From: Streptomyces canus
GTDB taxonomy: Bacteria > Actinomycetota > Actinomycetes > Streptomycetales > Streptomycetaceae
Direction: 5' to 3'
Assembly (NCBI RefSeq): GCF_030816965.1
Contig: NZ_JAUSYQ010000002.1
Coordinates: forward strand, 8,670,001-8,734,000
DNA: 64,000 nt
Shown piece by piece: positions 1 through 64,000 of this stretch. A program made the position numbers and the translations under genes. Numbering within the stretch: position 1 is the first letter of the stretch; every line of letters starts with the position of its first letter. Under the pieces are notes generated by a model. That model saw nothing but the letters and a program-made list of their open reading frames with translations. It did no database searches and was not told the DNA's origin.

Positions 1-103
1 GACGCGTCCACCGCTCCAACTCCGCCCGTTCCTCAGCAGACAGCAGCAACGGTTCCAGCTTCGGGCCTCGACGGGGAGCTGACGCACCAGCAGCAGAAGT
101 CAT
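1..103 (-). CDS. IS630-family transposase, N-terminus only (cut by window edge)
   Basis: The reverse strand opens with ATG at 103-101 and runs off the left edge of the window. The 34 visible residues include RRGPKLEPLLLSAEERAEL, the usual N-terminal stretch of actinobacterial IS630-family transposases just before their helix-turn-helix. The catalytic DDE domain lies outside the window, so completeness cannot be judged. It sits about 35 bp outside the left end of the next IS element. Confidence 0.6.
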   Translation of the reverse strand, partial: MTSAAGASAPRRGPKLEPLLLSAEERAELERWTR

Positions 104-238
104 ACCACTACTAACGATCAACTACTGGCGCAGGACACTAGGACTTGTCCGGGCGATCACGTGCGAAGCCAGATGATGAGGGCTGCCGCGGTGGCCGTGG
201 CGAGGTAGACATAGTCGCGCTTGATGCCCCTATGGATG

Positions 239-1342
239 TCAACCGGCGGGGACTGGTGCCGGGGCTTGCTTTCTGGCTGTGAGCAGGGCTTGGTAGATCT
301 CGCGGGCCACGTAGCGTTTGAGGCATCGGATGGCTTCGCGTCGTGTCTTGCCCTCGCTGACTCGTCGTTCCACGTAAGAACGGGTGCGGGTGTCCCATCG
401 CAAACGGGCGATGACGATGGTGTAGAGCGCTGAATTGGCCTGGCGGTCGCCGCCGCGGTTGAGTCGGCGGCGCTGGGTCTTTCCAGACGATGCTTCCACG
501 GGGCTGGCACCGCAGAGGGCGGCGAATGAGGCCTCGCTCGCCAGGCGGTCGGGGTTGTCGCCGGCCGCGGTCAGCAAGGCTGCTGCCGTGTCCGGACCGA
601 CACCGTAGAGCTCCAGGAGCTTGGGTGCGCAGGCATCGATCGCTGTGCTGATCCGTGCCGTGAGGTCGTTGATCTCCTCGGTGAGATGCAGGATTCGCTT
701 GGCCAGGAGCCGGAGCGTGTGGCGGGATGCCGCCTGCGGCCCCGTGCCGGGCGCGGGCCGCAGCTGCGAACACCGGCGGATGAGTTTGGGGTTGCTCAGC
801 CCGGCCAGTGACTCACGCAAGGCCGGCTCTGCCGCCACGAGCACGGCCTTGAGCTGGTTGATGGCCATGGACCGGGACTTGACCGCGGAGGTCTTGGCCA
901 TCTTGAACAGCCGGATTGTCTCCACCGGGCCGTCGGTCGTCTTGGCGGTGGCTGTGGCTCGGCCGGAGAGGACTGCCCGGGCGGCGGCTGCCGCATCGAT
1001 GGAGTCGGACTTGCCGTGTCGGCGTCGGGCGGCCTTGTCGGGCTGGTTGACCTCGGTGACCGTGATGCCTTCTTGGTGCAGATAGCGGGTGAGGGCGGCT
1101 CCGTAGGAGCCGGTGCACTCTACTCCGGCCTGCCGTAACAGCCCGAAAGCACGTGCCCAGGACAGCAGTTGGCGATAGCCCTCCCGGGTCGTGGGGAAGC
1201 TTCGCGTGTCCAGCAGAAAACCGGTGCTAGTGATGACCGCAGCCACGTGGACATCTTTGTGCGTGTCGACTCCGAGCAGGACCTGTTCGTGCTGATCAGT
1301 TGTGTCGTGACGTGGATGGCTCTGTTGAGTCATGCTGGGCAT
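239..1342 (-). CDS. IS110-family transposase (DEDD recombinase)
   Basis: 367 residues, full length for IS110. The N-terminal RuvC-like DEDD domain starts with LLGVDTHKDVHVAAV (about residues 23-37), giving the first catalytic Asp. GKSDSIDAAAAARA follows near residue 110. The C-terminal transposase_20 domain has LYGVGPDTAAALLTAAG and FAALCGASPVEASSG, which carries the catalytic serine expected of the family. An inner ATG four codons in (MTQQ) is an alternative start. The frame is intact, so the copy may be active. It would recombine the element ends with a target guided by an RNA from the element, as is now known for this family. Confidence 0.85.
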   Translation of the reverse strand: MPSMTQQSHPRHDTTDQHEQVLLGVDTHKDVHVAAVITSTGFLLDTRSFPTTREGYRQLLSWARAFGLLRQAGVECTGSYGAALTRYLHQEGITVTEVNQPDKAARRRHGKSDSIDAAAAARAVLSGRATATAKTTDGPVETIRLFKMAKTSAVKSRSMAINQLKAVLVAAEPALRESLAGLSNPKLIRRCSQLRPAPGTGPQAASRHTLRLLAKRILHLTEEINDLTARISTAIDACAPKLLELYGVGPDTAAALLTAAGDNPDRLASEASFAALCGASPVEASSGKTQRRRLNRGGDRQANSALYTIVIARLRWDTRTRSYVERRVSEGKTRREAIRCLKRYVAREIYQALLTARKQAPAPVPAG

Positions 1343-1573
1343 GGTCGCCTGTCTCCTGATCGCCTCGGGAAACGCCGGTGGCTGACGCCGGAACGGTGTG
1401 GCGGTCAGGACTGTGACGGTGCCTGTCGCGAAGGCCCCTATCGGGACACGCCCACCGTTTCGGTGACAGCACGCACCGCCTCAGGCAGCAGCCGGCAGAT
1501 CAAACGCAAGGCACCAGGGCCAGTCGTATCGCGGGCCAGACCACCACCCAAGGCGGCACCCCACCATCCTCAC
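1343..1573 (-). ncRNA. Candidate IS110 bridge-RNA region (transposase 5' non-coding end)
   Basis: This 231-bp stretch lies between the transposase start codon and the element end and has no gene. In IS110-group elements the structured bridge RNA that pairs with donor and target DNA is made from this position. The sequence is GC-rich with several short self-complementary stretches. The RNA itself is inferred from family knowledge and position; I did not fold it. Confidence 0.35.
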
Positions 1574-2624
1574 AGTCGTAACGGGTGGCGACGGCTCTGA
1601 ACTGCTTCAACTTCCCGATGGCCCGCTCCACCGTGTTGCGCTCCTTGTACCGGGCCTTGTCGAAGCCCGGGGGCCGTCCGCCGCGTGAACCCCGGCGCAG
1701 ACGTGCGGCCTTGTGGTCCTTCTTCTCCGGGATCACATGCCGGATGCCTCGCTTGCGGAGGTAGGCGCGGATCTTACGGTTGCTGTATGCCTTGTCGGCA
1801 CTCACGCTGTCCGGCGTGCGACGAGGCCGGCCGAGTCCCATGCGGGGAACGCGGATCTTGTCCATGACCGGCTCGAACTGGGTGCAGTCCGCCCGCTGGC
1901 CTGGCGTGACGAGCAAAGCCAGTGGGCGGCAGCGGCCCTTCCGCGGCAATGTGGATTTTGCAGGTCAGCCCGCCGCGGGAACGGCCGAGTGCTTCGCCTG
2001 CCGCACCGCCGCCTCCAGCAGGTCGCGCAGGCTCACCACCGCCGACAGATGCTGAACCGATCTTCGCGGAGCCCCTTTTGAAGAGCCCGGCAGCAACGGC
2101 GGTGGATCCTTGGGCGCGCCCGCTGCGTGCTGATGAGCACGGGCGACCGTGGAATCGACGTTGATGTTCCAGTCGATGTCGCCCTCGGCGTCGGCGGCGG
2201 CTTGGACGTGCCGCAGGAGCATCTCCCAGGTTCCGTCGGCCGACCACAGCGCGTGCCGCTTGTGGACGGTCTTCCACGGGCCGAAGCGTTCGGGCAGCTC
2301 GCGCCACTGTACGCCCGTGCTCAGCCGGTGAATGATCCCGTTGATCACCTGCCGGTGATCCCGCCACCGGCCCCACCGGTTGTTGCTGACCGGCAGCAGA
2401 GGCTCCAGCACGGCCCACTCACCGTCCGTCAGATCCCCCCGACTCATCATGACCAGAACAACGAGCTAACTGATCGAAGAGACACGCCCTAGATGTCACA
2501 GCCCGGCACTCGAACATCCCCAAGAACAACTGCCCCTTGGGAGCGTTCTTAGCAACGGATTAGGGCCTCTTGGTAGCTCGGGGTTGCGAAGCCAACCGAG
2601 ATCCAGGAGACCCTGTTGCCGCAG

Positions 2625-2770
2625 TGGTACGCGCCCGAGCCCGCCCGCTTCAACTCGCCCGCTGTGTCGTGCGATTGCCTCGCGCACGTGTACGGCAACG
2701 CGGCTGATCATCCGGACCGGGTGCGCCGGTATCCGTCGGACATGACGGACGCGGAGTGGGCGGAGGTCCG
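2625..2770 (+). pseudogene. IS5-family transposase N-terminal scrap
   Basis: The plus strand reads VSCDCLAHVYGNAADHP, then RRYPSDMTDAEWAEVR, and stops matching at about 2770. The same block opens the IS5-family element at 57.2-58.2 kb (LSCDCLAHRFGNAGD, KYPSDMSDAEWAVVR). It is therefore the first end of a related element whose remainder is missing. It is fused directly to an IS701-type scrap. Confidence 0.6.
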
Positions 2771-2771
2771 A

Positions 2772-2868
2772 ACAGGCAGCCGAGACCTGGGACCACCTCT
2801 TCACCACCATCGGGCACCACTTCGGCCGTGTCGAACCCCGCCGCCGGATGCGGGACTACGTGCGCGGG
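2772..2868 (+). pseudogene. IS701-family transposase N-terminal scrap
   Basis: About 30 residues, ETWDHLFTTIGHHFGRVEP then RRRMRDYVRG, match the N-terminal region of IS701-family transposases. The match ends where the asparaginase C-terminus begins on the other strand. No catalytic residue is present. Confidence 0.5.
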
Positions 2869-4006
2869 CGGCCGTCAGCGGCCAGGGCACGAGCGGGCCG
2901 CAGATGGCCGACGACCGCGTCACCTCCCAGGACGGGCATGCTGGCGAACTCGGCGACGGCTGCCGGAACGACGCCGCAGCGCGTCAGCGCCGCCGTGGTC
3001 ACCGGCACGCGCGCGCGGCCGGCGCCGTCCGCGATCTTCACGCGCTTCACCGCTATCCGGCGCCGTCCGCGATCTTCACCGCTATGGCCCGTCCGTCGTC
3101 AAGGGCGGCGACCTGCACGCCTTCGAAGCCGTCCTTGGTCAGCAGCCCCGGCACGGCACGCATCAGTGACGCGACATCGCGGCCCGAACCGGAGGCCATC
3201 TCGGGGTGCTCGCGCATCGCGTCGGCCACGCGCGCCTCAGCAGTGCCCGGCGCGGCCGTAGCGATTCGGGCGGCGGCGCGGGCCAGGCCGTGCAAGGAAA
3301 TCGAGAACAGCGGTGCACCGCAGCCGTCGGCCGTCACCTGGGCGATGCGCTGGCCGGTCAGTTCCTCCACCCTCTCGGCCACAGCCCGCTGCAGCGGATG
3401 CGCGGCGTCGAGATAGTCCTCCAGCGGCCAGCCACGCAGTCGCGCTGTCAGCAACATGGCTGCGTGCTTGCCGGAGCAGTGCTGCGCGATCCGGGAGGGC
3501 AGGCGCCCTTGCCGGATCCAACTCTCCCGTACGACCGGGTCGTAGGGCAGGTCCGGGAGGTTGCGCAGCGCGTCCTCACCCAGCCCGGCCAGATCCAGGA
3601 TGCGCCGGGTGCCGGCGAGATGCTGCTCCTCGCCGGAGTGGGTGGCCGCAGCCAGCGCAAGCAGCTCTCCCTCCAGTGGCAGGCCGGCCCGCACCAGGGC
3701 CGTCGCCTGGACGGGGTTGAGCGCCGAACGGGGACAGAAGGCCGCCTCGATGTCGCCGATTTGCAGCTCCACCCGCCCGTCGGCCGCCAGCACGACGACT
3801 GAGCCGTAATGGCTGCTCTCGATCACATCACCGCGGAACAGGTGGGCCACCGGCGCATGAAGGGGCTCTCGAACTACTGGTGCCTCGGCAGGAGAGCCAT
3901 CCCGCTTCGCTGATGACGTGAACACCCGAAGCATCTGTTCCGCCGGATGGCGAATTACATCTTCGGATGTGGTGAGTGTGAGCGGCTCTGGTTTCCGGGA
4001 TTTCAT
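2869..4006 (-). pseudogene. L-asparaginase II-type protein, interrupted by an in-frame duplication
   Basis: This is an AnsA/Pfam06089-type asparaginase, thought to hydrolyse L-asparagine to aspartate. It starts at ATG 4006 (MKSRKPEPL). HYGSVVVLAADGRVELQIG and CSGKHAAMLLTARLRG are family signatures. Near the C-terminus a 21-bp word recurs 39 bp away (3019 and 3058), and the spacer adds a TAG after KIADGAG. The last 60 or so residues (RARVPVTTAALTRCG to PARALAADG) remain in frame beyond the stop. A close second copy at 49.1 kb lacks this duplication, so the ancestral reading is clear. The upstream region is shared divergently with the response regulator at 4354. The truncated protein might still fold, but loss of the C-terminus makes this unlikely. 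Confidence 0.75.
3019..3078. repeat. 39-bp in-frame duplication with a stop codon
   Basis: GGCGCCGTCCGCGATCTTCA occurs at 3019 and again at 3058. The 39-bp offset keeps the reading frame of the minus-strand asparaginase gene but brings in a TAG. The homologous gene at 49.1 kb has a single copy. Confidence 0.8.
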
Positions 4007-4353
4007 GGGAAAAACACCCCTTGGGTTCTGCGGAAAGAAGGGGGGACGCTGCGCCCTCAGGTCACTCACCGAAAGACCGTGGTGTGAGTGTCGAAGGACG
4101 GCCGGCTGTCGACTGTGATGTCCCACTCAATCGATCGCGCGCAGGCGGCAACGTGCTGGTTGGTGCTCCCGTCGGCCTACTGCTCTTTTTCGTCCTCGGT
4201 GTGGAGGACAGTAGTACGCCACGTGCTTCGCGTCACTACATCTGAGGGGAACTTGAGCTAATCGTCAAACGGAATACGTCCGTGACCTTCTTTCCCCTTG
4301 ACGCGGCCCCAGGGGATCCGTGTGGATTCTTTAGTGGACCGAAAGGAGTCGGC
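4007..4353. promoter_or_regulatory. Divergent control region between asparaginase and response regulator
   Basis: The 347-bp gap separates two divergent genes and has no gene of its own. A diverged copy of the whole region lies at 25,971-26,391 before a truncated copy of the same regulator. Blocks kept in both copies include CTCGGTGTGGAGGACAGTAG (here; near-match there) and GAGGATCC or GGGGATCC before GTGGATT. GTCCTC-GGTGT-GGAGGAC forms a short hairpin or dyad. Conservation suggests control elements; no specific regulator can be named. Confidence 0.4.
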
Positions 4354-5043
4354 ATGAGACTGCTTCTCGTCGAGGACGACATTCACGTGGCTGGTGCCCT
4401 CTTGGCGCTACTGTCGCGGCACGGCTTCGAAATAGTGCATGCCTGCAACGGCAGGGAGGCGCTCCAGAGCCTGCTGGCGGACGACGCACTTCCCTTCAGT
4501 GTCATCCTGCTCGACCTCGGACTGCCCGACCAGGACGGCTACGAGGTGTGCGGCAAGATCCGCAAGCGGACCGGTACTCCGTTGATCATCGTGACGGCGC
4601 GCTCCGACGTACCGTCCCGAATACGCGGTCTCAACCTCGGAGCCGACGACTACGTGGTGAAGCCGTACAGCGTCGGGGAACTGCTCGCCCGTATCCATGC
4701 CGTGAGCCGACGCACCGTGCCCCTTGTGGGAGCGGGGCGTGGCAGGAGCGATCTACGGTTCGGGCCCGTGCACATCGACTTGCCCGCCCGCCGGGTGACC
4801 GTCGGCGGGTCAGCCGTGGAGCTGACCCTCAAGGAGTTCGAGCTGCTCGTACTGCTCACGCAGAGGCCGGGTGTTGCCTTCCGCCGGGATCAGATCATCA
4901 GCGAGGTGTGGCAGAGCAGTTGGCAGGGCACGGGTCGCACCCTGGAGGTTCATGTAGCCTCCCTGCGCACCAAGCTGGGAATCCCCGCCCTCATCGAGAC
5001 CGTGCGCGGCGTGGGCTATCGGCTCGTCGCCCCGATGCCGTAG
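4354..5043 (+). CDS. OmpR/PhoB-family response regulator, orphan
   Basis: 229 residues from ATG 4354, preceded by AAAGGAG at a good distance. The receiver domain occupies about 1-115: acidic pocket LLVEDD (residues 4-9), the phospho-acceptor in VILLDLGLPDQDGYE (about Asp52) and the conserved Lys in DDYVVKPYS. The winged-helix DNA-binding domain occupies about 130-228 (LTLKEFELLVLL, GTGRTLEVHVASLR, IETVRGVGYRL). No histidine kinase lies next to it, so its partner and targets are unknown. A fragment of a paralogue starts at 26,392. The divergent asparaginase gene may be a target, which is only inference. Confidence 0.9.
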   Translation: MRLLLVEDDIHVAGALLALLSRHGFEIVHACNGREALQSLLADDALPFSVILLDLGLPDQDGYEVCGKIRKRTGTPLIIVTARSDVPSRIRGLNLGADDYVVKPYSVGELLARIHAVSRRTVPLVGAGRGRSDLRFGPVHIDLPARRVTVGGSAVELTLKEFELLVLLTQRPGVAFRRDQIISEVWQSSWQGTGRTLEVHVASLRTKLGIPALIETVRGVGYRLVAPMP

Positions 5044-5243
5044 CCACGCTCGAGTTGGGCCCGGCGGTTTCATGTGTGCTTGGCCGGCCGGCGGCGCGGG
5101 TCGCATGTTGAGTGCGGCGACGTAGTAGATGCACGGCAGGGCTGGGATTGACGTAGGCGTGCGTGATGTCGGCGCGAAGTGCAGGCCGGACAACACGGCG
5201 AGGCTGCGCGCATCAACAGTCGCCTGGTACCGGGGCATCAGGT
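5044..5243. other. Short intergenic stretch, nothing recognised
   Basis: The 200 bp between the response regulator and the IS6 element hold no gene or clear terminator that I can see. Confidence 0.5.
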
Positions 5244-6104
5244 GGCACTGTCACGTTGGTTGATGGCGTGGGATGATCTTCGGGTTGATCATGCTGGAGG
5301 GGCCGTCCGTGGAGAGCGCACCGCCGTCGTACAGGGGGCACCGGTACCCGGTCGAGATCATCTCCCACGCGGTGTGGCTGTACCACCGCTTCCCCCTCAG
5401 TTTCCGCGAGGTCGAGGAGCTCATGCTCGAGCGCGGAGTGGTCGTCTCCTACGAGACGGTGCGGCGGTGGTGTCTGAAGTTCGGGCAGGCCTATGCCAAC
5501 GCGCTGCGCCACCGGCAACCTGGGCCCGGGGACAAGTGGCACCTGGGCGAGGTCTTCGTCAGGATCAACGGCGAACAGTGGTACCTGTGGCGGGCCGTCG
5601 ACCAGGACGGGACGGTGCTGGACATCCTCGTGCAGAACCGCCGGGACAAGGCCGCGGCCAGGCGCTTCTTCCGCAGGCTCCTGAAGAAGACCGGTGCTGT
5701 GCCGCGGGTGATCGTCACCGACAAGCTCCGCTCCTACGGCGCGGCCCACCGCGAGGTCATGCCCTCCGTGGAGCACCGCTCTCACAAGGGCCTGAACAAC
5801 CGGGCCGAGAACAGCCACCAGCCAACGAGGCAACGCGAACGCGCGATGAAGGGCTTCCGCTCCGTCGGCGCAGCCCAGCGGTTCCTGTCCGCGTTCAGCG
5901 GCATCTCACCCCACTTCCGGCCCCGCCGCCATCTGATGACCGCCGTCGACTATCGAGCCGAGATGACCGTCCGCTTCGCGATCTGGGACCAGGTCACTGG
6001 CGCCGCCGTCCAGCCCACCACGCCCTGAGCACCCGGCCGGAACCCGGCCCACCACACCCCGACGCACCGTCAGACACCCACACACCCAACAACGTGACAG
6101 CGCC
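5244..6104 (+). mobile_element. IS6-family element, copy 1 (861 bp)
   Basis: Ends are GGCACTGTCACGTTG at 5244 and the inverted GGCGCTGTCACGTTG ending at 6104. One transposase gene fills the element. No 8-bp target duplication flanks it. The same 861 bp occur at 40,746-41,606, and identity continues for nearly 700 bp past the right end. Confidence 0.85.
5273..6028 (+). CDS. IS6-family transposase with first catalytic Asp replaced by Gly
   Basis: 251 residues, close to the family norm. The N-terminal helix-turn-helix is followed by the catalytic core. The motif that should read WHLDEVFVRI reads WHLGEVFVRI (GGC instead of GAC), so the first DDE aspartate is missing. The second, VDQDGTVLDI then VIVTDKLRSY, and the glutamate region NNRAENSHQPTRQRE are present. 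The related minus-strand copy at 30.1-30.8 kb has WHLDEVFIKI. The protein is therefore predicted to be catalytically dead unless a neighbouring acidic residue substitutes. The identical change is in the copy at 40.8 kb. Confidence 0.85.
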   Translation: MIFGLIMLEGPSVESAPPSYRGHRYPVEIISHAVWLYHRFPLSFREVEELMLERGVVVSYETVRRWCLKFGQAYANALRHRQPGPGDKWHLGEVFVRINGEQWYLWRAVDQDGTVLDILVQNRRDKAAARRFFRRLLKKTGAVPRVIVTDKLRSYGAAHREVMPSVEHRSHKGLNNRAENSHQPTRQRERAMKGFRSVGAAQRFLSAFSGISPHFRPRRHLMTAVDYRAEMTVRFAIWDQVTGAAVQPTTP

Positions 6105-6914
6105 CCCCGCTGCCCCGCCCCGTGTGTTGGACGACTCTCTGTATGAGCACGAAGGTGGTGGTTGGCGACACTCGCGGTGGGCATGAGTGTTGATCTTGGT
6201 GGGCAGTCTGATCTTGCTTCGTGCGCGACGACATGGTGTGCACGAGGTGGAGGTGCGGAGTGCGGTCCACCCCCCTACCCTCACGCTCGCTCATGACCAA
6301 CATGATCCCCGACCACCAGAGCCAGGAGAGATGCCCTCCCCAACAGGTTTCTCCAGCCGCCCCCGATCGCCGAGACGCCAAGCGACACCGCGTGCATGAA
6401 GCCGACACCGTGTTCACGACGACCCCGGCGGCCTGACGGCCGCCGGGGTCGTTTCATCCCGTCCCATCGACAACCACAGCGTCGCCTTGGCGCACACCTT
6501 CAGCGTCGCTCAACACCCGTGCGCAGTGGCCGTGGTGTTCTTCACGTACGGCCCGCGGGACGCGGAGCCGGAGGTGAATGCGTAGCGGTTTGGGTATTCT
6601 CCCCCATTTGCTGCACCGAAACCAACCGACATGCTTGCCTACTGATCGAACCTGCGTGGCGCTTGGATGCCTGCAGGTACGCGGGCCCGACACGCCCCTC
6701 CGACAAAGGTTTGGATCTATGACGCTTTCCCTTCCTCTGCCTATAGCTGCCCCTGCCGACGCCTTGAGGCCGCGCGCGTGCATCGCCGCGGCAGCTGGGT
6801 GGGCTGAGGAGTGGCCGATGCCTGAGAAGAACGCTTACCGCCGGCTGCCCGCGAACTGATGAGGGTGAGCCGCTCAAATTGAGATCTTGCATTGCGATAC
6901 TCGTTGGAGGAACC
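6105..6914. other. Non-coding 0.8 kb between IS6 and the LuxR gene
   Basis: No open frame here shows a recognisable protein. The stretch holds a strong hairpin terminator (6419-6452) and the start region of the LuxR gene. The first 687 bp are duplicated at 41.6-42.3 kb. Confidence 0.5.
6419..6452. terminator. Strong GC-rich hairpin terminator
   Basis: ACGACCCCGGCGGCC, loop TGAC, then the exact complement GGCCGCCGGGGTCGT followed by TTCAT. The 15-bp perfect stem with a 4-nt loop is typical of factor-independent or hairpin-only terminators in Streptomyces. A second copy is at 41,921. Confidence 0.8.
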
Positions 6915-7529
6915 GTGAAGTCGGTGCGTGCGGCGGTGCAAGCGGTGGATCCGCTCACCAAGGCCGGTCTGGCGGCGTGCTTGGGGAGAGGTCCGCAGGT
7001 CACCGTGACGGCCATGGAGGAGGCCGAGGCCGTGGTGGTCGCGGTCAGCTCGGTCGGCGCCTCGGAGCTGGGCCTGCTACGTGGTCTGCCCGCACCGGCG
7101 GAGGCCCGTTTCGTGCTGGTTGCCGACGGCGGCTGGTACGTCGACCCGGCCGTTGTGGCAGAGCATCGGGTGCGGGCGGTGCTGTGGCGAGCCGAGGCGG
7201 AATGCGCGTCGCTGGTGCACGCGGTGCGCGCCGTGGCGGTCGGGCAGGCGTGTCTGCCCCCGCTCATCCAGGGTCGGCTGCTGGATCAGATCGAATACGT
7301 CCATCGTGAGGTCCTCAGTCCCAAGGGGTTGACCGCCTCCGGGCTCAGCTGCCGGGAGATCGACGTCCTGCGTCTGCTCTCGGAAGGAATGACCCTGTCC
7401 GAGATCGCCGTCAAGCTGAGCTACTCCGAGCGCACCATCAAGAACATCGTGTCCGCCGTCATGATCCGCTTCGGCTTGCGTAACCGGGTGCAGGCGGTGT
7501 CGTATGCCATCCGTGCCGGGCACATATGA
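6915..7529 (+). CDS. LuxR/NarL-type regulator with degenerate receiver, paralogue 1
   Basis: 204 residues from GTG 6915, preceded by TTGGAGGAACC. The N-terminal part (1-120) resembles a receiver fold but lacks a clear phosphorylation Asp; VVVAVSSVGASELGLLRGL lies where that site would be. The C-terminal helix-turn-helix at about 140-200 reads LSCREIDVLRLLSEGMTLSE then YSERTIKNIVSAVM. A close paralogue on the minus strand at 58,345-58,959 starts at the equivalent GTG, which supports this start. Targets are unknown. Confidence 0.85.
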   Translation: MKSVRAAVQAVDPLTKAGLAACLGRGPQVTVTAMEEAEAVVVAVSSVGASELGLLRGLPAPAEARFVLVADGGWYVDPAVVAEHRVRAVLWRAEAECASLVHAVRAVAVGQACLPPLIQGRLLDQIEYVHREVLSPKGLTASGLSCREIDVLRLLSEGMTLSEIAVKLSYSERTIKNIVSAVMIRFGLRNRVQAVSYAIRAGHI

Positions 7530-7581
7530 TCGGCGGCCCTGGCTCCGCCACCGCCACGGACGGTTCCCTCCGTTGTTGAAC

Positions 7582-7738
7582 CTGAGGGGGAAGCGGTGGT
7601 ACAGCCACACCGCATGGGAGATGATCTCGACCGGGTACCGGTGCCCCCTGTACGACGGCGGTGCGCTCTCCACGGACGGCCCCTCCAGCATGATCAACCC
7701 GAAGATCATCCCACGCCATCAACCAACGTGACAGTGCC
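7582..7738 (-). mobile_element. IS6-family end fragment (157 bp)
   Basis: The reverse complement of the first 157 bp of the IS6 element at 5244, from its terminal repeat through RYPVEIISHAVWLYHRFPL, then abrupt loss of identity. It marks a third site where this IS, or recombination through it, has acted. Confidence 0.8.
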
Positions 7739-7837
7739 CTCGGAGGTGTTCTTCAGCAGGACCAACGATCATGTAACGGCCTCCCGGACGCCGCATTGTC
7801 GGGGATGCTCACCGGGCAGGACTGCCGTACGGGCGGG

Positions 7838-10153
7838 TCATTCGGGTTGCTGGGTGGCCCAGGTGGCGATCTGGGCGCGGGAGGTGAAGCCGAGCTTGGT
7901 GAGGATGTGCTCGACGTGGCCTTCGGCGGTCCGTCGGGAGATCACCAGTTTGGCGGCGATCTCCTTGTTGCTCAGGCCCTGCGCGATCAGGGCCGCTACC
8001 TCGCGCTCCCGGCGCGTCGGTGTGAGCGCCCCGCCCGCCGCAGGCCCGGTCCTGATCCTGGCCGGGGCTCGGGTCGGCGCTTTCTCGCCCAGGGCATAGA
8101 CGTAGGCATCCTCCCAGGAGAAGTCCTCGCCGATTGTGACGGCCGCCTGGAACGCGGCCTGCCCCAGTGCCTGGCGAGCCCGCTCCACGCACCGGTCGCG
8201 GGCGGCGAGCTCCCGGGGCGCCAAGAAAAGCGGAGAGGTCTCCAGGACATTCCAGTGGAGTCGCGCCGCACCGAGCAGCCGGGCCGCCCGCTCGTGCCGG
8301 CCTTCCTCGCCCGCGATCCAGGCCAGCGCCTCGAGGCTGAAGCCGCAGCTGAGCCGATCGTTGAAGGCGCGCCCGAGGCGGAGGCATTCCTGCAGCAGCG
8401 CAGTGGCGCGGGGTAGGTTTCCCTGGCGGAGCATCTCGAGGCCGACGATCCACAGGGGGTAGGCCCTCCCCCAGGTGTTGCCGACGTCCTCCCACAGAGC
8501 GATCGCCTCTTCCCCGAGTTCGACGGATCGCGGGTCGCCGAACAGAGAGGCTGCCCGGGCGAGCACTACTAGCGAAAGTGCGGTGCCGACGCGGTCGCCG
8601 AGTGCTCGATGGCGCTGCAGTGCCTCGGTGGCCACGGCGATGCCGCCGGGCAGGTCGCCTTGGCTCATGGTGCACACGGCGGTCCACATGAGAGTCCGGG
8701 CCAGGGCGGACTGATCGCCGAGCCGCTCGGCAAGGGCTCTTCCTTCCGCCAGCAGGGCAACGGCCTGAGCGGTGTCCTCCTGCTGGTTGGTGAACCAGCC
8801 GGCGACCCACAGCGCTTTGGCCCGCTCGGGGCTGTCCTGGGTGTCCTGCGCGAGAGCCCGGCCGAGCCAGCTCCTGCCTTCGGTGAGGGCGCCGGCGAAG
8901 TTCCAGTACAGGCACAGTGCGCCGGCCATCGCCAGCGCCGTCCTGCTGTGACCGGAGTCGTTCAGGCTGTATTCCAGGGCGGCGCGGACATTCGCATGGT
9001 CGGCCTCCAGCCGCGCCACCCACGGCTGTTGGCGGGCGTCGGACCAGTCGTTCTCACCTTCCCACACCAAGCGCCGGAACCAGTCGAGGTGCCGGCCCCG
9101 CCAGAGGTGCTCCTGGCCCCCGTCGGCCAGCTTCTCCCTCCCGTACAGGCGCAGCGTCTCAAACAGCCGGTAGCGCGTACTCGTGCCCCGTTCCTCGCAA
9201 GGCAAGATCGACTTGTCCACCAGCCCGGTCACCAAGTCGAGGATCTCCGGGCCCCCGATACCATCGCCGGAGCACACCTCCTCGGCCGCCTCCAGGTCGA
9301 AGCCGTCGCGGAAGACAGACAGGCGCGTCCACATTTGCCGCTCCTGCTCGGAGCACAGGTCAAAGCTCCAGTCGATCGTGGCGCGCAGAGTCTGCTGCCG
9401 GCGTGCGGCGGTTCGGTATCCGCTGGTCAGCAGCCCGAGCCGGTCATCGAGCCGATGCAGGATCTCCTGGGCCGACATCGCCCTTGCTCGCGCCGCCGCC
9501 AATTCGATGGCCAGGGGAATCCCGTCCAGCCGGTGGCAGATCTCGCCGATCACCTGGATCTTGTCCGCGGTCAGCACGAAATCCGGACGCACTGACTCCG
9601 CGCGCTGGGTGAACAGGCTCACCGCCTCGCACCCCTGCGGCGGGTCCTTGGGGCCGGGCAGTGACAGGGGTGGCACGGGCAGGGTGGTTTCGCCCCGTAC
9701 CCCCAGCCCCTGACGGCTCGTGGCCACGACCTTCAAACCTGGGCTGGCTTCCAGCAGCGCGCCGACCAGCGCGCTGCACGGATCGATTAGGTGCTCGCAG
9801 TTGTCCAGGACCAGCAGCACCTGCCGGCCCGCCAGGTGGTCGCGCAGGATCTCCAGCGGCGGACGGGGCGAGTGCTCGCGCAGCCCCAGCGCGTCCACGA
9901 CCGTCTGGCCCAGCAGCGTGCCGTCCGTGAGCTGGGCCAACTCCACCAGCCACACCCCGCCCGAGAAGGCGCGGCGTACCTGCGCGGCGACCCTGAGCGC
10001 CAGCCGCGTCTTGCCGATCCCGCCCGGACCCGTCAGCGTGACCAGCCGGCCACACGACAGCAGGTCCTTGGCCTGGGACGCCTCACGCCGCCGACCGACG
10101 AAGCTCGTCAGTTCATTCGGCAGCATCCCCACAGTCCGAGAGCCGCTGGTCAT
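7838..10153 (-). CDS. Large ATPase-LuxR transcriptional regulator
   Basis: 771 residues. The N-terminus has a STAND/NB-ARC-like ATPase: Walker A GPGGIGKTRLALR (about 40-52), Walker B VLLVLDNCEHL, then VVATSRQGLGV and GIPLAIELAAARA. The middle is rich in TPR-like helices (about 350-690). The C-terminal LuxR helix-turn-helix is TPTRREREVAALIAQGL then RRTAEGHVEHILTKLG. There is no BTAD domain, so it is smaller than AfsR-type SARPs. Proteins of this layout often control secondary-metabolite clusters. It lies upstream of the terpenoid operon and is transcribed away from it, so a role in controlling that operon is plausible but unproven. Confidence 0.9.
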   Translation of the reverse strand: MTSGSRTVGMLPNELTSFVGRRREASQAKDLLSCGRLVTLTGPGGIGKTRLALRVAAQVRRAFSGGVWLVELAQLTDGTLLGQTVVDALGLREHSPRPPLEILRDHLAGRQVLLVLDNCEHLIDPCSALVGALLEASPGLKVVATSRQGLGVRGETTLPVPPLSLPGPKDPPQGCEAVSLFTQRAESVRPDFVLTADKIQVIGEICHRLDGIPLAIELAAARARAMSAQEILHRLDDRLGLLTSGYRTAARRQQTLRATIDWSFDLCSEQERQMWTRLSVFRDGFDLEAAEEVCSGDGIGGPEILDLVTGLVDKSILPCEERGTSTRYRLFETLRLYGREKLADGGQEHLWRGRHLDWFRRLVWEGENDWSDARQQPWVARLEADHANVRAALEYSLNDSGHSRTALAMAGALCLYWNFAGALTEGRSWLGRALAQDTQDSPERAKALWVAGWFTNQQEDTAQAVALLAEGRALAERLGDQSALARTLMWTAVCTMSQGDLPGGIAVATEALQRHRALGDRVGTALSLVVLARAASLFGDPRSVELGEEAIALWEDVGNTWGRAYPLWIVGLEMLRQGNLPRATALLQECLRLGRAFNDRLSCGFSLEALAWIAGEEGRHERAARLLGAARLHWNVLETSPLFLAPRELAARDRCVERARQALGQAAFQAAVTIGEDFSWEDAYVYALGEKAPTRAPARIRTGPAAGGALTPTRREREVAALIAQGLSNKEIAAKLVISRRTAEGHVEHILTKLGFTSRAQIATWATQQPE

Positions 10154-10223
10154 GACCGAAGCCTATCCCACGGGCCCGGCACCAGGCCAGGCATCAAGAT
10201 CGGCGACGTCATCGGCCCGGCGC

Positions 10224-10916
10224 CGCCCGGCGTCCAGGGCCTTTGCGGCCTCGCAGGACTTCGGCGGGCCTGCGCAGGTGGTGCTGGCCGCAGCGGGCAA
10301 ACGCTCCCGCCGCCCTGTTCGCAGCCGGATACGGAGAAGTAGGTGCCGTTGTAGGTAGTTTCCGGGTCCCCTTCTCGACGCCCGAAGGATCTGATATTTG
10401 CACCACTGGTTTTCGGTGGAGATCGAAGGTTCAACCATGTTTGTACACCAGCCGCCGTGTCCGTCGCGGGACGCGCCCAACCACGCCATGGCCCGCGTTG
10501 TGGCCCTGCACCTCGAGCAGGGACTGTCATGACTCCCACCGCACCCCCCGGCCGTCCCGCCGCACCCGCCCCGCTGAACCGCCTGCTGCGGCTGCGGACC
10601 AAAGCAGCCGCGCTGGCCGCTCTGCGCCTGGCCAGCCGCCGGAGCGGACCCGCCCGCGAGACGGTCTCCTGGCCACTCGAGCGCGCCACGCGGGCTGGCG
10701 CCCGGGCCAGGGAGCTGACCCGCGACCAGCTCGCCGTATGGCACCTGCACGAGCACACCGACACCGCCGAACTCCTGGTCAGCGAGCTGGTCACGAACGC
10801 ACTCACGCACACCCAAGGCCCGATCCGCCTGAGCATCTCCCGCACTGCCGGGCACCGCACGCTGCGCTGCGCCGTCGCCGACGCCTGCCCCACCCGGCCG
10901 CGGCAACGCCGCGCCC
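10224..10916. repeat. 0.69-kb duplication, copy A (inverted copy at 40,020-40,712)
   Basis: This stretch covers the upstream region and first two thirds of the ATP-binding protein gene. The reverse complement occurs at 40,020-40,712. At the gene end of the block, identity stops inside the coding sequence. Confidence 0.8.
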
Positions 10917-11104
10917 ACACCGACGAGGAACACGGACGCGGACTGCACCTGCTCGACCAGCTCTCCGCCCGCTGGGGAACCCAGCGCACCGCGGCCGGCA
11001 AGACCGTCTGGTTCGACCTGCGCGCCCCGGCACGACCGCGTCCGCTCCCCGCAACAGGAGAGCCCGCGAACACCGGCGGGCGGAACTCAGGGATCAGATC
11101 ATAA
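10529..11104 (+). CDS. Anti-sigma-factor-type ATP-binding protein (HATPase_c_2)
   Basis: About 191 residues from ATG 10529, preceded by GAGCAGGGACTGTC. The GHKL ATPase domain has ELLVSELVTNALTHTQGPI (N box) and EEHGRGLHLLDQLSARWG (G box). This is the RsbW/SpoIIAB-like group, very common in Streptomyces, acting as protein kinases or binders of anti-sigma antagonists. The C-terminal tail after LPATGEPA is shared in another frame with the start of the P450 piece, so the natural C-terminus may have been replaced at that junction. Confidence 0.75.
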   Translation: MTPTAPPGRPAAPAPLNRLLRLRTKAAALAALRLASRRSGPARETVSWPLERATRAGARARELTRDQLAVWHLHEHTDTAELLVSELVTNALTHTQGPIRLSISRTAGHRTLRCAVADACPTRPRQRRAHTDEEHGRGLHLLDQLSARWGTQRTAAGKTVWFDLRAPARPRPLPATGEPANTGGRNSGIRS

Positions 11105-11688
11105 CTCTTCTTGTGGCTGGAACAGAGACGTCGGCTAGCACTCTTTCCTGGGCGCTCTACAGGCTTGCTGCGAACCCCAATCTTGTTGATCAGATCCGAA
11201 GCGAAGTGGATGCGCTACCGAGCGATAGGCTCTCTATATCTGCATATCGCAAGGAGCTTCCTGCTACTTTGAACTTTGTCAGCGAGACGCTTCGCATGTA
11301 CCCGGCGATCTGGATGTCCAGTAGAACGTCGGTGAGTACGATTATGCTGGGGAGCAATTCCTTCCAAGCAGGAACTGATTTTTTCTTCAGCTCCTATCAG
11401 CTTCAGCATGACCCTCGAACATTTGAGAGTCCCGAGATTTTTTCTCCCGAGCGCTGGTCAGGGCAACTTCCGCTGTCCTCGCGGCCTGGATTCACTCCTT
11501 TCTCCGGTGGCGGACGAAAGTGTATCGGTGACCGATTCGCTGTGTACGAGATCCTGCACGTACTGATCGCAATTGTGCGACGCTGGGAGGTTTCCCTTGT
11601 TTCGCCCGGAACGGCGATAAAGCCTCGGCGGCTGGCTGCAAATCTCACACCAGAACGCCTCTTCCTGCGCATCGACAAACGCCCCTGA
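11080..11688 (+). pseudogene. Cytochrome P450, C-terminal half only
   Basis: About 200 residues remain. The I-helix ITLLVAGTETSASTLSWAL carries the oxygen-activating AGxET, the K-helix gives ETLR, and the heme loop FSGGGRKCIGDRFAVYE carries the Cys ligand. The N-terminal half is missing; the match begins at ELRDQI, where it abuts the ATP-binding gene. Base composition is visibly lower in GC than upstream genes and similar to ispH, suggesting it came in with the terpenoid operon. It ends about 100 bp before ispH and was probably the first gene of that operon. Confidence 0.8.
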
Positions 11689-11785
11689 GTCTGCCTTGCG
11701 TCCCCTTTCTTTGAAGTTGCGTAGTCAATATCTTTTGGTCGTTAAGTGACCGTCCGCCGTGTCCTCGCCGATGAAAGGTTGGTCC

Positions 11786-12855
11786 ATGCCGATTGAAGCG
11801 AATGGCCAAGACTCAAGTGCGCTTAGCGCCCCCATAAACGGGAAAGTGCTTCTTGCCAGCCCCCGTGGGTGGTGTGCGGGCGTAGACCGTGCTGTAGCCA
11901 CAGTCGAGCGCGCCCTTGAGCAATATGGGCCTCCCGTGTATGTACGCCACGAGATAGTTCACAATGCTCATGTCGTTCGGTCCTTGCAACGCAAAGGCGC
12001 GATTTTCGTGGAGGAAACAGACGAAGTCCCGGACGGTGAGATCGTCATCTTCTCGGCTCATGGGGTATCACCTGCTGTCCGGCAAGAAGCTGATGGCAAG
12101 CGACTTTCCACTATCGACGCGACCTGCCCGTTGGTGACTAAGGTTCACAAGGAAGCTGTCCGTTTTGCCGACGACGGATACGACATTGTACTGATCGGCC
12201 ACCGCGATCATGAAGAAGTGATCGGAACTGTCGGGGAAGCTCCCCATCACATCCAGGTCGTGGAGGACTCAAGCCAAGCCGAAAATATCCAGGTGCGGGA
12301 CCCTTCGCGACTTGTCTGGCTGTCGCAGACAACCCTGTCTGTTGACGAAGTAGAAGAGACCGTCGACGCCATCAGGAGTAGGTTTCCACTGCTTGAATCG
12401 CCACCGAGTGATGATATTTGCTACGCCACCCAGAATCGTCAGTCTGCAGTGAGGGAAATTGCACCCAATTGCGAGCTTCTTCTCGTTGTGGGCTCCCCCA
12501 ATTCCTCGAACTCTGTGCGCCTCGTAGAAGTGGCCCGCGAAAGTGGCGCCGAGGCAGCTTACTTGATCGACTCGGTGGATGAGATCGATGCGTCCTGGCT
12601 TGTGAATGTTACGACGGTAGGGCTCACTAGTGGGGCGTCCGTACCTGAACTGTTGATCAATGAGGTGCTGGAATACCTCGGAGCACGTGGCTACACCGAC
12701 GTCGAGTCTGTGACCGTCGCTGCCGAGACTGTGAAGTTCTCCCTGCCTAAGGAGCTGCGGCGTGATCTGAGGAATCCAGCGGCCTCCGCTCACCTTGATC
12801 CGGTCTTCGGTGATCCCAGCGATGCGCCTGATTCAGATGGTGGAGGGGTGAAGAC

Positions 12856-12859
<4 letters not shown>
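11786..12859 (+). CDS. ispH: 4-hydroxy-3-methylbut-2-enyl diphosphate reductase (MEP pathway)
   Basis: 357 residues from ATG 11786, preceded by AAAGG seven bases upstream. IspH makes IPP and DMAPP from HMBPP with a [4Fe-4S] cluster. The three cluster cysteines lie in [28 protein letters not shown] and [11 protein letters not shown]. The catalytic His/Glu regions YVRHEIVHN and IFSAHGVSP are present. The gene overlaps ispG by ATGA. GC is lower than in ispG and codon choice is mixed, so the two were probably not inherited together. As a cluster-borne copy it would add to a housekeeping ispH elsewhere. Confidence 0.95.
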
Positions 12860-14045
<1,186 letters not shown>

Positions 14046-14049
<4 letters not shown>

Positions 14050-15113
14050 CACAGAACCCTGCCAGCGCATCTTCCCGCTTCCGGACGTCCGCGCCCGCGC
14101 TTATGGAGCACTCGCGCGACCTGTGCGTGCCTGAACTGCGGAAGGCCGTGAGCCGCCTGGCCTCCCCGTTGGACATGGTGGCGGCCTACCACTTCGGATG
14201 GTCCGACCGGCGTGGCAGGCCAACCACAGGTGGTGGCAAGATGCTGCGGCCCGCGCTGGCGTTGCTATCCGCCCAAGCCATAGGCGGCAAACGCGAAGCC
14301 GGGGTTCTCGGCGGCGTGGCTGTCGAGCTGGTGCACAACTTTTCGCTGCTGCACGACGACTTCATGGACGGCGACGAACTTCGGCGCCACCGTGCCACTG
14401 CATGGACGGTATTCAGTCCCACTCTGGCCATCCTGACCGGTGACGCCCTCCTGGCACTCGCCTCCGATGTCCTCCTGAATGGATCAATTCACGATACCCA
14501 GCTCTGCGACCAGGCACGTGCGGTGCGTCGGCTCACCACGGCCAGCCGCAGGCTGATCGACGGCCAGGCCCGCGACCTCGCCTTCGAACGCCGTGCCCAG
14601 ATCAGTGTCCAAGACTGCCTGGACATGGAGGGCGCCAAGACCGGTGCGCTGCTGGGCTGTGCCACGGCCATCGGTGCCGTACTGGCCAGCGCCGACGATG
14701 CCACGGCAGATTCGTTGGAGCGGTACGGCCATCACCTGGGGCTCGCGTTCCAAGCAATTGACGACCTGATGGGTATTTGGGGCGATCCGAAGTCGACCGG
14801 CAAGCCCCGATGGAGTGATCTTCGCAGAAACAAGAAGTCGTTGCCCGTATGTGCCGCCCTCACTGAGGGCGGCACAGCCTCCCGCCAGCTCGCCGAACTC
14901 CTCGCCAGTGCCCACACCGGGAATGAGGCCGAGCAGGAACTCGCTCAGCGCGCCGAACTCATAGAGGCCGCCGGCGGTCGCACCTGGACTCAGCACGAGG
15001 CTCGCCGCCAGCACGAGAAGGCCCTGGACAGTCTCGGTGAGGTCTCCATGCCCGACGAGGTGCGCGAACACTTCGTAACCCTTGCCGAATTCGCCGTTGA
15101 GCGCGAGAGGTGA
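14046..15113 (+). CDS. Polyprenyl (geranylgeranyl) diphosphate synthase 1
   Basis: 355 residues, trans-prenyltransferase family. The first Asp-rich motif is [15 protein letters not shown] and the second is [25 protein letters not shown] motif binds IPP. A Phe lies five residues before the first Asp-rich motif, the pattern seen in many geranylgeranyl diphosphate synthases, so C20 is the likely product. It would build GGPP from IPP/DMAPP made by its neighbours. Its start overlaps ispG by ATGA; dxs begins 6 bp later. A second, distinct synthase is at 32,660. Confidence 0.9.
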
Positions 15114-15119
15114 CAGAAC

Positions 15120-17111
15120 GTGACCATACCCAACACGCGTACCGGTGAGGGTGCCTCCTTGCCGGCGCTTGACTGCACTCCGCTGGCCCGTACCAGCACC
15201 TCACGGCGCCCCCTGCTCGGCCAGATCCGTCACCCGCGCGACCTCGCCTCCTTGACCGCAGAACAACTCACGGAACTGGCTGAAGAGATTCGCTCCTTCC
15301 TGGTCGAAGAAGTTTCAAAGACGGGCGGCCATCTCGGTCCAAACCTTGGGATCGTTGAGCTCACCATCGCCCTGCACCGGACTTTCGACTCCCCGCGTGA
15401 GCGCATCCTGTTCGACACCGGGCACCAAGCTTACGTTCACAAGCTACTTACCGGTCGCCATGACTTCTCGCGCCTGAAGATGAAGGGCGGCCTCTCCGGC
15501 TATCCGTCCCGTGCAGAGTCGGAACACGATGTGATCGAAAACTCACACGCCTCCACCGTTCTCGGCTACGCCGACGGTCTGGCCAGGGCCAACAGGGTGC
15601 AAGGAAAAAGCCGTCCGGTTGTCGCCGTCATTGGCGACGGCGCGCTCACCGGTGGCATGGCCTGGGAAGCACTCAACAACATCGCCGACGAAAGAGACCT
15701 GCCCGTTGTCATCGTCCTCAACGACAACGGGCGCTCCTACTCCCCTACCGTCGGCGGCTTCGCCAGGCATCTGGCCACTCTGCGTACCTCGAACGGCTCC
15801 AAGCGGATTCCTGCCGAGTCCCCTTCCCCACGCAATGCCACGGAAGGCATCGACCCCATCGGCGCTCCAATGGGCATGTTCGATGCTCTCGGCGTTAGGT
15901 ACATCGGTCCCGTTGATGGTCACGACCTGGCGGCGCTGGAGTCGGCGTTTAGAGAAGCACGCTGCGTCGGTGGTCCAGTGATCGTGCACTGCATCACCGA
16001 AAAAGGGCGTGGCTACGAGGCCGCCCTGCAAAATGATGAGGATCGCTTTCACGCCGTCGGTGTCATCCACCCCGAAACCGGCCTGCCGGTGAGTGCCCCC
16101 GGAATGGAGTGGACGACCGTTTTCGGCGAAGAGATGGTCGCCCACGGCCGCAAGCGAAAGGACATCGTAGCGGTCACTGCCGCCATGCTGCATCCGGTCG
16201 GTCTCGCACCTTTCGCCAAGGCCTACCCTGACCGCATCTTTGACGTCGGCATCGCTGAACAGCACGCCGTCGTCTGCGCTGCCGGCCTCGCCACCGGCGG
16301 CTTGCATCCCGTTGTCGCCCTTTACGCGACCTTCCTTAACCGTGCTTTCGACCAAGTCCTGATGGACGTCGCCCTGCACCAGTGTGGTGTGACCTTCGTA
16401 CTTGACCGGGCCGGAATTACCGGCACCGACGGCGCCTCCCACAACGGAATGTGGGACATGTCAATCCTTCAAGTCGTGCCCAGGCTGCGGATAGCTGCGC
16501 CACGGGACGCGGACCAACTGCGCCTTCAGCTGAGTGAAGCCCTTGAAGTCACCGATGCTCCAACCGTCGTCCGCTACGCCAAGGGTGCCGTGGGTCCCGC
16601 AGTCCCAGCCGTCGGGCGGGTGGGAGGAATGGACGTGCTACGCGGCCGCGCAGATGACTCAGCGGACGTGCTGATCGTCTCAGCAGGGACGATGGCGCTG
16701 AACTGTTTGGAGGGAGCCGACCTGCTCGACGCTCAGGGCATCACCTCCACTGTCGTCGACCCGCGCTGGGTCAAGCCGGTCGACCCGGTCCTGCCCAGCC
16801 TGGCTGCCCGGCACCGCGCCGTCATCACCGTTGAAGACAACTGCCGAGTCGGTGGCATCGGCACCGCCATCGCCCAAGCTCTGCGAGACGCTGGAGTTGA
16901 CGTGCCTCTGCAGACCCTCGGAATCCCGCAGGAGTTCCTCGGGCATGCCAAGCGGGAGGAGATCCTGGTCGAGGTCGGTCTCACCGCCGACGGCATCGCC
17001 CGCCAAGCAGCTGCCGCCACCACCGGGCTCACTCCGACGCTCTGCCCACAGATTCCGATATGCAGCGCCACAGCCGTCCCTTGCAGTCCCGCCCCGGCCG
17101 TTGGCCGCTGA
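15120..17111 (+). CDS. dxs: 1-deoxy-D-xylulose-5-phosphate synthase (MEP pathway)
   Basis: 663 residues from GTG 15120. DXS condenses pyruvate and glyceraldehyde 3-phosphate with thiamine diphosphate, the entry and usual control point of the MEP pathway. Seen are [19 protein letters not shown], the ThDP motif [16 protein letters not shown] ending in LNDN, and the pyrimidine-side Glu in [10 protein letters not shown]. Length is slightly over the usual 620-640 because of a C-terminal extension after [10 protein letters not shown] is lower than in korA just downstream. An extra dxs in a cluster is a common way to raise precursor flow. Confidence 0.95.
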
Positions 17112-17124
17112 GGCCAGGAGAGCC

Positions 17125-19072
17125 ATGCATACCCCTCCTCATTCACCGACTTCCTCATTGCCGCGTACGGGCAGCCCCCCCATAGAAATTCCCGTTCCAA
17201 GGCACCGTCCCGGCGAATCGCCGTCTGCCAAGCCTGTTCATCGCCTGGACCGGGTGATCATCCGGTTCGCGGGTGACTCCGGTGACGGAATGCAGCTGAC
17301 GGGTGACCGGTTCACCTCCGAGACGGCCTCCTTCGGGAACGACCTCTCGACGCTGCCGAACTTCCCGGCCGAGATCCGGGCACCCGCCGGCACGCTGCCG
17401 GGCGTCTCCTCGTTCCAGCTGCACTTCGCCGACCACGACATCCTGACCCCGGGCGACGCCCCGAACGTGCTGGTCGCGATGAACCCCGCCGCCCTCAAGG
17501 CCAACATCGGCGACGTGCCGCGCGGCGGCGAGATCATCGTCAACACCGACGAGTTCGCCAAGCGCGCCATGGCCAAGGTCGGCTACGCGACCTCGCCCCT
17601 GGAGGACGGCTCGCTCGACGGCTACCGGGTCCACCCGGTACCGCTCACGACGCTGACGATCGAGGCCCTGAAGGAGTTCGGCCTGTCGAGGAAGGAGGCC
17701 GAGCGGAGCAAGAACATGTTCGCGCTCGGACTGCTCTCCTGGATGTACCACCGCCCGACCGAGGGCACCGAGACCTTCCTGCGCCAGAAGTTCGCCAAGA
17801 AGCCGCAGATCGCCGAGGCGAACGTGGCCGCGTTCCGGGCCGGCTGGAACTTCGGGGAGACGACGGAGGACTTCGCCGTCTCCTACGAGGTCGCCCCGGC
17901 CACGAAGGCGTTCCCCACCGGCACGTACCGGAACATCTCGGGGAACCTGGCACTGTCGTACGGCCTGATCGCCGCCGGCCGCCAGGCGGACCTGCCGCCC
18001 TACCTCGGCTCGTACCCGATCACTCCGGCCTCGGACATCCTGCACGAGCTCAGCAGACACAAGAACTTCGGCGTGCGGACGTTCCAGGCGGAGGACGAGA
18101 TCGCCGGCATCGGTGCCGCGCTCGGCGCGGCCTTCGGCGGCTCGCTCGCCGTGACGACGACGAGCGGCCCCGGTGTGGCGCTGAAGTCCGAGACCATCGG
18201 CCTCGCCGTCTCGCTCGAGCTGCCGCTGCTGATCGTCGACATCCAGCGCGGCGGTCCGTCGACCGGTCTGCCCACCAAGACCGAGCAGGCCGACCTCCTC
18301 CAGGCCATGTACGGCCGCAACGGCGAGGCGCCGGTGCCGGTCGTGGCCCCGAGGACGCCCGCCGACTGCTTTGACGCGGCGCTCGACGCCGCCCGCATCG
18401 CGCTCACGTACCGCACGCCGGTCTTCCTGCTCTCCGACGGCTACCTGGCCAACGGCTCCGAACCCTGGCGCATCCCCGAGGTCGACGAGCTTCCCGACCT
18501 GAAGACGCCCTTCGCGACCGGGCCGAACCACGAGCTCGCCGACGGCACCGAGGTCTTCTGGCCGTACAAGCGCGACCCGCAGACCCTCGCCCGCCCCTGG
18601 GCCGTGCCCGGCACCCCCCGCCTGGAGCACCGCATCGGCGGCATCGAGAAGCAGGACGGCACCGGCAACATCTCGTACGACCCGGCGAACCACGAGTTCA
18701 TGGTCCGCACCCGCCAGGCCAAGATCGACGGCATCGAGGTCCCGGACGTCGAGGTCGACGACCCGGACGGCGCGAGGACCCTCGTCCTCGGCTGGGGCTC
18801 CACCTACGGGCCGATCACGGCGGCCGTCCGCCGTATCCGCAGGGAGAACGGCCACATCGCCCAGGCCCATCTGCGCCACATCAACCCCTTCCCGAAGAAC
18901 CTCGGAGAGGTGCTGAAGCGGTACGAGAAGGTCGTGATCCCCGAGATGAACCTCGGCCAGCTCGCCACCCTCGTCCGGGCGAAGTACCTCGTCGACGCCC
19001 GCAGCCACACCCAGGTCAACGGCATGCCGTTCAAGGCCGAGCAGCTCGCCGCCGCCCTCAAGGAGGCCATCG

Positions 19073-19080
<8 letters not shown>
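17125..19080 (+). CDS. korA: 2-oxoacid:ferredoxin oxidoreductase, alpha (fused gamma-alpha) subunit
   Basis: 651 residues from ATG 17125, with AGGAG just upstream. The gamma-type domain comes first (IIRFAGDSGDGMQLTGDRFT, about 45-64), then the pyrimidine-binding alpha domain (YLGSYPITPASDILHELS, then FQAEDEIAGIGAALGA). With KorB it oxidatively decarboxylates 2-oxoglutarate (or a similar 2-oxoacid) with CoA and reduces ferredoxin. Codon use is high-GC and housekeeping-like. The first 40 or so residues, rich in Pro and Ser, look like a join to foreign upstream sequence. It sits between dxs and dxr, where it makes sense as an electron source for IspG and IspH. Confidence 0.9.
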
Positions 19081-20131
<1,051 letters not shown>

Positions 20132-20141
20132 GAAGCAAATA

Positions 20142-20390
20142 ATGGCCTACATCATCGCGATGCCCTGCGCCGACATCAAAGACAAGGCATGCATCGACGA
20201 ATGTCCCGTCGGCTGCATCTAGGAAAGACGGTGGCTCTACATCCATCTTGATGAATGCATGGACTGCGGGGAGCTACGAGAGGACGAACGCCGAGTTTTT
20301 CGACGGACTTGGTTCCCCTCACGGATCCCCACCGCCCGTGGCCGAATCGAGCGCGACCACCCCTTGGTCACAGAATCACCAGGTCTAGCC
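20142..20390 (+). pseudogene. 7Fe ferredoxin, broken by TAG and an internal deletion
   Basis: ATG 20142 follows AAGCAAATA. The first 26 residues, MAYIIAMPCADIKDKACIDE then CPVGCI, match the start of actinobacterial 7Fe ferredoxins. An in-frame TAG then replaces the usual Tyr codon (TAC or TAT). The frame continues with [13 protein letters not shown], where the second cluster starts, but the rest of that cluster (C-x-x-x-CP) is missing. About 40 normal residues are gone before the C-terminal [15 protein letters not shown]. It cannot hold both clusters. It was evidently the electron carrier between KorAB and the Fe-S enzymes IspG and IspH. Confidence 0.8.
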
Positions 20391-20391
20391 C

Positions 20392-21637
20392 ATGAGCGAC
20401 CGCCCCTCTCCTCTCGCCGACCCGACATCTTCTTCGCACCGGTCGAAGGCCGCCGGGACATCGTCGTCCTCGGCTCCACCGGGTCCATCGGCACCCAGGC
20501 CATCGACCTGGTCCTGCGCAACCCCGACCGCTTCCGGGTCACGGCCCTCGCCGCCTCCCGCGGCCGGGTCGGGCTGCTCGCCGAGCAGGCGCACCGGCTG
20601 AAGGTCGCCACGGTCGCCGTCGCCCGCGAGGACGTCGTGCCCGAACTGCGCGAGGCGCTGACGGGGCTCTACGGCTCCGAGGCTGACCTGCCCGAGATCC
20701 TGGCCGGCCCGGACGCCGCCACGCGGCTGGCCGCGTCGCCGTGCCACACCATCCTCAACGGCATCACCGGCTCCATCGGCCTCGCGCCGACCCTCGCCGC
20801 CCTCGAAGCCGGCCGCACCCTCGCCCTCGCCAACAAGGAGTCGCTGATCGTCGGCGGCCCCCTGGTCAAGGCGCTGGCCAAGCCCGGCCAGATCATCCCG
20901 GTTGACTCCGAGCACGCCGCCCTCTTCCAGGCACTCGCCGCCGGCACCCGCGCCGACGTCCGCAAGCTGGTCGTCACCGCCTCCGGCGGCCCCTTCCGCG
21001 GCCGGACGCGCGAAGAGGTCGCCCACGTCACCCGCGAGGACGCGCTCGCCCACCCCACCTGGGCCATGGGCCCGGTGATCACGGTCAACAGCGCGACCCT
21101 CGTGAACAAGGGCCTGGAGGTCATCGAGGCGCACCTCCTCTACGACATCCCCTTCGATCGCATCGAGGTCGTCGTCCACCCCAGTCGTACGTCCACTCGA
21201 TGGTCGAGTTCACGGACGGCTCCACCCTCGCCCAGGCCACCCCGCCCGACATGCGCGGCCCGATCGCCGTCGGCATCGGCTGGCCCGAGCGGGTCCCGGA
21301 CGCGGCCCCCGCCTTCGACTGGAGCAAGGCGTCCAGCTGGGAGTTCTTCCCGCTCGACACCGAGGCGTTCCCGTCCGTGGGCCTGGCCCGTCACGTCGGC
21401 GAACTCGGCGGCACCGCGCCCGCCGTCTTCAACGCGGCGAACGAGGAGTGCGTGGAGGCGTTCCTCGCCGGAAGGCTGCCGTTCAACGGAATCATGGATA
21501 CCGTCACGGTAGTCGTCACGGAAGACGGAGCCCCCGCCAAGGGAACCTCCCTCACGGTGCCGGACGTCCTGGAAGCGGAGACCTGGGCACGGGCCCGGGC
21601 GCTGGAAACCGCGAAGACATTCAAGGGTTGGTCATGA
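20392..21637 (+). pseudogene. dxr: 1-deoxy-D-xylulose-5-phosphate reductoisomerase, two frameshifts as read
   Basis: The family start [11 protein letters not shown] is at 20392. One base is missing near 20,425 in GACCCGAC; the body then reads [20 protein letters not shown] in another frame. NADPH motif [26 protein letters not shown] and [12 protein letters not shown] (metal/substrate) are intact. A second base is missing near 21,181: CACCCCAGTCG where CACCCCCAGTCG is expected. The C-terminal third ([34 protein letters not shown]) continues in a new frame to the stop at 21637. Both losses are single C's in C runs, so sequence error is possible. If real, the cluster has no working Dxr and must rely on another copy. 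Confidence 0.85.
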
Positions 21638-21843
21638 CCGTTATCGTCCGCACTCCGGCAAAGATCAACTTGAGGCTCTCGGTGCTTGGTCGGCGTTCCG
21701 ATAGGTACCACGAACTCGACACAGTATTCATGGCCGTCGGGATCTATGACACGGTCGAGGTTGAGCCATCCGCTGACGGCGACCAGGTCACTGTCACCGG
21801 CCCGTATGCCTCTCAGGTTCCCGTTACCGCAGACAACCTAGTA
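21634..21843 (+). pseudogene. ispE: 4-diphosphocytidyl-2-C-methyl-D-erythritol kinase, N-terminal fragment
   Basis: The ATG overlaps the dxr stop (ATGA). The 70 residues VRTPAKINLRLSVLGRRSD, YHELDTVFMAV and VPVTADNLV are the start of an IspE GHMP kinase. The match ends at 21843, where an IS701-type element begins. The ATP-binding loop and the rest are missing and do not occur elsewhere in the window. The fragment shows the operon once encoded more of the MEP pathway. Confidence 0.85.
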
Positions 21844-22863
21844 GGGCTTGGTCAGGTTCGTAGTGGTGTGGGTATGTTGCGGTGGCAGGTGGGGCAGGCG
21901 CCGGTCCAGATGGCGAGGAGTGTCTGCAGTTCGCGGACGACCTGGTAGAGGCTCAGACCTGCGCGGCGTCTTTTGGGTCTCGTGCCAGTCGTTGCAGGGT
22001 GCAGAAGGCGTGGGCGGCGGAGACGAGGGTGACGTGGTGGTGCCAGCCGCCCCAGGTGCGGCCTTCGAAGTGGGCCAGTCCCAGGGCCTGTTTCATCTCG
22101 CGGTAGTCGTGTTCGATGCGCCAGCGCAGCTTGGCCAGCCGCACCAAAGTGGCCAGGGGCATGCCGGAGGGCAGGTTCGCCAGCCAGAACTGCACCGGTT
22201 CGGGTTCGGTGGCGGGCCACTCGGCCAGCAGCCAGCGTTCGGGCAGTTCAGGACCATCGTTGGTCTGACGGACTGCGCGTCCGGCCGGGCGGATGCGCAG
22301 GGCCACGAACCGCGAGTGCATGCGTTTGAAGCCGCTGACCAACTTGCCCGGCCGGGAGCCTTCCCGCCAGGACACCGTCCTCGCAGCCGCCCGCCCTGCC
22401 GCGATGACCAGGTCTTTCACGGTCTGCGCAGGCTCGGGATACTGCATTCTCGGTGGCCGGCCGCTGCCCGCGTAGGCGGGCTGGACGGGCCGGGCGCCGG
22501 CCGGTTGAGCGGTGTGGCGGGAGGAAATGCCCACCGCGTAGGGCAGGTTGCGTTCTTCCAGGCCGTGGCGGAAGGCGGCGGCATCGCCGTATCCGGCGTC
22601 CGCGACGACCAGGGGAACGTCGACGCCCCACGACCTGCTCTCGTCGATCATGTCCAGGGCCAGCTGCCACTTCTCCACATGCCCCACTTCTGCGGGAATG
22701 CCGCAGCGCGTGCGGCGGGCGACCTTGTCCGCATCCGCCTCCGGGGAGGCGGGATCCCAGGACGCGGGCATAAACAGCCGCCAGTTCACCGCGGCCGAGG
22801 CATGATCCCGGGCCAGATGCAGCGACACCCCGACCTGGCAGTTGGTGACCTTGCCCGGGGCCC
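21844..22863 (-). pseudogene. IS701-family transposase A, N-terminus missing
   Basis: The reading frame runs from 22863 to the stop at 21953, with the IS end to 21844. Residues VTNCQVGVSLHLARDHASA, then PLVVADAGYGDAAAFRHGL and LRWRIEHDYREMKQALGLAH, are the DDE core of IS701. The N-terminal third is absent: at KVTNCQ the gene meets the terminal repeat of the ISAzo13-type element. Its other end cut ispE. A second IS701 copy (46.1-46.9 kb) is cut at the same codon by the other end of the same ISAzo13 element. Confidence 0.8.
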
Positions 22864-23892
22864 GTATTTCAATAAGTGTTCGGCAGAGGGGTGTTGGTGG
22901 GAGTCTGAGGTATGACCCCGTGTCTGTCAGGCCGCGTTGCCGCTCGTGCTCTGCGGGCCAAGTTCAATCAGATCCTGCCGCACTTCGATGAGCGCCGCCG
23001 TTGGTTGTACCTGGCCAGTGAGGCGACGGCCCTCGGCCGCGGCGGGATCGTCCGGGTCGCCGCCGCCTCCGGCACCAGCACTGCAACCATCGCGCGAGGC
23101 ATGGCCGAGTTGGCCGGTTGCTCCTCACCGACCCTGCGGGTCCGGGCTCCAGGTGCGGGCCGCAAGCGGCTGACAGACACCGACCCTGGTCTGCTGCCCG
23201 CGCTGGAGTCGCTGATCGAGCCGCACACCCGAGGCGACCCCGTCTCCCCGTTGCGGTGGACCACGCTGTCGTTACGGGCCCTGGCCTCGACCCTCACCAC
23301 ACAGGGCCACCCGGTCAGCGCTTCAACCGTCGGACACCTGCTGCACACTCTGGGCTACAGCCTGCAGGGAACCGCGAAGACGACGGAGGGCATCAGTCAT
23401 CCGGACCGCGATGCCCAGTTCTCCCACTTGAATGCCACCGCCGCCGCGTTCCTCAACGACGCCCAGCCGGTGATCAGCGTCGACACCAAGGCCAAGGAAT
23501 GGCTCGGCAACCGGGACCGGCCCGGTCGCACCTGGCGCCCGGGCAAAGACGCGATCAAGGTGGACTGCCACACGTTCACCACCAACGACCAGCCCATGGC
23601 GATCCCCTACGGGATCTACGACATTGCCAACAACAGCGGATGGGTCAACGTCGGCACCGACCACGACACCGCCCAGTTCGCGGTGGAGTCCATCCGCCGC
23701 TGGTGGCAGCACTGCGGACGGGCGGACCATCCGAATGCCAGTCGGCTCCTGATCACCGCCGACTCCGGAGGCTCCAACGACCCCCGCCGCTGGACCTGGA
23801 AAAGCAACCTTGCCACCTTCGCACGAGAGAGCGGCCTGGAGATCACGGTCTGTCACCTACCGCCGGGGACGTCGAAGTGGAACAAGATAGAG
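22859..23892 (+). pseudogene. ISAzo13-family transposase, 5' exon half
   Basis: The terminal repeat GGCCCGTATTTCAATAA begins at about 22859 and the coding part at about 22912. The protein (LRAKFNQILPHFDERRRWLY, VISVDTKAKEWLGN, PYGIYDIANNSGWVNVGTDH, LLITADSGGSN) is an ISAzo13-type DDE transposase. It ends at KWNKIE (GAG, 23892), where a group II intron begins. The matching second half, HRMFCHITANWRG onward, lies on the minus strand from 47634 down to 46936. The gene was thus broken first by the intron and then by a large inversion. Confidence 0.85.
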
Positions 23893-24496
23893 GTGCGCCA
23901 CGAGGCGCCAGTGCGCCGTGAGGCGCGGTGAATCGAAGGAGGTGCAAGACCTCCTCGCCAGGCTGTCGCAGCAGCCTGGTGGGAGCTGAGCGCAGTCCGA
24001 CCCGGGAGACGCCGGGGAGGGCGGGAAGCAGCGCTGACAAAGCCGGGACTGCCCGGAACTACCAGACGGGCCGGGTCCGGCGAGCGAGATCAGAGGGCGT
24101 ACGAGAGGAACCAGTGGTAAAGCTCCGTAAGCGTGGCACCGGCTCAAATCTGGTGGATATGGGCCGGGTTGTAGCGCACAGTCTGCTCGTTGGGCGGGCT
24201 GACTCCGTAGCCGACTTGGCGTGTCGGTGGGGAGGCCACGGCGAAAGCCTGCGGCGTAACCGTGGCGATGCTGCCGGGGCAAAGCTGGGCGCCGGACTGA
24301 TCGATCGATTCACCGTGAACACGGGAACCATCCCGCATCGCTCCCCGGGATCGGAATCCATCCGGGTTCTTGGGATAGATGCGTCGTCTGTCGAAGGCGC
24401 GGGATGGGGCGGAGGCCCCGTAGTAGTCCGAGCGGACGAGAGGTCCGTGCATGGCGAAGGGGGCCAGCAAGTCAGCAGTAAGGACGCTGGAATGCC
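23893..24496 (+). other. Group II intron, 5' part (no reverse transcriptase)
   Basis: The stretch opens with GTGCGCC, the conserved group II intron 5' end, exactly at an interrupted codon boundary of the ISAzo13 transposase. Structured GC-rich sequence follows without a gene, as in domains I-III: GGAGGTGCAAGACCTCC forms a perfect small hairpin. It ends at the left end of the ISAs1-family element. The intron 3' end is at 47,635-47,720. The region for domain IV and its reverse transcriptase is not in the window. Confidence 0.75.
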
Positions 24497-25873
24497 CAGG
24501 GCGGTTGCAAGTTCCGGGGTCGTGCGGCTGGTCGGGTTGTGACCGGTTGGGGCGCATAGCAGAGCAGGCACGGGCTTCGTGATCATTGTGGTGTCTAAGC
24601 CAGATGATCACGAGGTGGCCCGTGCCTGCTGCTGCATCCTCTCCCATTCCTGCCGTGCTGGTGAAACTGGGTCCGCTGGACACCGGCCGGATCGCCGACC
24701 TGCGCCCCTACTTCGACTCGGTGCCCGACCCGCGCTCCCGGCGGGGCCGGTGGTACTCGCTGACAGCGGTCCTGCTGGTGTGTGCCTGCGCGGTCGTCTC
24801 GGGAGCGAGGAGCATCGATGAACTCGCCGAGTGGGGCCAGCGTGCTTCAAACGCGCTCCTGACAGTGATCGGGATCCGCCGCCACCTGCTGAGATGGCGG
24901 CGCGCTCCGTCACCGGCCACGATCGGCCGTGTGCTGGGGGCTGTTGACGGTGACGCCCTGGACCGGGCGGTGGGCGCCTACCTGGCCGACCGGCACCGCG
25001 CCGCCACCGAACCCGCCCAGGCGCCGTCGCCCTCCGCGTCCGGGCGGCCCCGCGCGATCGCTGTCGACGGCAAAGCACTCAAGGGATCAGCCCGTCTCAC
25101 CGCGACGCGCCGGCACCTGCTCTCCGCGGTCACTCACGGCACCGTCGTGGCCCTCGCCCAGGTGGAGGTTGGCGCGAAGACGAACGAAACCACACACTTC
25201 CGTCCGCTGCTGGCACCCCTGGACCTGACCGGCACCGTCGTCACCTTCGACGCCCTGCACTCGGTCAAGGCAAACATCTCCTGGCTGGTCGAGACCAAGA
25301 AGGCCCACTACATCGCCGTGATCAAGACCAACCAGCCCACCGCCTACACCCAACTCGCCGCCCTGCCCTGGCAGTCCATCGCACTCCAGCACACCGCCTC
25401 CGGGACCGGACATGGACGCCACGAGTCGCGCTCGATCAAGACCTGCGGGATCGCCGACGGACTCGGCGGAATCGCCTTTCCCCACGCCCGCCTCGCCATC
25501 CGCGTCCATCGCCGCCGCCAGCAGACCGGCCGGCGTGAGACCCGTGAGAGTGTCTACGCCGTCACCAGCCTCGACGCCCATCAAGCCGGGCCCGCCGACC
25601 TGGCCGCCGCGATTCGCGGGCACTGGGGAGTGGAGAACTCCTCGCACCACATCAGGGATGTCACCTTCGCCGAGGACACCTCCACCGTCCACACCGGGAC
25701 CGCACCACGGGCCATGGCGACCCTTCGCAACCTCGCCATCGGCGTGCTGAAAACCCTCGGAGCCGACAACATCGCCAAGACCACCCGGGCGATCCGCGAC
25801 GAGCCCCAACGAGCACTCCCCATCCTGGGCATCACCAACGATTCGGACAGCTACGGAACTTGATCAAGCCCTG
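24497..25873 (+). mobile_element. ISAs1-family element, copy 1 (1,377 bp)
   Basis: Terminal repeats are CAGGGCGGTTGCAAGTTCCG at the left and, inverted, CAGGGCTTGATCAAGTTCCG at the right. An equal-length copy is at 47,721-49,097. The left flank is the group II intron and the right flank is GCCTCGCCG plus the start of an asparaginase locus. The element has no direct target repeat of its own; its right-flank 9-mer is instead repeated, inverted, beside the right end of copy 2. Confidence 0.9.
24622..25863 (+). CDS. ISAs1-family transposase, copy 1
   Basis: 413 residues from GTG 24622, preceded by GAGGTGG; an in-frame TTG at 24586 is a weaker option. Family signatures are DPRSRRGRWYSLTAVLLVCA, AIAVDGKALKGSARL (first Asp), VTFDALHSVKANISWLV (second Asp) and IRGHWGVENSSHHIRDVTF (Glu). 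Intact and identical to copy 2 as far as I compared, so probably a recent and active element. Its action is the best explanation of the inversion in this window. Confidence 0.9.
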   Translation: MPAAASSPIPAVLVKLGPLDTGRIADLRPYFDSVPDPRSRRGRWYSLTAVLLVCACAVVSGARSIDELAEWGQRASNALLTVIGIRRHLLRWRRAPSPATIGRVLGAVDGDALDRAVGAYLADRHRAATEPAQAPSPSASGRPRAIAVDGKALKGSARLTATRRHLLSAVTHGTVVALAQVEVGAKTNETTHFRPLLAPLDLTGTVVTFDALHSVKANISWLVETKKAHYIAVIKTNQPTAYTQLAALPWQSIALQHTASGTGHGRHESRSIKTCGIADGLGGIAFPHARLAIRVHRRRQQTGRRETRESVYAVTSLDAHQAGPADLAAAIRGHWGVENSSHHIRDVTFAEDTSTVHTGTAPRAMATLRNLAIGVLKTLGADNIAKTTRAIRDEPQRALPILGITNDSDSYGT

Positions 25874-25882
25874 GCCTCGCCG
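25874..25882. repeat. 9-bp target duplication, half 1 (GCCTCGCCG)
   Basis: GCCTCGCCG directly follows the right end of ISAs1-family copy 1. Its reverse complement CGGCGAGGC directly follows the right end of copy 2 at 49,098. Nine bases fits the 8-10 bp duplications known for ISAs1. Confidence 0.85.
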
Positions 25883-25970
25883 AGGACCTGCGCACCCAAG
25901 GTATTTGTTCGACCGAATGGCGAATTGCATCTTCGGATGCAGCGAGCGGATCTAGCTTCCGGGATTTCAC
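25874..25970 (-). pseudogene. Asparaginase copy 2, N-terminal fragment
   Basis: The reverse strand from a GTG at 25970 aligns with the first 32 codons of the asparaginase gene at 4006. Both share the GGGATTTCA start region, the ATGGCGAATT word and the final GCCTCGCCG. The gene is cut there by the ISAs1-family element. The rest of the gene follows, in the opposite orientation, at 49,098. Confidence 0.75.
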
Positions 25971-26391
25971 GGGCAACAGCACCTTTGGATTCTATAAAAA
26001 GAAAGAAATCAGCGACTGATGGCATATTGACCAGGCGAAGGAACTCTTTAGCCCGGTCGCTGCGGGTGTGGGATCCTCGAGGTCTGGTCTTGCGTGCCGT
26101 GGATCCGCTCGCCAAAAGGCCATGACCTGCGTTCGAAGATCGGCCGCCGATCGAAGGCGACACCTCGCTTGATCGGTCCGTGCAAGCGGCCGACATGCCT
26201 GTTGGCGTTCCCGTCGGCTGGCCGCTTCGTCTTCCTCGGTATGGAGAACAGTAGTACACCACGCACTCAGCGTCGCCAATTTGAGGAAAAATTGAGCTAT
26301 TCATCGGACGGAATGCGTCCGGTGATCCGCACCCCCCCTTGACGGCCCTCGAGGATCCATGTGGATTATTTGGAGAACCGAAAGGCCCCAC
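25971..26391. promoter_or_regulatory. Diverged copy of the asparaginase/regulator control region
   Basis: Collinear with 4007-4353 but diverged. Shared blocks include CCTCGGTATGGAGAACAGTA, GAAT-GCGTCCGGTGA and GAGGATCCATGTGGATT before the regulator start. No gene lies here. Confidence 0.4.
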
Positions 26392-26505
26392 ATGAGACTG
26401 CTTCTTGTCGAGGATGACATTCACGTGGCTCGTCCCCTCTCCGCACTCCTATCACGACATGGCTTCGAGATACTGCACGCCTGCAACGCCAAGGAGGCGC
26501 TCCAG
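26392..26505 (+). pseudogene. Response regulator paralogue, first 38 codons
   Basis: MRLLLVEDDIHVARPLSALL then HGFEILHACNAKEALQ closely matches the start of the regulator at 4354. Identity stops at GCTCCAG, inside the receiver domain and before the phospho-acceptor Asp. It cannot function. The break joins it to a stretch of unknown origin. Confidence 0.85.
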
Positions 26506-26657
26506 ATCCGTAGCTATTCAGCAGGGTGCGGCCGGTTCGCTGGCCGACTGGCATGATCGCTAGGGTGTCCGGGTGGGGGATCCCGACTGGTCCACGAAGG
26601 ACATCTGACCATCCCCTCGTAGCGTGGAGCCCGTGATTGCAGGGGAAGTTGGGGTTG
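26506..26657. other. Short unassigned stretch between a broken regulator and an IS3 end
   Basis: About 150 bp with no protein match that I recognise. It looks like an IS end (GGTGTCCGGGTGGGG, GACTGGTCCACGAAGGACA), but I cannot place the family. Confidence 0.3.
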
Positions 26658-26845
26658 TCAATCCCCTGGAAACGTAGAGGCTTTGGTTATGCGGCCCGAT
26701 CTTCCTGACTGTGCCGCTCGCGTGCTTCGATGATGATCCGTTCGAACTCTTCCGGCGGTAGCCCGTCCGCCGCGCTGTGCCTGCGCCGGGAGTTGTAGAA
26801 CGCTGTGATCCAGGTGGCGATCTTCAGGCGCGCTTCGTCAGCTGC
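26658..26845 (-). pseudogene. IS3-family OrfB, C-terminal scrap
   Basis: The reverse strand reads ATWITAFYNSRRRHSAADGL then PPEEFERIIIEARER to a stop at 26687. This is the C-terminal signature of IS3-family OrfB integrases, including the last catalytic-domain helix. Downstream lies an IS3-like right end (CTCTACGTTTCCAGGGG on the reverse strand). The upstream part has been replaced by an IS256-type fragment. Confidence 0.7.
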
Positions 26846-26997
26846 TGCAACAACCCACCTTCGCCGGTCAGCTGCAGGCCCTCGCTGCGGGCCCGGTCGA
26901 CCAGCATCGCGACGAGCTGTTCGTCCGACGCGGCCGACGGCATCGCACCACCGGCCGGCTCCTCGACGGACTCGTGCTCGATCGTCGTCTCTCTCAC
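26846..26997 (-). pseudogene. IS256-family transposase, N-terminal scrap
   Basis: From GTG 26997 the reverse strand reads EEPAGGAMPSAASDEQLVAM then LVDRARSEGLQLTGEG and LLQQLTKR. This is the N-terminus of actinobacterial IS256-type transposases. It ends abruptly in the IS3 scrap. The catalytic domain is absent. Confidence 0.65.
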
Positions 26998-27118
26998 TTG
27001 GCGTCTCTCCTTGATCAGCAGATCCGATGATTAGACACTCCCGGAGCACAGGGTCGGCCTGGCAGCGCACTCGGTGAGGCTGCCTTCGGCAGGGGCCATA
27101 CGGTGGCACCCTGCACCG

Positions 27119-29599
27119 TCATTCGGTATCAAGCACGGTGAAGTCGGCCAAAGGGCTGACCGGGAGGGTCTGTTCCGCCCAGATGGTTTTGCCCTCGGTG
27201 GTCTGGCGGGTGCCCCAGGCGGCTGTGAGCTGGGCGACCAGGAGCAGGCCACGGCCGCCTTCGTCGTAGGTGTGGGCGCGGCGCATGTGGGGGGCGGTAC
27301 CACTGGCGTCGGAGACTTCGCAAATGAGGTTTCGGTCGTGGATCAGACGCAGTTGTACGGGGGGTTCTGCGTATCGGATGGCGTTGGTGACGAGTTCGCT
27401 GACGACCAGTTCGGTGACGAAGTCGGCGTCCTCCAGTCCCCAGGCCGACAGTTGGGCACTGGCGTCCTTTCGGGCCTGGGCGACGGCGGCCGGGTCGGCG
27501 GGTATTTCCCAGGTGGCGACCCTGTTGGTGTCCAGCACTTTGGTGCGGGCGAGGAGCAGGGCGATGTCGTCGGAGGGACGGGCGAGCAGCAGGGCGGCCA
27601 GTACGGCGTCGCACAGGTCGTCCAGCCGGGCGGGCGTTTGGGCGAGGGTTTGGCACAACAGGGACAGGCTGGCGTCGATGTCCCGTTCGCGGGATTCGAG
27701 CAGCCCGTCGGTGTAGAGGGCGAGGAGGCTGCCCTCGGGCAGTTCGATGTCGGTCGCCTCGAAGGGGAGCCCGCCCAGTCCCAGCGGGGGGCCGACGGGG
27801 AGATCGAGCAGTTTCGCGGTGCCGTCGGGGGTGACCAAGGCGGGTGCCGGGTGCCCGGCCAAGGCGATCGTGCAGTGCCGGGACGTCGGGTCGTACACGG
27901 CGTACAGGCAGGTCGCGCCGACGTCTCCGGTGCTCTCGGCTCCGGGGCCCGGCGGCGGGGCGTCGTCCTGTTGGGCGGACAGGCGGGCGACGAGGTCGTC
28001 GAGGTGGGTGAGCAGTTCGTCGGGGGGCAGGTCGATGTCGGCGAGGGTGAGCACAGCGGTGCGCAGCCGCCCCATGGTGGCGGAGGCGTGGATGCCGTGG
28101 CCGACGACATCGCCGACGACGAGCGCGACCCTGGCGCCGGACAGCGGGATGACGTCGAACCAGTCCCCGCCGACCCCGGCTCGGGCACCGGCCGGCAGGT
28201 AGCGGGACTCGACCTCCACTGCGGCCTGCGCCGGCAGTGCCTGGGGCAGCAGGCTGTGCTGCAGGGTGACCGCGGTGGCGCGTTCGCGCGTGTAGCGCCG
28301 GGCGTTGTCGATGCAGACCGCCGCCCTGGCGGCCAGTTCCTCGGCCAGCACCAGGTCGTCCTCACGGAACACCTCCGGATGCCGGTGGCGGGTGAAGACC
28401 ACGACGCCCAGGGTGGCGCCGCGGGCGGTCAGGGGTACGGTCATCGCCGAGTGCATGCCGAAGTCGCGGACCGCGGCGGCCCGGCTCCGATCGTGGGCCG
28501 TCCATTCGGTGATCGCGGGGTCGGTCGCGTGGTACAGCAGAGCACGTCCCGACCTGAGACTCTCGATCGGCGGGGAACCCTCCGGATAGCTGTCCACCTC
28601 GCCCGGGGCGACGACCGCCTCGGGGGTTCCCGGGTTCACCGACCGGTGGGCGGCGCGCCGCAGTGAGACCGGGCCGTCCGGCGTGCCCGGGGGCGGCTCC
28701 TGTGCGTCGTCGAGGGAAAGGAGCAGATCGACGCTGACGAAGTCGGCGAATTCGGGGATGGCCAGGTCCGCCAGTTCCTGAGCCGTCCGCGTCACGTCCA
28801 GTGTGCTGCCGATCCGCGTACTGGCCTCCGCGAGCAGCATGAGCCGCTTACGGGCCCAGTAGTGCTCAGTTATGTCGTGGTAGGCCATACCTATGCCCTG
28901 AACACGGCCGTCCGCTTGCTTCAGTGGGGTGACGAAGTTCGCCCAGGCGTGCACGCGGCTCTCGCCAGGGGCCGGCACGTAGAGCACCGCGACCTGTGGC
29001 TCACCGGTCTCCAGCGCCCGCAGCATGACCCGCTCCAGCTTGTGCACCTCCGGATGGTCCATGCCCTCCGAAGGCCGCAGCCCGCGCATGTCGTCCTCGC
29101 TGAGGGCAAGGGAACGCCGCATGGCCTCGTTGGACCGGAGCAGGCGCAGCCCGGTGTCGAACACCCCCATGGCGCAACCCGCCGCGGCCTGCTCGTGGTG
29201 CTGGCTCACGAGAGCGTCGTCCTCGGGCTCAGGCCGCAGCCCCGTCAGCGCGGAGACCATGTACCACTCTCCGGGCCGCCCGCCGTCGGGCGCCCGTTTG
29301 TGCGCCAGGACCCTGACCTCCAAGCGGTGGCGGTCGGGGTGCCGGAGAGCGATCCTCCCGTTCCACCGGGGCAGCTGCGCGAGGGACCGCAGCTCCTCCT
29401 CATCGATCTCCTCGGCCAGCAGGCCGGCCGCTGGGCGTCCCACCATCTGCGTGGGCGAGTACCCGAGCAACTTCTCGGCCCCAGCGTTCCACGCTGTCAC
29501 GATGCCGTGTTCGTCGATGGTGACCTGTGCGCTGAGCGCCTCGTCGAGGACGTTCTCGGACGACCCCGGCACCCGGTTTCTGGCTCTGCGTCGCGCCAT
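27119..29599 (-). CDS. PAS-PAS-GAF-SpoIIE phosphatase with C-terminal ATPase domain
   Basis: 826 residues. Two PAS domains (about 15-120, VTIDEHGIVTAWNAGAEKLL; and 135-255) are followed by GAF (about 270-440, AHDRSRAAAVRDFGMHSAM) and a PP2C-type SpoIIE phosphatase (about 455-680, RAGVGGDWFDVIPLSG, VVGDVVGHG, LLALYTDGLLE). A GHKL anti-sigma-kinase-like domain follows (about 700-826, ELVVSELVTNAIRYAEPP, DEGGRGLLLVAQL). Such soluble multi-sensor proteins regulate anti-sigma-factor antagonists by dephosphorylation and phosphorylation. It is alone among IS debris; its partner proteins and signal cannot be told. The frame is intact with normal Streptomyces codon use. Confidence 0.92.
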   Translation of the reverse strand: MARRRARNRVPGSSENVLDEALSAQVTIDEHGIVTAWNAGAEKLLGYSPTQMVGRPAAGLLAEEIDEEELRSLAQLPRWNGRIALRHPDRHRLEVRVLAHKRAPDGGRPGEWYMVSALTGLRPEPEDDALVSQHHEQAAAGCAMGVFDTGLRLLRSNEAMRRSLALSEDDMRGLRPSEGMDHPEVHKLERVMLRALETGEPQVAVLYVPAPGESRVHAWANFVTPLKQADGRVQGIGMAYHDITEHYWARKRLMLLAEASTRIGSTLDVTRTAQELADLAIPEFADFVSVDLLLSLDDAQEPPPGTPDGPVSLRRAAHRSVNPGTPEAVVAPGEVDSYPEGSPPIESLRSGRALLYHATDPAITEWTAHDRSRAAAVRDFGMHSAMTVPLTARGATLGVVVFTRHRHPEVFREDDLVLAEELAARAAVCIDNARRYTRERATAVTLQHSLLPQALPAQAAVEVESRYLPAGARAGVGGDWFDVIPLSGARVALVVGDVVGHGIHASATMGRLRTAVLTLADIDLPPDELLTHLDDLVARLSAQQDDAPPPGPGAESTGDVGATCLYAVYDPTSRHCTIALAGHPAPALVTPDGTAKLLDLPVGPPLGLGGLPFEATDIELPEGSLLALYTDGLLESRERDIDASLSLLCQTLAQTPARLDDLCDAVLAALLLARPSDDIALLLARTKVLDTNRVATWEIPADPAAVAQARKDASAQLSAWGLEDADFVTELVVSELVTNAIRYAEPPVQLRLIHDRNLICEVSDASGTAPHMRRAHTYDEGGRGLLLVAQLTAAWGTRQTTEGKTIWAEQTLPVSPLADFTVLDTE

Positions 29600-30012
29600 T
29601 GGTGCTCATCTCCTACGGAGATCTTCACCGCCTTCAGCGTGTGGTGGCCAGACTCGCGCCCCAGCCGACCGCGGCTGTACATTCGCATTATGGCCTCGTG
29701 ACTCATCCGCTGACCCCAACGGTACGCCGTCCATTCCCACCGGCCGCGACAACGCCCGACGTCGCAGAAGGTGCGGCGGCCAGGTCGATCAGGACGAGTG
29801 TCGCAAGCGCCTGACGATCGGCCCATCCGGGCGGCTGACTCCCGTCCGGGTCCCGCGGGGTTTTCCCCGGTCGACCGGGGAAAACGGGGACTGAAGCGAT
29901 CGGTGGCCTCAGACGCGGCCCGGGTCCCTCCGGGGATCGTCTCCGCAGGCGCCGACCGGCACGGATCACCGCTGCTCGGCCCCACCCTCGAAGCAACGAA
30001 AGCCCAGTTAGG
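29600..30012. other. Intergenic 0.4 kb with a long palindrome
   Basis: No recognisable gene. It is the upstream region of the SpoIIE-type phosphatase gene and holds the 26-bp palindrome at 29,860-29,885. Confidence 0.5.
29860..29885. promoter_or_regulatory. Perfect 26-bp palindrome, possible operator
   Basis: The sequence is TTTTCCCCGGTCGACCGGGG followed by AAAA, with one more G-C pair outside. It reads the same on both strands. It lies 260 bp before the phosphatase gene start, in its upstream region. It could be a dimer-binding site or a bidirectional terminator stem (no spacer loop favours the former). Confidence 0.4.
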
Positions 30013-30871
30013 GGCGTTGTCACGTTGTTGGCTGTGACTGCCTGCCGGCGCGTCGGGGCAGGGTGGGCTTGGGAGCCGGGCCTGTGCTCAGGCCGCGGTG
30101 GCAAGGCCGGCGACGCCGGTGATGTGCTCCCAGATGGCGAAGCGGACGGTCATCTCGGCTCGGCAGTCGTGGGCGGGCATCAGATGGCGGCGGGGCCGAA
30201 GTGGGGCGAGATACCGCTGAACGCGGACAGGAACCGCTGGGCCCCGCCCACGGAGCGGAAGCCCTTCATCGCCCGTCCACGCTGCCGGGTCGGCTGGTGG
30301 CTGTTCTCGGCCCGGTTGTTCAGGTACTTCGACTGGCGGTGCTCGACGCAGGGCATGACCTCGCGGTGGGCAGCGCCGTAGGAGCGGAGCTTGTCGGTGA
30401 CGACCACCCGCGGCACCGCACCCGTCCTCTTCATCAGCCTGCGGAAGAAACGCCTGGCCGCGGCCTTGTCCCGCCGGTTCTGCACCAGGATGTCCAGGAC
30501 GTTGCCGTTTTGGTCGACGGCCCGCCACAGGTACTGCAACCGCCCGTTGATCTTGATGAAGACCTCGTCCAGGTGCCACTTGTCACCGGGCCGGGGCTGC
30601 CGGCGGCGCAGCGCGCCTGCGTAGGCCTGCCCGAACTTGGCGCACCAGCGGCGGATCGTCTCGTAGGAGACGGTCACGCCGCGCTCGAGCATGAGCTCCT
30701 CGACCTCGCGGAAGCTGAGCGGGAAGCGGTGGTACAGCCACACACAGTGGGAGATGACCTCGACCGGGTACCGGTGCCCCTTGTACGACAACGACGCGCT
30801 CCCCACGGACGACCCTTCCCAGGCTGATCAACCAGAAGATCATCCCACCGGTCAGCCAACGTGACAGTGCC
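30013..30871 (-). mobile_element. IS6-family element, diverged copy (859 bp)
   Basis: Ends GGCGTTGTCACGTTGTTGG at 30013 and, inverted, GGCACTGTCACGTTGGCTG ending at 30871. About as long as the elements at 5.2 and 40.7 kb but clearly diverged in sequence. One frameshifted transposase gene inside. Confidence 0.8.
30088..30806 (-). pseudogene. IS6-family transposase with intact first Asp but C-terminal frameshift
   Basis: MGSASLSYKGHRYPVEVISH to NNRAENSHQPTRQRGRAMKG reads in one frame. The first catalytic Asp is present (KWHLDEVFIKING), then VDQNGNVLDI, VVVTDKLRSYG and the Glu region. Near 30,188 one C is missing (CACTTCGG where CACTTCCGG is expected). The last residues, RRHLMPAHDCRAEMTVRFA, then read in the next frame. 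The catalytic residues precede the shift, so an altered C-terminus may or may not abolish activity. Confidence 0.75.
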
Positions 30872-30978
30872 CCACTGAGATCATTTCATCCTGAATTGCC
30901 TGGTCAGGGCTCTTGTGTGAGTCACGGTCGGGGTGCTCGTGCTGGTGGGCGGGGTGATCATCGGGGCGAGATCGTCCG

Positions 30979-31812
30979 TCACCGCTGGACCTCGGTGTTC
31001 GCCAGGACGAGGAGGGCTCGCAGAAGGGTGGTCGCGTGACGGGTGTTCATGCGGACCTTGGTGAGGCAGCGCCACGATTTCAGGTTCGCGAAGCCGTGCT
31101 CGACGGCGGCGCGTTCGCGGTTGAGCAGGCGGTTCGCTTCTCTCTCCGCGTCGGTGAGCTGGTGGTTGCGGGTGGCCTTGCGGCCGGTGACGATCACCGG
31201 GTGGTCGTCGGGGTCGTCGTCCAGGCCGACGAATCCGAGATCGGCCAGGGCTCCGAGACCGGCCTCGCGCAGGTGTCCGGTGATCTTATTGTGGCGGGCG
31301 GTGGTGATCGCGCTGGACCGGCCCGGCTTCGCCGCCGAGATCCAGATCACGTTGCCTTGCTCGTCGGTCAGCGCGAGAAACAGCAGGCCATGGGACTTGT
31401 GTTTGCCGCTGTAGTTCTTCCGGTTGTCCTTCCCGGCGCGGCGCCGAGTGCGGATGAGGGTGCCGTCCAGCAGGACCACGACCCCGCCGGCACGGGCGAT
31501 CTTCTTCAGCGCGCGGTCCAGGCGCGGTGCACGGGCGGACAGCAGCCGGATCACTTCCATCACCCAGCGGCGCACTGTGGAGGCGGAGACCGCGTTGCCG
31601 CCGGCCATGTCGGCAAGACGCTGGTCGTGACGGAGCACGGCGAGCACGATGACCGCCTGGGTCCCGGAACTGACCTTGCGCCAGCGGGTGTTCAGCCGAT
31701 TGCGTTCCTGGCGTATCAGGCCGCCGACGAGATCGAGGGTCCGCTTCGACACCGGAAGCCGAACCTGGTAGACAGCATGCTGAGCGCCCTCGGCGGGCTG
31801 GTTTTTCGTCAC
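30979..31812 (-). CDS. IS5-superfamily DDE transposase (DDE_Tnp_4 type)
   Basis: 277 residues. The N-terminal helix-turn-helix (SSGTQAVIVLAVLRHDQRLA, then STVRRWVMEVIRLL) is followed by the DDE domain. First Asp is in GVVVLLDGTLIRTRRR, second in ALADLGFVGLDDDPDD, and Glu in NRERAAVEHGFANLKSW. Length and order are normal for this group. The gene follows a same-strand passenger gene 72 bp upstream. Intact. Confidence 0.85.
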   Translation of the reverse strand: MTKNQPAEGAQHAVYQVRLPVSKRTLDLVGGLIRQERNRLNTRWRKVSSGTQAVIVLAVLRHDQRLADMAGGNAVSASTVRRWVMEVIRLLSARAPRLDRALKKIARAGGVVVLLDGTLIRTRRRAGKDNRKNYSGKHKSHGLLFLALTDEQGNVIWISAAKPGRSSAITTARHNKITGHLREAGLGALADLGFVGLDDDPDDHPVIVTGRKATRNHQLTDAEREANRLLNRERAAVEHGFANLKSWRCLTKVRMNTRHATTLLRALLVLANTEVQR

Positions 31813-31884
31813 AGATTCACCAACACCCGCCGGGGGCCCTCGCGTTACGGCGGGAATCGGCTGGTCCGCCGTCGTCCCTGCCGC

Positions 31885-32397
<513 letters not shown>

Positions 32398-32659
32398 ACA
32401 CACCTCCCACCAGGAGGCTATGCAGCGGCCCGCTACCCCGGCCCCGGGAATCCCAGAGGCCGCCCGTGACGGACGATCACGTGCTAACGATCTCTCACCC
32501 GACCAGCACGAGAACCCCGCGGAGACCTCACACCAGCCCTGCTGACCAGCGGAAATCAGGATGGCAGATCTTCATTGCGGAACCGCGAAGAACATAACGG
32601 GGGGGGGCTGACCTGGTCGGGAAAGTCACGGGTCAAGCCCTGACGGCCGGCGTCCACAA

Positions 32660-33694
32660 TCAATGGTCGCGAAGAACAGCGAAGTCCAGCAGAGTAGCCA
32701 AGTCCCCGCACGGTTTTGTTGCGGCCTCGGCGGCATCGAGGTCGCCGAGCGCCGCCTGTACCTGGCGCCTTGTCTCCTCTTCGGTGAGGGCACGACCTCC
32801 TGCGGCTTCTACGAGCACGGTCGCTTTGTCTGCGGCAGCCTCGTCGAGCTCCTTCTGGTACAGGACGGCGAGCTCACGTCCGGCGGGATGATCCGAGGTA
32901 AGTGCGGCCGTCACTGGCAGCGTCCTGCGGCGATTGCGCAGGTCGGATCCCGCCGGCTTGCCGGTGACGGCGGGGTCGCCCCAGATGCCGAGCAGATCGT
33001 CGGTGTTCTGGAACACGATTCCCAGGCGTCGTCCGAACGCGTAATAGCGCTCTACCCGCCGAGGATCCGCGCCGGCCGCCATCGCGCCCAGGGCGCAGGA
33101 TACAGAGAGCAGGGCTCCGGTCTTCGCCGCGCTGACCTCGATCACGTGTTCTACCGTGGTGTTGCTCGCACTGTCGAGGACTGTCTCGGTGTATCCGCCG
33201 TCGAGCCCTGTCTGAAGGGCTCCCAGAAGGAGATCCACTCCCCGCGTCGCCAGCGGTTCTCCAGCCGATCGGAGGGTCTGCAGGGCCAGGTAGAACATCG
33301 ATGTTCCGGTCAGGATGGCGGCCGACGGGCCCAAGGTCGTCCACAATGTAGGCCTGCCGTGGCGGGTGTCGTCCCGATCGATGACGTCGTCGTGGAGCAG
33401 GCTGCCACTGTGGAGCAGTTCGACGGCGACGGCCGCCGGAATCGCCAGCTCAGGGTCACCGCCGGCGGCCTGGCAGGACAACAGCACAACGGCTGGACGC
33501 AGAAACTTGCCTCGCCCTGCGGCCGGGGTCGGGGTACCGGTCGCGTCCCACCAGCCCTGGTGCTGCCCCACCAGATGCCGGATCGTCGCGGCCAGGGAGT
33601 CGACTGTTCGTCGCAGTTCCGGCTCTACGGAGGCGTGAGCCCAGGCGAGCAACTGCTTCGCTGTGCGAGGTTCGACGGTGGTTGAGGTGGACAT
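32660..33694 (-). CDS. Polyprenyl (geranylgeranyl-type) diphosphate synthase 2
   Basis: 344 residues from ATG 33694, preceded by AGAAGGG; an ATG seven codons earlier lacks a good RBS. First Asp-rich motif SLLHDDVIDRDDTRHG, second FQNTDDLLGIWGDP, IPP motif GRGKFLRPAVVLL. Five residues before the first motif is Gly, not the aromatic seen in synthase 1, so product length could differ. Last gene of the cyclase operon, 48 bp after the Nudix gene. It would supply the cyclase substrate. Codon use is Streptomyces-like, unlike synthase 1. Confidence 0.88.
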   Translation of the reverse strand: MSTSTTVEPRTAKQLLAWAHASVEPELRRTVDSLAATIRHLVGQHQGWWDATGTPTPAAGRGKFLRPAVVLLSCQAAGGDPELAIPAAVAVELLHSGSLLHDDVIDRDDTRHGRPTLWTTLGPSAAILTGTSMFYLALQTLRSAGEPLATRGVDLLLGALQTGLDGGYTETVLDSASNTTVEHVIEVSAAKTGALLSVSCALGAMAAGADPRRVERYYAFGRRLGIVFQNTDDLLGIWGDPAVTGKPAGSDLRNRRRTLPVTAALTSDHPAGRELAVLYQKELDEAAADKATVLVEAAGGRALTEEETRRQVQAALGDLDAAEAATKPCGDLATLLDFAVLRDH

Positions 33695-33742
33695 CGTTGA
33701 AGCCCTTCTCGACATGGATCGCGCTGATGGGGCATTGATCTG

Positions 33743-34321
33743 TTATCCGGTGGTCAGAGCCGGGCGTGACAGTCGAACGAGGCCTCGGACACGATCGGCC
33801 TCAGCACCGTCAGGCAGTGCGACTCGAGCATTCGCGAGGAGCCGGAAGCGTTCTGAAGCAGGCCCCGAGCCGTACCGTGCCACATATTCCCAACCATGGA
33901 CGAGCACTCGGTCGAACGACTCGTGCCGAGGGGTGAACGTCGGCATCTCTTGGACCAACCCCGTATAGAACACAGCCCAGATGGTGCGCCGCGTGCGGTG
34001 GTCATGGTCCGCACGCAACAACTGAACGACGGCGAGGGAACCAAGGCGTATGCCGGTCTCCTCCCAGGCTTCGCGGCGGGCGGTTTGCTCCGGGCCGGAG
34101 TCGTAGTCCTCGACGTGTCCGGCGGGGAACTCCACTCCGCGAACCAGTCGAGCGGCTACGATCCTGCCATCCGGGGCGAACGGCACCACCCCGGCGACGT
34201 CGACCCGCCCCACGTCCGCCAGGCGGTGCGGATCGAACCAGGTAAGGGTTGTCCGCACGCCGGCCATGGTGATTGTTCTGGTGCGCTGGGGAACCAGGTG
34301 AGGTGACCCGTTCACTACCAT
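33743..34321 (-). CDS. Nudix hydrolase
   Basis: 192 residues; its ATG overlaps the P450 stop (ATGGTAG), so it is translationally coupled. The Nudix box reads AGHVEDYDSGPEQTA then RREAWEETGI. It is one residue longer than the 23-residue consensus and has Asp where the first conserved Glu would be, but REAWEETGI is canonical. Nudix enzymes cleave nucleoside- or prenyl-type diphosphates. In an operon with a class II cyclase and a prenyl synthase, removal of one or both phosphates from the cyclised diphosphate is a reasonable guess. ADP-ribose-type housekeeping activity cannot be excluded. Confidence 0.75.
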   Translation of the reverse strand: MVVNGSPHLVPQRTRTITMAGVRTTLTWFDPHRLADVGRVDVAGVVPFAPDGRIVAARLVRGVEFPAGHVEDYDSGPEQTARREAWEETGIRLGSLAVVQLLRADHDHRTRRTIWAVFYTGLVQEMPTFTPRHESFDRVLVHGWEYVARYGSGPASERFRLLANARVALPDGAEADRVRGLVRLSRPALTTG

Positions 34322-35505
34322 GTCACCGGAAGTGACTCGACAGAACGCATGGACATGCCGTCCCGCCAGACGAGCTCTCCTGGATCTACGGCGAGGCCGA
34401 GGCCGGGAAAGCGGCTCAATAGTGCCCGGAGGGCGATGCGCTGTTCGAGCTTGGCCAGTCCGGAGCCGGGGCAGAAGTGCGGGCCGTGCGCGAAACCCAG
34501 ATGCTGCGCCGCGTTGTGGCGGGTGACGTCGAGCCGATCAGCCTGCCTGAAGAGTTGTTCATCGCGATTCGCGATATGGGGGAGTGCCACCACCGCTTCC
34601 CCTTCTCGTACCAGCGAACCGTCGACATACGTGTCGTGGAGCGCGACGAAAGGGGGGCTTAGCCGCGCCAGTTTCGAATAGCGCAGCAGCTCTTCGACCG
34701 CGTTGGGAATCAGGTCCGGGCATTGTTTGAGCAGTGCGAGTTGTTCGGGATGCCTGAACAACTCCACCAGGGAGTTGCCGAGCTGGTTGATGGTGGTGTC
34801 GTGACCGGCGATCAGGATGATGCGAATGTTCTTGACCAGCGTCGATTCGTCCAGTGCCGGGTCCTGCCCATCGTCGGTCACCAGGCAGGAGATGAGGTCA
34901 TCGCCGGGATCGGCCCGCTTGTCCCGCACAATGTCCGTGAGATAGGCGTCGAGTTCGTGGAGCGCGGAGAACGACTCACTGGACGGCAAAGTCAAGGACA
35001 GAATCCGGCGCGTCCAGGTCTGGATTTGATCGCGAGCCACGTACGGCAAACCTAGCAGATCGCAGATTACCAGGATCGGGAGCGGCTCGGCGAGCCATCG
35101 CATTACATCTGCCGGCGGGCCGTGCTCGGCCATGGTGTCCAGCAGCTTCGCCACCGTCTCGTTGATGGCCGGTTCAAGCCGATTCACCGCCTGGGTGCTG
35201 AAACCCCGGGCCATGCGGCGCCGGATAGCGGTGAGTTCCGGCGGATCCATGTTGATGACCGACTTGGGGTCGCGGAACAAGGCCATCGGTTTGGGCGCAC
35301 CAGGCCTCAGCGCGGCAGCCCGGCTGAAGGCCGCGTCGGACATGACCTGCCGTACGGCTCGGTAGCTGAGAGCCAGCCACACCACCGCGCCGTCGGCGAG
35401 TCGGGCGCGTGCCATCGGCGCCTGGCCGAGCAGGCGGACACCGTCGGGATCGGTGGCCTGCTCGGCCGGAGTAGGAAAGGGGAAGAGCGGGAGCAGTTCA
35501 GTCAT
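34315..35505 (-). CDS. Cytochrome P450 (cluster oxidase 1)
   Basis: 396 residues from ATG 35505, preceded by GAGGTGTC. Bacterial class I P450, soluble, needing ferredoxin and reductase. The I-helix is IILIAGHDTTINQLGNSLVE, ExxR is VEELLRYSKLAR, and the heme loop is FAHGPHFCPGSGLAKLE with the Cys ligand. The Gly after Cys that is usual two residues on is shifted by Pro (CPG), a mild departure. Likely hydroxylates or otherwise oxidises the terpene made by the operon. No dedicated redox partner is nearby. Confidence 0.92.
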   Translation of the reverse strand: MTELLPLFPFPTPAEQATDPDGVRLLGQAPMARARLADGAVVWLALSYRAVRQVMSDAAFSRAAALRPGAPKPMALFRDPKSVINMDPPELTAIRRRMARGFSTQAVNRLEPAINETVAKLLDTMAEHGPPADVMRWLAEPLPILVICDLLGLPYVARDQIQTWTRRILSLTLPSSESFSALHELDAYLTDIVRDKRADPGDDLISCLVTDDGQDPALDESTLVKNIRIILIAGHDTTINQLGNSLVELFRHPEQLALLKQCPDLIPNAVEELLRYSKLARLSPPFVALHDTYVDGSLVREGEAVVALPHIANRDEQLFRQADRLDVTRHNAAQHLGFAHGPHFCPGSGLAKLEQRIALRALLSRFPGLGLAVDPGELVWRDGMSMRSVESLPVTW

Positions 35506-35672
35506 GACACCTCTGCATTCGGTTTCGGTCCGCCGGTGGTGTCCACTGCGCACTGCCCGCCGTCTCGATGCGCATCAGCACTTCACCGGGGCCCGGCGCG
35601 GACGGCCGCACCGACTCCAATCGACAGGGCTTGTCGATCTCGCCCAGCGCAACTGCTTGGATTTCCACGATG

Positions 35673-36092
35673 TCAGACCCGATCCAGGATGAAGTAGTAG
35701 TGCCTGCCGTTGTCGAGGGAGACCTTGCCGTTCATGATCGCGAGCAACGTGCCGTCGCCGACTTTCTTGAAATGGTCGACGAGTGGCAGGCCGTCGTACA
35801 CCATGGCGGCTGTCACCTCGCCCCGAACTCCACCATCCACAGGCTTGCCGCGCCCTTGACCGCTTCGTTGTTGGCGAAGAGTTCCCCGTTCTCGTCGTAG
35901 CAGATCACCGGCTCGACATCGTCGGCCGAAGTGAACTTCTTGCCGTACCAGCGTAGTTCGGCGAGCATGGCGACCGCGTAGTGCTCCATACCGAAGTCGG
36001 ATCCCTTCCAGTCTCCCAGGATCTCCTCGACGCGGACGGTTTCCCTTGTTGCGAAGCGCGGCGAACTGCGTTTTGGCTTCGAAGCTGTTCAC
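35673..36092 (-). pseudogene. GxWxG/DUF4334 protein, frameshifted
   Basis: Read on the minus strand across three frames: N-terminus VNSFEAKTQFAAL from 36092; then TVRVEEILGDWKGSDFGM to NEAVKGAASLWMVEF in the second frame; then GEVTAAMVYDGLPLVDHFKK to HYYFILDRV in the third. The GDWKG motif and the C-terminal part match the GXWXG-DUF4334 family, of unknown function. The second shift is one missing C (GTTCGGGG where GTTCCGGGG is expected). If the shifts are sequence errors, this is an intact small protein of the terpenoid operon. It lies between an SDR and a P450. Confidence 0.7.
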
Positions 36093-36171
36093 TATTTACC
36101 TTCTCCTTCTTGGACAGTAACGGAGTTCTGCCAACACCATCTGGTGTTGCACCGGAGCCTGGTGAGCTCGC

Positions 36172-36903
36172 TCATCTCGTGAGGTACCCGCCGTCGACCG
36201 GATGATCGCTTCCGGTGATGTATCCCGCTCGGTCGGACACGAGGAACGCCACCAGGTCGGCGACCTCCTCCGGCCGTCCGCGCCGATGTGCCGGTACCGA
36301 AGTCAACGCGCTTTCGAGTTTCCCCGGCGGCAGGGCGTCGGTCATGGGGCTCTCGACGATGCCCGGCGAGACCGACACCACCCGGACCCCAGCGGCGGCG
36401 TACTCGCGGGCCGCCGCCTTCGTGAGGCCGATGACGCCGTGTTTGGCCGCCACGTACGCCGAGTGGTTCCGCATCGACGTGTGCCCGGCGACCGATCCCA
36501 CGGTAACCACCACGCCCCGGCCAACCGCGCTCATCACAGGCAACGCGGCCCGCAACAAGTAGAACGTGCCGCCGAGATTTGTGCGCACGACCGCTTCGTA
36601 GTCGGCCAGCGGGTACTCACCCAGCGGGATGAGCGGGCCCGAAATGCCAGCGCAGGTGACGGCGATGTCGAGCCGGCCGAACTCGCCCACCACCCCGTGA
36701 ACGAGGTTGTGCACCTGATCCGGGTCGCCGACGTCCACCGGCCACGCCCGGCCCGCGGGCCCGAGTTCATCCGCGATGTGGTTCCCCGCGCGCTCGTCGA
36801 GGTCGGCGATCACGACCAGGCAGCCGGCCGAGGCCAGTCGACGGGCACAGGCCGCTCCGATGCCCGAGGCACCCCCGGTGATCACGGCGACTTTGCCGTT
36901 CAT
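36172..36903 (-). CDS. Short-chain dehydrogenase/reductase (cluster SDR)
   Basis: 243 residues from ATG 36903, preceded by GAGGAGG. Classical SDR: TGGASGIGAACARRLASAG binds NAD(P), ADLDERAG near residue 35 favours NAD(H), CAGISG is the NAG variant, with Ser in VGSVAGHTS and the catalytic YVAAKHGV. C-terminal PVDGGYLT is typical. Ten bp follow the P450 stop. Probably oxidises a hydroxyl placed by one of the P450s, or reduces a ketone. Confidence 0.92.
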   Translation of the reverse strand: MNGKVAVITGGASGIGAACARRLASAGCLVVIADLDERAGNHIADELGPAGRAWPVDVGDPDQVHNLVHGVVGEFGRLDIAVTCAGISGPLIPLGEYPLADYEAVVRTNLGGTFYLLRAALPVMSAVGRGVVVTVGSVAGHTSMRNHSAYVAAKHGVIGLTKAAAREYAAAGVRVVSVSPGIVESPMTDALPPGKLESALTSVPAHRRGRPEEVADLVAFLVSDRAGYITGSDHPVDGGYLTR

Positions 36904-36913
36904 CGTTGCCTCC

Positions 36914-38239
36914 TCAGTCACGTGGGAGCCCCCGTGCTTCGGGAATCATCGGCAGCCGATGTGGTCGTTCCACCGTGCCCACCCGGGTTTTGGGGCGGAA
37001 GCCGGGTTCGGGCACCAGCCGCCATCGCGCCGCGATGGTCGCGATGACGATGACCAACTCGGTCCAGGCCCACCCTTCGCCGATGCACAGACGATTGCCC
37101 GCGCCGAACGGGATGTAGGCGAACCGCGGCAGGTCACCGCTCCGCTCCGGCAGCCAGCGGTCCGGGTCGAACCGCTCCGGAGCCGGGTATAGTGCCGGGT
37201 CCCGGTGCAACGCGTGCGGGCTGAAATAGACATCGTCGCCGGGATCGAGCCGGATCTCACCGATGGCCACAGGCTCCAGCGCACGCCGCATCAACAACCA
37301 CACCGGGTGCAGGCGCAGGACCTCCTGGGCGACGCGTCTGGTGTAGGACAGTTCCGGCAGGTCCGAGATCGTGGCCGCCCGGCCCATGAGCACGGTGTCG
37401 ACTTCGCGGTGCAGGTGCTTTTCGATCTCGGGATGCCGCGAGAGCTCGTGCCAGGTCCAGGCCAGCGTGGCGCTCATCGTGCCGGTACCGGCGACGAACA
37501 TCGTCAGCAGTTCGTCGCATACCTCGGCGTTGCTCATCCGTTCACTGCCGTCATCGTTGTTCGCTGACAGCAGCATGGACAGGAGATCATCGTCGTCACC
37601 ACCCGCTCGCCGTCGTTCGATCAGCTCGGCGAGTGTCGCGCACAGCACCGCTTTCTCGTCCTGTCCCGCCGCGGGTCTGCCGCTCTCGCGCCGCAGCCGC
37701 AGTCGGTCGACCCATGCCGCCACGGGAGACAGAGCGCGTTTTGTCGCCTTCTGGCGTATCGAGAGCCAAGCGGTGATCGACTTGTCGAGCATCGCGTTCC
37801 GGTCCGAGCCGAACAAGACATCCAGCAGTACGTCGAGCGTCAGGCGGTTGAGGTGCGCGGTAAGTTCGACCGGTTTTCCCGGCGACCAAGAAGCCAGCGA
37901 ATCCACCGTTCTGGCGGTCATGACGTCGGCGTAGCCGCTGATGCGATCCCAGTGGAACGCGGGCTGCGCCAAGCGCCGCTGCCTGCGATGGAAACTCCCG
38001 GCCGAGGTCACCAGGCCGTTCCCCAGGTGGGTCCGCAGCTCGTCGAACATCGCGCCCTTGTCGAATTTCCGTGCTTCGGTCACCAGCACGGCGCGGATCA
38101 GGTCCACGCTGGTGACCACCAGCACCGGCCGGGGACCAATGAAGATCGTCGTGACCTCCCCCCGGTCGCGCAGCGATCGCGTGAAGCCCAGCGGGTCACG
38201 GGCCAGGTCCACACTGTGCCCGAGCAACGGAATCCTCAT
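36914..38239 (-). CDS. Cytochrome P450 (cluster oxidase 2)
   Basis: 441 residues from ATG 38239, which overlaps the cyclase stop (ATGA). The I-helix is TMFVAGTGTMSATLAWTWHE, with AGTGT in place of AGxET/AGxDT, so the acid before Thr is replaced by Gly. ExxR is in AQEVLRLHP and the PERF region in YPAPERFDPDRWL. The heme loop is PFGAGNRLCIGEGWAWTEL. It resembles the longer CYP110-like bacterial P450s more than cluster oxidase 1 does. Coupling to the cyclase gene suggests early oxidation of the cyclised skeleton. Confidence 0.92.
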   Translation of the reverse strand: MRIPLLGHSVDLARDPLGFTRSLRDRGEVTTIFIGPRPVLVVTSVDLIRAVLVTEARKFDKGAMFDELRTHLGNGLVTSAGSFHRRQRRLAQPAFHWDRISGYADVMTARTVDSLASWSPGKPVELTAHLNRLTLDVLLDVLFGSDRNAMLDKSITAWLSIRQKATKRALSPVAAWVDRLRLRRESGRPAAGQDEKAVLCATLAELIERRRAGGDDDDLLSMLLSANNDDGSERMSNAEVCDELLTMFVAGTGTMSATLAWTWHELSRHPEIEKHLHREVDTVLMGRAATISDLPELSYTRRVAQEVLRLHPVWLLMRRALEPVAIGEIRLDPGDDVYFSPHALHRDPALYPAPERFDPDRWLPERSGDLPRFAYIPFGAGNRLCIGEGWAWTELVIVIATIAARWRLVPEPGFRPKTRVGTVERPHRLPMIPEARGLPRD

Positions 38240-39747
38240 GCTGTACGTCCCAGCAACGCGCGATGATGGGCCTGTGCGGCACGCACACCCATCGTCACGA
38301 AGGCGTGGGTCTGGGTTTGGAAATGTGTCAACAAGGGCCGCGGGCCGTACATCTCCGGCTGTCCCGGCCAGGTGCCGTCCGCGCGTTGTGTCCGCACCAG
38401 GTAATCCGTGCCGGCCAGCCACCGGTCGCAGTCGCTGACCTCCGCGCGGTACAGCGCCGTCAACGCGAGTCCGGTCGCACTCGCGCAGCTTTCTTCACCG
38501 GGTTCGGGAGACCAGCCACCGTCCGGGTTCTGGGTCGAGGCGAGCTCGTTCGCGGCGCTTACCGCCGCAGGCTGGTGCTCGAGCGCCTCGACCAGTTCCG
38601 ATGTCGCATAAGGAAAGCCTCGATACCACCCGGCGGCCCGGCGGCCGGTCGGCCCACGTGTCTCGGCAAGCCATGCGCGGGCACGGTCGAGGGGGATGGA
38701 GTGCTCGCCGGCGTGGCGGCTCAACGCGGAGATGACGTGGGCGACGACATCCGGCACCGCGGGATCCTCGCTGAACTGCCAGGTTCGCCAGAGACCGTCA
38801 GCGGTTTGGCGGTCGGCGAAGTACGAAATCGCGCGTCTGACGCGGTCCGTATGCAGGTGACGCCCGGCGAGCGCGATCAGGGCCGCGCTCGAACTGTCGT
38901 TGTCGGACTCGAGATGGGCGGAGAACGGCCAGCCACCGTCATCGTTCTGGGTGCGGCAGAGGAACTCGATCGCTCTTGGTCGGCACTCCCGGTCGAACAG
39001 GGGCACGCCGTTGAAAGCCCGCATCATCAGGGTGGTGTCCCAGACGTCGCTGGAACAGAACCGCCAGGTGCCGTCCGAGCGCTGATTGCCGATCAGCCAC
39101 CTACGAGCGTCGGACCACTGACTCGTCCTCGGTGCGACGGCGTCCAGCGCCAGGAAGGCCAGAGCCGTACTGATCGGGTTGCCGTAGAACGACCCGTCGG
39201 GGCTTTGGTGCTTCTGGAGTTCACCGGCCGCCTCACCTGCGGTGCCCCAGTTGGCGGCGTACGCCTCGACCAACGTCATGGCTGCGAACAGTTCCGCCTT
39301 GCTCCACGGCTTGAGCCGGGTATCACCACTGGCGTCGCACCCGCGCCGGATCGTCTCCCGCAGCTCGACGGGATCGAGGCCGCCGAGGACTGAACGGCCT
39401 TTCCACAACGCCAGCACCTGGATCAGCCTTGCCCTCGCGGAAACGACCGTGCCGGCGAATTCGGGCGACCTGAGGTCCAGCACACAGTGTTCGTCAAGGG
39501 CGAGGGACCGCAGGGCGGTCTCGAATGCTTCGGCAGCCGGGTGATGGCGTTGCACGACAGCACCGCGCAGCCAGCGTCTGGCCTGTCGGGACGCTACGTC
39601 AGCTGTTCGTTTCAAGGCCAGGCAACCCAAAGCCGTTTCGGTGACACGCGGATCGGGGATACTGACCCACCCGCCGTTGGCGCATTGTCGTGCCGCGCAC
39701 CATTCGGTGGCCAGGGTGAGAACCTGTTCCAGGTCGTTCAAGGCCAT
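38236..39747 (-). CDS. Class II terpene cyclase (squalene-hopene cyclase-like, CPP-synthase size)
   Basis: 503 residues from ATG 39747 with GGAAAGGA upstream. QW-type repeats are frequent (QRSDGTWRF, QNDDGGWPF, QTADGLWRT, QNPDGGWSP, QRADGTWPG), and SSDVWDTTLMMRAF matches the VWDT motif before the active site. The position of the acid motif DxDD reads ESDNDSSSAALIAL (Asp282-Asn-Asp-Ser): the proton-donating middle Asp is kept and the last Asp is Ser. Length equals bacterial type-B diterpene cyclases (copalyl/terpentedienyl type), not full triterpene cyclases (over 600). It probably cyclises GGPP by protonation and keeps the diphosphate. It is the first gene of the seven-gene minus operon. No class I terpene synthase is in the window. 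Confidence 0.85.
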   Translation of the reverse strand: MALNDLEQVLTLATEWCAARQCANGGWVSIPDPRVTETALGCLALKRTADVASRQARRWLRGAVVQRHHPAAEAFETALRSLALDEHCVLDLRSPEFAGTVVSARARLIQVLALWKGRSVLGGLDPVELRETIRRGCDASGDTRLKPWSKAELFAAMTLVEAYAANWGTAGEAAGELQKHQSPDGSFYGNPISTALAFLALDAVAPRTSQWSDARRWLIGNQRSDGTWRFCSSDVWDTTLMMRAFNGVPLFDRECRPRAIEFLCRTQNDDGGWPFSAHLESDNDSSSAALIALAGRHLHTDRVRRAISYFADRQTADGLWRTWQFSEDPAVPDVVAHVISALSRHAGEHSIPLDRARAWLAETRGPTGRRAAGWYRGFPYATSELVEALEHQPAAVSAANELASTQNPDGGWSPEPGEESCASATGLALTALYRAEVSDCDRWLAGTDYLVRTQRADGTWPGQPEMYGPRPLLTHFQTQTHAFVTMGVRAAQAHHRALLGRTA

Positions 39748-40019
39748 ATGGGTTTCCTTTCCCAGGGCTTGTATCGGGATATGACCGCGATCAGCTGGTG
39801 CGTCCGGCGTGGCACCCGCGCGTCACTCGGTCCGTAGGACCGCGTGACACGCATTCCGGGTGCCACGCATTCACGGCGGGCACTTCCACAGTGGACGGAG
39901 GCTATGCGGCCTCAGTCGACCCGTCCTCCTCGACGGGCCCGCTCTGGTCCTGGACGCGGCCGGTCTGGACCTGAACGGTCCGGCGCCGGGTCACGTACCT
40001 GCCGCGGCCCGTGTGCGTC
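39748..40019. other. Upstream region of the cyclase operon
   Basis: About 270 bp with no recognised gene. It must hold the operon's promoter unless that was displaced by the rearranged block that begins at 40,020. Confidence 0.4.
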
Positions 40020-40407
40020 TGGCGCGGCGTTGCCGCGGCCGGGTGGGGCAGGCGTCGGCGACGGCGCAGCGCAGCGTGCGGTGCCCGGCAGTGCGGGAGA
40101 TGCTCAGGCGGATCGGGCCTTGGGTGTGCGTGAGTGCGTTCGTGACCAGCTCGCTGACCAGGAGTTCGGCGGTGTCGGTGTGCTCGTGCAGGTGCCATAC
40201 GGCGAGCTGGTCGCGGGTCAGCTCCCTGGCCCGGGCGCCAGCCCGCGTGGCGCGCTCGAGTGGCCAGGAGACCGTCTCGCGGGCGGGTCCGCTCCGGCGG
40301 CTGGCCAGGCGCAGAGCGGCCAGCGCGGCTGCTTTGGTCCGCAGCCGCAGCAGGCGGTTCAGCGGGGCGGGTGCGGCGGGACGGCCGGGGGGTGCGGTGG
40401 GAGTCAT
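40020..40407 (-). pseudogene. Anti-sigma-type ATP-binding protein, truncated duplicate
   Basis: From ATG 40407 this matches the first 130 or so residues of the gene at 10529, through ELLVSELVTNALTHTQGPI and RCAVADACPTRPRQRR. It then diverges; the G box with the HGRG motif is missing. It is part of the 0.69-kb inverted duplication. Confidence 0.8.
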
Positions 40408-40712
40408 GACAGTCCCTGCTCGAGGTGCAGGGCCACAACGCGGGCCATGGCGTGGTTGGGCGCGTCCCGCGACGGACACGGCGGCTGGTGTACAAACATG
40501 GTTGAACCTTCGATCTCCACCGAAAACCAGTGGTGCAAATATCAGATCCTTCGGGCGTCGAGAAGGGGACCCGGAAACTACCTACAACGGCACCTACTTC
40601 TCCGTATCCGGCTGCGAACAGGGCGGCGGGAGCGTTTGCCCGCTGCGGCCAGCACCACCTGCGCAGGCCCGCCGAAGTCCTGCGAGGCCGCAAAGGCCCT
40701 GGACGCCGGGCG
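40020..40712. repeat. 0.69-kb duplication, copy B
   Basis: Reverse complement of 10,224-10,916. Its right edge touches an ISAs1-family end remnant at 40,713. Confidence 0.8.
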
Positions 40713-40741
40713 CAGGGCTTGATCAAGTTCCGTAGCTGTCC
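40713..40741 (-). mobile_element. Right-end remnant of the ISAs1-family element (29 bp)
   Basis: CAGGGCTTGATCAAGTTCCG then TAGCTGTCC is the exact inverted right end of the 1,377-bp element. It is followed at once by the IS6 element. It shows a third copy once stood here and was cut when IS6 arrived. Confidence 0.8.
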
Positions 40742-40745
40742 TGGT

Positions 40746-41606
40746 GGCACTGTCACGTTGGTTGATGGCGTGGGATGATCTTCGGGTTGATCATGCTGGA
40801 GGGGCCGTCCGTGGAGAGCGCACCGCCGTCGTACAGGGGGCACCGGTACCCGGTCGAGATCATCTCCCACGCGGTGTGGCTGTACCACCGCTTCCCCCTC
40901 AGTTTCCGCGAGGTCGAGGAGCTCATGCTCGAGCGCGGAGTGGTCGTCTCCTACGAGACGGTGCGGCGGTGGTGTCTGAAGTTCGGGCAGGCCTATGCCA
41001 ACGCGCTGCGCCACCGGCAACCTGGGCCCGGGGACAAGTGGCACCTGGGCGAGGTCTTCGTCAGGATCAACGGCGAACAGTGGTACCTGTGGCGGGCCGT
41101 CGACCAGGACGGGACGGTGCTGGACATCCTCGTGCAGAACCGCCGGGACAAGGCCGCGGCCAGGCGCTTCTTCCGCAGGCTCCTGAAGAAGACCGGTGCT
41201 GTGCCGCGGGTGATCGTCACCGACAAGCTCCGCTCCTACGGCGCGGCCCACCGCGAGGTCATGCCCTCCGTGGAGCACCGCTCTCACAAGGGCCTGAACA
41301 ACCGGGCCGAGAACAGCCACCAGCCAACGAGGCAACGCGAACGCGCGATGAAGGGCTTCCGCTCCGTCGGCGCAGCCCAGCGGTTCCTGTCCGCGTTCAG
41401 CGGCATCTCACCCCACTTCCGGCCCCGCCGCCATCTGATGACCGCCGTCGACTATCGAGCCGAGATGACCGTCCGCTTCGCGATCTGGGACCAGGTCACT
41501 GGCGCCGCCGTCCAGCCCACCACGCCCTGAGCACCCGGCCGGAACCCGGCCCACCACACCCCGACGCACCGTCAGACACCCACACACCCAACAACGTGAC
41601 AGCGCC
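40746..41606 (+). mobile_element. IS6-family element, copy 2 (861 bp)
   Basis: Same ends and length as copy 1 at 5,244. No target duplication. Sits in the larger duplicated block 40,746-42,293. Confidence 0.85.
40775..41530 (+). CDS. IS6-family transposase, same Asp-to-Gly change
   Basis: Identical in sequence to the protein at 5,273 as far as I compared, including WHLGEVFVRI in place of WHLDEVFVRI. Predicted inactive by the same reasoning. Two copies of a dead transposase in one window argue that the DNA was copied by another route. Confidence 0.85.
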   Translation: MIFGLIMLEGPSVESAPPSYRGHRYPVEIISHAVWLYHRFPLSFREVEELMLERGVVVSYETVRRWCLKFGQAYANALRHRQPGPGDKWHLGEVFVRINGEQWYLWRAVDQDGTVLDILVQNRRDKAAARRFFRRLLKKTGAVPRVIVTDKLRSYGAAHREVMPSVEHRSHKGLNNRAENSHQPTRQRERAMKGFRSVGAAQRFLSAFSGISPHFRPRRHLMTAVDYRAEMTVRFAIWDQVTGAAVQPTTP

Positions 41607-41920
41607 CCCCGCTGCCCCGCCCCGTGTGTTGGACGACTCTCTGTATGAGCACGAAGGTGGTGGTTGGCGACACTCGCGGTGGGCATGAGTGTTGATCTTG
41701 GTGGGCAGTCTGATCTTGCTTCGTGCGCGACGACATGGTGTGCACGAGGTGGAGGTGCGGAGTGCGGTCCACCCCCCTACCCTCACGCTCGCTCATGACC
41801 AACATGATCCCCGACCACCAGAGCCAGGAGAGATGCCCTCCCCAACAGGTTTCTCCAGCCGCCCCCGATCGCCGAGACGCCAAGCGACACCGCGTGCATG
41901 AAGCCGACACCGTGTTCACG

Positions 41921-41954
41921 ACGACCCCGGCGGCCTGACGGCCGCCGGGGTCGT
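41921..41954. terminator. Strong GC-rich hairpin terminator (duplicate)
   Basis: Same 15-bp stem, TGAC loop hairpin as at 6,419. Confidence 0.8.
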
Positions 41955-42293
41955 TTCATCCCGTCCCATCGACAACCACAGCGTCGCCTTGGCGCACACC
42001 TTCAGCGTCGCTCAACACCCGTGCGCAGTGGCCGTGGTGTTCTTCACGTACGGCCCGCGGGACGCGGAGCCGGAGGTGAATGCGTAGCGGTTTGGGTATT
42101 CTCCCCCATTTGCTGCACCGAAACCAACCGACATGCTTGCCTACTGATCGAACCTGCGTGGCGCTTGGATGCCTGCAGGTACGCGGGCCCGACACGCCCC
42201 TCCGACAAAGGTTTGGATCTATGACGCTTTCCCTTCCTCTGCCTATAGCTGCCCCTGCCGACGCCTTGAGGCCGCGCGCGTGCATCGCCGCGG

Positions 42294-42570
42294 TCCAGTC
42301 GCGGGATCCCTTGTACCGATACAAGCAAGAAGCCCCGAATCCCGCCGTTGCCGACGCTGCTCCGCCATCCACCCGCGCACCGCGCTGCCGCAGGCGATCC
42401 CGCCGAGGAGGCCGGTGACCGCCAGGGGCATACCCTCCGGGGTCCTGACCAGGGATTCCGTGACCGGACCACCCGGAATACTGTCCAGGCTGAGGGATGG
42501 TCAGGTCTTTTGTTGTTGGGAGTCAGCTCAGGGTCTCAGAGCGTTGTGGTGAACCGTGCAGCGTTCGAGG
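42294..42570. other. Unmatched 0.28 kb inserted in the duplicated block
   Basis: This stretch separates two pieces that are adjacent at 6.79 kb. The reverse strand can encode PLAVTGLLGGIACGSAVRGW, a hydrophobic Gly/Ala-rich run, but the family is not recognisable. Confidence 0.35.
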
Positions 42571-42597
42571 CAGCTGGGTGGGCTGAGGAGTTCGGAG

Positions 42598-43590
42598 GTG
42601 GTTCAAATCGTCAGATGGTCGATCCGATACGACATGCGAATGCCCGACCTAGGAGGACGATCTCGCGCCGCACAGTACGCGGCCGCGCTGGAGCAAATCG
42701 CCTGGGCGGACCGGCACGGCCGTCCCACCGTGTTCATTCCCGAGCATCATGGCACTTCCGATGGCTATCTGCCATCCCCGCTCACGATGAGTGCGGCGAC
42801 GGCGGCGTGCACCTCCCGAGCGACAATCCTGCCATGCTTGGTGCCGACCCTTCGAGATCCGTTCGCGGTAGCGGAGGATCTTGCTGTCCTCGACCTGATA
42901 TCGGGCGGGCGCACGGAAGTACTTTTGGTCGCAGGTTACCTGCGTCGCGAATTCGCCATGTTCGGCGTCGAATTTGACAAGCGAGGCTCTATTTTTGAGG
43001 ACAAGATCGCGGTAATTCGGCGCCTCCTGACCGGCGACACCGTCACATATCAGGGCCGAACGGGGCAGATCACTCCACTGCCCGTGCAGCGTCCGCCGAA
43101 AATGATTCTCGGCGGCAGTTCCTTGGCGTCGGCCCGACGCGCGGCGGTTCTGGGGGATGGCTACTGGCCGGCTGTCAGCGCCCCACGGCTGCAACAGATC
43201 TACCTGACACTGTGCGATCAGGCCGGTCGACGAGCAGGATTCATTCCGCCACCAACGATTCAGGCGATATTCGTCGCCGAAGATCCAGAACGAGAGTGGA
43301 CACGGATCGGCCCGAGTGTGCTACATGACATGAACGAATACCGAAAGTACTCGGCCTCGACACCAGGAGCCAGTCTATATGCACATCAAACTCTCGACAC
43401 GATAGCCGACGTTCGCAAGACTGGTATGTACCTCGTGGTCACGCCAGCCGAGTGTGTCGAACTCGCGATGTCGCTACTCCCGGAGCAAGGACTGCCGCTG
43501 CACCCGTTGATCGGCGGCCTCGACCCAGACATAGGTTGGTCGAGCCTGGAACTCTTCGCCAACCGTGTACTGCCGGAGCTCGGCGAGTGA
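42598..43590 (+). CDS. Luciferase-like (LLM) flavin-dependent monooxygenase
   Basis: 330 residues from GTG 42598, preceded by GAGGAG; an in-frame GTG at 42556 would add 14 residues of patchwork sequence. WSIRYDMRMPDLGG starts the TIM barrel. FIPEHHGTSDGYLPSPLTM, LPCLVPTLRDPFAVAEDLAV and DLISGGRTEVLLVAGYLR are typical, and PPKMILGGSSLASARRAAVL is the C-terminal signature. Enzymes of this group use FMN or F420 to oxidise small molecules. It may tailor the terpenoid, but it reads in the opposite direction to the cyclase operon. An SDR follows 40 bp on. Moderate GC. Confidence 0.85.
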   Translation: MVQIVRWSIRYDMRMPDLGGRSRAAQYAAALEQIAWADRHGRPTVFIPEHHGTSDGYLPSPLTMSAATAACTSRATILPCLVPTLRDPFAVAEDLAVLDLISGGRTEVLLVAGYLRREFAMFGVEFDKRGSIFEDKIAVIRRLLTGDTVTYQGRTGQITPLPVQRPPKMILGGSSLASARRAAVLGDGYWPAVSAPRLQQIYLTLCDQAGRRAGFIPPPTIQAIFVAEDPEREWTRIGPSVLHDMNEYRKYSASTPGASLYAHQTLDTIADVRKTGMYLVVTPAECVELAMSLLPEQGLPLHPLIGGLDPDIGWSSLELFANRVLPELGE

Positions 43591-43630
43591 CGAGTAGTTG
43601 CACGCGGCTACCGACTGGTCTGGAGGAACG

Positions 43631-44392
43631 ATGAGCATCGACCTGTCAGGACGCACTGCGCTCGTCACTGGAGCCACCAGTGGTATCGGGCGTGCCACCG
43701 CAATGACCCTCGCCGCTGGCGGTGCTTACGTTGTGCTGTCCGGACGTGATGCGGAGCGGGGGAGCGACGTCGTCGCCAAGATCGCCGCTGCTGGCGGCAA
43801 GGCCGACTTTGTGGCGGGCGAACTGTGCGATGCGAGCAGTGCGCGTGCATTGGCCACCTGTGCCTGTGAATTGGGTCGTGGCCACGTGGATGTGCTCGTC
43901 AACAACGCTGGCGTTTTCCCGCTCGGGCCGACCGCAAATACCGAGGAAAGCGATTTCGATGCAGTGCTCGGTCTCAACCTGAAGGTGCCGTACTTCCTGG
44001 TAGCCGAGCTGGCGCCGAAGATGGCCGAACACGGTGGAGGGGCCATCGTCAACGTGTCGACAATGGTCGCGGAGATCGGTATGGCCGGCATGGCGCTTTA
44101 CGGTGCGAGCAAGGCGGCGCTGGAGCTGCTGACGAAGGCATGGACCGCTGAGTTCGGGCCCTACGGCGTGCGGGTCAACGCCGTCGCCCCCGGACCTACT
44201 CGTACCGAGGGAACGGCGCCGCTGGGCCCGGCACTCGATCAGCTGGCGGCAGCCGCCCCTGCAGGCCGGGTCGCGTCGTCACAGGAGATCGCTGACGCCG
44301 TGGCATATCTGGCCAGTGACGCCGCCAGTTTCGTGCAGGGTGTGGTGTTGCCGGTCGACGGTGGCAGGGTTGCCATTCTAAGCAGCGTGTGA
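43631..44392 (+). CDS. Short-chain dehydrogenase/reductase
   Basis: 253 residues from ATG 43631, preceded by GGAGGAACG. SDR features: TGATSGIGRATAMTLAAGG, SGRDAERG (Arg favours NADP), NNAGVFPLG, Ser in VNVSTMVAEIG and YGASKAALELL. C-terminal VLPVDGGRVA. Likely co-transcribed with the LLM oxygenase. Could act on the same terpenoid, or belong to a separate two-gene unit brought in with flanking IS elements. Confidence 0.9.
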   Translation: MSIDLSGRTALVTGATSGIGRATAMTLAAGGAYVVLSGRDAERGSDVVAKIAAAGGKADFVAGELCDASSARALATCACELGRGHVDVLVNNAGVFPLGPTANTEESDFDAVLGLNLKVPYFLVAELAPKMAEHGGGAIVNVSTMVAEIGMAGMALYGASKAALELLTKAWTAEFGPYGVRVNAVAPGPTRTEGTAPLGPALDQLAAAAPAGRVASSQEIADAVAYLASDAASFVQGVVLPVDGGRVAILSSV

Positions 44393-44509
44393 TTGCGCCA
44401 GCCGATGACAGGGCGGTCTTCACCGCGTGGCAACATCTGCCGCCCTTGCTCGGGGGCATGGTGGCGACGCGCTTAGTACTCCAGCAGCACTTTGACGTTT
44501 TCCCTGCTC

Positions 44510-44650
44510 AGGGGCGGTTTGGGTGAGTGTAATGGGCCGGTTGACGACCCGTGTTCTCTTTTCCGGGCCGCCCCTCGATCGTGTGCAGCCGCCGCTGATA
44601 GTGACAGCGTTGGGCGACGGCTTGGCGTCGTCTGCGCCAGTGTGACCGTC
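44510..44650 (-). pseudogene. IS701-family transposase B, detached C-terminus
   Basis: The reverse strand reads LRRSHWRRRRQAVAQRCHYQ then RRLHTIEGR. Joined across the IS5-type element B, with one TCA removed, it continues in frame from HLTSARA at 46,060. This is the C-terminal tail of the IS701-type transposase, not a separate gene. A similar tail is at 59,327. Confidence 0.75.
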
Positions 44651-44756
44651 TCAGTGGGCGGTTCGTGAGTCTATGAGTGGTTCTGGTGTCGCCTGATGGT
44701 GTGAGCGAAGCCGGAACGTTCCGGTCCGGTGCCGGTGGCCTGCTGGGATCGGTGGG

Positions 44757-45605
44757 ATGAGTGAACGCAAGCCGTATCAGAGCGACTTGTCCGACGAGCA
44801 GTGGGCGTTGATCGAGCCGGTACTCACGGCCTGGAAGAACCGGCACCGTTCCGTGAGCGGCCACCAGGGCCGCTATCCGCTGCGGGAGATCGTGAACTCG
44901 ATCCTCTACCAGTCCCGGACCGGCTGTCAGTGGGCCCTGTTGCCGAACGACCTGCCGCCGAAGAGCGCGACGTACTACTACTTCGCCGCCTGGCGGGACG
45001 ACGGCACCGACCAGCAGATCCATGAACTCCTGCGCTGTCAGGTGAGGGAGAGGAACCGGCGATTAGAGGACCCGACCCTGGTGATCCTGGACACCCAGAG
45101 TGTCCGGGCGGCCACCGGGGTCCCCGCGGTCACGACGGGCAAAGACGCCGCGAAACGGATGCCTGGCCGCAAGCGGGGACTGGCCGTGGACGTCCTTGGC
45201 CTGGTCATCGCCGTCACCGTGGTGGCCGCGAGTGTCCACGACAACGCCGCTGGCATCGCTCTGCTCGACCAGGTCGCCGTCGCGGCCGGCGGTTCGGTCA
45301 GCAAGGCCCTGGTCGACCAGGGCTTCAAGAACCAGGTCGTCACGCACGGGGCCGCCCTCGGCATCGACGTCGAGATCGTCCGGCGCAACCCTGAGGAGCG
45401 GGGATTCGTTCCGCAGCCGAAACGGTGGCGGGTGGAGCAGACGTTCGGGACCCTGATACTGCACCGGCGCCTGGTCCGCGACTACGAACACCGCCCGGCC
45501 TCCTCCACCTCACGCGTCTACTGGGCCATGACCCACGTCATGGCCCGTCGGCTCACCGACGCGAGCACGCTCACCTGGCGCGATCCGCAGGTGGCCGGCG
45601 CGTGA
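44757..45605 (+). CDS. IS5-family transposase, element B
   Basis: 282 residues. The N-terminal DUF4096-type domain SDLSDEQWALIEPVLTAWK precedes DDE: VILDTQSVRAATGVPAVTTG (first Asp), KALVDQGFKNQVVTHGAALG (second Asp) and RWRVEQTFGTLILHRRLVRD (Glu). Full length and intact. The stop overlaps the passenger start. Confidence 0.88.
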   Translation: MSERKPYQSDLSDEQWALIEPVLTAWKNRHRSVSGHQGRYPLREIVNSILYQSRTGCQWALLPNDLPPKSATYYYFAAWRDDGTDQQIHELLRCQVRERNRRLEDPTLVILDTQSVRAATGVPAVTTGKDAAKRMPGRKRGLAVDVLGLVIAVTVVAASVHDNAAGIALLDQVAVAAGGSVSKALVDQGFKNQVVTHGAALGIDVEIVRRNPEERGFVPQPKRWRVEQTFGTLILHRRLVRDYEHRPASSTSRVYWAMTHVMARRLTDASTLTWRDPQVAGA

Positions 45606-46018
45606 ACCTCAGCCCCCTCCTTCAGGCGCTCGACCTTCAGGAAGATGCAGCCCGGGCCCTGGCCGGCGATCTCCGCACCCAGATCGACACCCTTCAGACC
45701 CAGCTCCGAGAGGCCGAACTGCGTCTGGAACACCTCGCCATCACCCGCACGACCATCACCGGCCTCGCCGACCGAATCCCGGTCCAGAGCCCCGACCGGT
45801 CAGAGAGCCTGGAGCTGCCCGAGCACCCGGACTACCCGCGCATCCTCGCCGTCTTCAACGACACCACCGGCCCACTGAGGGCCCGCGACATCTGCCAGAC
45901 CCTTGACCTCGAGCTCTTGCCGAAACACATCGAACGCACCCGAGCCAAGATGAAACGCCTGGTCACACTAGGAATCCTCACTGAGGCCGAGCCCGGCACC
46001 TTCAGCAAGAAGCAGTAA
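45602..46018 (+). CDS. IS5-associated passenger protein B: coiled coil plus winged helix
   Basis: 138 residues from GTG 45602, overlapping the transposase stop (GTGA), so translationally coupled. Residues 5-50 (DLRTQIDTLQTQLREAELRL) form a clear coiled coil. The C-terminal 60 residues read PDYPRILAVFNDTTGPLRAR, LELLPKHIERTRAKMKRL then GILTEAEPGTF, and line up with passenger proteins A and C. The linker is short here and has no repeats. It lies inside the element's terminal repeats and so moves with it. Function unknown; DNA or transposase binding is inference. Confidence 0.75.
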   Translation: MNLSPLLQALDLQEDAARALAGDLRTQIDTLQTQLREAELRLEHLAITRTTITGLADRIPVQSPDRSESLELPEHPDYPRILAVFNDTTGPLRARDICQTLDLELLPKHIERTRAKMKRLVTLGILTEAEPGTFSKKQ

Positions 46019-46056
46019 CCAAGTCCGGAACGGACATCAACTCACGAACCGCCCAC

Positions 46057-46942
46057 TCAGGGCGCGTGCACTGGTGAGGTGTTGGTGAACGGCGAGGGGT
46101 GAGTGGACAGTTGCCAGGAGCCGCCGAACTTCTGCCACGGTGAGGGGCGCGAGGCAGGAACCGTTTCTGCTGCCCCTTTTGCCGCGGCGTCGGCGGCCAT
46201 GACGGCCAGGAAGGCGTGCGCCAGCATGGCCAGGGTGATGTGGCGCATCCAGCCGGTGTAGCGGCGGACTTCGTACTGGTCGAGGCCGCACTCGTTCTTC
46301 GCGGCCTGGAAGGCTTCCTCGATGGCCCAGCGCATCCCGGCGACGCGTACGAGGTGCTCGACCGTGGTGCCGAGCGGTGCGTGGGCGAGGTAGTAGGCGA
46401 TCTCTTCGGGCTTGCTGATGCTGCGGCGTGCCAGTGCCCACCGCTGGTGGATCGGCATCTCGCCGTCGAAGTCCTCGATGGATGTGATCTCCAGGGCGGC
46501 CCAGTGGTAGACGCGCGGGCCCTTTGCGCCGTCACCGCACGAACGTTGCTCCCACGCTTCGTCGGGGGCCTGGGAGAAGAGGTGATCGATGCGTCCGAAG
46601 TGCGGCACCTGCTGGGACCTGGGGACCGCGAGCACATATCCCAGACCGGTCTCCTCCAGCATGCGGCGCAGCCGCCACTCCTGGCCGTAGGCCGCATCTG
46701 CGGTCACCCAGGCGATCGGCAGCGGCGAGGCTATCGCCCGCAGCACCATGGCCTTGGCCAGGTCGGGTTTCGTGGCGAAGGCCCGCTCGTCGGGGATGTG
46801 GGCGGCGCGGCAGCGGTCGCGGTCGTCGGTCCAGGACTTGGGCAGATACAACTCCCGGTCCACCAGGGCGCGTCCGCGTGTGGTGGCGTAGGCGGCGAAC
46901 ACGCCGATCTGGCAGTTTTCGGTGCGGCCGGGGGCCCGTATT
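46057..46942 (-). pseudogene. IS701-family transposase B, N-terminus missing and C-terminus split
   Basis: Reading from 46942: GRTENCQIGVFAAYATTRGR, then PIAWVTADAAYGQEWRLRRM (Asp) and GMRWAIEEAFQAAKNECGLD (Glu), an IS701-type DDE core. The C-terminus changes frame near 46,160 and continues as PLTVAEVRRLLATVHSPLAV, where element B cuts it at 46,057. The N-terminal part is replaced by the ISAzo13 end at GRTENCQ, the same relative codon as in IS701 copy A. Confidence 0.8.
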
Positions 46943-47634
46943 TCAATAACTGTCAGCGACGGGTTTCCGCGGGGGTTGTTCGGGCGTGTAGCTGTTCCAA
47001 CGTGCGGGCGGGCGATCCGGGTATCGGCGTGACGAGGATTCTGTGCAGGTCCAGGAGCCGTTTTGCGTCCTGGTACTGGATGGACAGGTTGGTGCGGTTG
47101 ACGCCCAGTAGTTGCGCCCAGGAACGTCATGGTCACCACTCTGCGGCGGCGCAGGATGGCTGCCAGGAGCCGGTGGGTGTGGTCCACGCTGCTGGTCTGT
47201 GGGTGACGGTAGCTGCGCGGGCGGTGGAAGCGTCGCTGGAATGCCGCCTCGGCCAAGGCGTCCCAGAAAGGCTCCGAGACCGCCACCAAATACTCGAAGG
47301 CGATTCGTGACATGCCGGTCAGGGCCGGATCGGTGAGCATCGCGGTCAGGGCCGGGTCGGCCCGGCATGTCGTTGCCGGCGCGTCTGGCGCTCGCGGTGG
47401 AACGGGAGACAGTGTGTAGTTCCAGTCACCGTGGAAGGCATTGGGTGTGATCGCAAGAGCGTGAAACTCGGCGGGTGTCACGCTGATGCCGAGGTCGTAG
47501 CTGCCTGTGTCCAGTTCGGCCGTGATGGTCAGGCCGGTCTTGGTGGTTGTGGCGGCGATGGTCTCGAGGACGACCTGGTAGCTGGTCAGCGGCCGCCCCC
47601 GCCAGTTCGCGGTGATGTGACAGAACATCCGGTG
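46936..47634 (-). pseudogene. ISAzo13-family transposase, 3' exon half
   Basis: From CACCGG at 47634 the reverse strand reads HRMFCHITANWRGRPLTSYQ and ELDTGSYDLGISVTPAEFHA. This completes KWNKIE at 23892. An extra G near 47,120 shifts the frame (TTCCTGGGCG where TTCCTGGCG is expected), and the expected tail NRTNLSIQYQDAKR is then out of frame. The element's right repeat, inverted GGCCCGTATTTCAATAA, ends at about 46,936. Confidence 0.8.
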
Positions 47635-47720
47635 GTGAAGTCGGCCCGGGGCGCGGTCTCGTCTTTCGATCGAGCCGTTTCCCCGGAGCCGCTTCCCGCA
47701 CCCGGCGTGCCGCTCTCACG
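47635..47720 (-). other. Group II intron, 3' end (domains V-VI)
   Basis: On the reverse strand, CGTGAGAGCGGCACG resembles the loop side of domain V. The stretch CGATCGAAAGACG is a tetraloop hairpin of domain VI type, and the intron ends with CCGACTTCAC directly before the exon codon CAC. The opposite end joins ISAs1-family copy 2. It pairs with the 5' part at 23,893-24,496. Confidence 0.65.
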
Positions 47721-49097
47721 CAGGGCGGTTGCAAGTTCCGGGGTCGTGCGGCTGGTCGGGTTGTGACCGGTTGGGGCGCATAGCAGAGCAGGCACGGGCT
47801 TCGTGATCATTGTGGTGTCTAAGCCAGATGATCACGAGGTGGCCCGTGCCTGCTGCTGCATCCTCTCCCATTCCTGCCGTGCTGGTGAAACTGGGTCCGC
47901 TGGACACCGGCCGGATCGCCGACCTGCGCCCCTACTTCGACTCGGTGCCCGACCCGCGCTCCCGGCGGGGCCGGTGGTACTCGCTGACAGCGGTCCTGCT
48001 GGTGTGTGCCTGCGCGGTCGTCTCGGGAGCGAGGAGCATCGATGAACTCGCCGAGTGGGGCCAGCGTGCTTCAAACGCGCTCCTGACAGTGATCGGGATC
48101 CGCCGCCACCTGCTGAGATGGCGGCGCGCTCCGTCACCGGCCACGATCGGCCGTGTGCTGGGGGCTGTTGACGGTGACGCCCTGGACCGGGCGGTGGGCG
48201 CCTACCTGGCCGACCGGCACCGCGCCGCCACCGAACCCGCCCAGGCGCCGTCGCCCTCCGCGTCCGGGCGGCCCCGCGCGATCGCTGTCGACGGCAAAGC
48301 ACTCAAGGGATCAGCCCGTCTCACCGCGACGCGCCGGCACCTGCTCTCCGCGGTCACTCACGGCACCGTCGTGGCCCTCGCCCAGGTGGAGGTTGGCGCG
48401 AAGACGAACGAAACCACACACTTCCGTCCGCTGCTGGCACCCCTGGACCTGACCGGCACCGTCGTCACCTTCGACGCCCTGCACTCGGTCAAGGCAAACA
48501 TCTCCTGGCTGGTCGAGACCAAGAAGGCCCACTACATCGCCGTGATCAAGACCAACCAGCCCACCGCCTACACCCAACTCGCCGCCCTGCCCTGGCAGTC
48601 CATCGCACTCCAGCACACCGCCTCCGGGACCGGACATGGACGCCACGAGTCGCGCTCGATCAAGACCTGCGGGATCGCCGACGGACTCGGCGGAATCGCC
48701 TTTCCCCACGCCCGCCTCGCCATCCGCGTCCATCGCCGCCGCCAGCAGACCGGCCGGCGTGAGACCCGTGAGAGTGTCTACGCCGTCACCAGCCTCGACG
48801 CCCATCAAGCCGGGCCCGCCGACCTGGCCGCCGCGATTCGCGGGCACTGGGGAGTGGAGAACTCCTCGCACCACATCAGGGATGTCACCTTCGCCGAGGA
48901 CACCTCCACCGTCCACACCGGGACCGCACCACGGGCCATGGCGACCCTTCGCAACCTCGCCATCGGCGTGCTGAAAACCCTCGGAGCCGACAACATCGCC
49001 AAGACCACCCGGGCGATCCGCGACGAGCCCCAACGAGCACTCCCCATCCTGGGCATCACCAACGATTCGGACAGCTACGGAACTTGATCAAGCCCTG
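47721..49097 (+). mobile_element. ISAs1-family element, copy 2 (1,377 bp)
   Basis: Same ends and length as copy 1. Left flank is the group II intron 3' end (inverted); right flank is CGGCGAGGC and the body of asparaginase copy 2. Confidence 0.9.
47846..49087 (+). CDS. ISAs1-family transposase, copy 2
   Basis: 413 residues, identical to the copy at 24,622 as far as I compared, with the same catalytic motifs (AVDGKALKGSARL, VTFDALHSVKANI, HWGVENSSHHIRD). Identity of the two copies means they separated recently, or that gene conversion keeps them alike. Confidence 0.9.
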   Translation: MPAAASSPIPAVLVKLGPLDTGRIADLRPYFDSVPDPRSRRGRWYSLTAVLLVCACAVVSGARSIDELAEWGQRASNALLTVIGIRRHLLRWRRAPSPATIGRVLGAVDGDALDRAVGAYLADRHRAATEPAQAPSPSASGRPRAIAVDGKALKGSARLTATRRHLLSAVTHGTVVALAQVEVGAKTNETTHFRPLLAPLDLTGTVVTFDALHSVKANISWLVETKKAHYIAVIKTNQPTAYTQLAALPWQSIALQHTASGTGHGRHESRSIKTCGIADGLGGIAFPHARLAIRVHRRRQQTGRRETRESVYAVTSLDAHQAGPADLAAAIRGHWGVENSSHHIRDVTFAEDTSTVHTGTAPRAMATLRNLAIGVLKTLGADNIAKTTRAIRDEPQRALPILGITNDSDSYGT

Positions 49098-49106
49098 CGG
49101 CGAGGC
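49098..49106. repeat. 9-bp target duplication, half 2 (CGGCGAGGC)
   Basis: Reverse complement of GCCTCGCCG at 25,874; both lie directly outside the right end of an ISAs1-family copy. Confidence 0.85.
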
Positions 49107-50149
49107 AGGGTGGTTCGCCTGCCGAGGCCCCAGTGGTTCGAGAGCCCCTTCACGCACCGGTGGCTCACCTAGTCCGCGGTGACATGATCGAGGGCATTCA
49201 TTACGGCTCCGTCGTCGTGCTGGCGGCCGACGGGCGCGTAGAGCTGCAGATCGGTGACATCGAGGCGGCCTTCTGTCCGCGATCGGCACTCAAGCCCCTG
49301 CAGGCGGTGGCCCTGGTGCGTGCCGGCCTGCCGCTGGAGGGAGAGCTGCTTGCGCTGGCCGCCGGCAGCCACTCGGGCGAGGAGCGGCACCTGGCCGCGA
49401 CTCGGCGCATCCTGGACCTGGCCGGTCTGGACGAGGACGCGCTGCGCAACAGGACGGACATGCCGTACGACCCGGTCGTACGGGAGAGTTGGATCCGGCA
49501 GGCGCGCCTGCCTTCCCGGATAGCGCAGCACTGCTCTGGCATGCACGCAGCTATGTTGCTGACAGCGCGACTGCGTGGCTGGCCGCTGGAGGACTATCTC
49601 GACGCCGCGCATCCGCTGCAGCGGGCTGTGGCCGAGAGGGTGGAGGAACTGACCGGCCAGCGCATCGCCCAGGTGACGGCCGACGGCTGCGGTGCACCGC
49701 TGTTCTCGATTTCCTTGCACGGCCTGGCCCGCGCCGCCGCCCGAATCGCTACGGCCGCGCCGGGCACTGCTGAGGCGCGCGTGGCTGACGCGATGTGCGG
49801 GCACCCCGAGATGGCCTCCGGATCCGGCCGCGATGTCGCGTCACTGATGCGTGCCGTGCCGGGGTTGCTGACCAAGGACGGCTCCGAAGGCGTGCAGGTC
49901 GCCGCCCTCGGCGACGGGCGGGCCGTCGCGGTGAAGATCGCAGACGGCGGGGAACGCGCCCGTGTGCCGGTGACCGCGGCGGCGCTGGCGCGCTGCGGCG
50001 TCGCTCTGGTGGCCGTCGCTCAGTTCGCGAGCAGGCCGGTCCTGGGCGGTGACGCGGTCGTCGGCCGTCTTTGCCCCGCTCGCGCCCTGGCCCTTGGCGC
50101 CACCGGCGCGCCTGCGGTCGCTGCGGCTTGGACGCCGTTTGGGCCGTAA
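49098..50149 (+). pseudogene. Asparaginase copy 2, body without its N-terminus
   Basis: An open frame runs from GTG 49133 to 50149 (338 residues): HYGSVVVLAADGRVELQIG, SALKPLQAVALVRAGLPL, CSGMHAAMLLTARLRG and the complete C-terminus. The first 32 codons are at 25,874-25,970 in the opposite orientation. Compared with copy 1 it keeps the family SxLKPLQA motif (copy 1 has SALNPVQA). It has Met in place of Lys in CSGKHAAML. The open frame might be translated from the GTG, but family members normally begin about 30 residues earlier. Confidence 0.8.
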
Positions 50150-50214
50150 GAGGTTCACCGGAGGACGGGGACCACAGCAGGCCGATGTCTCCATCAAACC
50201 CGGTCTGGGTCTTG

Positions 50215-51040
50215 TCAAGCCTCTTGGATGAGAAGGGACTTGGCTCTGCGTTCGTCGGCGATCATGATGCGCCACACGTGATCGGCCAGGCGTCGTTTCA
50301 GGCACCGCTTCTCCTCTTTCAAGCTCTTCCCCTCAGCGAGTTTCCGCTGGTAATAGGCGTGTCCGGGTGAATTGGGCATGCGTATCTGCACGACTGCGAT
50401 GGTGTGGAGCACTGAATTGAGCTGCCGGTCGCCGGAGCGGGAGAGCCGGTGGCGGGACTTGTCCGCGCTGGCGATTTCCACCGGTGCCGCGCCTGCGTAG
50501 TTCGCGAACGCCGCCGAGGTGGGGAAACGGGTCGCGTGTCCGGTGCGGGCGATCAGCCGAGCGGCCATGACCGGCCCGATGCCAGGTGTGTCCATCAACG
50601 TGCTGTCCGCCGCCTCGACGAGGCCCTGCATCTGCGTGGAGTTGTCCAGGAGCTTCTTGTCCAGCAGGCGGATCTCGGCGATCAGGTCCCGGGCGATGTC
50701 CTTGCGGACCTGTTCGACGTCTCCGGCGGGACGGACGGTCCGCAGCAAGGAGGTGGCCGGGTCCGCGGACAGCTGGGCCGGAGCGCCGCCAGGCAACAGG
50801 TCTCGCAGCAGTGCGTGCAGCTGGTTGACGGTACGGACGCGGGCCTGAGCAAGATTCACGCGTCGCTCATCCAACAGGGCCAGGGCCGTCGCATGGTCCT
50901 CGGGCTCGACGTCGCGTCCGTCGCCGTGCAGGTAGGCCGCGGTGGCCGCTGCTGCAGCGTCGATCCGGTCGTTCTTGAGCCGCCCGCCGCGCGAGAGTTC
51001 ACGCACCCGACTGGTCGCTGCCGCGGGATCGCCGAACCGA
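50215..51040 (-). pseudogene. IS110-family transposase, N-terminus missing
   Basis: The reverse strand reads RVRELSRGGRLKNDRIDA (late DEDD domain), DTPGIGPVMAARLIARTGHA and FANYAGAAPVEIASADK (C-terminal domain with the Ser region) to a stop at 50215. The first 60 or so residues with the first catalytic Asp are missing; the upstream side is an NRPS fragment. A different IS110 member from the one at 239-1342. Confidence 0.75.
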
Positions 51041-51863
51041 CCCACTTCAACCAGGCCCGCCTCTTTCCCCTCCCTGACGACGCGCCGAAGCGGCCGGCAG
51101 ATCTGCAGAACGTGCTGGACGCGGTGGCGGCCCGCCACGACGCCTTCCGGACCCGGTTCACCCGCCGCCCCGACGGCACTTGGAGCGCCGTCCTGCAGGA
51201 GTCGACGGACCGGTCGAACTGGAGGAACACCTCGTGCAACCGGGCGCCACCAGCCCCGACACCGAGATACTCAACCGCTCCCACCATGGCTTCGACCTCG
51301 TTCACGGGCCGCTGTGGCGGGCCGTGCTGTTCACCGACCCCGCGCGCGGGCGCCGCTGGCTGCAGCTGGTAGCCCACCATCTGATCGCGGACGCGGTCTC
51401 CTGGGAGGTCCTGGCTCGAGACCTCAGCGCCGCCTACAGCCGCGGCCCCGGAGTGCTACCCGTCGCGCCGGGCATCACCGGCGACCTCGTGGCCCGCCCG
51501 CCCCAGGCGGACGAGGCCGCCTACTGGAAGGAACTGGCGAGCGCCCCCACGCCGCGCCTGTGTGACGGCGGCAGCGAGCGGGTCCCGTACGGCAAGCTCG
51601 ACCACCACACCGTCCAACTGTCCAGCCACGCCACCACCTTGCTCCTCGACGCCGCCCAGCGCGAGGGCGCCTCCGTACCGGGACTGCTGCTGGCCGCCCT
51701 GAACCAGGCCCTGGCCCCGCTGTCACGCGGGGACGGCCTGTACGTGTTCGTCGAAGGCCACGGCCATCGGCCAGCCGGAGGTGACGCACCCAGCGAACTG
51801 AGCCTGGATCCCCCCCCTCGGATTCCGCTGACCAGTACTGACACGCGACCAGTCAGACTTTGA
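51041..51863 (+). pseudogene. NRPS epimerization-domain fragment, frameshifted
   Basis: IAEPTHFNQARLFPLPDD then LDAVAARHDAFRTRF is the start of an epimerization domain. A shift near 51,200 moves to the frame with WLQLVAHHLIADAVSWEVLA (HHxxxDxxSW catalytic motif) and YVFVEGHGHRP (EGHGR motif). The fragment ends in the stop at 51863, without the rest of the domain or any adenylation or carrier domain. It is debris of a peptide synthetase that lies elsewhere or is lost. Confidence 0.75.
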
Positions 51864-51911
51864 CACCGCCCTGCGGTGCGGCTGACCTCCCCGGCCCGAT
51901 GCGATTCCATC

Positions 51912-52352
51912 TCAGCTTCCGCGCCGCGAAGGAGGACTCGTGGCCTCCGTCAACTGGCGGAAGGAGATGTTCAACACACGCAGAAGGCCCAGCGTTTGGT
52001 GCCGGTTCCCCGGCCACTGGTTCTGCCTCTCAGCTTGAACGTATTCAGAGGAATCCATTCCGATGGATTGGGCCAGCCTCTGCACGCTGATCTGTCGGGC
52101 GAGCCGATACTCTGCCAGAGTACGAGGCTCCTCGATGCCCATCAGTTCGGTGGCCCGGCACCACAGCACATCCGCCAGCACGAAAAGTTCCGTTTCGGTG
52201 GGACGGTAGGCACCGCTCTCCCAGGCTATTATCCATTCGGTAGAAACGGGAGATCGGAGCACGGCCATCTGCTGGGCCACCTGCTGGTGCGACATGCCCA
52301 GTTGCTGCCGTGCTGACAGGGCACTGTCTGCGGAGAACGGCGGTCGATTCAC
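51912..52352 (-). CDS. XRE-family helix-turn-helix regulator
   Basis: 146 residues. Two helix-turn-helix-like blocks are visible: LSARQQLGMSHQQVAQQMAV with IAWESGAYRPTETELFVLAD (about 12-62), and LARQISVQRLAQSIGMDSSE (about 82-120). The AWESG motif is typical of XRE domains. No signal or ligand domain. It lies downstream of a Prim-Pol-like gene on the same strand, 0.5 kb away. Targets unknown. Confidence 0.7.
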   Translation of the reverse strand: MNRPPFSADSALSARQQLGMSHQQVAQQMAVLRSPVSTEWIIAWESGAYRPTETELFVLADVLWCRATELMGIEEPRTLAEYRLARQISVQRLAQSIGMDSSEYVQAERQNQWPGNRHQTLGLLRVLNISFRQLTEATSPPSRRGS

Positions 52353-52855
52353 TGCTTGCTCCCTTGCTTATGTGGACATGTGTTCCTGACCAATGCGACC
52401 TCGGGCCGCGCTCCTGGTCGCGGCTCTCGTCACGCCACTCGTCGCACCGGGGATCCTGCGTCAAGGCCGTACGCGGCCCTGTGACCTCCATGGAGGGGGT
52501 TGGTGAGCTCAATGCGGGTAGCCTCACATTGGCGCGGCCATCACGACCTTGCCACCGAGCACTCCGAGCCGTGGCCCGATCGACTCGGCGAGGCCGGTGC
52601 CCCGGTCTGGCCGCGGCTGCCAGGAAGGGCTCGGCAATCTCCGTCGAAATGCGGCGAGTTCGATGGGTCCGTACCCGAAGGCGTTCACACAACTCGTAGG
52701 TGCGGGAAGTCCTCCGCCGCGTCGCTGCAATCTGTAAGCCCCGGCAGAGCTGCCGTGGCGCCTCAGGCCGCGTGGCATCCGCCGCTGCCCCACAACGACC
52801 ACCGGGGCAGCATCTTCGCGCTCCTACTGTCCACCGTGCATCGAGCGCTGCGCCT
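52353..52855. other. Intergenic 0.5 kb, nothing recognised
   Basis: No open frame here has a recognisable protein signature. It separates two same-strand genes and probably holds the promoter of the XRE gene. Confidence 0.4.
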
Positions 52856-53377
52856 TCATAACCTGCTCCGCACTATCGCTGGAGCGCTGTACTGCTCGCC
52901 GTAACTATCAGCACGAGCGATCAGGTCGGCGGCGGCAACGAAGACCGCTGCGAGCGCTGCCACGCACACCGGATGCGCCTCCAGCAGGAGCATGGGCGCC
53001 CGGAGCCACTGGTACCGGTCTCCGGACATAGGAACAGGACCTGGCACGACAACGAGGGAGTTCTCGCCGAGGTACTCGTAGGGCGGCGGTGTGTCGGTTT
53101 CCCGGGAAAGGGCTGCTGCGAATTGTTTGCCCCCGCATGTGTCGAGGAAGAAGCCCACTCGTTGCGATTCGTGATCCATCATGACGGGACCGATCGGCGC
53201 CGCTCGACGCGCCAGTTGATCGAAGGTCTCCAGGCCGATACGCCAACTGATCATCACCACGTCGAAGAGGCGCCCTGTCGGCAGCAGGTAGAGTCGGCGC
53301 GGATTGTCGGCCCACGTCGCGCGGCACGTCTCAGGGTCGTCGGCAGCAGCGGACAGCCACTCGATTCCCCTCTCCAT
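52856..53377 (-). CDS. Prim-Pol-domain-like small protein
   Basis: 173 residues from ATG 53377, preceded by GAGGTGA. MERGIEWLSAAADDPETCRA, then WADNPRRLYLLPTGRLFDVV and QRVGFFLDTCGGKQFAA, resembles the small stand-alone relatives of the bifunctional primase/polymerase N-terminal domain that are frequent in Streptomyces. The acidic catalytic residues of true Prim-Pol enzymes are not evident, so enzymatic activity is doubtful. Function unknown. An XRE regulator lies downstream. Confidence 0.6.
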   Translation of the reverse strand: MERGIEWLSAAADDPETCRATWADNPRRLYLLPTGRLFDVVMISWRIGLETFDQLARRAAPIGPVMMDHESQRVGFFLDTCGGKQFAAALSRETDTPPPYEYLGENSLVVVPGPVPMSGDRYQWLRAPMLLLEAHPVCVAALAAVFVAAADLIARADSYGEQYSAPAIVRSRL

Positions 53378-53796
53378 GTCACTCACCTCGGTCAGCGCGG
53401 TTCGGTGGCCCCTCCGGCTTCCGCACCAACAGATTCGTGCCGCAACCTCTGACTGGGCAGTTGGCGAGAGACGCCTGGCCTCCGGGGAAGTCGGCCTCCC
53501 AGGGTCGGGGGTGAGATCCCGGGGAGGCCGACCGGCCGCCTCCCGGACGGGGGGGATGAGCCTGGGGGCGACCGACGAACAAAACCATACGGCGCCCAAG
53601 ACGATCTTGTGAGCAATCAGTCCACTGATGGGCCGGATGGGCAGACTAGATGTCCCCCCGGGGCATGACCGCCAACAACCGGCGTCTGCGTACAGAAGAC
53701 CGAGCTCACAGGTGGCTGGGCCTTGACGGGCGTTGCCCCTTGATCGTGGACACCCTGATCATTGGATCGTGAGGATCCATAGGACAGGAGTTCCGG
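53378..53796. other. Intergenic 0.4 kb before an IS3 element
   Basis: Holds the upstream region of the Prim-Pol-like gene and, near 53,740, the left end of an IS3-type element. No gene seen. Confidence 0.4.
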
Positions 53797-54170
53797 TTGG
53801 GGACGTCGAAGTACTCGCCTGAGTTTCGGGCCGATGCCGTCGCGCTGTACCACGCCAGTCCGGGTGGGACGTACGCCTCGGTGGCCAAGGACGTGGGCAT
53901 CAACCACGAGACACTGCGGATTTGAGTGCGGGACGCCGAGGCGGCCGAACGGCCCGGAGCGGTCGAGGCCATCGCGATGGAGAAGGAGAACCGGCAGCTG
54001 CGGGCGCGGGTGAAGGAACTCGAGCTCGAACGGGAGATCCTGCGCAGGGCCGCGAAGTATTTTGCGGCCGAGACCAGCTGGTGAGCAGCCGCTTCCAGTT
54101 CGTCGACGATCACCGTGGCGCCTTCGGCGTCAAGCGGCTGTGTCGGATGCTGCAGGTCTCGCGTTCAGCT
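53797..54170 (+). pseudogene. IS3-family OrfA (nonsense mutation) and start of OrfB
   Basis: OrfA begins at TTG 53797 after GGAG: SKYSPEFRADAVALYHASPG then SVAKDVGINHETLRI, then TGA where Trp is usual, then VRDAEAAERPGAVEAIAMEK and a leucine-zipper region to the stop at 54082. OrfB starts in the overlapping frame at 54081 (SSRFQFVDDHRGAFGVKRLC) and is cut at about 54,170 by an IS66 fragment. Not functional. Confidence 0.75.
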
Positions 54171-55476
54171 GGGTCTTGACCGGCCGAAGCGCCCTCTCCC
54201 CGTAGTTGTTGGTGAAGGGCACATGCAAGGGGTCGTCCGCGAACCGCAGGATCGAGTGGGCCTGGTCCCGCAGGCGTTCGAGCAGGTTGCGGGCCGGGGA
54301 CTGTTTGCGGCCCGGCGCTCTGGGGTGCTCGGAGAGTCCGACGGTGATGCCCTGGTGGAAGGCATCCAGGTGCAGCAGCAGGGCCTCGGGGGTGATCTCG
54401 CCGATCTCACCGGCGCGTACACGCAGGGCCTGGGTGTTCAGTCCGGCCAGGGCCCACCGGATCTGCTGGTGCCACTTCTGGTGGGGGAAGTCCTCTTCGG
54501 CGGAGGTCAGTTCACGGATCAGATGGGCGCCGCACAGCTGATGGGTGCAGTGCGGGTAGCCCGAATACAGCGAAAGCGAGTCGTGGACCAGGACGCCCCG
54601 GTAGTGCGACAGCACGCCGCCCGTGTCGGCTCCCGCGCGCGAGCGCGGAGCGAGATGGAGCAGGGTGAGGAGGTCGGTGCAGGCCACGTGCAGCCAGCGC
54701 CGCACGGAGCCGATGCGGGTGGTGGTCTCGTCCGCGTGCAGGACGTGGCCCAGGATGAGCAGGGCCCGGATCAAGTTCAGGGAATCGCCGACCAGGCCGG
54801 CGGCCTCGCCCGGCAGGGAGGCCACCCAGCCGGTGGAGACCTCCGCCCCGGTCACATCCTTGATCAGCTGCGCGGTCCGCTCGACGGGAATGTGCTGGAA
54901 CACCAGCAGATAGACGGCGAGCGCGCGCAGGTTCGGTCCGTAGGAGGACGGGGACCCGGCGATCTGCCCGGGCATCGGCTGGGCGGTGACCGTGCCGCAG
55001 GTGCACCGGCAGCGGTGCGCCCGGTGCTCGGTGATCTTTACCGTGGACAGGGGGATGTCCCGGACCTGGCGCCGCTCGAAGCCGACGCTGTCGCCCTGAT
55101 CCGGTGTGCTTCCGCAGCCGGTACAGGCCGCCGGGACATGGTCTTCGGTGGCATCGGGCTTGTCGGTCATGGCCAGACCCGACCCGTCGGTGCCGGGCTG
55201 ACGGCCTCGCTTGCGTCCGCTCTTGGGCTGCGGCTTCTTCTCCGGCCGCCCGAAGACGTCCGAGGAGGGCGGCATCGAGGAGTTGCCCGAGTTCCGGCCA
55301 AGACGCCGCTCCAGCTCCGCCACCCGAGCGGTCAACCACTCGTTGGCCACCGCGAGTTCGGCCGCCCGCGCCTCTGCCGCTTCGGCCCGCGCCTCTGCGG
55401 CCGCCACCTGCCGCTGGAGCAGTCCGATCAACGTGAGGAGATCCTCGCGCGACGCAGACTCCAGAGCGGACGACAT
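54170..55476 (-). pseudogene. IS66-family transposase (TnpC), C-terminus missing
   Basis: From ATG 55476: an N-terminal coiled coil (AAEARAEAAEARAAELAVAN), the IS66 zinc finger and leader (RNSGNSSMPPSSDVFGRPE, CTGCGSTPDQGD, CRCTCGTVT), then the DDE core (VLHADETTTRIGSVRRWLHV, VLVHDSLSLYSGYPHCTHQL, NNYGERALRPVKTQ). The domain after NNYGERALRP is lost to the IS3 fragment. No tnpA or tnpB partners are present. Confidence 0.8.
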
Positions 55477-55553
55477 GACCACGGATCCTGCCGCACCCAC
55501 CCCGCACCTGTCACATCGTCAGGAGACGGACGCACGACCGACCTTCTGAATGC

Positions 55554-56408
55554 TTACTCGCGCCGGATGCTGCCGATCACCCGCTCGCAGTGGGCGTTCA
55601 TCCGAGGTGTTCGCGGCGCACTCATGAGGATCTCCATCTCCTCGGCCTCGAAGGCGGCGTCGAAGGACTGGCCGTACTTGCCGTCGCGGTCACGCAGCAG
55701 GAAGTGCAGGGACTCCATGCGCGCGCCGAGGCCTGCGGCAAGGTTCCGCGCTTGCTGCACCGTCCACTCACGGGTTGGGTTTGAGGTGACGCCGGCGATG
55801 TACAGGCGTCGGGCGCCGTGTTCGAGGAACGCCAGCGCGTAGAGTCGGCGTCGTCCGAGGACAGTGTCGAGGTGGAAGAAGTCGACGGCGATGATGCCCT
55901 GGGCCTGGTTGGTGAGGAACTCCCGCCAGGTTGGCCCGGTACAGCGCGGGGCTGGATCGATGCCCGCTGCGTGGAGGATCTCCCATACCGTGGAGGCTAC
56001 GATGGCGTGCCCGAGTCGGGCCAGTTCGCCCTGGATCCGCCTGTGTCCCCACCCCGCGTTCTCTCGAGCGAGCTGCAGGATCAGCTTTTTGAGCGCTGCC
56101 CTGGTGGGCGGGCGTCCGGTGCGGCCGCGTCGGGCGCTGTAGTCCCACTGTGCGGCGATGAACCTGCGGTGCCAGGCCAGCAGGGTACCGGGAGTGACCG
56201 CGAAGACCTCGCGCCAGCGGCGCCGGGGTATCAGGCTGGACAGTGCGGCCAGCCAGAACCGGTCGGCGGGCTCGTAGCGGACCGGGCTGGCGATCTGACG
56301 CCGTAGCAGCTCGTCGTCCTTCGAGGTGTCGCGGCGAAGCAGCACCGCGGGGACGGACAGCAGCTTGAGGGCTACCTTGTACAGCATCGAGAGGATCACG
56401 GCGGACAT
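55554..56408 (-). pseudogene. Integrase-core (rve) transposase, C-terminus missing
   Basis: 284 residues: RRRWREVFAVTPGTLLAWHR (helix-turn-helix), GWGHRRIQGELARLGHAIVA, then the integrase core IIAVDFFHLDTVLGRRRLYA (Asp), FLLRDRDGKYGQSFDAAFEA (Asp) and RMNAHCERVIGSIRRE (Glu). Family members run about 70 residues further, so the end is cut near 55,557 next to the IS66 piece. The catalytic triad is complete. Confidence 0.75.
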
Positions 56409-56698
56409 GGCCCCAGCCGGGACCGCTCTACCGTCCTAACCTGCGGCGATGACTTTACGAGCCCCACAGCACAGAACCGCAGGTCAGACATGTCATCCGG
56501 ATGGAGCGGACCCAACTTGGCCAACGCGGCAGGGATCGGGGAAGATGAGACAGCGGACACGGAACCCTCTTGATCATTTGGCTTAGAAGCCGTTGTCTTT
56601 CCGAGAGTGACGGGTGTGTTCCCGCTGGTCAGGTGTAGGGGTGGTGTTTCGGCGGGAGGGACGGAGTGTCGTGTCGTCTCTTCAGTGGAGGTGCCGGG

Positions 56699-57193
56699 AT
56701 GCCGTCGGTGATGGGGTTGCTGGAGGAGCGTGAACGCGTCGCTCGGCAGCGGGTGGAGGCTCTCCAGGCCGAGCTGCGGGAAGCGGAGGCGGTGTGGGAG
56801 CGGTTCGTGATCGCCCGTGAGACGGTGGGTGAGGTTCTGGCGGAGCCGCGCGGAGGCGAGGACGTGGCGCCGGTCGTGGTGGCTGGCGAACGGCCGGTTC
56901 AGGTCAGGCAGGCGGTGCCCGGCTCAGTGGTGCCGCGCTGGGAGGAAGGGCTCGCCCCGGCGGTTCTCGCGTCGGACTACCGGCGGATCATGGACGTTTT
57001 GGCCGGCGGGAATGGAACGCGCGGGGAGGCGATGGACTGTCGCCAGCTCGCGGCCGCGCTCGGACTGGAGCCGGTCCCGGCGAAAGTGGAAGGGGTGCGG
57101 TCGAAAGCCAAGCGGCTGGCCGCACGGGGCTGGCTGGCGGAGGAACGTCCGGGGCTGTTCAACGTGCCCGTCGGGCGAGGCGGCGGCTCATGA
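56699..57193 (+). CDS. IS5-associated passenger protein C: coiled coil plus winged helix
   Basis: 164 residues from ATG 56699, preceded by GGAG. Residues 5-40 (ARQRVEALQAELREAEAVWE) predict a coiled coil. A Val/Pro-rich linker follows. The C-terminal part (SDYRRIMDVLAGGNGTRGEA, LGLEPVPAKVEGVRSKAKRL, RGWLAEERPGLF) aligns with proteins A and B. It lies inside the IS ends but on the opposite strand to the transposase. Function unknown. Confidence 0.75.
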   Translation: MPSVMGLLEERERVARQRVEALQAELREAEAVWERFVIARETVGEVLAEPRGGEDVAPVVVAGERPVQVRQAVPGSVVPRWEEGLAPAVLASDYRRIMDVLAGGNGTRGEAMDCRQLAAALGLEPVPAKVEGVRSKAKRLAARGWLAEERPGLFNVPVGRGGGS

Positions 57194-57941
57194 CTGTGCT
57201 CATCGCCCACTTGATCACTGCCTCCGAGGTGTCGGTGCGCGTCTCGTAGTCGCGGGCCAGCCAGCGTGAGTGCATGAGCCAGGCGAACGTGCGCTCCACC
57301 AGCCATCTCTTCGGCAGCACGGTGAAACCGCTGGTGTAGTCGCTGCGTCTGACCACGGTCAGTGCGATCCGCCAGGCGTCGCGGGCGAGGTCGACCAGGC
57401 GCCCGGTGTAGCCGCCGTCGGCCCACACCCGCGTGACGCGCCAGTGCCGTTCACGCAGCCGGGCCAGGAGTGTCCGTCCCGCGTCCCGGTCGGTGACCGA
57501 GGCCGCGGTCACCATCACGGCCAGCAGCAGTCCGAGGGTGTCCACCACGATGTGCCGCTTGCGGGCGTTGACCTTCTTCCCGCCGTCGAATCCCCTGGTC
57601 ACGGCCGGTACCGATGCGGCTGCCTTCACCGACTGCGCGTCGATGACGCCCGCCGTCGGCTCCGGATCCCGGCCCGCGGCCTGGCGGACCCGGTCGCGCA
57701 GCCGGTCGTGGAACTCTGCGGTCAGCCCCTTGTCCCGCCAGCGCCGGAAGAAGGCGTAGACGCGGTCCCACGCGGGGAAGTCCGCGGGCATCGCCCGCCA
57801 GGTGATGCCGCCCGCGACCAGGTAGCGCACCGCGTCGACCATCTGCCGGTGGCAATAGCTCTCCGGTTGCCCGCCGCGGCCCTCGAGCCAGCCGGGAACC
57901 GGCATCGCGTCACGTACGACGGCCCACTCCGCGTCGCTCAT
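57159..57941 (-). CDS. IS5-family transposase, element C
   Basis: 260 residues from ATG 57941 (MSDAEWAVVRDAMPV); the frame is open upstream, so a longer start is possible. GVIDAQSVKAAASVPAVTRG (first Asp), RVWADGGYTGRLVDLARDA (second Asp), KRWLVERTFAWLMHSRWLAR (Glu). Intact. The scrap at 2,625 is a relative. Confidence 0.85.
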   Translation of the reverse strand: MSDAEWAVVRDAMPVPGWLEGRGGQPESYCHRQMVDAVRYLVAGGITWRAMPADFPAWDRVYAFFRRWRDKGLTAEFHDRLRDRVRQAAGRDPEPTAGVIDAQSVKAAASVPAVTRGFDGGKKVNARKRHIVVDTLGLLLAVMVTAASVTDRDAGRTLLARLRERHWRVTRVWADGGYTGRLVDLARDAWRIALTVVRRSDYTSGFTVLPKRWLVERTFAWLMHSRWLARDYETRTDTSEAVIKWAMSTVMSRRLARRAR

Positions 57942-58212
57942 GTCCGACGGATACTTCGGTCGCCTGTACGGCCGGTCCCCAGCGTTCCCGAACCGGTGAG
58001 CGAGACAATCACACGACAGAGACGCCGAGTTGGACGACATCGACGCCGGCACGGAAGACTGCAGCACCAGGGGCCTCCTGTTGCTCGGTTGGATTCGACA
58101 CCCACGAGCTGTGCGGGAGGCCCCGCTTTCATGCCCTGTCGGCCACGAGATCACCCGACCGAGTCGACGACCTCGAACTCACGCCCACCAAGATCGATAG
58201 AGCAACAGCTTC

Positions 58213-58344
58213 TTAGACAACTGAATGATCACGGATCCCGTGTCCGCTCTGTCATCCACCCCAACCAGCGACACCCTCACGCCAGTTGGGCGATCCCGGG
58301 AACTTGCGCAAGCCCTGCGGCGGTGGCGCAGCCGAGGCCGCCAA
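58213..58344. other. Short spacer, nothing recognised
   Basis: About 130 bp between the IS5-type element C and the LuxR gene end. CAAGCCCTGCGGCG recalls the junction at 49,090 but is too short to assign. Confidence 0.3.
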
Positions 58345-58959
58345 TCATATGAGCCCGGCACGGATGGCGTACGACACCGCCTGCACCCGGTTACGCAAGC
58401 CGAGGCGGATCATGACGCCGGACACGATGTTCTTGATGGTGCGCTGGGAGTAGCTCAGCTCGACGGCGATCTCGGACAGGGTCATTCCCTCCGAGACCAG
58501 ACGCAGGACGTCGATCTCCCGGCAACTGAGCCCGGAGGCGGTCAGACCCTTAGGGCTGAGGACCTCGCGCTGGACGTATTCGAGCTGATCCAGCAGTCGG
58601 CCCTGGATTACTGGGGGCAGATACACCTGCCCGACCGCCACGGCGCGCACCGTCTGTACCAGCGCTGTGCCATCCGTCTCGGCTCGCCACAGCACCGCCC
58701 GCACCCGATGCTCTGCCATAGCGGCCGGGTCGACGTACCAGCCGCCGTCCGCAACTAGCACGAAACGGGCCTGCGCCCGTGCGGGCAGAGCCCGCAGCAG
58801 ATCCAGCGCCGAGGCGTCGACCGAGCTGACCGCGACCACCACGGCCTCGGCCTCCTCCACGGCCGTTATGGTGACCTGCGGACCCCTACCCAAGCACGCC
58901 GCCAGACCGGCCTTGGTGACCGGATCCGCCGCTTGCACCGCCGCACGCACCGACTTCAC
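58345..58959 (-). CDS. LuxR/NarL-type regulator, paralogue 2
   Basis: 204 residues from GTG 58959, preceded by a GGAGGAGCC-like RBS on the reverse strand. About 85 percent of residues match the protein at 6,915 by eye. The C-terminal helix-turn-helix is LSCREIDVLRLVSEGMTLSE then SQRTIKNIVSGVMIRLG. The N-terminal pseudo-receiver also lacks a clear phospho-Asp. The two genes may be regulators of the two ends of the island, or a simple duplication. Confidence 0.85.
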   Translation of the reverse strand: MKSVRAAVQAADPVTKAGLAACLGRGPQVTITAVEEAEAVVVAVSSVDASALDLLRALPARAQARFVLVADGGWYVDPAAMAEHRVRAVLWRAETDGTALVQTVRAVAVGQVYLPPVIQGRLLDQLEYVQREVLSPKGLTASGLSCREIDVLRLVSEGMTLSEIAVELSYSQRTIKNIVSGVMIRLGLRNRVQAVSYAIRAGLI

Positions 58960-59377
58960 GGCTCCTCCAACCGGGTTCGTGATGGAAAGTTTTAAGTCTC
59001 AATATGAGCGGCTTCCCCGCATCAGCTACGCCGGGCCCGTCGGCCTGACCGGCCTGCGGAAGCGCTGCCGGTCACCTGGCCGGGGGGCGGTCCCACAGGG
59101 CCGCCGTGTACACGTCCGCCGTCGCCGCGACGGCGGTGTCCCAGCCGAAGCGGTGGGCGTGCCGGGTCGTCGGCGAAGGCGCGAGGCCATGAAAACGGTA
59201 ACGGGCGGAACCGGTGAGGCAGCCGAGGCCATCGAGCTCACAAGTGGCAGAGGTTCGGCGACTCCTGGCAGCTTGTCGGCCCCGGCCCCCACACCCGCGC
59301 GGACGTAGAGGCAGACACCATGCGATGAGCTGGTCGCACTGGCGCCGACGACGCCAAGCGATCGCCCGCCGCTGTCA
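58960..59377. other. Intergenic 0.4 kb with two protein scraps
   Basis: Contains a probable glycosyltransferase C-terminus and an IS701-type C-terminal tail (listed separately). Otherwise no gene. Confidence 0.4.
59077..59190 (-). pseudogene. Possible glycosyltransferase C-terminal scrap
   Basis: The reverse strand reads RHAHRFGWDTAVAATADVYT to a TGA. This resembles the last helix of actinobacterial GT4-type glycosyltransferases. Short, so the assignment is weak. Confidence 0.3.
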
Positions 59378-59410
59378 TTACCTGCGGCGTGGTCGCACGA
59401 TCGAGGGTAG
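59327..59410 (+). pseudogene. IS701-family C-terminal scrap
   Basis: SWSHWRRRRQAIARRCHYLR then RGRTIEG closely matches the tail of IS701 copy B near 44,650. Only this tail remains. Confidence 0.5.
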
Positions 59411-60796
59411 GGGCGAGGCGAGCCAGCCGCGTCGTTGCAGTTCCCCGGTGAACTGCCGGTATCCCTCCTGAAGTACGGAAAGTTGGGCGGGATCGGGTTC
59501 AGCGGTCACGGCCGTGCGGACCATGTGGCCAACGGCCTCCCCGATGTCGTCGTACAGGGTTCCCGCGGCGGCGAGCACCGCCGCCCCGAATCCGCTCGAC
59601 GGCTCGGCGGGGACTTCCAGCGGACGGTCGAGGACCGTGGCCCGGATACGGAGCCACGCTGTGCTGCGGCTGCCGCCGCCAACGGCACGCAACGGTCCGG
59701 AGATGGCCGCCCCGGCTGCCGCGAGCACCTCCAGCCCCAGCCTTTCGGTGAACGCCGTCCCCTCCAGGAACGAGCGGAAGATGTCGGTCTCCCCTTCTGA
59801 AGTGCCGAGGGTGAAGCCGGTGGCGTCGGGGACCCGGAAGGGGAAGCGCTCACCGGTGCGGGTCAGGGGGTAGCGCAGGTGCCGGGCCGGGCCGTGCAGC
59901 CAGGCCGCCTCGTCGAGAGCAGGCAGGTCACGCGCTGGGTAGCGCGTCTGGAGCGCGCCGGCTCCGACGTTGCTGGCACCGCCGGGCCACCACAGCCCGT
60001 CCGGCGCGCGATGGCTGTAGAAGGCGCCGTACGGGTCCATGATCTGCCGCCGGGAGACGGCCTTGATCACCAAAGTCGTGCCAAGTACACCCACGCCCTG
60101 GCCCGGACGGACCGCTCCGGCGGCGATCTGTCCGGTGCAGCCATCCGTCATCCCCAGTACCAGTGGAGTGCCGCTCGGCAGCCCGGTGCGCTCCGCGGCC
60201 CTCTTGTCGACCGTCCCGACGATCCGCCCGGGCCTTTCCAGCGGTGGCAGTTGGGACGAGGAGACTTCGGCGGAGTCGAGCAGCGCCTGTGGCCAGGTCA
60301 GGGTAACCGGGTCCGCGCCGGTCTTGAGGGCGTGGCTGGTGTCGGTCGGGAGCAGCCGTCCGGCGAGCGCGGCGGTCACGGTGTCGGCGACATGCAGATA
60401 GCGCGGGGCCGGGGTGTACCGCTGGAGCCAGGCGACTCGGGCCAGCGCGTCCGGCAGGGCGGGGGCGGCCTCCGGCCCGGTCCGGGTGCGCTGGTCATCG
60501 TACATCACGGCGGGTCCGGCCCGGTTGCCGTGCTCGTCGCACGGGACGACGGTGCCCGAGGTGGAGGTGACGCAGACACCGGCGACCGGGCGGGGGCCCA
60601 GCTGAGCGGTGAGCTCGGCAAGGACGTCGAAGGACACCGCGGCGTACACGGCATCCTGTTCGCTCCATCCGGTGCGGGGGTGGGTAGGTGGTGGCAGCGG
60701 CGCGCTCGCAACGGCGAGTACGCGGCCTTCGCCGGTGACGGCGACGGCCCGTACATCCGCTGTGGCGATGTCGACGCCGATGGTCACCGCCGTCAT
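59378..60796 (-). CDS. FGGY-family carbohydrate kinase
   Basis: 472 residues from ATG 60796. The actin-like ATPase fold starts with TIGVDIATADVRAVAVTGEG; GVCVTSTSGTVVPCDEHGN, LVLGMTDGCTGQIAAGAV and LRAVGGGSRSTAWLRI are FGGY signatures. It phosphorylates a sugar or polyol; the substrate cannot be told. The start overlaps the HAD gene stop (ATGA). Last gene of the transport and catabolism operon. Confidence 0.9.
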   Translation of the reverse strand: MTAVTIGVDIATADVRAVAVTGEGRVLAVASAPLPPPTHPRTGWSEQDAVYAAVSFDVLAELTAQLGPRPVAGVCVTSTSGTVVPCDEHGNRAGPAVMYDDQRTRTGPEAAPALPDALARVAWLQRYTPAPRYLHVADTVTAALAGRLLPTDTSHALKTGADPVTLTWPQALLDSAEVSSSQLPPLERPGRIVGTVDKRAAERTGLPSGTPLVLGMTDGCTGQIAAGAVRPGQGVGVLGTTLVIKAVSRRQIMDPYGAFYSHRAPDGLWWPGGASNVGAGALQTRYPARDLPALDEAAWLHGPARHLRYPLTRTGERFPFRVPDATGFTLGTSEGETDIFRSFLEGTAFTERLGLEVLAAAGAAISGPLRAVGGGSRSTAWLRIRATVLDRPLEVPAEPSSGFGAAVLAAAGTLYDDIGEAVGHMVRTAVTAEPDPAQLSVLQEGYRQFTGELQRRGWLASPLPSIVRPRRR

Positions 60797-61488
60797 GAGG
60801 CTCCGCCGGACAGGAGCACCTGTGCCAGTCCGGTCAGGTCGTCCACGGCCAGGTCGGGTTCGGCGAGCTGTTCCGGCGTCGGGTGCGGTGGCGCCTCCCC
60901 GCGCAGCACCCAGACGGTGCCCAGGCCGACGGACCGGGCGGGGCGGACATCGGTGTCGAGCCGGTTGCCGACGTGCACGGCCTGCCCGGCCGCGACCCCG
61001 GCCTTGTCCAGCGCCCAGTGGAAGAGTTCCGGATCCGGCTTCTCCTTGCCGACCAGTGCCGAGACCCCCCATACGTCGATCAGATGGGTGACACCGTCGC
61101 GGGTGAGGGCGTCGACGACACCGGCCTCCTGGTTGGCGATGACTCCGGTACGCACCCGGCCGTGCAGTGCGCGCAGGCACGGGAGGACATCGGCGTACAG
61201 CGTTCCCGGGTGTTGTATCCAGTGCCGGCGGGTGCGTTCGTGCAGCAGGGCCCGTTCGTGCCGCCCGTCGAGGAACTCCTCGCTGAGCGCGCCTCGCAGC
61301 GAACCGCCCTGACGGGCCCGCGTCTCGTCGTAGAGGGTGGTGAAGCGGTCCCGGTCCGCCGGTCCCTCGCCGCGTTCCGCGCGGATCTCATCCAATGCGG
61401 TGAGCACGGCCGTGGCGAAGTTCGCGTCATCGTAGACGGGGCCGCCGATGTCGAAGAAGACGGCCTCGATGCGTGTGGGCAGGCTCAC
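60793..61488 (-). CDS. HAD-family hydrolase
   Basis: 231 residues from GTG 61488, overlapping the aldolase stop (GTGA). HAD motif I is AVFFDIGGPVYDDANF, a variant in which the usual DxDxT reads DIGGP, so the second Asp is Gly. Motif II lies in GVIANQEAGVV (N in place of S/T), then Lys in ALVGKEKPDPELFHWAL and motif IV HVGNRLDTDVRPARSVGLG. The changed motif I makes phosphatase activity uncertain. Encoded between aldolase and kinase. Confidence 0.85.
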   Translation of the reverse strand: MSLPTRIEAVFFDIGGPVYDDANFATAVLTALDEIRAERGEGPADRDRFTTLYDETRARQGGSLRGALSEEFLDGRHERALLHERTRRHWIQHPGTLYADVLPCLRALHGRVRTGVIANQEAGVVDALTRDGVTHLIDVWGVSALVGKEKPDPELFHWALDKAGVAAGQAVHVGNRLDTDVRPARSVGLGTVWVLRGEAPPHPTPEQLAEPDLAVDDLTGLAQVLLSGGAS

Positions 61489-62267
61489 TGGCCGGCTCCT
61501 CTCAGCAGCCGACGACGTAGGTCCTCGTCGGGTCGGGCGGCAAGGGCGTAGGCGGATTCCACCGCAAGAGTGGCCAACGAGCCGGACCCCAGGGCGATCC
61601 GCCGCACCCGGGCGGCCTTGACGCACATGGCGGTGATCGCCTCAACCTCCTCGGCGGTGCGGCCAAGGGCGACAATGCCGTGATTGCCCAGGAGTACCAG
61701 GCGGGGCGGGGCCCCGTGGGTATCGATGTGCCGGCGGATGGAGGCCAGAGCCGCCCTGCCCAGGTGCAGACCGGGCGGCAGGTAGGGGACCCAGGCCGGG
61801 CGGCCCAGGACGACGGCCTCATCGGGGAAGAGCGGAGCGGAGAACAACTCCTCCGCCTCCTCGGTGGACAGCATGCCGACCACGGCGGTCGGATGGGTGT
61901 GGCCCACCCAGGCCGCCCCGCCGGCGGCGATGGCCGCGAGGTGCACCAGGGTCTCGATCGACGCCGAACGGGCAGGGCCCGGCCGGCCGGCCGGCGAGGC
62001 CGACAGCAGAGCGGAGAGTTCGTCCTGGCTCGCGCGCGGGCGCTCCATCAGTTTCAGCAACGGTTCGGGTTCCACGACGACAAAATCGTCGGTGGAGGCG
62101 CGGTCCATCCGGGATCCGCTGGCCTTCACCACGAACCGGCCGTCGGGGAGCACCGTCGAGGTGTTGCCCTCGGCGAGGATCGCGAGGTCGGCGATCGGAT
62201 CGCCGAGCCGCCGGGTCAGGGCGACGAGGCTCTCGGGGACAAGAGCGGGGTCGCTCAGGACATTCAT
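61485..62267 (-). CDS. Class II aldolase/adducin-family protein
   Basis: 260 residues from ATG 62267, overlapping the permease stop (ATGA). ILAEGNTSTVLPDGRFVVKA and WVGHTHPTAVVGMLST give the metal-binding His pair (HTH), Glu in PLFPDEAVVLG and the late His in LLGNHGIVALG. L-fuculose-, L-ribulose- or erythrulose-phosphate-type aldolases or epimerases share this fold. With a kinase it fits catabolism of an unusual sugar. Confidence 0.9.
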   Translation of the reverse strand: MNVLSDPALVPESLVALTRRLGDPIADLAILAEGNTSTVLPDGRFVVKASGSRMDRASTDDFVVVEPEPLLKLMERPRASQDELSALLSASPAGRPGPARSASIETLVHLAAIAAGGAAWVGHTHPTAVVGMLSTEEAEELFSAPLFPDEAVVLGRPAWVPYLPPGLHLGRAALASIRRHIDTHGAPPRLVLLGNHGIVALGRTAEEVEAITAMCVKAARVRRIALGSGSLATLAVESAYALAARPDEDLRRRLLRGAGQ

Positions 62268-63406
62268 CTCAGGCTCCCGTAACTGCGCATGGTTAGGCTG
62301 TTGAGTAGAGCGGACAGCAGAAGGACCGCGCCGAGGGCGAGCATCTGGTACTCGCCGCCCTCGGAGGTGTTGAACATCAGCAGGATTCCGGTGTTGAGCC
62401 AGGTGACCAGCAGAGCTGCGAGGACCACCCCGCCGACGCGGCCGATTCCGCCGGATACGGCGACGCCGCCGAGCACGGCGATGGTGATCGCGGGCAGGGC
62501 CATGCCGTTTCCCGCGGAGCCCGCGTCGGGTCGTGCCGAGGCGAACTGGGCCACGGTGAGGACAGCCACCAGTCCGGAGAGGAGCCCGGAGGTGGCATAC
62601 GCCCGAAACCGCAGTCGGCGGACCGAGACTCCCGCGAAGTGCGCCGCTGTCTCGTTGGTGCCCACGCCGTAGAGGCGCCGGCCGAATGTGGTCAGGTTGA
62701 TCAGCAGCCACAGCACGACAGCGGTGGGCAGCATAAAGGTGAGGACCTGGGCGGGGAAGGGCGGAATCACCGATTCCAGCCCCGGCACGGTGCTGGAATG
62801 GGTAATGCTGGAAAGGTTCTGGATGCGTTCCGTGGAGATGGGGTCGCTGTTGTGCAGGCTCAGCGCGATGGAACCGAAGGCATAGCCGGCGGCGAGGGTC
62901 GCGATGAGCGCGGGAAACCTCAGGTAGGCGATGAGGAAACCGTTGAGCGCTCCGAGCAGCCCGCCCAGCAGTACGGTGACAGCCAGTGCGGGCAGCAGCG
63001 GCCAGTGCCAGATTCCATAGAGGTAGCCGAAGGCCATGCCGGCCAGGCTGACGATGCCGCCGACAGACAGGTCGATGCCGCCCCGGCCGGCGACCATGAC
63101 CACCAGCTCAGCCAGGGCCAGCAGGCAGACCGGCACCATCGAGTCGAGGTTGGCTCCCAGATAGGTGCTGTCGTACGGGGCGATCAGATAGCCGCCGAAG
63201 TCCAGCGTCTTCATCCAAATGAGGAGAACGATGAGCAGAACCCCCAGCAACGCCACCCGCTCGGTCAGCAGAAAGTGCACGGCCCGCGCGACCGGGCCGG
63301 CCTGTGCCGGCCCCGTTCGAGTGTCCGAGGGGGGCTGTTGCCGGGGCTCCGGCGTTCCCTCGGTCGTACTCCGGGTCTCCTGGAATTGCTCGGTCCGCCG
63401 GCTCAC
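62264..63406 (-). CDS. Sugar ABC transporter permease (RbsC/LsrC type) 1
   Basis: 380 residues from GTG 63406, preceded by GGAGGA and overlapping the previous stop (GTGA). After a hydrophilic N-terminus of about 40 residues come some ten membrane helices. The BPD_transp_2 signatures GRGGIDLSVGGIVSLAGMAF and VGTNETAAHFAGVSVRRLRF are present. Pairs with the permease upstream; the ATPase and binding protein should lie beyond the window. Confidence 0.9.
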   Translation of the reverse strand: MSRRTEQFQETRSTTEGTPEPRQQPPSDTRTGPAQAGPVARAVHFLLTERVALLGVLLIVLLIWMKTLDFGGYLIAPYDSTYLGANLDSMVPVCLLALAELVVMVAGRGGIDLSVGGIVSLAGMAFGYLYGIWHWPLLPALAVTVLLGGLLGALNGFLIAYLRFPALIATLAAGYAFGSIALSLHNSDPISTERIQNLSSITHSSTVPGLESVIPPFPAQVLTFMLPTAVVLWLLINLTTFGRRLYGVGTNETAAHFAGVSVRRLRFRAYATSGLLSGLVAVLTVAQFASARPDAGSAGNGMALPAITIAVLGGVAVSGGIGRVGGVVLAALLVTWLNTGILLMFNTSEGGEYQMLALGAVLLLSALLNSLTMRSYGSLR

Positions 63407-64000
63407 AGTGCACTCCTCCGGCGCTCGCGCAGCAGGTCCGCACCCACCGCGATGATGATGAACACGCCGACGAACAGGTTCGCCAGTTGTGACGGCCAGC
63501 CGAGGAGCGTGACCGCGCTGGACACGGTGCCCACCAGGATGGCCCCGAGCAGGGTGCCGAGCACCGAGCCGCGCCCGCCCAGGACACTGGTGCCGCCGAT
63601 CACCACTGCGGCGATGACCTGGAGTTCCAGACCGCTTCCGATGTTGCGCTGGACGGTGCCGCCGCTGCCGACCATGAGGCAGGCGGCCACACCCACCAGC
63701 GCACCAGTAAGGACGTAGGCGCCGATCTGGCGCCGGGTGACCTTGATGCCCGCGAGCCGCGCGGCGGACGCGTCCCCGCCGACCGCGTACCAGTGTCGCC
63801 CGGTGACCCGGTGGCGCATGTGGAACCAGACGACGGCGCCGATGACCACCGTCAGCCACCAGGCCACGGGGACGCCGAGAAACAGGCCTTCCCTGCCGCC
63901 ACCGAGGAGTCCGAAGGTGCCCGGGACGTTGTCCACGTTGGCTGATCCGAACAGTTGCAGCGCGACGAAGCGGAAGACATAGAGGGTGCCGAAGGTGACC
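63403..64000 (-). CDS. Sugar ABC transporter permease 2 (5' end outside window)
   Basis: About 199 residues visible, open to the right edge (VTFGTLYVFRFVALQLFG at the border). VGGDASAARLAGIKVTRRQI and VIGGTSVLGGRGSVLGTLLG are RbsC-family signatures. Helices continue to the C-terminal LLRERRRSAL. The start codon lies beyond 64,000. Confidence 0.88.
   Translation of the reverse strand, partial: VTFGTLYVFRFVALQLFGSANVDNVPGTFGLLGGGREGLFLGVPVAWWLTVVIGAVVWFHMRHRVTGRHWYAVGGDASAARLAGIKVTRRQIGAYVLTGALVGVAACLMVGSGGTVQRNIGSGLELQVIAAVVIGGTSVLGGRGSVLGTLLGAILVGTVSSAVTLLGWPSQLANLFVGVFIIIAVGADLLRERRRSAL

Follow-up and report, generated by a model that had tools for sequence, protein, structure and literature searches.

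Paired right ends of two ISAs1-family copies as the probable source of a 21.8-kb inversion in Streptomyces canus

Introduction

Inversions between insertion sequence (IS) copies are commonly ascribed to homologous recombination. The locus described here raises the question whether such an inversion can instead be read, in a finished sequence, as the work of a transposase. We analysed a stretch of 64,000 nucleotides of the Streptomyces canus genome, hereafter the window, which is part of a 10.5-Mb contig (the genome amounts to 10.66 Mb in two contigs). Two IS copies of one orientation are found in it, and a first-pass annotation, made from the letters alone, had proposed that their paired inside ends produced a 21.8-kb inversion in the manner of Tn10. 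We asked what is joined to each of the four IS ends, whether the joins lost at these ends can be restored, and which process accounts for the result.

Results

The first copy occupies positions 24,497-25,873 of the forward strand, with a transposase frame at 24,586-25,863, and the second lies at 47,721-49,097 in direct orientation, as had been annotated. By direct comparison, the two sequences of 1,377 bp each are identical at 1377/1377 positions. In a profile search the transposase scored 178.7 bits against NF033564, for a cut-off of 70, and PF13808 and PF01609 were both matched in the frame of the first copy. The terminal inverted repeats begin with CAGGGC at both IS ends, and 15 of their first 20 positions are shared, the right end differing from the left one at 5. 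By transposase type, CAGGG termini and short target duplication (see below), both copies are ISAs1-family elements. Genome-wide, 6 matches to this IS were found, 2 of them full copies (40 of 349 first-look candidates were scored); another of the matches is an isolated right end of 29 bp, which lies in the window at 40,713-40,741 on the reverse strand, beside an IS6-family copy. A search of PDB sequences with the transposase returned a single match, a lipase (E 0.34), which was disregarded, and the predicted transposase structure (mean pLDDT 37.8) was too poor to give structural support for cut-and-paste.

We then compared the flanks of the two right ends. The 9-bp word GCCTCGCCG follows the right end of copy 1 (25,874-25,882, forward strand), and the word CGGCGAGGC that follows the right end of copy 2 (49,098-49,106, forward strand) is its exact reverse complement. 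This inverse 9-mer, two halves of one inverse target duplication, sits on both right ends and on no left end; the frequency of GCCTCGCCG in the window is about 9e-5 per position.

Beyond these words, the two right flanks represent opposite sides of a single target, for which the window offers an empty-site reference, namely an uninterrupted paralogous asparaginase/response-regulator locus (2,862-4,471, reverse strand; its response regulator lies at 4,282-5,043). Target side one (25,874-26,509, forward strand) takes in an intergenic region and the 5' portion of a response-regulator gene; it is collinear with 3,904-4,471 and is 73.0% identical to the paralogue over 126 bp and 74.6% over 410 bp. 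Target side two (49,098-50,149, forward strand) consists of an upstream region and an asparaginase gene (PF06089, 332 bits), and matches 2,862-3,910 in inverse orientation with 86.9% identity. When the reverse complement of the sequence starting at 49,098 is placed before the sequence starting at 25,874, the asparaginase upstream region is followed by the start of the divergent response-regulator gene, in the order of the paralogue. The first-pass annotation had placed both halves of the asparaginase gene at right ends and had taken this gene to be the one attacked. The two target sides do lie there, but the target word is in the region upstream of the frame of the asparaginase (49,133-50,149, matched by Asparaginase_II over nearly its full length), not within it.

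The exactness of the join was measured by an overlap scan. Briefly, the reverse complement of 120 bases from 49,098 was joined to the sequence from 25,874 onwards with 24 different overlaps, from -3 to 20, and aligned with positions 3,771-4,010 of the paralogue. The best score, 187, with an alignment free of gaps over 171 columns, was obtained when exactly 9 bases were removed, and the remaining 23 overlaps scored 179 or less. Among random right partners drawn from the window, 1 of 2000 reached a score of 187 (the identity of that segment was left uninspected). A 6-base gap is present in the alignment with the paralogue about 60 bases beyond the restored junction, and the paralogue's own word at the target position is GCTTCGCTG, unlike GCCTCGCCG. 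The claim that inverting the segment and removing the IS restores the asparaginase locus therefore holds with one correction: the join is base for base provided that the 9-bp word is counted once.

In another genome (G108), a truncated right end is followed by GCCTCGCCG as well; the sequence beyond it looks unrelated by eye, and we took this occurrence as chance.

To know the length of the duplication that this type of element makes, we examined 33 loci of the same genus that contain relatives of this IS. Both ends were found for 26 copies from 25 loci, each copy being counted once; the other 8 loci were left out for want of a pair of ends within 1,600 bp, and one spurious pairing in L102 (1,299 bp) was dropped. 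An exact 9-bp direct repeat flanked 12 of the 26 copies, 2 more had a repeat with one mismatch, and 12 had none. Loci L043, L046 and L048 were inspected outside this count, and L046 was paired without a repeat. The insertion words of the related copies are diverse, and 9 bp is this element's own target duplication, one base shorter than the 10 bp given for ISAs1 in the available part of PMC11946415. One of the related genomes, G024, carries two ISAs1-type copies in direct orientation near each other, one of them internally deleted; the two share a 9-bp word at their outermost ends alone, as in a composite unit, and both belong to the 12 copies without a repeat of their own. The shared outer word indicates that ends of different copies can act together in the ISAs1 family. 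No other right-right or left-left pair was found when the flanks of relatives were compared within genomes, a comparison that covered part of the copies of those genomes and in which a strict end filter missed diverged ones such as those of G144.

The left ends have flanks of a different kind, both derived from ISAzo13-family sequence interrupted by group II intron. The 5' part of this element, up to the intron site, is at 22,857-23,892 (forward strand; NF033519, 436 bits), and the 3' part is at 46,931-47,634 (reverse strand; 96.1% identical to L055, NF033519 profile positions 313-387, outer limit set by the terminal repeat). In five genomes, at loci L055, L056, L057, L058 and L063, the sequence of 22,857-23,892 and the reverse complement of 46,931-47,634 adjoin each other base for base, L058 having in addition an insertion in the 3' part and L063 a deletion in the 5' part. 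From this join and the one at the target, the segment inferred to be inverted extends over 21,847 bp, from 25,874 to 47,720.

Between each ISAzo13-family part and the neighbouring IS lies an intron fragment. The one cut by the left end of copy 1 (23,893-24,496, forward strand) starts with 18 nt of an outer intron and continues with 586 nt of a nested one, and is 99.3% identical to positions 1075-1677 of L049, an intact intron of the same genome. The nesting is shown by L099, also in this genome, where the outer intron of L049 occurs without the nested one, and the double 5' intron stem is found in 7 other loci. The fragment cut by the left end of copy 2, in inverse orientation relative to the first cut, is an 86-nt intron 3' end (47,635-47,720, reverse strand), which shares 77-79% identity with six nested-intron 3' ends and 76% with the outer-intron 3' end beside L049. 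Judged by these identities, the two fragments are of different lineages rather than halves of one intron, and the 86-nt fragment may come from another outer intron or from another element. As the fragments had no Rfam match at gathering score, their naming as group II intron is based on boundaries and nesting. The first-pass annotation, which had seen two halves of a single intron at the left ends and had placed both IS copies inside it, has to be corrected here: the left flanks are exon 1 plus an intron fragment on one side, and an intron fragment plus exon 2 on the other, of ISAzo13-family sequence.

The genome contains the sequence due after the 5' intron fragment in two complete intron copies (100% and 92% identity) and otherwise only as matches of 64-72% in related introns; at the left end of copy 1 it was therefore lost. 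The words at the left ends, TGGAATGCC and, in element orientation, CGTGAGAGC, do not match each other, and on this mismatch a simple composite insertion at one intron site was rejected.

Further out, the ISAzo13-family sequence has on either side the C-terminal half of an IS701 transposase gene; the two genes are different, and each half points outward: one at 21,953-22,828 on the left (reverse strand; NF033540, 251.5 bits, profile 121-363) and the other at 46,057-46,930 on the right (reverse strand; 299.3 bits, profile 110-362). A single ordinary insertion would have put an IS701 N-terminal half on one side, which is not the case. Given the two IS701 genes and the differing intron lineages, one has to assume either an additional event or a second ISAzo13 copy. 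Either two ISAzo13 copies recombined earlier, or each IS copy had its own ISAzo13 copy as host and the event removed all the DNA in between, which would also explain the two intron lineages. The hosts of the IS copies may thus have been a pair of ISAzo13 copies or the nested introns of a single one, and the pairing of right ends stands under either history.

The uninverted order, for which the first-pass annotation had proposed a search of related strains, was not recovered. Among 392 genomes, the asparaginase matches listed outside this genome did not exceed 79% identity, and a 23-base exact empty-site pattern had no match in the genome contigs searched, a set that may omit very near genomes. 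As no relative with the uninverted order was found, that order is an inference. Gene order around the diterpene cyclase, compared in 8 related loci, favours neither orientation. At a threshold of 1e-60, 8 further genomes of the 392 passed, and the loci of 7 of them (without G182) were used together with that of S. phyllanthi, the one used of 80 loci kept in a separate search. As in the window, genes for a P450 and a short-chain dehydrogenase come after the cyclase in 7 of the 8 loci. G064 shares with the window a SpoIIE-type gene that comes next on the same strand, and isoprenoid-precursor genes are nearby in S. phyllanthi only, in an order that fits neither state. The gene order compared lies inside the inverted segment or leaves its ends untouched.

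Discussion

The two target halves are carried by right ends and the two ISAzo13-family parts by left ends, from which it follows that a pair of right ends was inserted jointly. Probably, the facing right ends of the two ISAs1-family copies were paired, the DNA between them was lost, and the attack on the target inverted 21.8 kb. Three features of the locus are those of a Tn10-type event, as had been proposed at first pass: two equivalent IS ends are each joined to one side of a single target that carries the element's duplication, the IS copies end as direct repeats, and the DNA between the inside ends is lost, as judged on the rest of the nested intron. This conclusion is drawn from one case in one genome, where two restored joins and one 9-bp word support it.

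The event could have proceeded as follows. Two identical ISAs1-family copies would have stood inverted, their right ends facing each other, each interrupting an intron, one of them in the 5' part and the other in the 3' part of ISAzo13-family sequence. These two right ends, rather than the left and the right end of one copy, would have been paired by the transposase and both cleaved in a cut-and-paste manner. The DNA between them would have been lost, that is about 3.6 kb if it was a single nested-intron element like L049 (an estimate from the nested-intron lengths seen in L049 and L098), and more if there were two ISAzo13 copies. The freed right ends would then have attacked one site at a distance of 21.8 kb, upstream of the asparaginase gene, in an opposite-strand topology and with a stagger of 9 bp. 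Upon gap filling, each right end would have received one copy of the 9 bp, the 21.8 kb between would have been inverted, and the IS copies would have become direct repeats. The fullest form of this scenario, in which the ISAs1 transposase pairs right ends, excises conservatively and, in one event, deletes all that lay between two ISAzo13 copies while inverting the 21.8 kb, is possible but doubtful.

The same final product would be expected if the right ends had first been joined to each other and the resulting right-right junction had then attacked the target. For IS30, active junctions of inverted repeats, formed from one or two and sometimes distant copies, are described in the accessible part of PMC9333248 as giving deletions and inversions. 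The IS30 junctions described there, however, join a left with a right repeat (exclusively so in IR-targeting), whereas the event here is right-right; for this reason we rate the route through a junction lower and consider it unlikely. Moreover, no junction was seen here, and the ISAs1 pathway is established in none of the sources consulted.

A different account would invoke ordinary insertions followed by homologous recombination between the IS copies, or a misassembly at these identical copies. The 100% identity of the copies over 1,377 bp favours an exchange, and the two-gene IS701 flanks of the ISAzo13 element could be the trace of one at that place. But exchange and misassembly alike re-pair left flanks with right flanks and never change the type of end to which a flank is joined, a point on which the argument made in the first-pass annotation was sound. 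Recombination would leave the target halves on one left and one right end, and here both are on right ends. To reach the present state, it would need two independent and opposite insertions, one in each of two asparaginase copies and both at an identical 9-bp word, against the diverse insertion words of related copies and the differing word GCTTCGCTG of the paralogue. We thus rejected recombination between the copies and misassembly, which appear very improbable. Just as hard to credit is a composite unit with right ends outside that entered the target by one ordinary transposition and was afterwards rearranged through other recombination: G024 carries a composite unit of this IS type, and the outer ends of such a unit would carry 9-bp words, but the insert would run circularly permuted, from the ISAzo13 3' part to the 5' part, and further rearrangement would be needed to arrive at the present order.

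If two right ends were indeed paired, the finding implies that right ends of the ISAs1 family are able to pair with one another. It also suggests that the types of ends, together with one 9-bp word, separate an inversion made by a transposase from one made by recombination in a finished sequence. The test, whether the flanks of same-type ends are reverse-complementary over the length of the duplication, is applicable to any genome, and would show how often pairs of IS, as opposed to recombination, rearrange chromosomes.

Among the matches listed from the open-access literature, none reported a paired-end inversion by ISAs1 elements, and the available parts of PMC3281130 and PMC4709979 contain nothing on mechanism. 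According to excerpts of PMC11946415, ISAs1-family elements have terminal repeats of 14-22 bp beginning with CAGGG and short direct repeats, and the insertions found in Frankia pyrEF mutants are simple ones with 10-bp repeats; they resemble the present copies in their CAGGG termini, and differ by being simple and by a duplication of 10 rather than 9 bp. IS30, in the part of PMC9333248 available, is similar in that ends of two separate copies act together and yield inversions, but it belongs to another family and forms left-right junctions, of which none was seen here. For Tn5, with its pair of IS50, excerpts of PMC2723962 state that the purified transposase gives Tn10-type inversions in vitro, and that inversions in vivo are replicative, with an extra transposon copy; the likeness is that of an IS pair producing inversions, and the extra copy seen in vivo is absent here. 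The closest system is that of Tn10, for which the same excerpts describe a deletion-inversion in which the inside ends of inverted IS10 act, the centre is deleted, the neighbouring segment is inverted and the IS end as direct repeats. Direct IS repeats and a deleted centre are likewise found here, with a neighbouring segment that was probably inverted, whereas the ends and transposase of ISAs1 family, the 9-bp duplication, the pairing of two right ends and the occurrence as a natural chromosomal scar set this case apart. The mechanism itself is already known from Tn10.

Nested insertions in the window

Two different IS701 transposase genes (21,953-22,828 and 46,057-46,930) are each interrupted by ends of one ISAzo13-family element. 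The cut lies at a similar position in both genes, and their C-terminal halves face outward. By eye, the flanks of two ISAzo13 relatives in other genomes (L057 and L058) look like the same kind of target.

Nesting is also apparent among the introns. At 23,893-23,911, one group II intron appears to be inserted into a second at nucleotide 18 of the latter. Both the window and seven other loci (L049, L050 and L105-L109) carry the double 5' stem. L099, a locus of the same genome as the window, has the outer intron that is seen in L049 but lacks the nested one.

A lone ISAs1 right end next to an IS6-family copy

Within 40,021-42,293, a solitary 29-bp right end of the window's ISAs1-family IS is flanked on both sides by exact copies of other window sequence. 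One neighbour is a 692-bp exact copy, in inverse orientation, of 10,224-10,915; the other, of 1,551 bp, exactly repeats 5,241-6,791, a segment made up of an IS6-family element and about 688 bp. This arrangement looks like a second copy of the product of an IS6 attack on an ISAs1 copy, which would once have been located at 10,223/10,224.

A diterpenoid-type gene cluster was also noted, in two blocks (11,759-21,512 and 32,660-44,392). It contains genes for isoprenoid precursors (lytB, gcpE, polyprenyl synthase, dxs and dxr), as well as a gene resembling terpene cyclases, accompanied by P450s and a prenyl synthase. The inversion that we infer between the ISAs1 copies would have altered how the two blocks are oriented to each other.

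ISAs1-type units in relatives

Four ISAs1 copies of another genome, G144 (L042, L151, L152 and L154), share a 12-base right-end flank, GGAGCCGTCGAT when read in one orientation, and their flanks at the other end differ. Two other genomes carry units that are bounded by ISAs1-type ends and measure about 3.5-3.6 kb (L102, on G024:C38, and L156, on G378:C1). Each has one 9-bp word at both of its outermost ends, and these units are apparent composite transposons.
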